Virus record (IMG/VR): IMGVR_UViG_3300035670_001152
Location: 1-25,512 of that record
Source: a virus
DNA: 25,512 bases
Reading direction: 5' to 3' (one strand)
Both the position numbers and the translations under genes were made by a program. Below the pieces are notes generated by a model. That model was not told where the DNA came from, ran no database searches, and worked only from the letters and a program-made list of their open reading frames with translations. Shown here one piece after another: positions 1 through 25,512 of the stretch (positions are counted from its first letter, which is position 1; the number at the start of each line of letters is the position of its first letter).

Positions 1-969
1 CTGGATAAACGCCCAGACGGCGGCCAGCGCAGGTTGGAGCGTGCCGGTCCAGAACGCGCTCAACGCGGCAATCGCCACGGGCAGATTTTCGCCCAGCCAG
101 GCAAACAGCGTGGTCAGCGCTGGTACGACCGTGGTGATCAGGAAGTTGGCCAGCCCCTGCGCCGCCGTGATCAGCGTCGGGCCCAGCTGTTGCGCCAGTT
201 GTCCCAGCGCCGGCAGCAGGGCCGCGCCCACCTCCTCCTTGACGTTTCCCAGGGTGTTTTTCAAAATGTCCATCTGCCCTGCGAACGTCTCCCCCGCCGC
301 CCGCGCCGAGCCGCCGAACTGCGTCTCCAGTTCGGCCAGGATGATCTTCTGGGCGCCCATGATGTCGCCCGCCTCAGTCATGGTTTTGATCTGCTCCTGC
401 TGCGCGTCGCTGAACTGGACGCCGACACGCGACAGAGCGCTCAGGCCCTCGGCCGGATCATTCAGAGCCTTGCCCAGTTGGATGGCCGCCGATTGCACAT
501 CGGTCCCCATAGCCTGGCTCATGTTCAGCATCGTCTCCGTGGCCTGGGGGAAGATGTCCGAGCCGATCTTGGTGAAGGTGAGAAGCATGGATTGACCGGC
601 GATGATCGCCTCGTCTTCAAAGCGCGTGACCTGGCTCAAACTGTCAGCGATTGCGGTGACGCTCTCCGAGGTCATGCCGCTGACGCCCTGCGTGCTGGCC
701 AGCACTGCGTTCAGCTGCGCCATCGCCTCCTCTGCCGCTATCGCCTCCCCCACGCTGTCACTGAGCACCTTGCCCAGCGCCAACGCGCCCGCGCCGGCCG
801 CGGCCACGCCGCCCACCACGCCCACCTTCATGGCTGTGCCCAATGCCTGGCCAACGCCGCCCAGCTTGTGCATGGTCGCGGAGACGCCGGAGAGCTTCTG
901 CTGCGCCTCCTGCACGTCCGCGCCCACTTTTACCATCAACTGCGCTGCTGTTTGCACGCCGCCGAACAT
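1..969 (-). CDS. Phage tail tape measure protein (N-terminal part, runs off the window)
   Basis: The 323 visible codons are open to the window edge. The protein begins MFGGVQTAAQLMVKVGADVQ, followed by an Ala/Gly-rich hydrophobic stretch (about residues 45-70) and a long helical region with FEDEAIIAGQSML, AIQLGKALNDP and QFGGSARAAGETFAGQMDIL. That succession is typical of TP901-type tape measure proteins, which set tail length and fill the tail tube. A second hydrophobic segment (ANFLITTVVPALTTLFAWLG) starts before the edge, as expected for the membrane-interacting part. The start ATG at 969 has AGGTGG just upstream. It follows the frameshifting chaperone pair, the standard siphovirus position. 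The C-terminal part is not visible. Confidence 0.93.
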   Translation of the reverse strand, partial: MFGGVQTAAQLMVKVGADVQEAQQKLSGVSATMHKLGGVGQALGTAMKVGVVGGVAAAGAGALALGKVLSDSVGEAIAAEEAMAQLNAVLASTQGVSGMTSESVTAIADSLSQVTRFEDEAIIAGQSMLLTFTKIGSDIFPQATETMLNMSQAMGTDVQSAAIQLGKALNDPAEGLSALSRVGVQFSDAQQEQIKTMTEAGDIMGAQKIILAELETQFGGSARAAGETFAGQMDILKNTLGNVKEEVGAALLPALGQLAQQLGPTLITAAQGLANFLITTVVPALTTLFAWLGENLPVAIAALSAFWTGTLQPALAAVWAFIQ

Positions 970-994
970 AGGCCACCTACTTTCAACTCCACGC

Positions 995-1011
995 GCTAAC
1001 AACCGATTAGC
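995..1011 (-). promoter_or_regulatory. 17-bp dyad element, copy 1 of 12
   Basis: The coding strand reads GCTAATCGGTTGTTAGC, with perfect 5-bp arms. The TAA of the first arm (1007-1009) is the stop codon of the chaperone extension. GCGCGTGGAG follows, and the tape measure start lies 25 nt further on. Confidence 0.75.
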
Positions 1012-1249
1012 GCCTGTTCCGCCGCGCCATCACCATGCGGTGATCGGCCCGTGCATGTTCCATTGCTTGCTCTCGTGTTAGCTTTTGGCCCTCCATGCGC
1101 CGGTTGATGTATCCATCGACCTGCGCCTTGGCACGCCACAAGGCCAATTCGCCCGCGCCCATGCGCATTTCCATCTCTGTCAACGTCATGCCGCCCAAAT
1201 CCCGGCACAGCTCCATCTTGAACAATAGATCGCTGTGCGGGTCTAGGAT
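1007..1249 (-). CDS. Tail assembly chaperone, frameshift extension (gpT-like)
   Basis: This frame has no convincing start of its own: the first candidate is a TTG at 1225 without a clear ribosome binding site. It is open from the slippery heptamer of the preceding gene. A -1 slip adds 80 residues (ILDPHSDLLFKMELCRDLGG onwards), giving a fusion of about 193 residues. The segment LTEMEMRMGAGELALWRAKA resembles the downstream half of chaperone pairs such as lambda gpG-gpGT, which coat the tape measure protein during tail assembly. It lies between the upstream chaperone frame and the tape measure gene, the diagnostic position. The stop falls inside dyad element copy 1. Confidence 0.82.
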   Translation of the reverse strand: MLDPHSDLLFKMELCRDLGGMTLTEMEMRMGAGELALWRAKAQVDGYINRRMEGQKLTREQAMEHARADHRMVMARRNRR

Positions 1250-1587
1250 TTTCCCCGCGCAGCGTCCTGCGCGGCCTGTGTCAACCCATTGATCTCCATG
1301 ATGCGCTGGCTGGCGCGCACGATCACCGCGCCGCTGGTTTCCAACAGCTCAGGAATGTCGGCCTCGGTGAACACCGGATCGACGCAGCCCATGATGAACA
1401 GCTTGACCAGCATGTTCGGGTCTCGTGACGCCTGATCAGGGTTGGCGCCCTGAAACAGATCCATCATCTCCTGTGTTCTGCCCACAGGCCACTCGCCCAG
1501 CAGGATCGATCCGCCCCATTCCGGGACCTCAAATTCTGCCGTGCGTAGTCCAGCCTTCAACACTTCTTTCTTGGTCAATCGTGCCAT
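1243..1587 (-). CDS. Tail assembly chaperone, upstream product (gpG-like)
   Basis: A 114-residue protein starting MARLTKKEVLKAGLRTAEFE. AAAGGA lies 7 nt before the ATG. Size, position between tail tube and tape measure genes, and a slippery site four codons before its stop identify it as the unshifted chaperone. The recurring text EFEVPEWGGSILLGEW matches the start of many siphovirus chaperones (modified tail-tube-like beta fold, by family knowledge). It is expected to work with the frameshifted fusion at a fixed ratio to load and protect the tape measure protein. It has no detectable catalytic motif. Confidence 0.85.
   Translation of the reverse strand: MARLTKKEVLKAGLRTAEFEVPEWGGSILLGEWPVGRTQEMMDLFQGANPDQASRDPNMLVKLFIMGCVDPVFTEADIPELLETSGAVIVRASQRIMEINGLTQAAQDAARGKS
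1249..1255 (-). other. Programmed -1 ribosomal frameshift site (GGGAAAA)
   Basis: The coding strand reads CGG GGA AAA TCC TAG in the chaperone frame. The heptamer G GGA AAA is a canonical X XXY YYZ slippery sequence in the correct phase. A -1 slip leads directly into the downstream frame, which is open for 80 more codons to 1007. The zero-frame stop is only two codons beyond the site. Confidence 0.88.
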
Positions 1588-1601
1588 AGTTAGGTCCTTT
1601 C

Positions 1602-2000
1602 CTACGAGCTCAGACTTTTGAGACGACGGAGCTCGCCATTACCTTTGAAAGTGTAGCCCACTCTGCCCAAGCTATCGAAGCCCGAGCCGGGCTGAATGCC
1701 AACGATCAAGGCGTTTCCCACATAGGTGAAATTCTCGTTCATCGCGAAACTCAGGGAGATTGGAGTGCCGGCGAGGAAGTTGTCCCAGAGTACATTGTGT
1801 TCGCTCTCCTTCATGTAGCAGCCCTCGAACGAACCAGACCACTCGTTGATCCCACCGTCGGGGAGACCCCAAGGCGAGCCGAACGAGCCGACAGTTAGCT
1901 CCACCGACGAAGTGTCTAGAGTCCACGATGTGATGTTCCCGATGGGCACGTCGTTGTCAACCGAGAGGACGTATCCCGCAGTGCCGCTGATTACACCCAT
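1602..2000 (-). CDS. Tail tube-like protein, paralogue 2
   Basis: A 132-residue protein beginning MGVISGTAGYVLSVDNDVPI. It aligns along its length with the next gene upstream: shared pattern ISGT-G, GN-(T/K)-W-LD, (S/A)FGS-W-L-D-GI-EWSGS-EG, LW, F-LG or F-G, and a C-terminal Y-FKG-G-L. This is the usual layout of small siphovirus major tail (tube) proteins, which form hexameric rings. AAGAGA precedes the ATG. A strong terminator-like hairpin separates it from its paralogue, so it may be made in lower amounts. It could be a minor tail or tube-decorating variant rather than the main tube subunit. Confidence 0.75.
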   Translation of the reverse strand: MGVISGTAGYVLSVDNDVPIGNITSWTLDTSSVELTVGSFGSPWGLPDGGINEWSGSFEGCYMKESEHNVLWDNFLAGTPISLSFAMNENFTYVGNALIVGIQPGSGFDSLGRVGYTFKGNGELRRLKSLSS

Positions 2001-2018
2001 TGTCTCTTTTCCAGGTGC

Positions 2019-2049
2019 AAAAGGGGCCAGCCGCGCGGCCGGCCCCTTT
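2019..2049 (-). terminator. Intrinsic terminator between the tail tube paralogues
   Basis: On the coding strand AAAGGGGCC (2049-2041) pairs with GGCCCCTTT, and the intervening 12 bases, which contain CCGCGCGG, can pair further. The stem ends in a short T run (TTTTG). It sits in the 66-bp gap between two genes in the same direction, so it probably acts as a partial terminator that lowers expression of downstream tail genes. Confidence 0.65.
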
Positions 2050-2066
2050 GCTGCCTGGGCCAGCCG

Positions 2067-2456
2067 CTACACCCGGGTCAGCGGCCCGTGGCCCTTGAAC
2101 GAATAGTTCGCCGCGCCCAGCCCATCGAAGGAGAGGCTCGGCGAGTGCCCGGTGATGACGGCAGTGCCGTGGAAGTAGTCAGCGGTGCCGAGGTAGAACG
2201 CCATGATCACTTTGGTCCCGCCCGTGAGGGCGCTCCACAACGCGGTCTGCTGCGCATCGGTGTCGTCGTAGTTCCCCTCGCACGACCCTGACCACTCCTT
2301 GATGCCGCTGTCCGTCAGGCGCCAGGATGAGCCAAACGCGCTGGCGTCCAGCTCGCCGGCGGCTACATCCAGGCTCCAGGTTTTCAGGTTGCCCACGACA
2401 GTGCCGGCCGTTCCACCGTATGCCACACTGCCCATGGTGCCGCTAATGACGGCCAT
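2067..2456 (-). CDS. Tail tube-like protein, paralogue 1 (likely major tail protein)
   Basis: A 129-residue protein, MAVISGTMGSVAYGGTAGTV onwards, with the EWSGSCEGNYDDTDAQQTALW core and a NYSFKGHGPL end shared with the following gene. This matches small phage tail tube subunits with one beta-sandwich domain. The start ATG overlaps the end of the glycosyltransferase gene by 14 nt and has GGAGG about 7 nt upstream, inside that gene. Being first of the pair and upstream of the terminator, it is the better candidate for the abundant tube subunit. Confidence 0.78.
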   Translation of the reverse strand: MAVISGTMGSVAYGGTAGTVVGNLKTWSLDVAAGELDASAFGSSWRLTDSGIKEWSGSCEGNYDDTDAQQTALWSALTGGTKVIMAFYLGTADYFHGTAVITGHSPSLSFDGLGAANYSFKGHGPLTRV

Positions 2457-3657
2457 GTCTGTTACCTCCGTTATTCAGGTCCTCCAGGACATCGACCAGC
2501 GTCGGGCGCCAGTAGTCCCGGACGAGCACGTCCCAGTCGAACTCTTCATGGATTGCCCAACTGGTCGCTTCACGTTTGCTGCGCAGCGTGCCGTTGGAGA
2601 GGGCCCGCCTCTCGGCCGTCAGCTGCAACATCGCCTCGGCAATCCCTGGCACGTTCGGGACCGCCTGCCAACTGTCCTGGTAAGTCCAGTCGAGGCGCTC
2701 CGGCTCTACCGCAACGCCCCACCGCACCAGCTCAGGCATTGAAGTGAAATTCGTAACGACCACCGGTGCGCCGCACGCCTGCGCCTCGACGATCGGAATT
2801 CCAAACCCTTCCCCGCGGCTTGGTCCCAGGTACACGTCCGCTGCGTTGTACATCAGGGCCAGATACCGCTGGTCATAGTCCCCGATCCATAGCTTGTACC
2901 GGTTCGGGAACCGCACGTAGTCGCTCAGCCCCATCGCCTTCACCACCGCGCCCAGATCCCCGCCTCCCAGCGTCTTGCTGTAGTCCGCATGGATGTATAG
3001 CAAGGCCGGCTGCGGCAGTTTGGGCAGCGCCTCCTTGAAGGCGAGGAGGGTCTCTACAAACCCTTTTCGACTGGGCCAGCCCTTGTTGGCTGAGACCATG
3101 ACTCCGAGCCAAGCCGCATCTTCGCACATTTTGGTGCGAAACTCGCGCACTTGGTCATCGGGCAGGATCTTGAACGTGTCCACCTCCACGCCGTGAGGGA
3201 TGTACACGTTCGGCACGCCGGCCTCTTCCAGCTTCTCCCGGCCAAACTTGGCGTAGGTGATCGGCAGGTACGCAGCCTTGGCCGGTTTGACCACGATCTC
3301 CGGGGCCGGGTCGTGATCCACCGGCAGCCATGGCAGCCACTTCGTCTCGCCCAGATCATCCACCACCTTCGGCTGGATCACCCAGATGTCAATCAGGGTG
3401 ACCAGGATGTCAGCGCGAAAATGTTCGCAGTGCGCCCCGTACATATCGTTTCCGTAGGGGTCCACCCCGCGCGGGTAGACCGGGATGTCACCCATCACCA
3501 TGCCGCCGCCCTCTAGGCCGAACCAGGCGAAGACGGCCACATCGTCTACCACATCCAGCTTCTTCAGGCGCGGCACCAGTGACCTTCCTTGCACGCCATA
3601 CCCCGACGCGCACCACGGCGCGTTGCTGGCATACATGATCCGTAACTTCTCTTTCAA
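2443..3657 (-). CDS. GT4-like glycosyltransferase (GT-B fold)
   Basis: A 404-residue protein. The N-terminal Rossmann half starts LRIMYASNAPWCASGYGVQG (donor- or acceptor-side glycine loop). The C-terminal half has VYLGPSRGEGFGIPIVEAQACG, in which E283 and E291 form the EX7E motif typical of GT4 enzymes that use nucleotide sugars. The conserved VPNVYIPHGVEVDTF region supports this. The start is taken as TTG at 3657, preceded by AAAGGAAG; an ATG eight codons in (3636) is possible. It sits between tail terminator and tail tube genes, overlapping the latter, so it is co-expressed with virion genes. A role in glycosylating a virion protein is inferred; substrate and sugar are unknown. Confidence 0.85.
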   Translation of the reverse strand: MKEKLRIMYASNAPWCASGYGVQGRSLVPRLKKLDVVDDVAVFAWFGLEGGGMVMGDIPVYPRGVDPYGNDMYGAHCEHFRADILVTLIDIWVIQPKVVDDLGETKWLPWLPVDHDPAPEIVVKPAKAAYLPITYAKFGREKLEEAGVPNVYIPHGVEVDTFKILPDDQVREFRTKMCEDAAWLGVMVSANKGWPSRKGFVETLLAFKEALPKLPQPALLYIHADYSKTLGGGDLGAVVKAMGLSDYVRFPNRYKLWIGDYDQRYLALMYNAADVYLGPSRGEGFGIPIVEAQACGAPVVVTNFTSMPELVRWGVAVEPERLDWTYQDSWQAVPNVPGIAEAMLQLTAERRALSNGTLRSKREATSWAIHEEFDWDVLVRDYWRPTLVDVLEDLNNGGNRHGRH

Positions 3658-3675
3658 TTCAGCTTCCTTTCTCGC

Positions 3676-3692
3676 GCTAACAAGCCGTTATC
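3676..3692 (-). promoter_or_regulatory. 17-bp dyad element, copy 2 of 12
   Basis: The coding strand reads GATAACGGCTTGTTAGC, two nt after the TGA stop of the tail terminator gene. The follower is the variant GCGCGAGAAAGGAAG, whose AAGGAAG serves the TTG start at 3657. Confidence 0.75.
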
Positions 3693-3693
3693 G

Positions 3694-4113
3694 TCAGGTG
3701 GGACGCACGTCGACCCGGAACAACGCGCCGTAATGCTGGTATGTCTTTCCCGCATCGACCTCCACATATTCCACGTCCGACTCTCGCCGCAACCGCACTT
3801 GCGTCCAGCCCGTCACACTCAGCGGCTTGTCCGTCAGCAGCGCATCGATCCGCTCGGCCATCTGCGCCGCCCGCAGGCCGGACGTGCTGGCGTCCACCGC
3901 CTTCACCAGGTACACCAGGCTGCGCGCGTCCCTAGCGGCAAACGTGTAACTGTCCGTCCCGGCCTGCTGCTGATAGACCACATACGGCTCCACGCTGCCC
4001 TGCGGCGCCTGAAAACGATACACGCCCGTGCAGCCCAGCGTGCCCAGGGTCCCGGCCGTGCCCGTCAGGTCTGCCGCCAGCCTGGTGTAGAGTGCCGTGT
4101 CGACCGCTCTCAT
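3694..4113 (-). CDS. Tail terminator / completion protein (DUF3168-like)
   Basis: A 139-residue protein beginning MRAVDTALYTRLAADLTGTA, with VYRFQAPQGSVEPYVVYQQ and a C-terminal beta region ending YGALFRVDVRP. This combination (LYxRLxxD near the start, APQG...PYVVYQ in the middle) is characteristic of DUF3168 tail completion proteins, which cap the tail tube at the head-proximal end. It starts with AGGAG eight nt upstream and overlaps the stop of the gp10-like gene by 4 nt (ATGA), so it is translationally coupled. Confidence 0.8.
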   Translation of the reverse strand: MRAVDTALYTRLAADLTGTAGTLGTLGCTGVYRFQAPQGSVEPYVVYQQQAGTDSYTFAARDARSLVYLVKAVDASTSGLRAAQMAERIDALLTDKPLSVTGWTQVRLRRESDVEYVEVDAGKTYQHYGALFRVDVRPT

Positions 4114-4451
4114 CGGCTGATCTCCTGTAGCATCTGCTTCATGGCCTCGATATAGGCCGGCGCCACCGCCTCAGCTGCGGGCGTCATGTAGGGCTGCGCG
4201 CTCATGCGCTTGGTGCCGTACTCCACGAAGGTGGCGTAGTCTGTGTGCGGGGCAATGATCCCGGTCAGCCCGCCATTCTCGAACTCCGTGCTGATCGAAT
4301 TCTTCAGCGCGCCCGTGTCCACCGGCACCCGGTTCTTGGCCTGGCCCTCCACGTCGAAGCTGGCCTTGCGCACCACCGCCGAGGCCCGATCCGGCATAGC
4401 CGCGGCGATCTCTGGGAAGCGGTCAAACTGGATCACCACCGTGGCGCTCAC
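4110..4451 (-). CDS. HK97 gp10-like head-tail / tail completion protein
   Basis: A 113-residue protein with the family signature NRVPVDTGALKNSIS in the middle and YATFVEYGTKRMSAQPYMTP near the C-terminus. HK97 gp10-like proteins join or complete the neck and tail of siphoviruses. It starts with GTG at 4451, preceded by GGAGG, and overlaps the preceding gene by 4 nt (GTGA). It is part of a tightly coupled run of connector genes. Confidence 0.88.
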   Translation of the reverse strand: MSATVVIQFDRFPEIAAAMPDRASAVVRKASFDVEGQAKNRVPVDTGALKNSISTEFENGGLTGIIAPHTDYATFVEYGTKRMSAQPYMTPAAEAVAPAYIEAMKQMLQEISR

Positions 4452-4807
4452 GCCCCCACCTCCGTGGCCACCACCCGCCGCGCCGTCTCCCAGGTGTGGG
4501 CAATCGCCGAGACGACCTCGAACGTCCGGCCATCGGCCACCACCCGATCCTTCGCCGTGATGTCCGTGGCGTAGGGAACCGTGATCACCCAGGCGTCGCT
4601 CTCCGTGATCCGGTCAGCGATCAGGCTCTCCGCGCCGCTCTCGCTGGCCGGCCACACCCGGCCGGAGACCGTCCCGGCCGCCGCCCACGTCTCCGTGTAG
4701 CCGCCCATGCCGTCAGCGATCAGCGTCTTGCGCGAGATCACACAGGTTCCGGTCATCGCCTGGGCCTGCACCGTCCGCATGTCCGCCAGTTCAGCCGCAC
4801 TCAACAT
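4448..4807 (-). CDS. Head closure / head-tail joining protein (SPP1 gp16-like)
   Basis: A 119-residue protein, MLSAAELADMRTVQAQAMTG, with GGYTETWAAAGTVSGRVWP and a C-terminal ITAKDRVVADGRTFEVVSAI. Small phage head-closure (stopper) proteins share this beta-barrel pattern, with a D-hydrophobic-hydrophobic-(V/A)DGRxFEV motif. Position immediately before the gp10-like gene supports the call. GTGGAG, contributed by dyad element copy 3, lies eight nt before the ATG. Confidence 0.75.
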   Translation of the reverse strand: MLSAAELADMRTVQAQAMTGTCVISRKTLIADGMGGYTETWAAAGTVSGRVWPASESGAESLIADRITESDAWVITVPYATDITAKDRVVADGRTFEVVSAIAHTWETARRVVATEVGA

Positions 4808-4823
4808 CGATCAAACTCCACGC

Positions 4824-4840
4824 GCTAACAACGTGTTATC
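4824..4840 (-). promoter_or_regulatory. 17-bp dyad element, copy 3 of 12
   Basis: The coding strand reads GATAACACGTTGTTAGC. The preceding T makes TGATAA, so the element supplies the upstream stop (TGA at 4839-4841). The GCGCGTGGAG follower contains the ribosome binding site for the head-closure gene. Confidence 0.78.
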
Positions 4841-5417
4841 ACGCCACATCGCCGCGCGTCATCAGCGAATAGCTCGGCTTGCTCAGCTTGTCGTAATACG
4901 TGGCCATCTCGCGGCAGTGCTCGAACCATTGCTGCCGGTCATAGGATGCGCCGTCCGCCGTGAACTTGTACAGGCTTGCTTTCTGGCCCATAAGTTCGCG
5001 CCAGCCGTCGGCCGCGGCCAGGGGCAGGTCGTAAGACCGGGCATCCACATACCGCGCGCTGCCCTTCTGATCCGCCGTGAACGTGAACACGCCGCGCAGG
5101 TAATCCGCGCTCCAGCCGGAGGAGATCGCCGAGCCGTTGGCGTCGTACAGCCGGAATGCCGCCGTGCCCGTAGCAGCCTCCTCCAGGTTCTCCCAGCCGG
5201 CCACGTGCACGCGATAGACCAGCGTGCCGCCGTCGTACTGTGGCGCTGGCTGAAGCTGGCCCTGGCATACGTCCGTGCGGTAACTGTCCAGCAGAGTCAG
5301 CGCCTCCGCATCCGTCCACACGCTGCCCGCGCTGTCGTTTACCATCCTACGCCATCGGGTCAAGATGTTGGCCATCCCGGCCCGGGAACCGCTCGCAGCC
5401 GTCCCGATGATCGTCAT
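4839..5417 (-). CDS. Putative head-tail connector/adaptor protein
   Basis: A 192-residue protein with an N-terminal helical part (MANILTRWRRMVNDSAGSVW, then TDAEALTLLDSYRTDVCQGQ) and a beta-rich middle (LVYRVHVAGWENLEEAATGT, GVFTFTADQKGSARYV). The helical start and its position directly before the head-closure gene fit a portal-adaptor protein of the gp6/gp15 type. Sequence similarity is not obvious by eye, so the role rests mainly on context. The start ATG is at 5417, just after the stop of the previous gene. Confidence 0.55.
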   Translation of the reverse strand: MTIIGTAASGSRAGMANILTRWRRMVNDSAGSVWTDAEALTLLDSYRTDVCQGQLQPAPQYDGGTLVYRVHVAGWENLEEAATGTAAFRLYDANGSAISSGWSADYLRGVFTFTADQKGSARYVDARSYDLPLAAADGWRELMGQKASLYKFTADGASYDRQQWFEHCREMATYYDKLSKPSYSLMTRGDVA

Positions 5418-5418
5418 G

Positions 5419-6006
5419 TCAGCTCACCGTGATCGTAGTCGGGTTGCCGAAGTTGTATCCGCCCTTCGCCAACCACAGATAATACGTACCCGGATCCAGG
5501 TACACCGTGAACGTGCCTAGCGTGTCCGTCGTCGTGCTGGCCACCGTCGAAGCGCCGCCGCTGTCCGACGTGATCCACACCTCTACGCCGTCCAGAGGGT
5601 TGCTGTCGGTATCCGTCACCGTGTTCGTGTACGCCGTCGAACCGCCGCCAGCCAGCAGCGCCGGCAGCGTCGTGCTGGTGTCCTCTAGGATAGCCGCCAG
5701 ATCAACCTCCGCCGTACCGTCCCACTGGATCGTCCCGCTGCCCACAACAATATCGGCTACTGCCGGCGATGCCCCCGCCTGTTTACGCACGACAAACGAG
5801 TACACACCCGCCGCCGCCGCAGGCATGGACGCGCGGTAGATGCCGGTCGCTGTAGCCACCTCCGTCATGGCGATGTCGTAGTCGGTCCAGTTCGCCGCCC
5901 CAGGCGCTGTGAACGCGCTGCCGTTCCAGATTTGTCCGGTGGCATCGAACAGAAGAGCGTACAGGTTTACGCCAGTGGGATAGTTGATGATAAGCTCATT
6001 TCCCAT
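5419..6006 (-). CDS. Structural protein with C-terminal CarboxypepD/Ig-like beta domain
   Basis: A 195-residue protein. The N-terminal half (NYPTGVNLYALLFDATGQIW, then GIYRASMPAAAAGVYSFVVR) resembles the beta domain often seen in phage fibre or baseplate-associated proteins. A linker with AEVDLAAILEDTSTTLP follows. The last 70 residues (NTVTDTDSNPLDGVEVWITS, then GTFTVYLDPGTYYLWLAKGG) are a transthyretin-like/CarboxypepD_reg-like fold. Such domains decorate capsids or fibres and can bind surfaces. It lies between the fibre gene and the connector. The start ATG at 6006 has AGGTGA just upstream. Exact role unknown. Confidence 0.6.
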   Translation of the reverse strand: MGNELIINYPTGVNLYALLFDATGQIWNGSAFTAPGAANWTDYDIAMTEVATATGIYRASMPAAAAGVYSFVVRKQAGASPAVADIVVGSGTIQWDGTAEVDLAAILEDTSTTLPALLAGGGSTAYTNTVTDTDSNPLDGVEVWITSDSGGASTVASTTTDTLGTFTVYLDPGTYYLWLAKGGYNFGNPTTITVS

Positions 6007-6009
6007 GCG

Positions 6010-6099
6010 TCACCTGTCAGGTTCAGGAACCGGACTTGACGCCGCTTTGCACAAGCCCAGGACAAAGACAGACGCCAAGACAATCAGTAGCACTATCAT
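6010..6099 (-). CDS. 29-residue membrane microprotein
   Basis: A very short frame, MIVLLIVLASVFVLGLCKAA plus a short polar tail ending PVPEPDR. A single hydrophobic helix or signal anchor covers residues 2-16, with a Cys at 17. The ATG overlaps the stop of the previous microgene (ATGA), which suggests translational coupling. The stop lies just before the ATG of the next gene, whose ribosome binding site is in its last codons. Function unknown; a small membrane or lysis-related peptide is possible. Confidence 0.45.
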   Translation of the reverse strand: MIVLLIVLASVFVLGLCKAASSPVPEPDR

Positions 6100-6227
6100 T
6101 GCGGCTCGTCCTTCGTCGCTTCTGCGAGCAGTCGATTGATGAGCGCCTGCGCCCAAAGCTGCTCCGCCAACGTCATGGGCGTTTTGTTCAACAATGCGGC
6201 GAGCGCCTGAATCTCCTCTGTCGTCAT
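6096..6227 (-). CDS. 43-residue helical microprotein
   Basis: The frame MTTEEIQALAALLNKTPMTL continues to residue 43 as amphipathic helix with no membrane segment. GGAAGGAG stands seven nt before the ATG, a strong ribosome binding site, and the frame fills the gap between the fibre gene and the 29-residue membrane peptide. The two microgenes overlap by 4 nt. Function unknown. Confidence 0.5.
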   Translation of the reverse strand: MTTEEIQALAALLNKTPMTLAEQLWAQALINRLLAEATKDEPQ

Positions 6228-6239
6228 GTTTGCTCCTTC

Positions 6240-7649
6240 CTATGCGGTGGGCGCGGTGTAGAACGGCACAAAATACACGCCGTCCGTAATCGAATTAGTG
6301 CCTTGATCGTCTTGCACGTATACCTTGACCCATCCGGCAATCGCGCCCGGCGTCGTCATGTTTGCCGCATCTACCAGTGACTGTGACGCGTCAGTCGTGG
6401 ATGTGCCGATGAAGCGCACAAACTCCTCAGAAACGTCAGTCTGTGTCAAGGTAAGGACCGGCACAGCTTTCGTTGTGCTGTTTTGCACGACGTGCAAGCG
6501 CGAGGCCGGGCTGTCAGTCCCAATTCCAACAAAGCCGGAATTGATGGGCTGTATCTGGATGTTTCCAGTAGCATCGTTAGTCTTAAGAATGACGTTGCGG
6601 CTTGCACCTGATGTTGTCAGCGTCAGATTTGCACCGTTATCCCAAATCTCAGCGACACGCAATATTGTGCTGTTCAGTACGGCCCGACCGCCGGTGGCGG
6701 ATATTTGCAGATACCCGCTGCTGTCTGTGTAGATGTTGGAATAGACAGAGCCCGCCGTGTAGGACAATCTCAGTTGGTTGGTCGTCGGGTTGACGATCTC
6801 CAGCTTTGTCGCAGCGGCCGCGGCTGTTGCGCCAATTACCACGTCCCCACCACCCAGACGATAGCCGCCCGTGAAGAATGATCCAAACACGTTTGCGGTG
6901 CCCACGGTGACGCCTGTGCCGCTGCCGTCCGCTATGGCAACACATCCATCTGCCGTGATCGTGGCTAGACGGCCAAAAGCGAACGAATACGAGCCGGTGA
7001 TATTGTTGTTCGCTCCGCCGAAAATCCCTGACCTGCTGCCAACGATGTTATTCTCAGTGCCTCCGAGGATCACGGAAAAGACTTTGTCTTTGTCCGTGAT
7101 CGTGTTGGCCGTGCCACTGAAAATGCCGCTCCGCCCGCTCTGTACCACGTTGAACGATCCACCGCCGATGACGCTATGCCCGTGGACACTGTACCGCATG
7201 AAGTTATGCCCGCCGCCGCAGATCGTCCCAGCAATCTGGTTGACGATGTTATCGTATCCCCCGCCGATTGTGGATACGATTGCTGATCCCGCCACGTAAT
7301 CGGTATCCTCTGCCCAGCCGGTCGGCAATGGGATATAGGTACTGTACTCTGGCAAGCCGTTCGGCGAGCCGATTAGGTTTGCCCCCGGATTGTTGCCGCC
7401 GCCTGCTATGGTGTTTGTGTTCGTCCCGCTCTCGATGGTATTGTTCGCCGCGTTGACGCAGTAGTTCTTCGAGCCTTCGGTGTAGGTGTCGATCGTGATC
7501 GCCCCGATATTGATCTGCGAACCGCCCAACACGAATTTGCCGGAGCTGTTGTCCCACAACACGGCACGGAGGTCAACGCCAGCCGCAGGCGTCACGTTAA
7601 CATCGTGCTGGTCTTGCAGCCTGGTTACGGTCGGGGTTGCGATTGCCAT
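6240..7649 (-). CDS. Fibre-like protein with YadA-head-like repeats (putative head fibre)
   Basis: A 469-residue protein. After an N-terminal domain (TVTRLQDQHDVNVTPAAGVD onwards) come repeated turns of the form NxIxGGxxNxI (TNTIAGGGNN, VSTIGGGYDNIV, SGIFSGTANTI, VILGGTENNI, SGIFGGANNNI), as in left-handed YadA-like head repeats of trimeric adhesins. A beta region and a GFVGIGTDSPASRLHV segment follow, familiar from phage fibres. No S74 chaperone domain is visible. The ATG at 7649 is chosen because AGAAGG precedes it; an in-frame TTG at 7667 has no support. Its place between capsid and connector genes suggests a head fibre, though a tail fibre is possible. Confidence 0.7.
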   Translation of the reverse strand: MAIATPTVTRLQDQHDVNVTPAAGVDLRAVLWDNSSGKFVLGGSQINIGAITIDTYTEGSKNYCVNAANNTIESGTNTNTIAGGGNNPGANLIGSPNGLPEYSTYIPLPTGWAEDTDYVAGSAIVSTIGGGYDNIVNQIAGTICGGGHNFMRYSVHGHSVIGGGSFNVVQSGRSGIFSGTANTITDKDKVFSVILGGTENNIVGSRSGIFGGANNNITGSYSFAFGRLATITADGCVAIADGSGTGVTVGTANVFGSFFTGGYRLGGGDVVIGATAAAAATKLEIVNPTTNQLRLSYTAGSVYSNIYTDSSGYLQISATGGRAVLNSTILRVAEIWDNGANLTLTTSGASRNVILKTNDATGNIQIQPINSGFVGIGTDSPASRLHVVQNSTTKAVPVLTLTQTDVSEEFVRFIGTSTTDASQSLVDAANMTTPGAIAGWVKVYVQDDQGTNSITDGVYFVPFYTAPTA

Positions 7650-7676
7650 TGTATTCCTTCTGCTCAAATTCCACGC

Positions 7677-7693
7677 GCTAACAGGCCATTATC
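7677..7693 (-). promoter_or_regulatory. 17-bp dyad element, copy 4 of 12
   Basis: The coding strand reads GATAATGGCCTGTTAGC with follower GCGCGTGGA. Unlike most copies it lies about 50 bp after the upstream stop (7742), downstream of a terminator-like hairpin, and 27 nt before the fibre ATG. Confidence 0.72.
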
Positions 7694-7697
7694 GCGT

Positions 7698-7736
7698 GAA
7701 AAGGGCCAGGCGCACACCCAGCGCGCCCAGCCCCTT
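7698..7736 (-). terminator. Probable intrinsic terminator after the decoration-like gene
   Basis: On the coding strand AAGGGGCTGGGCGC pairs imperfectly with GCGCCTGGCCCTT and is followed by TTTT-CAC. The stem has bulges, so strength is uncertain. It would separate abundant capsid transcripts from the fibre gene. Confidence 0.45.
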
Positions 7737-7741
7737 CTGCG

Positions 7742-8131
7742 TCAGCTCGTGCCGTAGCGCACGTTCATGCCCACGTTCAGCCAGGAGGTGTTGACCGTCC
7801 CCGTTTCGTCATACTTGACGCACAGGATGTCACCTGCCACGAACGTGGCGGCACCTACCGATCCGGCGATCACCGTGTCTGCTACCCAGCCCGTGTCAGC
7901 CGTGCCGCTGCCGATAGTGCCGATGGCCGTGGTCGCCGTGCCAACCTGGCCGCCGTTCTGCAGGACGATGGACAGACCTGTCCCGGGCCCGGCCGTGATC
8001 GTTGCACCAGGCACCGCCCACAGGTTGATCACCTCGCCGGCAAAGGGCGCCTTCCACAGCGCGTAGGTCTCGTCGCTCAGATCCCCGGTGAAGGTCTGCG
8101 TCACCGGAAACGCAATCTGTGACTGAAACAT
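7742..8131 (-). CDS. Small capsid-associated protein (putative decoration protein)
   Basis: A 129-residue protein, MFQSQIAFPVTQTFTGDLSD, rich in Gly, Thr and Val and apparently all beta (EVINLWAVPGATITAGPGTG; VAGDILCVKYDETGTVNTSW). It follows the major capsid gene by nine nt, with AGGAGGG before the ATG, the usual position of a head decoration or stabilising protein. No family is recognised with confidence; the role is inferred from position and composition. Confidence 0.55.
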   Translation of the reverse strand: MFQSQIAFPVTQTFTGDLSDETYALWKAPFAGEVINLWAVPGATITAGPGTGLSIVLQNGGQVGTATTAIGTIGSGTADTGWVADTVIAGSVGAATFVAGDILCVKYDETGTVNTSWLNVGMNVRYGTS

Positions 8132-8140
8132 CGTGCCCTC

Positions 8141-8989
8141 CTATGGCGCGGTTGCGTCGCTGGTCATCTTGACGCCCCAGGTCGGGCGCTCACCCAGCCC
8201 GTAGGCATAGACCATGGTCGCGTTCAGCTCCCACGCCCGCAGGGACGCATCCCGCTCCGGCTCCAGCCGGTACGCCCGGCGCACGTCGAAGGCGATGGCC
8301 TGCGGCGCGAACACGGCCGAGACCGCATCCGTGTCGGTGTTGATCGCGATGTTGGCCGAGGTGTAGACCGGGACGCCCAGATAGTTGGCCATCCAGTAGT
8401 CCCGCAGGGCCTGGCTGGTCATCGCATCCTTGTTGGCGTAGGTCGCGGCCGGCACGCCCGTCTCGAGAAAGACATCGTGCCAGTGGTACGGGTGGAGGAC
8501 AGCGCGCAGCGCGCCGCTGGGAGCGTAGGCCGCCCGCAGCGTGCTGATCGCGTCCGCCATGATCGTGGTTGAGAACGGGCTGTTGGCCGTGCCCGTGTCG
8601 GTCGAGAAGCTGCTGAACACGCCCACCAGGTCCGTGTCGACCTTCTTGGCAGCAGCCTCGCCCAACTCCTGGGCCGCCTGCGCCCGCGCGTTGTCCGGGT
8701 CGGACTCAATGTTGGCGTCGGTGAGAATGAACTGCGCAATGACCTCGCCCGGCGTCAGCGTGCCCACGCTGGATTTGCTGAACGTGGTGGGGTTGCTGTA
8801 GTCCACCGCATCAGCCACCGTCTCGTAGGAGACCTCAGGCCGGGTCGAGAAGGCGCGTGTCATGCGCCCTTGTGCGCTGTAGCCGCTCACCAACGACGGC
8901 ATCAAGCCACCCTCACGCGCCACCAGAACAGCATCCTCGTAGATCGAAGCGATGAACGAGCTGATGCTGGTGTACTGAGTGATTGCCAT
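8141..8989 (-). CDS. Major capsid protein (HK97 fold)
   Basis: A 282-residue protein. The sequence SYETVADAVDYSNPTTFSKS, then LTPGEVIAQFILTDANIESD and AQAAQELGEAAAKKVDTDLV, is a capsid-type E-loop to spine-helix order, and LRAVLHPYHWHDVFLETG with YLGVPVYTSANI is typical of the P-domain. The C-terminal FDVRRAYRLEPERDASLRAW and WGVKMTSDATAP complete it. It lacks a long N-terminal delta domain, consistent with the separate scaffold gene immediately upstream (6-bp gap). GGAG precedes the ATG. Confidence 0.88.
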   Translation of the reverse strand: MAITQYTSISSFIASIYEDAVLVAREGGLMPSLVSGYSAQGRMTRAFSTRPEVSYETVADAVDYSNPTTFSKSSVGTLTPGEVIAQFILTDANIESDPDNARAQAAQELGEAAAKKVDTDLVGVFSSFSTDTGTANSPFSTTIMADAISTLRAAYAPSGALRAVLHPYHWHDVFLETGVPAATYANKDAMTSQALRDYWMANYLGVPVYTSANIAINTDTDAVSAVFAPQAIAFDVRRAYRLEPERDASLRAWELNATMVYAYGLGERPTWGVKMTSDATAP

Positions 8990-8995
8990 CGTCTG

Positions 8996-9610
8996 TTACT
9001 CCGTAGTAGTTGACCAGAAGACCCCGCCACCCTGTCCGCCGAACACGTTGGCGCCGCCGCCGCCCATCCCATAGATGCGCTTCAGGCGCTCCTCCGTGCT
9101 CGGCCCCGGCGCGCCGCCGGCCGGGTTGGTGGGCGAGATCGTTCCGGCTTTCGCCGCCAGATACGGCTTGGCTGCCAGCAGGGCTTTCAGCTCCCGCTCT
9201 AGGCCGCCGATCTGGCCCTTGTCGTCGATCTCCAGGGCTGTCTGATCCAGCAGCCTGATGGCATCCTCTGGATCGTTGAAGCCCGCTTTCGCCGCCGCCG
9301 AGATCACCTGCGTGCGCAGAAGTTGCTGCTGGCGCTGCTGTTCAGCTGCCGCCCGTGCCTGGCGTTCAGCCTCCAGATCAGCCTTGAGCTTCTCCAGCTC
9401 GGTCATCTCGGACCGCTTGCGCTGCTCTTCGGCCTCCTCCGCTGCCCGCAGCTTCGTTCGCCACGAAGCCGCTTCCTTGCGCAGCGTCTTGACCTCTTTC
9501 AGCAGCGCCTCGATATCCGGCGTGCTCTGCTCTGCCCCTGGCTCCTGGCCCTGGGTCGTCGTTTCTTCCGTTGGGGTTGTGGGCGCCTGGCCCGTCGTTT
9601 GAGGTTCCAT
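8996..9610 (-). CDS. Capsid scaffolding protein
   Basis: A 204-residue protein with a disordered, Thr/Gln/Glu-rich N-terminus, a long charged coiled coil (about residues 33-100: IEALLKEVKTLRKEAASWRT, ELEKLKADLEAERQARAAAE), the FNDPEDAIRLLD segment and a Gly-rich tail. This is the layout of GP20/DUF4355-type scaffold proteins that template procapsid assembly and leave or are degraded. It is directly followed by the capsid gene and is first behind the promoter-like palindrome at 9634-9673. GGAG lies 11 nt before the ATG. Confidence 0.87.
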   Translation of the reverse strand: MEPQTTGQAPTTPTEETTTQGQEPGAEQSTPDIEALLKEVKTLRKEAASWRTKLRAAEEAEEQRKRSEMTELEKLKADLEAERQARAAAEQQRQQQLLRTQVISAAAKAGFNDPEDAIRLLDQTALEIDDKGQIGGLERELKALLAAKPYLAAKAGTISPTNPAGGAPGPSTEERLKRIYGMGGGGANVFGGQGGGVFWSTTTE

Positions 9611-9633
9611 CTATGCATCATCTCCTGGATTCT

Positions 9634-9673
9634 GCACGTTTTCAGCTTACCACACTGAAAACGTGCATGTCAA
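9634..9673 (-). promoter_or_regulatory. Palindromic promoter-like element P1 (before scaffold/capsid genes)
   Basis: TTGACA on the coding strand (9668-9673) is followed, after 17 nt, by GTAAGC (or TAAGCT after 18), a weak -10 in a TGTG context. Spacer and -10 lie in a perfect 12-bp inverted repeat (9634-9645 and 9655-9666) with a 9-base centre. A transcript would start about 25 nt before the scaffold gene. The same core recurs at 19218-19262. The stem has no T run on either strand, so a terminator is less likely than a promoter with overlapping operator. Confidence 0.6.
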
Positions 9674-9692
9674 TAGCTGCCGATTTCCACGC

Positions 9693-9709
9693 GCTAACAT
9701 GCCCTTATC
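9693..9709 (-). promoter_or_regulatory. 17-bp dyad element, copy 5 of 12
   Basis: The coding strand reads GATAAGGGCATGTTAGC. It overlaps the TGA stop of the MuF gene (TGATAA) and is followed by GCGCGTGGA, then by the -35 of P1 about 12 nt further on. Confidence 0.76.
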
Positions 9710-10766
9710 ACCTGTAGAACTTGCGCGCCTCATCCTCGCCGAGTAGTTCCTTCAAGCTCGGCATCACACGCATCAGCCCATAGACCGGATCGTCATGCTG
9801 CGCGCTGAGCTGATCCCAGCCCACCTTGCCAGCCTGCCACGCGTCGAACATGGCGCCGCCCATGTAGCCCTGCTGCTGGGCTGCGCTCAGGCTCTCGAAC
9901 CAATCCCGACCGCTGCCCACCTGCGGCCGCGTGTCCGGCAAGCCCTTGAAGCCCAGCGCCTCCCAGCTCTTCGTCACCGGCACCATGGCGCAGCGCCCAT
10001 TATGGTGATCGTTCAGCACCTCGTCCGGCTTGTGCAGTGTCCCGTGCATCGCGATGCAACTCATGCACACCCGGTCGTCCAGTTCCGCGTGCCAGATCCA
10101 GCCCTCCACGATGTCCGAGTTCGCCACGTAGGCCGCGCGGCTGCCTTCACGATAGGCCCACAGTTGCGCCGTCCTGGCCGTGCGCAGCGCCCACGCCAGC
10201 CCCTGGCCCAGCTCACGGCTGATCGCGCTGGCGATCTTGCGCGGGTTCCAGCCCAGGGCAATGCCGAGCAGCAGCCGCCGCTCCACCTGGCTGGCCACCG
10301 CCTCCCCGAGCTGCTTGACCAGCGAGTCTCGCAACGGCGACCCCGGCGCCAGGAAGCCCATCATGCGCAGCACGGCCTCGGTTGGCAGGCGGTTCCACTC
10401 CGCCCGCAGCGCCGCCGCTATCGGCTCCGGGATGCCCGCCAGCGCCATCTGCTGCGCATGTTGCAGCCCCAGCGCCACCTGCTGGCTGATCTGCGCCTGG
10501 AGGTCCGTGTCCACGAACGCCCCGAACCGCCCGATCTGCTCTACGATCTGCACCCGCAAGCTGCGCCAGCGCGCCAGCCTGGCCACCTTCCAGGCCTTAG
10601 GCTCGTCCATCAGCGCCAGCTCAGCCGTCAGCGCCTCGATCATCACCTGAAGCTCCTGAACGATCTGGCCGTAGGCCTGGACGTAGCGCACAGCCTGCTG
10701 CCGCTCCATCGCCAGCAGCGCCCGCCGGAATCGCTCAGCCGCCTCGATGGTCGGGTGCTCAGGCAT
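9708..10766 (-). CDS. Minor head / head morphogenesis protein (Mu gpF-like)
   Basis: A 352-residue protein. The N-terminal half is helical (TIEAAERFRRALLAMERQQA onwards). The conserved core about residues 175-265 contains RTARTAQLWAYREGSRAAYV, WHAELDDRVCMSCIAMHGTL and HHNGRCAMVPV, the Cys/His cluster of the phage Mu gpF family. These proteins sit inside the head near the portal and assist head assembly or DNA ejection. The start is placed at the ATG 10766, with AAGGAG upstream and an 8-nt overlap with the previous gene; the frame is open 44 codons further but that part is out-of-frame shadow of the previous gene. Confidence 0.86.
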   Translation of the reverse strand: MPEHPTIEAAERFRRALLAMERQQAVRYVQAYGQIVQELQVMIEALTAELALMDEPKAWKVARLARWRSLRVQIVEQIGRFGAFVDTDLQAQISQQVALGLQHAQQMALAGIPEPIAAALRAEWNRLPTEAVLRMMGFLAPGSPLRDSLVKQLGEAVASQVERRLLLGIALGWNPRKIASAISRELGQGLAWALRTARTAQLWAYREGSRAAYVANSDIVEGWIWHAELDDRVCMSCIAMHGTLHKPDEVLNDHHNGRCAMVPVTKSWEALGFKGLPDTRPQVGSGRDWFESLSAAQQQGYMGGAMFDAWQAGKVGWDQLSAQHDDPVYGLMRVMPSLKELLGEDEARKFYR

Positions 10767-11007
10767 CTCCGAGCAGCTCCTTGCTGACCCAGCCCAGCGC
10801 AGCCACCGGCACCCAGCCATTTTCTTCCAGCCCGATCCGAACAATCCGCACGCCGGGCTGCAAGACCGCAACATGCGGAAGATTGATCGATGGTCCACTG
10901 CGCAGCTTCGCAGCGCTATTGGTCGACGCCTCGTCCATCGTCGGGCGCCAGCCCGTTTGATCCTCGAACGCCGCCAGGATCGTCATCTCGCCAATCTGCA
11001 GTGTCAT
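10759..11007 (-). CDS. Unknown 82-residue protein in the head operon
   Basis: The protein starts MTLQIGEMTILAAFEDQTGW and ends WVPVAALGWVSKELLGDA. It looks like a small alpha/beta protein without membrane segments or metal ligands. Its ATG overlaps the methyltransferase stop by 4 nt (ATGA), with GGAGG upstream, and its end overlaps the MuF start. This strict coupling supports expression. No family recognised. Confidence 0.65.
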   Translation of the reverse strand: MTLQIGEMTILAAFEDQTGWRPTMDEASTNSAAKLRSGPSINLPHVAVLQPGVRIVRIGLEENGWVPVAALGWVSKELLGDA

Positions 11008-11456
11008 GTTGCCTCCAGTTTGCGAAGAACCGCATGGATGTTAGCCAGGTCAATGCCAAGCTGGACGATCTCCCACTTCTTGGCCGTGTAGAAGCCATAC
11101 TTCTGGCCCCACTGGGTGCGCGGGTCCAGGTAGTGAAAGGTCTCCGGGTGATAGCATCGCACGTGCGTAGGATCGATCACCGCGTTCGGGCTGTTCCACA
11201 TCGGCGTGCGCACAGCCGCCACGCCGCCCGGCCGCAGGATGCGCCACACCTCGTCGAAGAAGCCGATGAAGCCCATGTGCAAATGCTCCAGCAGGTCTTG
11301 CGCCACCACCTGGTCGAACGAGCCATCAGGCCATGGCCATGGCGTCAATTCCAAGTCATGCGCCACATCCACCCACGGCGAATGCGACGTCAGGTCATGG
11401 TTCACCGCGCCGTCCAGCGGCTCATTGCCGCAGCCCAGGTTCAGGATGGTGGCCAT
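11004..11456 (-). CDS. SAM-dependent methyltransferase (Methyltransf_11-like, short)
   Basis: A 150-residue class I methyltransferase. Motif I is ILNLGCGNEP (residues 4-13), followed by VNHDLT, SFDQVVAQDLLEHL (motif IV region with EH) and FDEVWRILRPGGVAAVRTP. The core is short, with a compact C-terminal substrate region (RTQWGQKYGFYTAKKWEIVQ). It overlaps the preceding glycosyltransferase by 16 nt and the next gene by 4 nt. By association it may methylate a glycan or protein made or modified by the neighbouring glycosyltransferases; the substrate is not visible in the sequence. Confidence 0.82.
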   Translation of the reverse strand: MATILNLGCGNEPLDGAVNHDLTSHSPWVDVAHDLELTPWPWPDGSFDQVVAQDLLEHLHMGFIGFFDEVWRILRPGGVAAVRTPMWNSPNAVIDPTHVRCYHPETFHYLDPRTQWGQKYGFYTAKKWEIVQLGIDLANIHAVLRKLEAT

Positions 11457-12130
11457 GAGTAGTCTATCCCGCTGCCGTCCAGCACCAGCGGCTCCGCCCG
11501 TTCCCAGCTACGATTGCCCCAGGCGCTCTCACGCTCGCCGATGTGCTCTGACAAGTCCAGCGCCGCCAGCTTGTAGCCCCTGGCCTGCAAGTCCCGGCAG
11601 ACCGTCAAGTCCTCGCCGCCAGTTTGGTCAGCTAGGGGCCCGATCAGCGTGCGCCAGTGCCGCGCAGGAAACGACCACGAGCTGCCCGGCAGAGTCGCCC
11701 GGATCAGCGTCCGCTCGCCGCCGATCACCAGGTCCTCCAGCACCGTGTTCCACGGGTACACCGGCTCCCAGTTCAGCGAGGCCAGCCCCACCCAGGACGG
11801 CGCCGCCTGCCAGAACGCCAGAAGACGCGCCGCCCATCTTGGCTTGTACAGGTAGTCGTCAGCCGAGAACACGATCACGCTGGCCCCCGTCGCCGCGGCC
11901 ATGTCCAGCGCCGTGTTCATGCTGTAGCCTACCGTCACCCGATTCTCGAAGACGTAGCTGTTCGGCTGGTGCGCCACCCACGCCCGTTGCTGATCGTCAC
12001 TGCTGCCGCCGTCGACCAGCACACGCTTGAACGGATACCCAGGATGGGCGTCCATGCTGGCCAGCGTCTGCCGCAGGAAATGAAACCGATTGAAGGTCAG
12101 GACCGCAACGCAAATCGTCGGCTGTTCCAT
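11441..12130 (-). CDS. GT2-like glycosyltransferase A (GT-A fold)
   Basis: A 229-residue protein with the GT-A order: TICVAVLTFNRFHFLRQTLA at the N-terminus, LVDGGSSDD (39-46), VFSADDYLYKP with D91/D92 as the metal/nucleotide-binding acidic pair, and a late GGEDLTVCRDLQARGY (ED, residues 173-174) as in bases of GT2 enzymes. The start is set to the ATG at 12130, with GGGAGG about 9 nt upstream; the longer open frame is shadow of the preceding gene, which it overlaps by 34 nt. It probably transfers a sugar from a nucleotide donor; the acceptor is unknown. Confidence 0.82.
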   Translation of the reverse strand: MEQPTICVAVLTFNRFHFLRQTLASMDAHPGYPFKRVLVDGGSSDDQQRAWVAHQPNSYVFENRVTVGYSMNTALDMAAATGASVIVFSADDYLYKPRWAARLLAFWQAAPSWVGLASLNWEPVYPWNTVLEDLVIGGERTLIRATLPGSSWSFPARHWRTLIGPLADQTGGEDLTVCRDLQARGYKLAALDLSEHIGERESAWGNRSWERAEPLVLDGSGIDYSWPPS

Positions 12131-12777
12131 ACGCCAAACGCCTCCCGTGCGACTCTCCGGTTGAACGACGACCGCCCGCTCTGGTACGTGATGGGCGCTT
12201 CCACCACCGTCAGACCCAGCCACCGGCACGCCAGCAGCACCTCGATCTGCCAGGCGTGCATGGTCGCCGTGTACGTCAGCCTGGCCAGCTTGCGCAGCGC
12301 CCCCGCCGCGAAAACCCGATAGCCGGAAGTCCAGTCGCTAATCCCGCTTAACGCGTGGAAGTAGCGCACGTTGCACGCCAACGCCGCAGCCCGGCTCAGA
12401 CTCTGCCGCACCGGGCTGCCCAGGTAACATGACCCCGGCCGGAACCTTGATCCCACCAGCACGTCCGCATCGCCCAGGCGACCTACCAAATGCGTTGCCG
12501 CCTGCGGGTCATGGCTGCGGCCCGCGTCAATTTGCACCACGGCCGTGGCTCCAGCGTCCAGCGACCAGCGCCACCCCTCCACCAGGCTCGGCCCGATCCC
12601 GCGCCGGACCTGGTGCATAATGACGTGCGCGCCTGCGTATCGCGCCAGATAGGTTGTTTCATCCTGGCTGGCATCGTCGATCACGCACACGCGCAGCCCC
12701 TGCTCGCGCAAGCCGACCACCAGCCAGCCGATGCTCTCCGCCTCATTCAGAGTCGTCACCACAGCACAGGTGTTCAT
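12097..12777 (-). CDS. GT2-like glycosyltransferase B (DPM1-like)
   Basis: A 226-residue protein of the dolichol-phosphate-mannose synthase-like branch: VVTTLNEAESIGWLV, VCVIDDASQDET (D34/D35), VVQIDAGRSHDP (D84 in the DxD-equivalent), VLVGSRFRPG, SGISDWTSGYRVF and QIEVLLACRWLG. It lacks the C-terminal membrane helices of many relatives, so it should be soluble or peripheral. The start ATG at 12777 overlaps the preceding stop by 4 nt. It follows a virion-type beta protein gene, which is a candidate acceptor by position only. Confidence 0.85.
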   Translation of the reverse strand: MNTCAVVTTLNEAESIGWLVVGLREQGLRVCVIDDASQDETTYLARYAGAHVIMHQVRRGIGPSLVEGWRWSLDAGATAVVQIDAGRSHDPQAATHLVGRLGDADVLVGSRFRPGSCYLGSPVRQSLSRAAALACNVRYFHALSGISDWTSGYRVFAAGALRKLARLTYTATMHAWQIEVLLACRWLGLTVVEAPITYQSGRSSFNRRVAREAFGVWNSRRFALRS

Positions 12778-13352
12778 TCCTTGTCCGTGTGCTCGTACCA
12801 CTCGATATCCCAGTTGATGAAGTTGGCCGCGTTGCTGACAGCGTTCACGATCTGCAATGCATAGGTCGTGTTCTGCTTGGCCACCCACTCGTTCTCAGCC
12901 CGCTGGCTGCCGCCCAAGTCGCGGCCGCTGCCCCAGTGCCATGTCTGCAACAGTGCCGTGCCGATGGTGCCGGGGGAGGCCGTGCCAGCAGTCGCCCCCG
13001 TGTAGACGCTACAGGTCGGCAGGGTTGCGCTGTTGCGGTTGCGGTTCCACGCCGTAACCGCGTCTCCAATCGTGCCCCCGTGCGCCGTGCCCGCCGTGAA
13101 GCCCTCGTACAGCTTCACATCGGTTTCCAGCTCGCTGACCACTGCCGGCACCATGTGGGCCCACTTCGTGGTATCCGGCGTCCTGAACGTCAGGATCAAC
13201 GTGCCTGCGGCCGCCAAGTCTACCGCGCCGCTGGCGCTGAACAGGCTGCCGCCGTGCAGCTCGTGATGAGCATAGTCGATAGTGTTCAACGCGTGCGTCG
13301 ATCCGTCGAACGCATCCTTCCACACTGATTGCACCGATTGAGAAGTAGCCAT
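12774..13352 (-). CDS. Virion-associated beta protein (putative decoration or fibre protein)
   Basis: A 192-residue protein. The text GSTHALNTIDYAHHELHGGS, LILTFRTPDTTKWAHMVPAV, TAWNRNRNSATLPTCSVY, AENEWVAKQNTTYALQIV and WDIEWYEH resembles a widespread family of small phage structural beta-sandwich proteins with the NRNRNS loop and a C-terminal WYE motif. Function in other phages is mostly assigned as virion component. It stands just before two glycosyltransferases and is rich in Ser/Thr, which makes it a possible glycosylation target. The ATG at 13352 begins a few nt after the previous stop. Confidence 0.6.
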   Translation of the reverse strand: MATSQSVQSVWKDAFDGSTHALNTIDYAHHELHGGSLFSASGAVDLAAAGTLILTFRTPDTTKWAHMVPAVVSELETDVKLYEGFTAGTAHGGTIGDAVTAWNRNRNSATLPTCSVYTGATAGTASPGTIGTALLQTWHWGSGRDLGGSQRAENEWVAKQNTTYALQIVNAVSNAANFINWDIEWYEHTDKE

Positions 13353-13356
13353 TGTG

Positions 13357-13779
13357 TCACCTCGCAGGAATTACAGAATTCAACGGCAGGGCAATTCCCC
13401 GCCGCTGTTGCACATCCCTCCACCACTGCTCGAACACGCTCGGCAGAAGGATGCGCCGCTCGATGTAGGACAAGCCGGCCATCGCCGCCTGCACGCTCTC
13501 AGGCGTAGGCGTGCTCATACGCCACAAGTCCTCCAGCGCCCGCACCGCCCAGTCATAGCCCTGGACGTGCGGCAGCACGCTCCGCTCCAGGTCAGCCCAC
13601 GTCACGATGCGCGGCTGGTCGAACACGCCCCGCTCAGGCGCAGGCCGCGCGGCTGGCGCCGGCTGCCGCCACGCGTCTTCACTGTGCGTTGAACACAGCC
13701 GCTCGCCCGTCGGCCCGTTGAAGAAGGCCGGCGCGCCGCACACCGCGCACCTGCTTTGTCGATACTTCCATCCCGGCAT
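13357..13779 (-). CDS. Zinc-ribbon protein in the head operon
   Basis: A 140-residue protein. The N-terminus has CAVCGAPAFFNGPTGERLCS followed by TH, that is C-x2-C-x13-C-x2-H, a probable zinc-binding ribbon. The rest is helical (WADLERSVLPHVQGYDWAVR; GLSYIERRILLPSVFEQWWR). The ATG at 13779 is chosen because GGAGG precedes it; the longer frame would run into dyad element copy 6. Function unknown; small Cys-rich proteins in this position are seen in several phages. Confidence 0.65.
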   Translation of the reverse strand: MPGWKYRQSRCAVCGAPAFFNGPTGERLCSTHSEDAWRQPAPAARPAPERGVFDQPRIVTWADLERSVLPHVQGYDWAVRALEDLWRMSTPTPESVQAAMAGLSYIERRILLPSVFEQWWRDVQQRRGIALPLNSVIPAR

Positions 13780-13798
13780 AGAGCCTCCAAATCCGCGC

Positions 13799-13815
13799 GC
13801 TAACAAACACTTATC
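13799..13815 (-). promoter_or_regulatory. 17-bp dyad element, copy 6 of 12
   Basis: The coding strand reads GATAAGTGTTTGTTAGC, follower GCGCGCGGA. Its TAA (13811-13813) is the stop codon of the 27-residue membrane microgene. The zinc-ribbon gene starts 19 nt later. Confidence 0.74.
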
Positions 13816-13894
13816 GTCGGTTCCACCGTTCACCCACCGCCGCGCCCAGGATCACCAATCCCAGGCCCAGCAGCAGCCAGAGCCCGGCATCCAA
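13811..13894 (-). CDS. 27-residue membrane microprotein
   Basis: The TTG start directly follows the portal stop (TAG TTG). The peptide MDAGLWLLLGLGLVILGAAV plus GERWNRR is one hydrophobic helix with a basic tail. It fills the gap between the portal gene and the dyad element, and its stop is the element's TAA, as with larger genes elsewhere in the window. The ribosome binding site is weak (GGGG about 9 nt upstream), so expression would depend on coupling to the portal gene. Confidence 0.4.
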   Translation of the reverse strand: MDAGLWLLLGLGLVILGAAVGERWNRR

Positions 13895-15202
13895 CTACTG
13901 GCCCCGCTCAAAGGCCGCCAACAGCCGGTTGCCGATGTTGTCCGACATCGCCTCTTCATCCGCGATGCGCTCCTGCTCTTGCTCCCAGTTGCGCCCGCGC
14001 AGCGAGGCCGCCGTTTCCTTGCTCAGGATGCCCAGCCCCATCTCCGTCTGGATGCCGGCGATCTCCTCCTGATCGTTGAAGGGCAGCGGGTCCGGCCAGG
14101 TCACCACCGGCCTGGCCGCCCAGCCCATCAGCGCCAACGCCCGCTCGCTGATGTCGGCCAACCCAGTGCCGTACAGAGCCCGCTTTGTCGCCAGCTTGTC
14201 CAGCGCGTCCTTGTACAGCGTGCGCAAGCCGAAGTTGGTGATGTTGCCCATGTCCTTGGCGAAGGTGCTCATATCCACCGCGCGGTGCTCGCTGAAGAAC
14301 CAGCCCTGTAGGAACGTGAGGAACGCCATTGACGACCCAAGGTCACTTTGCATCTCCAGGTTCTTGATCTGCGCCTCCGAGTTCGGCACGCTCCAGAACC
14401 CGTCCACGTCCGTCGCTTGCAGGTCCGTCGACCGCATCCCCGTGCCGATCGTCTTAGGGTGCGCGTGGAACTTCAGGATGCGCATGGTGTTGCTGGCCAG
14501 GAAATTCAGCGCGTCGTTCAGCTCAGGCCGCACCAGGTCAGGGTCACCGTAGTACTCCTCCGGGTCGGGCAGGTTCTGCCATTCCACAATCGGCGCCCAG
14601 GGGAAGCCCCAGATCACCTCATTCATCACGGCCCAGTTCTTCCCCCGCTCCCTGACCAGGTCACGCACCAGCCACGACCCGCCCAGGTTGACGATATCCT
14701 GGCGCAGGCTCGTGTCGCCCTGCTCGAAGCTGATCGAGTAGGCCGTCACCTGGTCCATGTCATCCGGCCGCCAGTACACCGTCACCATGCGCGGGTTCAG
14801 CAGCACGAACCGCACGCCGCCCTCCACAGGCGCCAGCTTGACGAACACATGGCCCGTCAGCGCCCCTTCCAGGGCCAGGTTGTGGAGGAAAATCGGCGCA
14901 TCGTTGGCCGCCCACAGCGCCTCTAGCGCCTCGTCCTCTGGGTCGTCACCCTGGCTGCCGATCTCGAACGTTGGCGGCTCGCCGAACAGCAGCGCCACAG
15001 CCTGCTCGATGGTCTTACGGCACACGTTCAGGATCACGTTGTCGTCCGGCTGGCCCGGCCTGACCTTCAGCGGCCGCTTCTGGTTGCCCTCATAGTACGC
15101 CCAGGCCGCATCAATCTGTTTGCGCCGCTGCGTCATCTCGCCTTCCGCCATCCGGTCCAGCTCGCCCGGCTTCTCCATCGGGTATTCCATCAGTCCAGGC
15201 AT
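13895..15202 (-). CDS. Portal protein (SPP1 gp6-like)
   Basis: A 435-residue protein. Recognisable stretches are AAWAYYEGNQKRPLKVRPGQ, NVCRKTIEQAVALLFGEPPT, NLALEGALTGHVFVKL, a wing region with LNPRMVTVYWRPDDM, the long helix DALNFLASNTMRILKFHAHP and the late KETAASLRGRNWEQEQERIA. This is the phage_prot_Gp6/SPP1-type portal order. The dodecameric portal is the DNA channel and terminase docking site. AAAGGAG lies six nt before the ATG. It follows terminase and the CHAT-like gene rather than terminase alone. Confidence 0.9.
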   Translation of the reverse strand: MPGLMEYPMEKPGELDRMAEGEMTQRRKQIDAAWAYYEGNQKRPLKVRPGQPDDNVILNVCRKTIEQAVALLFGEPPTFEIGSQGDDPEDEALEALWAANDAPIFLHNLALEGALTGHVFVKLAPVEGGVRFVLLNPRMVTVYWRPDDMDQVTAYSISFEQGDTSLRQDIVNLGGSWLVRDLVRERGKNWAVMNEVIWGFPWAPIVEWQNLPDPEEYYGDPDLVRPELNDALNFLASNTMRILKFHAHPKTIGTGMRSTDLQATDVDGFWSVPNSEAQIKNLEMQSDLGSSMAFLTFLQGWFFSEHRAVDMSTFAKDMGNITNFGLRTLYKDALDKLATKRALYGTGLADISERALALMGWAARPVVTWPDPLPFNDQEEIAGIQTEMGLGILSKETAASLRGRNWEQEQERIADEEAMSDNIGNRLLAAFERGQ

Positions 15203-15215
15203 CTCGAACTCCTTT

Positions 15216-15232
15216 GCTAATCCGTCGTTAGC
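15216..15232 (-). promoter_or_regulatory. 17-bp dyad element, copy 7 of 12
   Basis: The coding strand reads GCTAACGACGGATTAGC with 5-bp perfect arms. It begins one nt after the TAA stop of the CHAT-like gene; the follower is AAAGGAG, the portal ribosome binding site, instead of GCGCGTGGA. Confidence 0.72.
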
Positions 15233-15233
15233 A

Positions 15234-15995
15234 TTACAAGTGCAGCTCTACAAACTCGCCAACCGTCGCCGGCGCCCGTTGCAGCGCCCGCTCAAACGCC
15301 TCGTTGGCGTCCATGCCCAGCCCCACGGCCAGCCAGAACGCCCCAGCGAAGATGCTCGCTGCCTTGTTTTCTACATCCTCGCGCATCGAGACCACTGCCG
15401 GGACCACGCCCAGCAGGTCCGCTACCTGGTCTGCGGAGCACCCTGCCAGCACGGCAATCTCTACACCAGCGAGGTGCTCGCTCAGCCACAGTCCGGTAGC
15501 CACGCCATCGTTGAAGGCCAGACCACCCGGACCGCTGTGCACGGCCAGGTGCAGGAGCTTGACCGGCGTGCCTGCAGCCCGGTGCCTGTCCAGCGTCCGC
15601 ACCAGGCTGGCCTTGCTGACCGGCAACAGCCGGCTGATCCTGATGTCGGTCTGCGTCTGGACCCGACGCAACTGCGCCAGGTCCTCCTGCAACATCCCGT
15701 CAGCACCAACACCGACCAGCAGAACCCGCTTTTCCTTCAGCGGCTCGTTCATCGGCGGCGACGTGCGCTCCAGCTGGCGAATGCGCTCGTTCAGCCGGTC
15801 GATCTCGTTCTGCTTTTCGACCAACATCCGCTGTAAGGACGCGATGTCCCGCTCTAGACTGGCCACCCGTTGCACGAGCTCGTCCTCTCGGCTCAGCGGC
15901 GCAGCTGGCAGCCGCCTTTTTTCTCGCTTAATCGCCAGCCCCATCGCCACTACGCCAACGAGAAGGGCTGCAACGGTCAGTGGATCAACATTCAT
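15234..15995 (-). CDS. Membrane-anchored CHAT-like (caspase-like) cysteine protease
   Basis: A 253-residue protein in three parts. Residues 6-22 form one membrane helix (TVAALLVGVVAMGLAI) followed by basic KREKRR. Residues about 36-79 are a coiled coil (LVQRVASLERDIASLQRML, EKQNEIDRLNERIRQLE). Residues about 89-240 resemble a CHAT/caspase-like domain: VKLLHLAVHSGPGGLAFNDG carries the likely catalytic H153 in the place of the usual GHG, EIAVLAGCSADQVADLLG carries C186, and PAVVSMREDVENKAASIFAG, then AFWLAVGLGMDANEAFERAL, match the family's final strand and helices. The ATG at 15995 overlaps the previous gene by 11 nt. Between terminase and portal this is unexpected. Roles in host takeover, exclusion or virion processing are inference. 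Confidence 0.7.
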   Translation of the reverse strand: MNVDPLTVAALLVGVVAMGLAIKREKRRLPAAPLSREDELVQRVASLERDIASLQRMLVEKQNEIDRLNERIRQLERTSPPMNEPLKEKRVLLVGVGADGMLQEDLAQLRRVQTQTDIRISRLLPVSKASLVRTLDRHRAAGTPVKLLHLAVHSGPGGLAFNDGVATGLWLSEHLAGVEIAVLAGCSADQVADLLGVVPAVVSMREDVENKAASIFAGAFWLAVGLGMDANEAFERALQRAPATVGEFVELHL

Positions 15996-16377
15996 CGTCG
16001 CGCCCTGCTGTGATCTCGCCAAGCATGGCCCACATGATCGCGGTGTCCAGCAGCTTGGAGGTCATGCTCGTCGTCGCAGCAGCCAGTACGCTCCATACTA
16101 GCAGCGCCGCAAGTGCCACCAGCCGGCCGCTCAGTCGCAAACGGAAGCGGTTGTGGCACGTGGCCAACAGTGCCAGACCTGCGGCCAGGAACAGCCAGCC
16201 GAATGTTGCTTGTGGCAGAATGCCCAACGGATACGTGATCGCAGGTCCGGGGAAAAATGGCAACCGTGGGAACGCCACCGCCAGCGTCAGCCAGGCTGCC
16301 ATCCGCCGCACCTCGCCGCCCCGGAACGGTCGCACGATCAACCATATCTTGCGCGTTATCGCTTGAAGCGCATCCAT
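15985..16377 (-). CDS. Small multi-helix membrane protein
   Basis: A 130-residue protein with hydrophobic segments at about 26-52 (MAAWLTLAVAFPRLPFFPGP), 60-75 (GWLFLAAGLALLATC) and 86-101 (LVALAALLVWSVLAAA), and a basic N-terminus (RKIWLIVRPFRGGEVRR). It has no enzymatic motif. It is coupled to the CHAT-like gene by an 11-nt overlap, so the two may work together at the membrane. The ATG at 16377 has no close ribosome binding site; it stands directly after dyad element copy 8. A holin is conceivable but not supported beyond topology. Confidence 0.65.
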   Translation of the reverse strand: MDALQAITRKIWLIVRPFRGGEVRRMAAWLTLAVAFPRLPFFPGPAITYPLGILPQATFGWLFLAAGLALLATCHNRFRLRLSGRLVALAALLVWSVLAAATTSMTSKLLDTAIMWAMLGEITAGRDDEC

Positions 16378-16379
16378 GG

Positions 16380-16396
16380 GCTAATCAACTGTTACC
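16380..16396 (-). promoter_or_regulatory. 17-bp dyad element, copy 8 of 12
   Basis: The coding strand reads GGTAACAGTTGATTAGC, the most divergent copy (GG instead of GA/GC in the first arm). It lies between the large terminase stop (16408) and the membrane protein ATG, only two nt before that start. Confidence 0.6.
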
Positions 16397-16407
16397 TTCC
16401 GAAAATC

Positions 16408-17787
16408 CTACAAGTAAAAAGGGTTCTCGGACGTTTCGACCGGTTCATATCCAGCCAACCGCATGAGACCATAGACCATAGCATCCACCAGATCGTCATG
16501 AGCGCCATTCGGAAATGTCAGCATCTCATGCACGAGGGCATCCACATACGGACCGTTCACGATCCGTACCATCCCGCTCTCGAAGAAGCGGGTGACGCTG
16601 TTCGCCCTGGCGACCTTATCACCAGCCGGCTCGATCTCAATCATAGGCAGCCCGCTGAACCTCAGTTGCTGCCGCAGACTCTTGCCGCTGGCCCGGGCCT
16701 CCACAAGCTGCTCCGCAGTTGGCCATCTGGCCACCTGCGCCTTGACGGCCCGCACAAGTTCTGGAAATTCGAGCCGATCATGCACAAGCGGCTGCACGTA
16801 GATCATGCCGTCCTCGGCCTGGCCGACCAACACCCCGGCCGAGTAGTCGCTGCTCTCCTTGCTCTCAAACGCCGTGTCCCATACGACACCAGAACGTGCC
16901 AGGACAGGCACAGTCTCTGCGTATGATAGCCAGGCAGCCTTGAAGACGTTTCCTTCTTCCTGGCGCGGCTCCTGATCATACAGAGCCGCCCAGTCGCGCT
17001 CGCCAATGCTGGCCTTCGTCTGGAGCAGCGCCGCGCGGTCGTAGCGCTGCGGATCGAGCGCCTCGCCAAGATCTCGGCCCAATGGATCCGCGGCCTTGGC
17101 CAGCCCAGCCAGCTTGATCACATGCCACTGGTCAGCGGTTGGGTTGTCCGCTGCCAGCTTCAGCAGCCGGCCGGCCAGATCATCCTCATGCCAGCGGGTC
17201 ATCACCAGTACGATTCTGCCGCCCGGCTCTAACCTGGTGCGCAGGGTGGACGTGTACCAGTTCCACGTGCTTTGCCGGAAGGTGGCGCTGTCGGCCTCTG
17301 CCCGGTTCTTCACCGGGTCATCGATGACGATCACCTGACCGCCCTTGCCGGTGATAGGTCCGCCCACGCCAGCAGCCTGCAAACCGCCACGCTGACCGGC
17401 GATCTTCCACCGCTGCACCGCCCGACTGTCGGCCGCTAGTGCCACATCCGGCGAGGTCTTCACCTCAACCAGGCGCCTGCCGCCGAACAACTCGGCGAAT
17501 TCCTCGCTGGCCACCACGCCCCGGCACTCGCCAGATTTGTCCCACGCCAAATCGGCAGCGTAGGACGTGTACAGCATCGGCCATTCCGGGTGCCGGCCCA
17601 GGCACCAGGCCAGCCAGCGTATAAGCAGCTCGGTTTTTCCAGTGCGAGGCGGCATGAACACCATCAGCCGCCGCACCTCGCCGCGCTCCACAGACTCCAG
17701 TTGCTCGGCGAGGAACGTGTGAACGAATCCCGGCCTGTACCAGGGAGCCGTGTACATCGTGAATTCAATCAACCGGCGCCGGGCCAT
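16408..17787 (-). CDS. terL: Terminase large subunit
   Basis: A 459-residue protein from the chosen start. The ATPase part has Walker A VFMPPRTGKTE (residues 43-53), Walker B VIVIDD (152-157) and coupling motif VLVMTRWHEDDLAGRL. The nuclease part has VVWDTAFESKESSDYSAG (D304, D314) and GAHDDLVDAMVYG (D431, D432, D435), the C-terminal signature of the TIGR01630-type terminases. It packages DNA through the portal. The frame is open to an ATG at 17874, but that start would overlap the small subunit by 110 nt; ATG 17787 leaves a 23-nt overlap and keeps the usual family beginning (MARRRLIEFTMYTAPWY). Confidence 0.93.
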   Translation of the reverse strand: MARRRLIEFTMYTAPWYRPGFVHTFLAEQLESVERGEVRRLMVFMPPRTGKTELLIRWLAWCLGRHPEWPMLYTSYAADLAWDKSGECRGVVASEEFAELFGGRRLVEVKTSPDVALAADSRAVQRWKIAGQRGGLQAAGVGGPITGKGGQVIVIDDPVKNRAEADSATFRQSTWNWYTSTLRTRLEPGGRIVLVMTRWHEDDLAGRLLKLAADNPTADQWHVIKLAGLAKAADPLGRDLGEALDPQRYDRAALLQTKASIGERDWAALYDQEPRQEEGNVFKAAWLSYAETVPVLARSGVVWDTAFESKESSDYSAGVLVGQAEDGMIYVQPLVHDRLEFPELVRAVKAQVARWPTAEQLVEARASGKSLRQQLRFSGLPMIEIEPAGDKVARANSVTRFFESGMVRIVNGPYVDALVHEMLTFPNGAHDDLVDAMVYGLMRLAGYEPVETSENPFYL

Positions 17788-18373
17788 CTCCGTGCGCAGC
17801 GCCTGCTGGCCTCTGGGCGATGCGAGCCAGCGCAGCGAGTTCCGCGTCTGTGAGGCTGCCGAGGTCATACACATCCACTCGTTGCTCGATGCTGGCGGGC
17901 GAGCTCGGCCTGCCCAACTTGCTGCCGGTCTCTGGCTCAGCCCACCGCATCAGTGTCTCAGCCGCCGCTATCCGATCGGCGCCCTTCTGGTCAGCGCCGT
18001 CCATCACCTGGGCCAGCGCCGCCGGCGCCTTCGCGCTGTACTCTGCAATCGCCCGCCGGCGCGTCCTGCGGTGCTGCTCCTCGATGGAGACCGTTTCGGC
18101 GTCTACCCAGTCCAGCGCCCGCGCCCGGCACGCATCGAACGCCGCGGCCACTTCTGGGATGTCCTTCCACTTGCTCCACCAAATCTGCTCGGCGCACGTG
18201 TCCGGCCGATCAAAGACCGTCTTCAGCGGCGCCGACGTGGCATAGGCAAACGCCAGCAGGATCACCGTCCGCCGCTTCTTCGCTTCCCACGGCCCCGGGA
18301 TCGCACTCAACAGCCGGCTGATCTCCGGCGTCATCCACTGCCAGCCTTCAGGTTCGTTCACTCGCACAGTCAT
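17765..18373 (-). CDS. Probable terminase small subunit
   Basis: A 202-residue protein starting MTVRVNEPEGWQWMTPEISR. The N-terminal half has a helix-turn-helix-like order (RRTVILLAFAYATSAPLKTV followed by WWSKWKDIPEVAAAFDACRA), the middle is helical, and the acidic C-terminus ends ELAALARIAQRP. Small terminases recognise the packaging site with such an N-terminal domain and recruit the ATPase. Position directly before the large subunit supports the call. An ATG at 18373 is used; the TTG before it is unlikely. No good ribosome binding site is visible, only dyad element copy 9. Confidence 0.72.
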   Translation of the reverse strand: MTVRVNEPEGWQWMTPEISRLLSAIPGPWEAKKRRTVILLAFAYATSAPLKTVFDRPDTCAEQIWWSKWKDIPEVAAAFDACRARALDWVDAETVSIEEQHRRTRRRAIAEYSAKAPAALAQVMDGADQKGADRIAAAETLMRWAEPETGSKLGRPSSPASIEQRVDVYDLGSLTDAELAALARIAQRPAGAAHGDGPAPVD

Positions 18374-18384
18374 CAAGAACGCCC

Positions 18385-18401
18385 GCTAACTGCTTGTTAG
18401 C
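18385..18401 (-). promoter_or_regulatory. 17-bp dyad element, copy 9 of 12
   Basis: The coding strand reads GCTAACAAGCAGTTAGC; its 5-bp arms are perfect and a sixth bp is lost to a one-base offset in the centre only. It lies 11 nt before the small terminase ATG and abuts an 11-bp direct repeat. Confidence 0.72.
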
Positions 18402-18422
18402 ACATCACTTTCACATCACTTT
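18401..18422 (-). repeat. Two tandem copies of AAAGTGATGTG
   Basis: An exact 11-bp direct repeat in the 108-bp gap between the SleB-like gene and the small terminase gene. A related CTTAACTTTCACC follows on the plus strand. The rest of the gap has no credible gene. A protein-binding or packaging-related site is possible given its place before the terminase genes. Confidence 0.5.
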
Positions 18423-18481
18423 CGACTTAACTTTCACCAGCCTCCGGGTGTTGCGCGGTGGGGTGATCCTGGCTACACGAA

Positions 18482-18811
18482 CTAGCGCCAACTCTCAACC
18501 CACGTCCCATCACACACCCAGCGGCCAGTCCGCTCACGCAGCCAGGGCATCCGTTCCGCATCGCCCGGCCCGATGAAGTATAGCGCTCCGTCTACCAGAT
18601 CGGGCAGCGCGCCGCCCCACTGGGCCGCCAACACATCCAGCACAGCCGGCTCAGCCCAGCCGAACCAACCGCCTGTGATGCCGGCCGCCAGCCGGTTCAG
18701 CGCCACCTGCACCGCGGCCACCTTCGCCAGCCACGGGCAGCCCGGCGTTTCGCCCGCCACGATCCACGCCAACATGGCCAGTGTCAGGATCAGCAACAAG
18801 GATAACTCCAT
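18482..18811 (-). CDS. Membrane-anchored SleB-like cell wall hydrolase (putative endolysin)
   Basis: A 109-residue protein. Residues 3-19 are a signal anchor (LSLLLILTLAMLAWIVA), directly followed by GETPGCPWLAKVAAVQVALN and R40, resembling the start of cell-wall hydrolase SleB domains (GE followed by AVAxVxLNR), where the Glu (E21) is catalytic. LDVLAAQW and GALYFIGPGDAERMPW fit the later QW and LYF(Y/F) region. It is shorter than usual SleB domains. The ATG overlaps the preceding stop (TGATG), with GGAG five nt upstream. It probably degrades peptidoglycan during lysis; alternatively a small virion-linked transglycosylase. Confidence 0.55.
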   Translation of the reverse strand: MELSLLLILTLAMLAWIVAGETPGCPWLAKVAAVQVALNRLAAGITGGWFGWAEPAVLDVLAAQWGGALPDLVDGALYFIGPGDAERMPWLRERTGRWVCDGTWVESWR

Positions 18812-19152
18812 CAGTTCTCCGGCCAATCATCATCGGGCGTCCAACTGTCCGCCGGCTGGTAATTGCGCTGCCGCCGCATAATCCACGCCGTAAGCTGTAC
18901 CCTGGCCAGCGCAATCTCGGTCTGCTTGTACACCGTTCGGCTCTCGCCCGGCTGCGGCGGCTCCGGCTGCTGTCCTAGCCATCGCTCCGCCATCCCCAAG
19001 AACGCCACCGCCAGCCGCACAGACGCCGCGGCCAGCGCATCCCGGCCGCCCGGCGTCCGCATGGCCAGCACCAGCCCGACGGTGAAGATCACGAACACCA
19101 CCACAGCCACTACCAGCGCCACGTTTTCCATCAGCCATTCGGTCGCCGACAT
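18811..19152 (-). CDS. Single-pass membrane protein (holin candidate)
   Basis: A 113-residue protein, MSATEWLMENVALVVAVVVF onwards, with one strong membrane helix (about 9-32) and a long polar C-terminal part containing a second weaker helix (LAAASVRLAVAFLGMAERWL). It is coupled to the SleB-like gene and lies behind promoter-like element P2, so a holin or accessory lysis role is a reasonable inference. The ATG at 19152 is chosen for the GGAGG six nt upstream; the longer frame to 19206 would include the hairpin at 19168-19198. Confidence 0.55.
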   Translation of the reverse strand: MSATEWLMENVALVVAVVVFVIFTVGLVLAMRTPGGRDALAAASVRLAVAFLGMAERWLGQQPEPPQPGESRTVYKQTEIALARVQLTAWIMRRQRNYQPADSWTPDDDWPEN

Positions 19153-19167
19153 ACTGCCTCCGATCAT

Positions 19168-19198
19168 AAAGAAGAAGCCGCCTGCCTGAGCACGCGGC
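19168..19198 (-). terminator. Terminator- or attenuator-like hairpin downstream of P2
   Basis: On the coding strand GCCGC-G-TGC pairs with GCA-G-GCGGC around a TCAG loop, with one G-G mismatch, and is followed by TTCTTCTTT. It lies about 40-60 nt after the expected P2 start and before the 113-residue membrane gene, so it could attenuate that transcript. Confidence 0.4.
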
Positions 19199-19217
19199 CG
19201 TCTCACCTGGAAACACC

Positions 19218-19262
19218 GACATTGCCGTTTTCAGCTTATCACACTGAAAACGGCAATGTCAA
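19218..19262 (-). promoter_or_regulatory. Palindromic promoter-like element P2 (before the lysis-like genes)
   Basis: TTGACA (19257-19262 on the coding strand) is followed by the same TGTGATAAGCT core as P1, with TAAGCT 18 nt after the -35. The palindrome is larger than in P1: 17-bp perfect arms (19218-19234 and 19244-19260) around a 9-base centre. It occupies the gap between the 39-residue membrane gene and the 113-residue membrane gene. Confidence 0.6.
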
Positions 19263-19286
19263 CAGGGCGTGCGCAAAACTTAGATG

Positions 19287-19406
19287 TCAGCGTCGATTGT
19301 TTCCTTTCCGCTGCCACCGTGCAGCCCCGTAGACCAGCCCGATCAGGCTGATCCAGCCAGCAGCAAGGCCGACCATGACGCCGACCCAGAACTCGGGAAT
19401 GTACAT
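19287..19406 (-). CDS. 39-residue membrane microprotein
   Basis: The frame starts MYIPEFWVGVMVGLAAGWIS and ends with a basic RWQRKGNNRR tail, a single membrane helix with positive cytoplasmic end. GGAGG stands five nt before the ATG and the start is 11 nt after the stop of the previous small gene. Size and position near the other membrane genes suggest a lysis or membrane-targeted accessory peptide; this is inference. Confidence 0.55.
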   Translation of the reverse strand: MYIPEFWVGVMVGLAAGWISLIGLVYGAARWQRKGNNRR

Positions 19407-19417
19407 CCTGACCTCCA

Positions 19418-19606
19418 TCATCCAAACTCTTGCAGCCGCCAGCCATCGATGCGCCTCGGCCGCTGGTCACGCACCACGCTACCCGGAACACACAGGAACG
19501 CCGCCAGCTCCTCAACCTCGTCGTGCTGATCCGCCTCTCGCCACCATTGGAGCACCACAGCCGCCAGCAGCCGAAGATAACCTTCATCGTTCGAGTGTTG
19601 CATCAC
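19418..19606 (-). CDS. Small unknown protein (62 residues)
   Basis: The frame, M-M-QHSNDEGYLRLLAAVVLQ and then WWREADQHDEVEELAAFLCV, is helical and acidic, ending RRIDGWRLQEFG. A GTG at 19606 is taken as start because GTGGAG from dyad element copy 10 lies eight nt upstream, exactly as at 4807; the ATG one codon later is the alternative. No family recognised. Confidence 0.6.
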   Translation of the reverse strand: MMQHSNDEGYLRLLAAVVLQWWREADQHDEVEELAAFLCVPGSVVRDQRPRRIDGWRLQEFG

Positions 19607-19622
19607 CGCTCAGACTCCACGC

Positions 19623-19639
19623 GCTAAGAATGCGTTATC
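19623..19639 (-). promoter_or_regulatory. 17-bp dyad element, copy 10 of 12
   Basis: The coding strand reads GATAACGCATTCTTAGC with follower GCGCGTGGAG. Here the TAG inside the second arm is the likely stop of the 38-residue frame upstream, and the follower carries the ribosome binding site of the next gene. Confidence 0.74.
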
Positions 19640-19720
19640 ACACCAACCTGGAGCACCTGGTGCGGCCACAGGTGTGGCTTCGCCAGAAGCTCATCCAACC
19701 ACGCGCGCCGCTGGTCAAAC

Positions 19721-19740
<20 letters not shown>
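19624..19740 (-). CDS. Possible 38-residue protein
   Basis: The frame MMSSSTEFDQRRAWLDELLA continues KPHLWPHQVLQVGVITHS. It starts inside the end of the replication gene (20-nt overlap), with GGAAGG five nt before the ATG, and its stop lies in dyad element copy 10. The amphipathic helix RRAWLDELLA is plausible protein. Function unknown. Confidence 0.45.
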
Positions 19741-20620
<880 letters not shown>

Positions 20621-20644
20621 GATGTCAGTCCTCGTTGTCAGTCG

Positions 20645-20873
20645 CTTAGCCTTGCCACGCCTGCCTTGCCATGCCGCGCCATGGCCAACCTTGCCGGGCC
20701 GTGCCCAACCTGCCTAGCCCAGCCTAGCCAAGCCCGACCTAGCCAATCCAAGCCTGCCCTGCCATGCCTCGCCATGCCTCGCCGTGCCTTGCCATGCCTG
20801 CCTCGCCGCGCCAGGCCAGGCCTGGCCAGGCCCGGCCCTGCCCAGCCGCGCCTGCCGTGCCGTGCCTGCCGTG
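20645..20873. repeat. Degenerate 5-bp-periodic repeat tract (NNGCC), possible origin
   Basis: On the plus strand the tract reads in steps of five, for example TAGCC CAGCC TAGCC and TGCCT CGCCA TGCCT, for about 45 units with occasional phase slips. It fills the gap between the gene ending at 20875 and the replication gene starting at 20620. Open frames on both strands here are by-products of the repeat. Adjacent to a replication initiator, iteron-like origin function is possible but unproven. Confidence 0.8.
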
Positions 20874-20874
20874 C

Positions 20875-21474
20875 TCATTCGACGTGTTTCGCCTCGACCA
20901 CATGGAACATGCCCCACTGGCCGTCCCGCTGCGGTCGGTGCTCGCCGACGCCGATACTGAAGCCGGCCACGTTGAACAGGTTGGCGATCTGGTCAAGGCT
21001 CAACACGCCAGCGTTGTAGCGGATGTGCAGAGTCGCTTTCCAGGTCGGGAACTCTGGCCGGATGCGAACGTCCGCCGTCCCCATCGCGATGCGCACCATG
21101 TCTTGACGTTGCACCGGGCCGGTGTAGTCTTCCAGCGGCACGATTTCGCCATCAACATGAAACGCGCCGCGGGCAGCGACCTTGGTCAAGTCGGAGACGT
21201 GGGAGCAAGCATCAACCGCTGCGGCCTTGAAAGCGATAGCGGGAAAACCGTAGCATCCGTCAGGCGTCTTGTAGAAGCACTCCTCGTACAGCGCTTCGGG
21301 GTCCTTCGCTTCCTTGGCCTGCTTGGCTTTCTTCATCTGCTTGTCGAGAATTTCCTGTTTGGCCTTAGCGCTCCACGCGTGCACGACCAGTGGGCTGTCG
21401 CTCGCCAGCACAATCACTGCGCGGCGAATGTCGATTGGCAGAATGTCTGCCTGTGCCGTTTTCTTTGCTACCAT
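20875..21474 (-). CDS. Phage protein of unknown function (replication/recombination region)
   Basis: A 199-residue protein. VIVLASDSPLVVHAWSAKAK opens a beta region, followed by a Lys-rich helix (DKQMKKAKQAKEAKDPEALY), GCYGFPAIAFKAAAVDACSH and a C-terminal NVAGFSIGVGEHRPQRDGQW then GMFHV. The last motif (G-x-I-G-x-G-E-x-R-P-x-x-D-G-x-x-G-x-F) recurs in many phage proteins located beside replication and recombination genes. I cannot assign an activity. GAAGGAG lies before the ATG; dyad element copy 11 is about 55 nt upstream. Confidence 0.65.
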   Translation of the reverse strand: MVAKKTAQADILPIDIRRAVIVLASDSPLVVHAWSAKAKQEILDKQMKKAKQAKEAKDPEALYEECFYKTPDGCYGFPAIAFKAAAVDACSHVSDLTKVAARGAFHVDGEIVPLEDYTGPVQRQDMVRIAMGTADVRIRPEFPTWKATLHIRYNAGVLSLDQIANLFNVAGFSIGVGEHRPQRDGQWGMFHVVEAKHVE

Positions 21475-21528
21475 CGTCTGATCTCCTTCTGAATGATTGA
21501 TCGAGCTCGAGTGCTCGAATTGTCAGGC

Positions 21529-21545
21529 GCTAACAATGTCTTATC
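21529..21545 (-). promoter_or_regulatory. 17-bp dyad element, copy 11 of 12
   Basis: The coding strand reads GATAAGACATTGTTAGC, overlapping the TGA stop of the 76-residue gene (TGATAA). The follower GCGCCTGAC is a weaker match, and an extra 14-bp palindrome-like GAGCACTCGAGCTC stretch lies between it and the next gene. Confidence 0.72.
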
Positions 21546-21774
21546 ACCGGGAGACGTGATTGACCACGATCTCCTCAGCTTCCTCGCGCATCTGCAAGGC
21601 CCAGGTCTCCAACTGCGCCGCACCCGCCAGCAGCACTGCCCGCCGCTGCTGCGGTACCATCTTGCCAACCGGCCGGCGATGCCGGATCACGAACCGCATC
21701 GAGTAGGCATCCTGCGCCGCCTCGATGGTGATGGGAGGCTGACTCTTGACCAGCCGATGGGATAGATCGATCAT
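21544..21774 (-). CDS. Unknown 76-residue protein
   Basis: The frame starts MIDLSHRLVKSQPPITIEAA and contains YSMRFVIRHRRPVGKMVPQQ and the helix LLAGAAQLETWALQMREEAE. The ATG overlaps the stop of the ParB-like gene by 4 nt, and the stop falls in dyad element copy 11. Basic middle, acidic end; no recognised family. Confidence 0.62.
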   Translation of the reverse strand: MIDLSHRLVKSQPPITIEAAQDAYSMRFVIRHRRPVGKMVPQQRRAVLLAGAAQLETWALQMREEAEEIVVNHVSR

Positions 21775-23132
21775 AGCTCACCTCTGCTCTGTGTTTGCCG
21801 AATCATGTCCAGCATCCAGTGCTGACCGGCGTCGTCCAACTCCAGCCACGGCGGGTTTTTGCTGCCGTTGCTCATCTGCACCAAAATGCGGCCATCCTCC
21901 GTGATCGTGCCGCGCGTGCGCCGCCAGTCGATCACTGTCTCCACCTGCTCGGCGATGTCCACCGGAACGAACGGCGCCACGCGCGTCCGCGCCCGCTCCG
22001 CGTCCGCCGCCATCGCAGCAGCCTGGGACCGGGTTAGGCGCTCGCGCCGTTCGTTGTCGGCGCGCTGGCGTGGGACGGCCATGCGCATGGCAAAATCGAA
22101 GTCCCGCCGCCCAAACGTGCGATTATGTTGGACGGCGATGCCCTGCATGTACTCATACAGCCAGTCGTGGTCGACGCCGTCCAGCGCGACGCTCTCTAGC
22201 GCCACCAGTTCCTCAACCAACTCTTCGACGATCCACGGCTCTATCGGTTTCGGCTTGCAGGCCCTGGCCGGCGGCTCGACCTCCACCCGCTCGGCCATGT
22301 CCACCGGCTCGATCTCGGCCAGCACCGCGCTGATCGCCGCCCCCAGCATCCCTGCGCTGTACTTCCCGTCGATCCAGTTCATCCAGTCGTCCCAGTAGGA
22401 TCCCTTCCGGCCAATGCTCTCGCTGTTCAACCCGCGCAGCGCCTGGGCCGGGTCCTCCCACACATCCGCCCACCCCCGCACCTGCGCCGTCAATTCGGCC
22501 AGGCTCAGCCATTTGCCTTCCTGGGCCGCCACGGCTGGCGCTGCGCTGCGTTGCGGGGTGGCCATCGTGTATTCTGTCCCGTTCCGCTGGACTCGCCGTG
22601 TTTCTATCTGGCAACCGTTGCCAGATAGCTCCGCGCGCAGGTTGGCCACCAGCGTGTGGCTCACTGCGCAGCGCCGGGCGATCTCCCGATCCGACCACCG
22701 GCCCCACTCCTCGTCTTGCAGGAGGGCCATCACCGCCCGCCGCTTGTCCTCGTTCGTGCGACGGAAGCCGTGCGTCGCATTGGCCCCAACCGACAGCAGC
22801 ACGGCGTCCCGCCGCGTGCCCTGGCGGACGTGCGCCAGGATTGCCCGGTCGCCGTCCTTGCGCCAGGCATGGAACCGGTGAAAGCCATCCCACAGCCAAT
22901 AGTCCGCCCCATCAAAAACAACCTCGATGGGGGGGAATTGTGCGCCGCTGGCCATGTCCGCGTAGTAGTCATCCACCACGGCCTGGCTGATGCCAGCTCG
23001 CGGTTGGGTGCCACCGTCTAGCCGAACTTTGACGGTGCTGATCCGTTCGGCAGCGGGACCGATGGCTAAGTCCAAATCGTCAATCGCCTGGTCGATTCGG
23101 GCCAGAATGTCAGGGGTTGGTTGGCGTGTCAT
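21771..23132 (-). CDS. ParB-like nuclease/DNA-binding domain protein
   Basis: A 453-residue protein. Residues about 30-105 are a ParB/sulfiredoxin-type domain with ADYWLWDGFHRFHAWRKDGD (DGFHR at 82-86, the nucleotide-binding loop in ParB-like domains). Residues about 125-168 contain a helix-turn-helix (DKRRAVMALLQ, then WSDREIARRCAVSHTLVANL). The remainder is a long, partly acidic region (VEELVEELVALESVALDG) and a C-terminal beta part. It could regulate transcription, act in DNA processing or partition; the data do not decide. The ATG at 23132 overlaps the preceding stop by 4 nt, which makes the longer frame unlikely. Confidence 0.78.
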   Translation of the reverse strand: MTRQPTPDILARIDQAIDDLDLAIGPAAERISTVKVRLDGGTQPRAGISQAVVDDYYADMASGAQFPPIEVVFDGADYWLWDGFHRFHAWRKDGDRAILAHVRQGTRRDAVLLSVGANATHGFRRTNEDKRRAVMALLQDEEWGRWSDREIARRCAVSHTLVANLRAELSGNGCQIETRRVQRNGTEYTMATPQRSAAPAVAAQEGKWLSLAELTAQVRGWADVWEDPAQALRGLNSESIGRKGSYWDDWMNWIDGKYSAGMLGAAISAVLAEIEPVDMAERVEVEPPARACKPKPIEPWIVEELVEELVALESVALDGVDHDWLYEYMQGIAVQHNRTFGRRDFDFAMRMAVPRQRADNERRERLTRSQAAAMAADAERARTRVAPFVPVDIAEQVETVIDWRRTRGTITEDGRILVQMSNGSKNPPWLELDDAGQHWMLDMIRQTQSRGEL

Positions 23133-23524
23133 GATGCGTCTCCAACGGGTCCAATGGGCTTGTGTAGCCAGCAGACCCATGTTTCTGGGGGAACGATTGT
23201 GGTCTGTGATGACCATCCGAGGTCGTTGGATACCATAGTCGGCACGGCGAACTTTTGCACTGCAGACGATGGTGCACGCCTCTGATCACCGCAAACCATG
23301 CAGGTGATGGTGATCCGTTTCGGCGCCGGCGGGACTGGCTCAAACCGCCAACCAATGACGCGTCCGTCGTCGTCTCTGATGTGTCCATCGATCGGGACAG
23401 CTCGCGCCTTCTGGTTGGCCTGCCCGCATGTGGCGCACACCGCGGGCATGGATGATCCTCTAGTGTTACGCCAGTGCGTGAGATGGCCGTTCGGACAAAT
23501 CGCTGTTGGCATCATGCACCTCAT
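23129..23524 (-). CDS. Double zinc-ribbon protein
   Basis: A 131-residue protein. Metal-ligand-like sites are CPNGH (10-14), CATCGQ (30-35) and CMVCGD (75-80), with a late CWLH. It is otherwise short beta strands (GHIRDDDGRVIGWRFEPVPP). A nucleic-acid-binding or structural zinc role is likely. The ATG at 23524 overlaps the methyltransferase stop by 4 nt; ATGs at 23515 and 23512 behind GAGGTG are equally possible starts. Coupled to the ParB-like gene by another 4-nt overlap. Confidence 0.65.
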   Translation of the reverse strand: MRCMMPTAICPNGHLTHWRNTRGSSMPAVCATCGQANQKARAVPIDGHIRDDDGRVIGWRFEPVPPAPKRITITCMVCGDQRRAPSSAVQKFAVPTMVSNDLGWSSQTTIVPPETWVCWLHKPIGPVGDAS

Positions 23525-24603
23525 AAGCCTGCTTCTGGGCCGTGGGTCTGCTGGATCAGCCGTTGCAGGTTGCGCACGGTGTACTCCAGCGCATCGATCC
23601 TCTTCGTTAGCCGTTCCACATCGCCGCGGCGCATCGTGCGCTCATTTTCCAGAGCGCATTCCATCTCCGCCAGCCGCACTCCGTTGCACTCGTGCTCCAC
23701 GTCATAGCACAGCACCCGGCTGCCGTCCGGTGCCGGTTGCTCGCAAACTTCGGCATCGATCCCGTTCATGATGGTTTCGCTTTCGAGCATCACACACCAC
23801 GTGATGCCGCTTTGCTCCTTCTGGTACGTTCCCACCCTCCAGCCTGCCGTTTCGCACAGGCGAGCCAGGCTGTCCGGGTCGCGCTCGATCACCCGCCACC
23901 TCATGACCTCGCGCATCAGAAACGACCACGGATTGCGGTCGAGATTGGTCAATGCCACCCGCGTACAGGACAGAGCGAGCCGGCGCAGCAGGCCGATAGC
24001 CAGGGCGTCCGGCAGATAGTCGAATAGCCCGGAAGCGACCGCCAAATCATAGCGCCGCGCGGTCACTTGTTGTGACCGCAGCACATTTTCCAGCGTCCAG
24101 TCGCTGCATACTGATACAGCGTTCGAGACGTTGCGCCGAGCGTACCCTAGCGCCTCCGCATCGCTGTCGATCAGAAAGATTCTCGTATTAAGCCGCGGTA
24201 CCACGTTCTGCACCTCGTACCCCGGCCCGCAGGCCAATACGAGGATGTTTCCCGTCTCGAAGTGGTGATCGATAGAATCTTGGATCTGCCGACCTATCCA
24301 GGCAATTTTGCGCCGGTGCTGATCTACTATCGGGGCATGCAGTAGATGATACTCCACTGCGCCGGGCATTGTGGAGAGGTCTCCGCCGCCGCGCTCATAT
24401 TCCATCATCATGCGCACTACGCGCCAATCCCCAACGCCATTCGGCAGATTCATGGCATAACTCAGCGTCGGAGCGACGGCCGGGTCGTCCAGGATCGTCC
24501 GCAATCGCTCAACGTCCCGACAGATCCCAAGCTCCAACTCTGCCAGCCAGCTGCTGAAGACAGCGATATGATCGTGATAGGCGGTCATTGGTTGATCGTC
24601 CAT
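23521..24603 (-). CDS. Class I SAM-dependent methyltransferase, PhcB-like
   Basis: A 360-residue protein. An N-terminal helical domain (1-115, with VVRMMMEYERGGGDL) precedes motif I ILVLACGPGYEVQN (120-133), the acidic end of strand 2 FLIDSD (143-148) and DLAVASGLFDYLPD (186-199). ACGPxxE and GLFDYLxD are features I associate with the methyltransferases that make 3-hydroxy fatty acid methyl ester signals (PhcB type). A coiled coil (about 310-352: RLAEMECALENERTMRRGDV) ends the protein. Substrate is unproven; it could modify DNA, lipid or a signal. GGAGG lies eight nt before the ATG at 24603. Confidence 0.7.
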   Translation of the reverse strand: MDDQPMTAYHDHIAVFSSWLAELELGICRDVERLRTILDDPAVAPTLSYAMNLPNGVGDWRVVRMMMEYERGGGDLSTMPGAVEYHLLHAPIVDQHRRKIAWIGRQIQDSIDHHFETGNILVLACGPGYEVQNVVPRLNTRIFLIDSDAEALGYARRNVSNAVSVCSDWTLENVLRSQQVTARRYDLAVASGLFDYLPDALAIGLLRRLALSCTRVALTNLDRNPWSFLMREVMRWRVIERDPDSLARLCETAGWRVGTYQKEQSGITWCVMLESETIMNGIDAEVCEQPAPDGSRVLCYDVEHECNGVRLAEMECALENERTMRRGDVERLTKRIDALEYTVRNLQRLIQQTHGPEAGL

Positions 24604-24607
24604 GTCA

Positions 24608-24784
24608 TCAGCCTCCAGTCACCCAGCACACAAACATCGGATAGGTCGTCAACCGGCCGCCCGGCTGGTCGCTCTTGCACCAGCACACCGCCCGGCCCTT
24701 GTGCATCCGCACCTGGCACATTAGTTTCGAGGCCGGCGCAGCCAGCACCATCACCAGCACCGCCAACATGATCCATTGTTTCAT
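24608..24784 (-). CDS. Small secreted or lipoprotein-like Cys-containing protein
   Basis: A 58-residue protein, MKQWIMLAVLVMVLAAPASK followed by LMCQVRMHKGRAVCWCKSDQ. The first 18 residues are a signal peptide; the mature part has four or five Cys (MCQV, VCWCK, VCWV), suggesting disulphides outside the cytoplasm. The ATG at 24784 is chosen for the AGGTGA six nt upstream; an in-frame GTG at 24793 is the alternative. It ends four nt before the methyltransferase gene. Function unknown; superinfection exclusion is one possibility. Confidence 0.6.
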   Translation of the reverse strand: MKQWIMLAVLVMVLAAPASKLMCQVRMHKGRAVCWCKSDQPGGRLTTYPMFVCWVTGG

Positions 24785-24795
24785 GGTTTTCACCT

Positions 24796-24812
24796 GCTAA
24801 GTCCTTGTTAGC
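24796..24812 (-). promoter_or_regulatory. 17-bp dyad element, copy 12 of 12
   Basis: The coding strand reads GCTAACAAGGACTTAGC with perfect 5-bp arms. Its TAA (24808-24810) is the stop of the upstream membrane gene, and AGGTGA directly after it serves the next gene. Confidence 0.74.
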
Positions 24813-25116
24813 GCGTGACGTTCACCACGCTGGCAGGCGCCGCAATCCGCCGCACCTGCTCCTCATTCAGCCGCTCCAGCCTACCATCCGCGTGCTGGAA
24901 GTAGATGATCACCTGCCGCTGATCGTGGTGATGCACCTGCTGCCGCCGGCCACGATCCACCAACGCGATCGCCAACGCAGTGGGCACTGCGGCCGCCACG
25001 CCGAAGATCACGCCGACGGCCACGCTGGCACCAGCCTCACCAGCCGCCAAGCCCAGGATAACGCCCAACGCAGCCAGCCCGACGATCACGCCCAGAAAAA
25101 GTGCGATGTTGCGCAC
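24808..25116 (-). CDS. Two-helix membrane protein
   Basis: A 102-residue protein from the chosen GTG start: MRNIALFLGVIVGLAALGVI and then SVAVGVIFGVAAAVPTALAI give two Gly/Ala-rich membrane helices, followed by a basic, His-rich cytoplasmic stretch (RGRRQQVHHHDQRQVIIYFQ) and a polar end. GGAG lies seven nt before GTG 25116. The frame is open to 25191, but that N-terminus would be unnaturally Cys-rich (CLCCACCGTCC) and has no ribosome binding site. Function unknown. Confidence 0.62.
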   Translation of the reverse strand: MRNIALFLGVIVGLAALGVILGLAAGEAGASVAVGVIFGVAAAVPTALAIALVDRGRRQQVHHHDQRQVIIYFQHADGRLERLNEEQVRRIAAPASVVNVTR

Positions 25117-25194
25117 TGCCCTACTCCGTTCTGTCTCTGTGCCAGCGTTTTCACAGCACGTTCCACAACACGCGCAACACAGACACAACACACA

Positions 25195-25512
25195 CTAAGC
25201 CGGATGACCGGCGCCAATCCGTACCGCGTGGAGCATCTCCTCGATGTCCACATCCTCGCGCAGCGACGCCCGCCGCTTGCCAGCCGCGTCTACCGTCGCC
25301 GTGGCGAACTGCCACGCTACCAGGCCATCGATGATGCCGCTCCACAGCGGCCGGTCGATCTCTTTGCGACTCGGCAATTTTTGCTTGTCCCAGGCCCGAA
25401 AGGCGAGGCCGGCCACGGCCGCCCGGTTGACCACATAGATCACATCATTGGCGCAGATCGGGAAATGGATCAGCGGAGGCTCTTCGCGCGGCCGATCCAG
25501 ATCGGGCAGCAC
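25195..25512 (-). CDS. Unknown protein (C-terminal part, start outside the window)
   Basis: The last 105 residues of a protein whose beginning lies beyond the right edge. Visible text includes IHFPICANDVIYVVNRAAVA, AWDKQKLPSRKEIDRPLWSG and DIEEMLHAVRIGAG. It looks globular with no membrane segment. The stop TAG at 25195 is followed by 78 bp of G/T-rich sequence (coding strand) with no clear promoter. No family recognised. Confidence 0.6.
   Translation of the reverse strand: MLPDLDRPREEPPLIHFPICANDVIYVVNRAAVAGLAFRAWDKQKLPSRKEIDRPLWSGIIDGLVAWQFATATVDAAGKRRASLREDVDIEEMLHAVRIGAGHPA

What the first reader, a model, noticed from the sequence alone, without database searches (positions are those of the whole stretch)
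995..24812. Twelve copies of a 17-bp intergenic dyad element across the window
Read directly: on the coding strand, G(A/C)TAA-N7-TTAGC (one copy starts GGTAA) occurs at 995, 3676, 4824, 7677, 9693, 13799, 15216, 16380, 18385, 19623, 21529 and 24796. The 7-base centre is not conserved. Each copy sits in a gap between consecutive genes that are not translationally coupled. In at least five the TAA or TGATAA of the first arm is, or overlaps, the stop of the upstream gene. In the copies at 995, 4824, 7677, 9693 and 19623 GCGCGTGGA follows; at 4824 and 19623 it places GTGGAG eight nt before the start. The arrangement recalls mycobacteriophage stoperators and cluster K start-associated sequences, but the sequence is different. 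Hypotheses: repressor operator/stoperator, RNA processing or mRNA hairpin site, or translation-restart cassette.
Basis: partly seen in the sequence, partly recalled or inferred. Interest (0 to 1): 0.88.

Follow-up and report, generated by a model that had tools for sequence, protein, structure and literature searches.

The report
Phage-wide array of recombinase-like DNA sites
A virus of (probably) Chloroflexota bacteria carries the same mirror-image DNA signal between its genes every 2 kb or so; relatives carry it too, and it looks like the docking site of a virus-encoded DNA-rejoining enzyme that is also used beside the virus's integration site, though what the repeated copies do is not yet known.

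Summary
Confirmed: 12 copies of G(A/C/G)TAA-N7-TTAGC at the stated places, all at gene junctions, spaced more evenly than random junctions. The real unit is an imperfect 13-7-13 inverted repeat; its outer arm explains the "GCGTGGA" read as a translation signal. Four complete relatives (G015, G016, G426, G429) carry 12, 16, 6-7 and 8 copies. Core and 7-bp gap are constant; outer arms are clade-specific. Arms do not covary, and in relatives orientation ignores transcription and convergent junctions carry sites: RNA-hairpin and translation-restart readings are rejected. No site lies at the CI repressor's control region, and half-site type does not follow CI, so a CI stoperator is disfavoured. Relative G023 keeps its half-sites only within ~500 bp beside its integrase gene, around a tRNA-derived attP core. 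Half-site type follows a second tyrosine recombinase, IntA (same type >=59% identity, different <=40%); IntB, CI and RHH do not separate. Best reading: dispersed recognition sites of IntA, lox-like in form. Whether they recombine or only bind protein is not shown. The window is a fragment without IntA, so the link rests on relatives.

The parts
995..1011 (-). dyad copy 1, GCTAA-tcggttg-TTAGC + gcgtgga; left arm holds the TAA stop of the upstream gene
3676..3692 (-). dyad copy 2, GATAA-cggcttg-TTAGC
4824..4840 (-). dyad copy 3, GATAA-cacgttg-TTAGC + gcgtgga; overlaps TGA stop
7677..7693 (-). dyad copy 4, both outer arms present: cacgc-GATAA-tggcctg-TTAGC-gcgtgg; same junction and same spacer in L022/G006
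9693..9709 (-). dyad copy 5, between head-morphogenesis and scaffold genes; same junction in G006 and G007
13799..13815 (-). dyad copy 6, GATAA-gtgtttg-TTAGC, downstream of the portal gene
15216..15232 (-). dyad copy 7, upstream of the portal gene; same junction in G007
16380..16396 (-). dyad copy 8 (GGTAA variant), downstream of the terminase large subunit gene
18385..18401 (-). dyad copy 9, upstream of the 17765-18376 gene; orientation by spacer opposite to most copies
19623..19639 (-). dyad copy 10, GATAA-cgcattc-TTAGC + gcgtgga
21529..21545 (-). dyad copy 11, overlaps TGA stop of 21544-21774
24796..24812 (-). dyad copy 12, strong half-site (cacgc) on the left, inverted relative to most copies

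Best explanation
Each copy is a double-stranded DNA site, not an RNA element: two inverted half-sites of about 11-13 bp (window type TTAGCGCGTGG) separated by exactly 7 unconserved bases. The protein that reads the half-site is most likely IntA, a roughly 400-aa phage-encoded tyrosine recombinase distinct from the integrase proper (IntB). In this lineage and several others the site, which also occurs beside the attP core and int promoter, has been spread to 6-16 gene junctions at fairly even intervals. The 13-7-13 form with unconserved spacers is that of lox/dif-type core sites, so IntA may synapse or recombine sites with identical spacers (sister or co-infecting genomes), or IntA bound there may insulate or silence. 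Shown: DNA-level site, dispersal, evenness, conservation in relatives, half-sites in the attP region, tracking with IntA. Inferred: that IntA binds it, that the window's phage encodes IntA (its lysogeny genes are not in the 25.5 kb), and any function.
For: Spacing fixed at 7, other spacings near zero in site-bearing phages. Copies: G016 16 and G015 12 (complete), G001 12-13, G003 14, G002 9, G426 6-7, G428 9-10, G429 8. G023 has 5 half-sites by profile in 38 kb, all in the ~500-bp att region (6 by a looser search); in G001, G015 and G016 lone half-sites are nearly confined there. A tRNA-derived core lies between dyad and intB. Half-site type versus protein identity: IntA same type 59-70%, different at most 40%; IntB 45-76 versus up to 52; CI 21-53 versus up to 36; RHH 38-46 versus up to 40. 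TTA[TG]C half-sites in att regions: IntA+ loci mean 4.4, IntA- 0.6; on the eight IntA+ loci that did not define the motif 2.75 versus 0.56, P 0.0003 (relatedness not corrected). IntA keeps catalytic-type residues R234, K263, H349, R352, H375, Y384. Spacer has AA at exactly one end in 48 of 66 sites and at both ends in none (8.7 expected).
Against: The window holds no IntA or IntB gene; the nearest complete relative, G426, has both but a different outer arm. G428 (a fragment) has 9-10 dyads and no detected IntA. G023, G427 and several other IntA+ phages have no dispersed copies, so IntA alone does not explain dispersal. Lone and directly repeated half-sites in the att region are unusual for a recombinase core site. 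No recombined genomes, break points at sites, or host attB-like sites were found. The tracking rests on nine phages and few independent lineages.
Confidence: 0.5

Rival explanations
1. Operators of an unidentified phage regulator (for example a Cox/Apl/RdfS-like directionality factor) that binds the attP/int promoter region and, in some phages, many junctions, acting as repressor, roadblock or insulator.
For: Flexible half-site arrangements in the att region (dyads, inverted pairs with wider gaps, direct repeats about 21-24 bp apart next to the int start) fit an oligomerising regulator; RDFs of this kind bind att regions and also regulate promoters (PMC11963761).
Against: No such gene family is shared by all site-bearing phages; only tyrosine recombinases are found in all nine genomes compared. 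Small divergent proteins could be missed.
Confidence: 0.27
2. Stoperators: sites where the CI-type immunity repressor stops transcription in the lysogen.
For: Many dispersed short intergenic sites in temperate phages; layout similar to L5.
Against: L5 sites are asymmetric 13-mers bound by a monomer with orientation tied to transcription (PMC9283540); here 33-bp dyads, mixed orientation in G015 and G016, none in the CI/RHH region, half-site type does not follow CI.
Confidence: 0.1
3. Arm-type or core sites of the integrase IntB itself.
For: Half-sites flank the tRNA-derived core in the att region; 11-bp arm-type repeats flanking a core upstream of int are known in cluster K (PMC3203893).
Against: The attP core is tRNA sequence, not the dyad (a related element, H371, has a 48-bp att repeat starting in a tRNA-Pro anticodon loop). 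Other repeats in the att region look like IntB's own arm sites. Half-site type does not follow IntB; IntB loci without IntA mostly lack the half-sites.
Confidence: 0.09
4. RNA hairpin, processing site or translation-restart cassette.
For: Several copies overlap the stop codon and are followed by GTGGAG-like bases near starts.
Against: No arm covariation, A.G mismatches in most window copies, convergent-junction copies and orientation indifferent to transcription in relatives, occurrence in a non-coding att region.
Confidence: 0.03

Closest known systems
Extended start-associated sequences (ESAS) of cluster K mycobacteriophages (PMC3203893)
   Same: Imperfect inverted repeats dispersed at gene junctions, one half closer to consensus, half-site letters differing between subclusters, conserved at homologous genes, function unknown.
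   Different: ESAS halves are 17 bp with a 4-13 bp spacer, tied to a 13-bp SAS at start codons and to the non-structural half; here the spacer is always 7, there is no SAS, and structural genes are included.
L5-type stoperators (PMC9283540)
   Same: Over a dozen dispersed intergenic sites of one sequence family in temperate phages.
   Different: Asymmetric 13-mers bound by a monomer, oriented with transcription, also present at repressor-controlled promoters.
pdif sites / dif modules of Acinetobacter plasmids (PMC13141974, abstract only seen)
   Same: Many tyrosine-recombinase-type sites between gene modules.
   Different: pdif use XerC/XerD with a 6-bp spacer (from own knowledge) and shuffle modules; no shuffling was seen here.
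attP arm-type and directionality-factor sites (cluster K, PMC3203893; ICEMlSym, PMC11963761)
   Same: Half-sites flank an attP core upstream of int.
   Different: Those described are in the att region, as in G023; here they are also genome-wide.

Membership tests
L5-type stoperators | many copies in short intergenic gaps | tested here: met
L5-type stoperators | asymmetric site with orientation tied to transcription | tested here: not met
   a dyad; in G016 (called genes all on one strand) 6 sites one way, 8 the other. The window itself is biased: 6 of 8 scorable copies point the same way
L5-type stoperators | sites at the repressor's own control region | tested here: not met
   five relatives; not testable in the window, which lacks the region
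Tyrosine-recombinase core site (lox/dif type) | inverted 11-13-bp half-sites around a fixed 6-8-bp unconserved spacer | tested here: met
Tyrosine-recombinase core site (lox/dif type) | cognate recombinase with intact catalytic residues in the same phage | tested here: inconclusive
   present in complete relatives; not in the window fragment nor in fragment G428; binding itself untested
Tyrosine-recombinase core site (lox/dif type) | evidence of strand exchange at the sites | tested here: inconclusive
   no break points or rearrangements in the few near-identical records held; a weak test
attP core of IntB | core shared with the host target | tested here: not met
   core is tRNA-derived and separate from the dyad
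Arm-type sites of IntB | site sequence varies with the integrase that reads it | tested here: not met
   IntB identities overlap between same and different half-site types
ESAS (cluster K) | associated 13-bp SAS and variable spacer | tested here: not met
   spacer fixed at 7; no second conserved element in the tabulated flanks
RNA hairpin | compensatory changes between arms | tested here: not met

The most novel reading that the evidence does not exclude
The array is a set of private lox-like sites: an active phage recombinase (IntA) recombines only sites with matching 7-bp spacers, so co-infecting relatives can swap gene modules at homologous junctions without scrambling gene order. That would be a site-specific route to phage mosaicism.
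Probability: 0.15. Interest if true: 0.95.

Novelty: new variant of a known kind. Interest (0 to 1): 0.7.

Why it matters
Here comparative evidence points to a recombinase-family protein as reader and ties the array to the attP region. If the sites recombine, the old idea that phage module boundaries carry exchange signals becomes directly testable; if they only bind protein, it is a new style of genome-wide control in uncultured, probably Chloroflexota, phages.

Tried and rejected
Core attP of IntB: held midway, dropped when the tRNA-derived core was found. ParB as reader: W, G003, G023 and G426 have it, G001, G015 and G016 do not. RHH protein: not detected in G426-G429. Host-encoded system: 0 of 396 Anaerolineae-class genomes have the full G001-type site with up to 3 mismatches, and the bare GATAA-N7-TTATC core is only modestly above its reversed control in most. 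A search with the portal protein found no relative; megablast of the window against phage records found none. Identical spacers in different phages (for example GGGTTTG in G015 and G016) are not at homologous junctions, so taken as spacer bias. Alternating site orientation in G015 did not hold in G001 or G016. Copies of other dyads near intB in IntB phages without the motif gave no clear dispersed family.

Full report
The observation. All twelve copies exist where stated. All are at gene junctions: none is inside a gene, junctions being 8.7% of the window (P about 2e-13; the gene caller was a simple one of my own and a 38-aa ORF was set aside by hand). Their spacing has a coefficient of variation of 0.42 against 0.79 for randomly chosen junctions (P 0.008). 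The window is a whole IMG/VR record but a genome fragment of a tailed phage with terminase, portal, head, scaffold and connector genes.

The unit is larger than described. Aligned copies show that GCGTGG after TTAGC is mirrored by (C)CACGC before the left arm in some copies, and that relatives carry the pair inverted. The half-site in the window reads TTAGCGCGTGG. It is therefore unlikely to be a ribosome-binding feature, although it may happen to lie near one.

Relatives. Terminase and pattern searches led to phages with the same core, with a 7-base spacer: G001, G002, G003, G004, G007, G015 and G016, then G426, G428 and G429 through the integrase. G015, G016, G426 and G429 have end repeats of 121-127 bp and are taken as complete. 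Half-sites by group: TTATCAGTCGG (G001, G015, G016, G023), TTATCNGTACAG (G003, G426), TTAGCGGACCA (G428), TTAGCAGAACT (G429). G426 is the closest complete relative of the window, with 11-13 shared genes, but has the GTACAG-type arm. Spacing is again more even than random junctions in G001, G003, G015 and G016 (P 0.005 or less). About half of the testable sites sit at the same junction in another phage and many of the rest are about a gene away (the background rate at the tolerance used is 0.2-0.46, so this is suggestive only). Outside the window some sites do lie inside genes (1-3 per phage).

DNA, not RNA. Left and right arms are no better matched within copies than after shuffling (P 0.10-0.94 for Watson-Crick pairs). 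In G016 the called genes point one way while sites point both ways; convergent junctions carry sites in G001, G003 and G015. Orientation was scored from AA at one spacer end: 48 of 66 sites have it at exactly one end, none at both (8.7 expected). In the window 6 of 8 scorable copies point the same way, so a bias there is not excluded.

The attP connection. The complete relatives encode two tyrosine recombinases, IntA (about 400 aa) and IntB (about 310 aa); IntB resembles XerA/XerD. A dyad lies about 330-450 bp upstream of intB in G001, G003, G015, G016, G023, G426, G427, G428 and G429. I first took it for the attP core. It is not: between dyad and gene lies a tRNA 3' fragment in eight of these nine (none was recognised in G015), and a related element in an Anaerolineae-class genome has a 48-bp direct repeat beginning in a tRNA-Pro anticodon loop. 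What flanks the core are half-sites of the same kind. In G023 every half-site found in the 38-kb genome is in this region. So the same signal is used at the attP/int region and, in some phages, genome-wide.

Tyrosine recombinases are the only family found in all nine genomes compared. IntA identity separates phages by half-site type without overlap (59-70% same, at most 40% different), whereas IntB, CI and RHH overlap. In 31 IntB loci with enough flank (cut chosen by hand), half-sites in the att region go with IntA (4.4 against 0.6 on average); on the eight IntA+ loci that did not define the motif the difference remains (2.75 against 0.56, P 0.0003). Relatedness was not corrected for. IntA has the catalytic-type residues. 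This makes IntA the leading candidate, not a demonstrated binder. G428 lacks a detected IntA, but is a fragment.

What it does. Two readings remain: recombination sites with private spacers, or binding sites for silencing, insulation or organisation. The 13-7-13 form and an apparently active recombinase favour the first; the lack of any observed exchange, and half-sites arranged in other ways in the att region, favour the second. I give the recombination reading with module exchange about 0.15.

Known relatives. L5 stoperators differ in symmetry and orientation (PMC9283540). ESAS of cluster K phages are the nearest in form (PMC3203893). The paper searches found no report of this array, though the library lacks most subscription journals.

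Host. IntB relatives at E 1e-75 or better occur in 33 of 396 genomes of the class of an Anaerolineae genome, so Chloroflexota are the likely hosts; this is indirect for the window.

Noticed in passing
window about 9638-9682 and 19227-19272 (minus strand); G007 near 6366: TTGACAT followed by a palindrome GTTTTCAG-TGTGNTAAG-CTGAAAAC; the outer stem letters differ between the two window copies but stay complementary. Looks like a promoter with an operator; G007 has a version at the homologous junction.
   Followed up: partly
window 20640-20890: About 250 bp of short GGCA/GGCT-rich imperfect repeats on the minus strand between the 20875-21474 gene and the replication-type gene.
   Followed up: no
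window 20055-20115: Run of CAGCAA repeats coding a glutamine-rich stretch in the 19721-20620 gene.
   Followed up: no
window 21771-23216: ParB-like partition protein (PHROG match); homologues in G003, G023 and G426; G003 also has a ParA-like gene next to it.
   Followed up: partly
window 23521-24603 and 11004-11456: Two putative methyltransferases; the first has a borderline Pfam Methyltransf_25 match, the second is from reading the sequence only.
   Followed up: no
L435, about 384 bp upstream of its intB: Sequence TTTTCATAAgaaaaTTATGTAAACT resembling a dif site.
   Followed up: no
G253:C9:119-198 and G363:C10:86150-86230: Pairs of GATAA-N7-TTATC sites about 63 bp apart in Anaerolineae-class genomes.
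   Followed up: no

Follow-up and report, generated by a model that had tools for sequence, protein, structure and literature searches.

A palindrome shared by two putative late promoters of an uncultured phage, a candidate operator for one dimeric regulator

Introduction

Inverted repeats that lie at or over promoters are found in several well-described systems. CIRCE, the operator of HrcA, is a 9-N9-9 inverted repeat that adjoins or overlaps its promoter. The repeat recognised by Lpa in phage P1 has its centre near -22, in promoters that lack a proper -35, and at the lambda promoter PR' the regulator's DNA overlaps the promoter itself. Eleven late promoters of phage P1 share this 9-bp inverted repeat, which is bound by the activator Lpa, lambda uses PR' together with Q, and late genes are positively controlled in all well-studied phages (PMC10695390). 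In Cluster K mycobacteriophages, short dispersed repeats (SAS/ESAS) occur where genes start, and upstream of some there are imperfect inverted repeats of 17 bp; ESAS is tied to translation starts beside the 13-bp SAS, with variable spacers and many copies, and its function is unsettled (PMC3203893).

Here we analyse a 25,512-base IMG/VR virus record (hereafter, the window), whose minus strand bears nearly all of the genes. Read from right to left, these are replication-type and ParB-like genes, small membrane-protein genes and the terminase subunits, and then the portal, head morphogenesis, scaffold, capsid and tail genes. Two palindromes in this array, P1 and P2, are the subject of this report (Table 1).

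Results

Anatomy of the palindromes

In agreement with a preliminary description of this DNA, which had noted two promoter-like palindromes with a common 27-bp core, both elements were found on the minus strand, read 5'-3' along it, with the core present exactly twice in the window; it never appeared in 100 dinucleotide shuffles, even when three mismatches were allowed. P1 (arms TGCACGTTTTCAG and CTGAAAACGTGCA) and P2 (arms GACATTGCCGTTTTCAG and CTGAAAACGGCAATGTC) are the two longest mismatch-free palindromes with a short loop in the window. The outer arm of P1, previously given as GCA/TGC, is indeed complementary and one pair longer (TGCA/TGCA). It is also correct that the arms differ in sequence and yet stay complementary: between P1 and P2, pairs 10-12 are changed on both sides (A-T/C-G, C-G/G-C and G-C/T-A), although one paired A/T insertion could explain them all and there is no need to assume three independent compensations. 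Part of the -35 is mirrored in the right arm of P2 (ATGTC), and the outer 6-7 pairs of this palindrome, including the partial mirror, are not kept in the relative L148 (see below); these extra pairs may have arisen by template switching.

The positions ascribed to the elements, P1 before the scaffold/capsid genes and P2 before the lysis-like/terminase block, are likewise supported. The small membrane protein encoded directly after P2 gave no match in PHROG and had no relative among the viral contigs scanned; it resembles the product of the corresponding L148 gene by eye only, a tblastn comparison of the two giving no match. As for the further copies that the preliminary description had proposed to look for, there is no third core elsewhere in the contig, and homologues do occur in the contigs L003 and L147/L148. 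An exact palindrome scan yielded no further instances in viral contigs, and the 25 inverted repeats that it returned from genome contigs all lack TTGACAT and the centre sequence and were taken as unrelated. Motif matches in L141 (within an ORF) and L143 were set aside as chance, and neither the P1 nor the P2 region was matched in annotated phages.

Table 1 Positions of the elements and genes discussed (window numbering unless L148 or L003 is named)
Feature	Position	Strand	Remarks
P1 dyad	9633-9667		13-bp perfect arms, 9-base centre; core 9637-9663; probable operator, centre near -13
P1 -35, TTGACA	9668-9673	-	identical in L003 and L148
P1 -10, TAAGCT	9644-9649	-	preceded by TGG (extended -10); spacer 18
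P1 transcription start, predicted	9637	-	inferred from the -10 position
P2 dyad	19218-19260		17-bp perfect arms, 9-base centre; core 19226-19252
P2 -35, TTGACA	19257-19262	-	
P2 -10, TAAGCT	19233-19238	-	preceded by TGA; spacer 18
P2 leader terminator-like hairpin with T-rich tract	19168-19199	-	attenuator-like; -20.4 kcal/mol, z -3.2
L148 counterpart of the P2 leader hairpin	L148 3700-3732		stronger; -20.7 kcal/mol, z -3.35
L148 P2' with flanking hairpins	L148 3590-3735		
L003 additional palindrome	L003 2003-2034		
Major capsid gene	8141-8989	-	next after scaffold; PHROG match
Scaffold gene	8996-9610	-	first gene past P1; PHROG match
Head morphogenesis gene	9708-10898	-	in the block P2 would read; PHROG match
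Portal gene	13895-15202	-	in the block P2 would read; PHROG match
ORF between terminase and portal	15234-16022	-	
Large terminase gene	16408-17874	-	in the block P2 would read; PHROG match
Small membrane protein gene (holin-like?)	18811-19152	-	first gene past P2; ATG start at 19152
Low-complexity tracts (two)	20040-20131, 20662-20860		
ParB-like protein gene	21771-23216		
Junction repeat copies	989-1011, 3670-3692, 4818-4840, 7671-7693, 9687-9709, 13793-13815, 19617-19639, 21523-21545	-	
Junction repeat copy	24796-24818	+	
Junction repeat variant	near 18382-18400		

Conservation in related contigs

L003, which is 85% identical to the window at the DNA level over about 4 kb, has P1 at the same gene junction (TTGACATTCACGTTTTCAGTATGGTATGCTGAAAGCG), where it contains TGGTATGCT and a -10 that reads TATGCT. 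L147 and L148, found through the second repeat family described below, are two nearly identical contigs with about 71% DNA identity to the window, and bear both elements at the same two junctions, P1' before the scaffold gene and P2' before the small membrane gene. Over a 57-bp stretch at P1, identity to L148 reaches 89%, where the mean is 71% (sd 8%), and the stretch ranks in the top 1.4% of all windows in that comparison; against L003, conservation of the P1 region is no higher than that of the flanking coding DNA. L003 additionally has a 13-bp perfect palindrome (GAAACCCGGTTTT-6-AAAACCGGGTTTC) between the junction repeat and P1, missing from the window and L148.

In L005 a different gene precedes the scaffold gene, and the P1 element is absent. 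Upstream of its terminase gene, L037 (TerL 61%) has a plain promoter-like site, TTGACA-17-TACAAT, with no palindrome, which indicates that the dyad is no general feature of the wider group. The capsid gene of the window is itself mosaic: its protein is 90% identical to that of L005 and 58% to that of L148, whereas the scaffold and head proteins are merely 51% identical to those of L005 and the terminase is 79% identical to that of L148.

Promoter-like elements

Read so as to fit all homologues, the -10 is TAAGCT, 18 bp from the -35 and preceded by TGn; as had been proposed, it falls in the palindrome centre. Since this hexamer has only 3/6 consensus bases, a 4-of-6 promoter scan misses both P1 and P2. 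The promoter-like character suggested for the elements finds backing in the relatives: P1' of L148 reads TTGACA-17-TATACT, agrees with the consensus at 11 of 12 bases and is the top promoter-like site of that locus, while P2' reads TTGCAT-17-TATACT with TGA before the -10. Counting against the model are the weak -10 in the window, the poor -35 of P2' and the lack in P1' of the TG of an extended -10. Hexamers of the sigma-70 type (TTGACA/TATAAT-like, 16-18 bp apart, TGn allowed) were found at P1, P2 and L148 P1'. The pattern TTGACA-N15-TGnTAnnnT occurs in the window at P1 and P2 only and in none of 100 shuffles, a count that conveys rarity and is no independent test, as the pattern was framed after the sites had been seen. 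Among P1, P2 and L003 the dyad centre varies, but never at the TG, T, A or T of TGnTAnnnT. Given the conserved elements in the relatives, the near-consensus hexamers and the conservation of the P1 region against L148, a promoter is the best reading: judging from the sequence, P1 and P2 are most likely sigma-70-type promoters, P2 for the lysis/packaging/portal block and P1 for scaffold and capsid.

Conservation of half-sites rather than of symmetry

The preliminary description had further held that the symmetry itself seemed to be selected. Orthologues can tell selected symmetry from selected half-sites, which a single genome cannot, and we accordingly compared five sites from three phages pair by pair (P1, P2, L003 P1, L148 P1' and L148 P2'). 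Seven of the nine core pairs (1-5, 8 and 9) are invariant, and Watson-Crick symmetry holds in 42 of 45 core cells; the inverted half-sites are thus conserved across sites and species, in the manner of a dyad operator. The half-site CACGTTTTCAG is invariant in P1, L003 and L148 P1', and the half-site sequence kept among orthologues is CGTTTTCAG. Where orthologues do differ, pairs mostly break without compensation, at pair 6 (T.G in L148 P1'), pair 7 (T.G in L003, C/C in L148 P2'), pair 11 (A/A in L148 P2') and pair 12 (T/C in L003 and L148 P1'), and pair 10, between P2 and L148 P2', is the only one compensated; a general pattern of compensatory change, by which orthologues of a structured RNA preserve pairing, is not seen. 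By this comparison, what the orthologues conserve is the half-site sequence and not symmetry as such, and the earlier view is not supported. Because this sequence is kept while pairs break, an operator for a DNA-binding dimer is favoured over a hairpin. In addition, the left half-site CACGTTTTCAG falls between the -35 and the -10, in a spacer whose sequence a mere promoter would leave free to vary.

The P2 leader

Between P2 and its first gene lies a terminator-like hairpin that has a counterpart in L148 (Table 1); the hairpin is followed by six T in L148 and is weaker, with an interrupted T tract, in the window. P1 has no such hairpin downstream. An intrinsic-terminator-like hairpin (CCCGGCGGG-7-CCCGCCGGG-CTGTTTT) also lies directly upstream of L148 P2', as expected at the beginning of a new transcription unit. 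This bracketing of P2', by a terminator-like hairpin upstream and the strong six-T hairpin in the leader, suggests attenuation or antitermination of the late block.

Other features of the window

The second dispersed repeat, GATAA-N5-TGTTAGCGCGTGG, is an imperfect palindrome with 9 copies in the window (0.01 expected), 5 in L148 and two in L003. It sits at gene junctions, often across the upstream stop codon, and one copy lies directly upstream of P1, a placement shared by L003 and L148. These repeats, which are comparable to the SAS of mycobacteriophages or the repeats of Cluster O (PMC3203893, PMC4351075), may be bound by a DNA-binding protein of the phage, for which the ParB-like protein is one candidate.

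The ORF between the terminase and portal genes encodes an N-terminal hydrophobic stretch and a coiled coil. It has a weak match to CHAT proteases, below the cut-off (E 0.002), and plausible motifs for His (LAVHSG) and Cys (LAGCSAD) can be made out by eye; comparisons with PADLOC and the PDB gave no supporting match, and the terminase-portal gap of L148 is too small for a counterpart. Of the low-complexity tracts, one consists of CTGTTG-type tandem repeats, which give the replication-type protein a run rich in glutamine; the other, made of TGCCTTGCCATGCC-type repeats, precedes the gene for this protein.

Discussion

A shared operator as the preferred reading

We consider it reasonably probable that P1 and P2 are late promoters of the sigma-70 type, used by the host RNA polymerase, whose shared dyad is the operator for one dimeric, repressor-like protein. 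P2 would start the lysis/terminase/portal block, and P1, as an internal promoter, scaffold and capsid. The dyad, CGTTTTCAG-N9-CTGAAAACG (with CACGTTTTCAG as the half-site in P1 and its orthologues), would overlap each promoter from about -26 to +1, with its centre near -13. A dimeric DNA-binding protein, encoded by the phage or by the host, would bind there, occlude the polymerase and hold both promoters off until late in infection, and the terminator-like hairpin in the P2 leader could curb leaky transcription. Repression is our first choice because a protein bound at a dyad near -13 would normally exclude polymerase. No repressor-type helix-turn-helix protein was found by Pfam among the early genes of this contig, which is a fragment, and the L148 sequence compared has no early gene in common with the window, so that the regulator cannot be found by intersection.

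Alternative explanations

The main rival retains the same promoters under positive control; the dyad would bind either an Lpa-like late activator or an antiterminator resembling Q, which would be loaded at the promoter and carry polymerase through the P2 leader hairpin. It owes this rank to that hairpin, present in both the window and L148, and to the positive late control of well-studied phages, which speaks for an activator or antiterminator over a repressor and has its precedents in the Lpa promoters of phage P1 and lambda PR' with Q (PMC10695390). The weak -10 of the window would suit an activated promoter as well. However, the near-consensus P1' of L148 should need no activator, P1 is without a leader hairpin, homologues of Q or Lpa did not come to notice, though neither was sought in particular, and a protein on the dyad would cover the -10 and the start, a position from which polymerase is usually blocked; on balance we find positive control unlikely.

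Two further explanations dispense with a protein at the dyad. The promoters might be real and the palindromes ligand-free, the product of a duplication later perfected through inter-arm template switching (quasipalindrome correction), with symmetry as a by-product. The useless -35 copy in the right arm of P2, the outer pairs that L148 P2' lacks and the arm differences readable as one paired insertion would all be accounted for, but not a half-site core kept on both sides at five sites in three phages, also beyond the promoter hexamers, nor a P1 region far more conserved against L148 than its surroundings, and we hold little expectation for this origin. Still more improbable, to the point where we give it scant credence, is a hairpin in RNA or single-stranded DNA, whether a processing site, an attenuator or a hairpin promoter of the N4 kind. 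Strong hairpins are predicted on both strands (-22.9 and -34.4 kcal/mol; minus-strand z -3.4 and -6.2), and read-through RNA could form them, that from P2 including the hairpin of P1. A promoter's own RNA could not, however, because its predicted start (9637 for P1, about 19226 for P2) lies at the end of the right arm and the left arm is missing. No run of T comes after the stems, whichever strand is read, and they were not listed by the scan that missed both promoters, so they are not intrinsic terminators; Rfam gave no match, the -35 and -10 retain their canonical positions at 17-18 bp, and the arm sequence stays fixed while pairs break. Of the two roles that the preliminary description had allowed, dimeric regulator or hairpin, the former is thus upheld by the kept half-sites, and the latter is not.

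Comparison with known systems

If the shared-operator reading holds, the locus offers a late-promoter/operator pair amenable to experiment, in a phage group that is known from metagenomes alone, and TTGACAT followed by CGTTTTCAG-N9-CTGAAAACG around the -10 provides a sequence handle for finding the regulator. More tentatively, it could represent a new late-gene circuit in an uncultured lineage, in which one dimeric regulator acts on a 9-N9-9 dyad that exactly two promoters carry in their -10 region, and co-times lysis/packaging with capsid production, with attenuation at the first promoter.

Among described systems, SAS/ESAS, at gene starts, resemble the second repeat family of the window, at gene junctions, in being short and dispersed, whereas the element described here has only two copies, each linked to promoter hexamers. 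The geometry of CIRCE is identical, 9-N9-9, but the sequence is wholly different, as are the genes served; identity with the HrcA operator, which requires TTAGCACTC-N9-GAGTGCTAA, was rejected on the arm found here, CGTTTTCAG. A late block that may open with a promoter, a short leader and a terminator-like hairpin is reminiscent of lambda PR'; unlike there, the leader hairpin is missing at P1, and neither a pause element nor a Q homologue was recognised. The Lpa promoters of phage P1 share with our elements the use of one inverted repeat, bound there by a regulator, in several late promoters of one phage (PMC10695390), and differ in that TTGACA is kept here, the 9-N9-9 dyad is centred near -13 and only two promoters are involved. 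By this analogy the element may work as the Lpa promoters do, although it cannot be ascribed to Lpa itself. Overlapping dyads common to several promoters form a familiar kind of switch, of which P1 and P2 are probably a further example.

Follow-up and report, generated by a model that had tools for sequence, protein, structure and literature searches.

Introduction

CHAT proteases have been described chiefly among the effectors of bacterial immune systems, where they come with large sensor parts. In the portions of the papers cited here, SAVED-CHAT is described as setting off successive proteolytic steps by which type III CRISPR systems confer immunity (PMC11229360), Csx29 is reported to have the catalytic dyad H615/C658 and a pseudo-caspase CHAT1 domain (PMC10028731), and bacterial gasdermins are described as activated by adjacent caspase-like proteases (PMC9612521). 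A literature search covering titles and the starts of abstracts, bioRxiv preprints excluded, found no paper on a phage-encoded CHAT protein.

The locus described here encodes a CHAT-like protein of 253 residues. Its CHAT-like domain is preceded by one membrane helix and a coiled coil and nothing else, with no TPR repeats and no second CHAT domain. SAVED-CHAT (PDB entry 8tl0) differs in having a SAVED sensor domain and in its type III CRISPR/CBASS context, as given in the cited part of PMC11229360; neither Pfam nor PADLOC finds a SAVED domain in residues 1-87 of the phage protein. Csx29 (TPR-CHAT, Craspase) shares the CHAT2 fold and the His-Cys dyad, while its TPR region, its pseudo-caspase CHAT1 domain and its CRISPR partner are all absent from the phage system. 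DdvA, by title a transmembrane anti-sigma factor (8rw5, 8rot), resembles the phage domain over its residues 800-991, but its solved chains run to 872-897 residues. Finally, the Calothrix plasmid CHAT protein BAZ36868.1 (P0001), the sole tblastn match (E 0.09) when phage and plasmid records were searched, has a His and a Cys that align with those of the phage protein; unlike the latter, it has its CHAT domain at the N-terminus, has no predicted membrane helix and is encoded near a type I restriction-modification locus.

The locus and its surroundings

The window, i.e. the whole stretch of DNA analysed, is the entire 25,512-base IMG/VR virus record IMGVR_UViG_3300035670_001152, possibly a fragment, and has a G+C content of 63%. 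On the minus strand, the gene for the terminase large subunit is followed by those for a small membrane protein, the CHAT-like protein and the portal, and later by those for the MuF-type, scaffold and major head proteins (Table 1). The position between terminase and portal and the separate scaffold gene, both given in the original prediction, are thus confirmed by Pfam and PHROG. The CHAT-like gene and its membrane partner are tightly placed in this late-gene strand, 30 nt from the terminase gene and 31 nt from the portal gene, and no promoter-like site or minus-strand terminator was found in 13300-18900. The CHAT-like gene begins with an ATG at 15995, and an in-frame TTG is also present 27 nt upstream. 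The coupling to a second membrane protein that had been predicted is seen as an overlap of the partner's stop with the CHAT start, through which the two genes are probably translationally coupled.

Table 1. Coordinates of features in the window.
Feature	Position	Strand	Basis
CHAT-like protein of 253 residues with TM helix and coiled coil	15234..15995	-	ORF, Pfam, alignment, fold, shuffle test
N-terminal membrane helix, residues 4-22	15930..15986	-	hydropathy, Kyte-Doolittle 2.05
Coiled coil, residues 36-78	15762..15890	-	heptad register; coiled-coil Pfam models; helix in first fold
CHAT-like domain, residues 88-240	15276..15734	-	Pfam, alignment A7, hhalign, model, fold searches, shuffles
H153 codon, predicted catalytic histidine	15537..15539	-	invariant in 9/9 rows of A7
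C186 codon, predicted catalytic cysteine	15438..15440	-	invariant in 9/9 rows of A7
Partner, a polytopic membrane protein of 130 residues without a family	15985..16377	-	2-3 hydrophobic segments
11-nt overlap, partner stop / CHAT start	15985..15995	-	sequence
Cassette: DNA similarity to L001, 75% over 1105 columns	15232..16323	-	blastn
SPP1-type portal	13895-15202	-	Pfam, PHROG
Terminase large subunit (Terminase_6)	16408-17874	-	Pfam, PHROG
Scaffold protein	8996-9610		Pfam, PHROG
MuF-type protein	9708-10898		Pfam, PHROG; matches several head families
Small membrane protein upstream of terminase	18811-19206		phrog_10606 'membrane protein', E 0.0025

Pfam and PHROG searches of window proteins recognised no integrase, so that a prophage phase of this phage is at most a candidate. 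There are no tRNA genes in the window or in five other loci. The nearest relatives of a ParB-like protein of the window are plasmid proteins of Acaryochloris and Chlorohelix (Chloroflexota), which is only a hint as to the host.

Other features of the window are its glycosyltransferase genes and its repeats. Two family-2 glycosyltransferases and a methyltransferase are encoded at 11004-12888, between the portal and the MuF-type genes, and a group-1 glycosyltransferase is found at 2443-3657. A second phage with the same gene pair (L001, see below) likewise has a methyltransferase between its CHAT and portal genes, and in both phages the structural operon seems to hold more than one cargo gene. 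GCC-rich short tandem repeats with periods of 5-24 run for about 225 bases (20649-20874) and occupy most of the gap separating the frames 19721-20620 and 20875-21474, and a hexanucleotide repeat of 11.3 copies (20052-20119) produces a polyglutamine tract in the 299-residue frame 19721-20620.

Parts of the CHAT-like protein

The membrane helix and the coiled coil named in the original prediction are both recovered. A single strong membrane helix is predicted in the protein, with a basic KREKRR directly after it; by the positive-inside rule, the N-terminus would lie outside and the CHAT domain in the cytoplasm. Residues 36-79 show a heptad pattern in one register with 77% of the a/d positions hydrophobic, the stretch is matched by several Pfam coiled-coil models, and a first fold computed from a two-row alignment has a helix at 36-78 with a pLDDT of 86-90 at residues 41-70. 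The spanin model phrog_739 gives a weak match (E 0.02) to residues 7-84, which comprise the helix and the coiled coil only; a spanin would have a periplasmic coiled coil, and the charges suggest a cytoplasmic C-terminus. Matches to PADLOC models are likewise weak and of coiled-coil type, namely LmuB, PtuA and PbeC only, at E 0.017-0.12. No Peptidase_S78 or head maturation protease family of Pfam or PHROG matches the CHAT-like protein, nor do the CHAT or caspase models of NCBIfam.

Evidence for a CHAT-type domain

The Pfam CHAT model (PF12770) matches residues 97-239 with 18.2 bits (E 0.0018), and the homologue encoded by L001 with 21.0 bits (E 2.5e-4). Because these scores are under the curated cut-off of 24, which is a database threshold, we use the names CHAT-like and CHAT-type. 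An independent profile (A8) was built from eight other compact CHAT domains, taken from viral contigs and one plasmid protein, with the window protein excluded. Full-length Pfam scans of seven of these proteins place all seven above the CHAT cut-off (28.8-41.3 bits); the eighth is L016. A8 matches the window protein with 31.1 bits (E 5.6e-8 among 6,215 targets), compared to 7.1 bits for the best of 2,000 shuffled window proteins, and hhalign of A2 against A8 gives a probability of 96.2% (E 2.2e-9). The domain is almost certainly of CHAT type, as originally proposed.

In the nine-row alignment A7, seven of whose rows are distant (16-22% identical to the window protein), H153 (LLHLAVHSG) aligns with the second His of 'HFSGHG' and C186 (LAGCS) with the Cys of 'NACYS' in every row. 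The two residues that had been proposed as catalytic are therefore among the invariant positions, which also include H149, A212, F216 and F220. A7 leaves out L059, which comes from the contig of L016, as well as L065 and L066 (near-duplicates of L064, whose CHAT protein they encode identically or with one residue different) and the plasmid record L003, which was used in A3 and A8 and whose His and Cys align too. The C-terminal tail, described beforehand as typical, does correspond to the motif 'VIGMxxxIxDxAAxxFAxxFY' of compact CHAT proteins, but the Trp of its final 'FW' is restricted to the proteins of the window and L001, with Tyr in the other seven of the nine A7 rows.

The AlphaFold2 model of residues 80-253 computed on A7 has a pLDDT of 76.5 and a pTM of 0.78; it depends partly on the homology claim, since its input alignment contains accepted CHAT proteins, and a fold from the two family members alone failed (pLDDT 51.6). 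When the model is compared to the PDB with Foldseek, the best five matches are chains of SAVED-CHAT 8tl0 (E 3e-7 to 9e-7, TM 0.69-0.73), which also comes first when the PDB is searched with the compact CHAT profile (E 3e-30). Below 8tl0 the matches are mixed: pyridoxal kinases take ranks 6-7 (E 4e-4 to 5e-4, TM by query 0.38-0.39), and separase and caspase-4 come just after them at E 8e-4. VIA-align gives Z scores of 13.6 for 8tl0 (170 residues aligned, rmsd 3.7), 10.8 for DdvA, 9.3 for Csx29 (8eex), 8.9 for caspase-6 and 8.5 for separase, of which only those of 8tl0 and DdvA are clear of response regulators (up to 9.1), so that the score of Csx29 is not distinct from the latter. No TIR entry is among the best 50 matches of each PDB fold search. 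The predicted model thus has the caspase/separase-like topology that had been anticipated. Among viral structures in BFVD, two have matches with E below 0.001, namely A0A1P8DJ94 (264 residues, E 6e-6, TM by query 0.67) and A0A8S5MXG5 of Myoviridae sp. ctWaE18 (320 residues, E 6e-5, TM by query 0.58), both at 12-14% identity and unnamed or 'uncharacterized'.

The domain need not be a protease, and could instead serve as a binding or scaffold module. It is divergent, with a deletion of roughly nine residues ahead of the Cys strand and a score below the Pfam cut-off, and a precedent for an inactive domain is provided by the pseudo-caspase CHAT1 of Csx29, as described in the cited part of PMC10028731. 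Against this, H153 and C186 are kept not only throughout A7 but also between the window and L001 at a domain dS of about 0.8. A domain without protease activity is distinctly unlikely, and we consider it probable that the protease is active.

The membrane partner and the probable two-gene cassette

The best Pfam match of the partner is no stronger than E 0.44, and neither PHROG nor PADLOC has a model that matches it. Pattern-based scans of viral contigs reached only one close relative of the CHAT-like protein, that of L001, which is 84-85% identical; the exact family thus has two known members. The partner has a homologue in L001 at 3033-3407 that is 64-67% identical, and its gene overlaps the CHAT gene by 7 nt (3404-3410). 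In addition, a 101-residue protein with three hydrophobic segments is encoded at 2738-3043 of L001, overlapping the start of the partner gene, and the unit in L001 may consist of three genes.

In blastn, window 15232-16323 against L001 3069-4167 is the sole similar DNA, and it is confined to the gene pair. A rerun with L015, which covers 13,103 bases of the 15,824-base contig and adds 941 to the 12,162 bases of L001, again gave 15232-16323 alone; a tblastx run yielded many short scattered pieces whose E-values were summed with that of the cassette, and was given no weight. A blastp comparison of minus-strand window frames with plus-strand L001 frames of at least 60 residues found the pair and one weak methyltransferase match (30% over 100 residues, E 1e-6). 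The head genes of the two phages are different. L001 encodes TerL_nuclease, Phage_portal (PF04860), an S78 prohead protease and Phage_capsid, compared to the SPP1-type portal, Terminase_6, MuF-type and scaffold proteins of the window, and the portal and capsid proteins of the two show no similarity at E 1e-3. The same pair is found in phages with different head genes, and it is very probably an exchangeable two-gene cassette that is not tied to any one head type.

These data bear on a role in assembly, in which the protease would process prohead, portal or virion proteins. The pair does lie between terminase and portal in both phages, albeit with additional genes in between in L001, and Pfam and PHROG searches of window proteins found no protease of S78 type. 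However, L001 has its own S78 prohead protease besides the pair, for which reason the prohead protease was rejected as the main reading, in line with the doubt already raised in the original prediction. Moreover, the portal and capsid proteins of the two phages are dissimilar, the membrane helix speaks against a prohead location, and the MuF-type protein of the window matches phrog_595, named head maturation protease, among other head families (E 4e-13). We regard an assembly protease as very unlikely.

A different possibility, drawn by analogy, is that the pair controls lysis, with the partner as a holin-like pore or an antagonist and the tethered protease cutting the partner or another lysis protein in a timed manner. 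The late-operon site without a promoter-like site, the translation of a small polytopic protein immediately ahead of the protease and the third small membrane protein that overlaps the pair in L001 would all be consistent with such a role, and the adjacency of bacterial gasdermins and their proteases offers a parallel, as far as the cited part of PMC9612521 describes it. But no holin family of Pfam or PHROG matches the partner, and the other small membrane protein upstream of the window's terminase gene means that lysis does not have to be the task of the pair. Lysis control is a less likely but serious alternative.

Both genes are under purifying selection. From this one sequence pair, dN/dS is 0.22 for the partner gene and 0.10 for the CHAT gene, falling to 0.08 in its CHAT domain, with dS at about 1.0-1.3 for both genes and lower for the CHAT domain (see above), and saturated for the helix and coiled coil taken alone. 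The strong selection on the domain would suit a protease directed, while the phage itself is infecting, at a membrane or defence protein of the host, and a host-directed target fits a pair common to otherwise different phages. Genes for host takeover and anti-defence are usually early, whereas the pair is located among late genes; such a role is about as likely as lysis control and likewise a serious alternative.

Other phage-borne CHAT proteins

Searches for further relatives were mostly negative. Among 50,697 phage records, tblastn of the window protein gave no match at E 0.1, and megablast of window 1-25000 gave no match. Scans of viral contigs returned the contig of L001 or nothing, whether the query was the protein by itself, A1, A2, the partner sequence or the partner alignment. 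A degenerate tail pattern found 20 stretches in viral contigs, of which only L015 (from the contig of L001) and the large CHAT protein L016 are CHAT by eye. In genome contigs, the A2 search gave 88 candidate stretches with none confirmed, and a second pattern gave 29 with no CHAT by eye. The viral- and genome-contig scans depend on exact matches to short patterns and overlook relatives that have diverged; similarly, a search with A1 of 100 genomes of one phylum, that of the Nitrospiraceae MAG G003, found none but, being without a positive control, shows little.

Scans with the compact CHAT proteins brought in further viral contigs, L059-L067. In three lineages, L062, L063 and L064 (with L065 and L066), the CHAT gene lies beside phage structural genes, a count that excludes L059, L060, L061 and L067. 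In L064, which has a P22-type portal, it is on the opposite strand adjoining the small terminase gene (terS); this coiled-coil CHAT gene (5335-6417) lies on a stretch common to L064-L066 at about 95% DNA identity, with terS annotated in L064. In L062, it is on the opposite strand between the tail terminator and capsid protein E, and in L063 it is downstream of the tail genes and an amidase. The CHAT gene of L062 is accompanied by a gene for a 303-residue protein that starts inside it, both on the strand opposite to the structural genes (5821-7663). No Pfam, PHROG or PADLOC model matches the 303-residue protein, and the two genes are a possible further two-gene CHAT cassette.

The compact CHAT proteins of L060, L063 and L064-L066 resemble the window protein in having an N-terminal coiled coil, a C-terminal CHAT domain and the same His and Cys, but they are longer (343-360 residues), have no comparable hydrophobic segment and have no recognised membrane partner; the CHAT domains of L060, L063 and L064 are 16-20% identical to that of the window. 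The hydrophobic segments of seven compact CHAT proteins do not exceed 1.43, compared to 2.05 for the window helix. The CHAT proteins of L060, L063 and L064 match the PADLOC chat and/or SAVED_CHAT models, and their coiled coils match the defence candidate PDC-S66 (model PDLC05062) at E 1.3e-15, 1.2e-14 and 4.8e-10, respectively, a match that may partly reflect coiled-coil composition and that is not seen for the window protein. Other coiled-coil models are matched as well, JetC by all three proteins and LmuB and PbeC by that of L060, with E between 2e-6 and 1e-3. The layout of the window protein is thus less unfamiliar than had been supposed, since small phage-borne CHAT proteins occur elsewhere, while its membrane helix and partner remain distinctive. 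It is most readily regarded as the membrane-anchored form within a broader group of small CHAT proteins carried by phages.

Discussion

A tethered, probably multimeric protease that would be co-translated with a polytopic protein suggests a membrane-located switch. The original prediction had offered exclusion, host takeover, anti-defence and cleavage of virion proteins as conceivable roles. We tentatively favour, at rather less than an even chance, a role of the pair in superinfection exclusion or abortive infection. The first 25 residues would anchor the CHAT-like protein in the inner membrane, the coiled coil would probably multimerise it, and the caspase/separase-type cysteine protease domain would be held on the cytoplasmic face. 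The partner, made just before it and sharing the membrane, would be the regulator or sensor, either silencing the protease or sensing the trigger. A competing phage that enters or disturbs the membrane would then release the protease, which would cut a host or phage protein, so that the second infection is excluded or aborted.

Exclusion or abortive infection is favoured because of the exchange of the cassette together with the cargo-like sites of other phage CHAT genes, the defence-candidate coiled coil of some of these proteins, and the part played in immunity by the nearest relatives of solved structure, SAVED-CHAT and Csx29, as presented in the cited parts of PMC11229360 and PMC10028731. 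On the other hand, the defence-model matches of the window protein itself are weak and of coiled-coil type, without PDC-S66 among them, no integrase was recognised among the window proteins searched, and the exact family has just two known members. In addition, the packing of the pair into the late strand and the lack of a promoter-like site point to late co-expression, which fits lysis or assembly at least equally.

A bolder and doubtful reading is that of a phage 'membrane caspase' pair, in which a tethered CHAT protein would cleave its polytopic partner or be triggered by it. By analogy, such a pair could be, with as little likelihood, a two-gene killing or exclusion device exchanged by tailed phages and a phage counterpart of the caspase-gasdermin logic. 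If this is true, phages themselves use caspase-type proteases, by means of a small transferable membrane-tethered CHAT pair. The pair is a minimal two-gene system for direct tests of membrane sensing and protease activation, and the compact CHAT proteins at cargo-like sites in several phages make up a short list of candidate phage-borne proteases.
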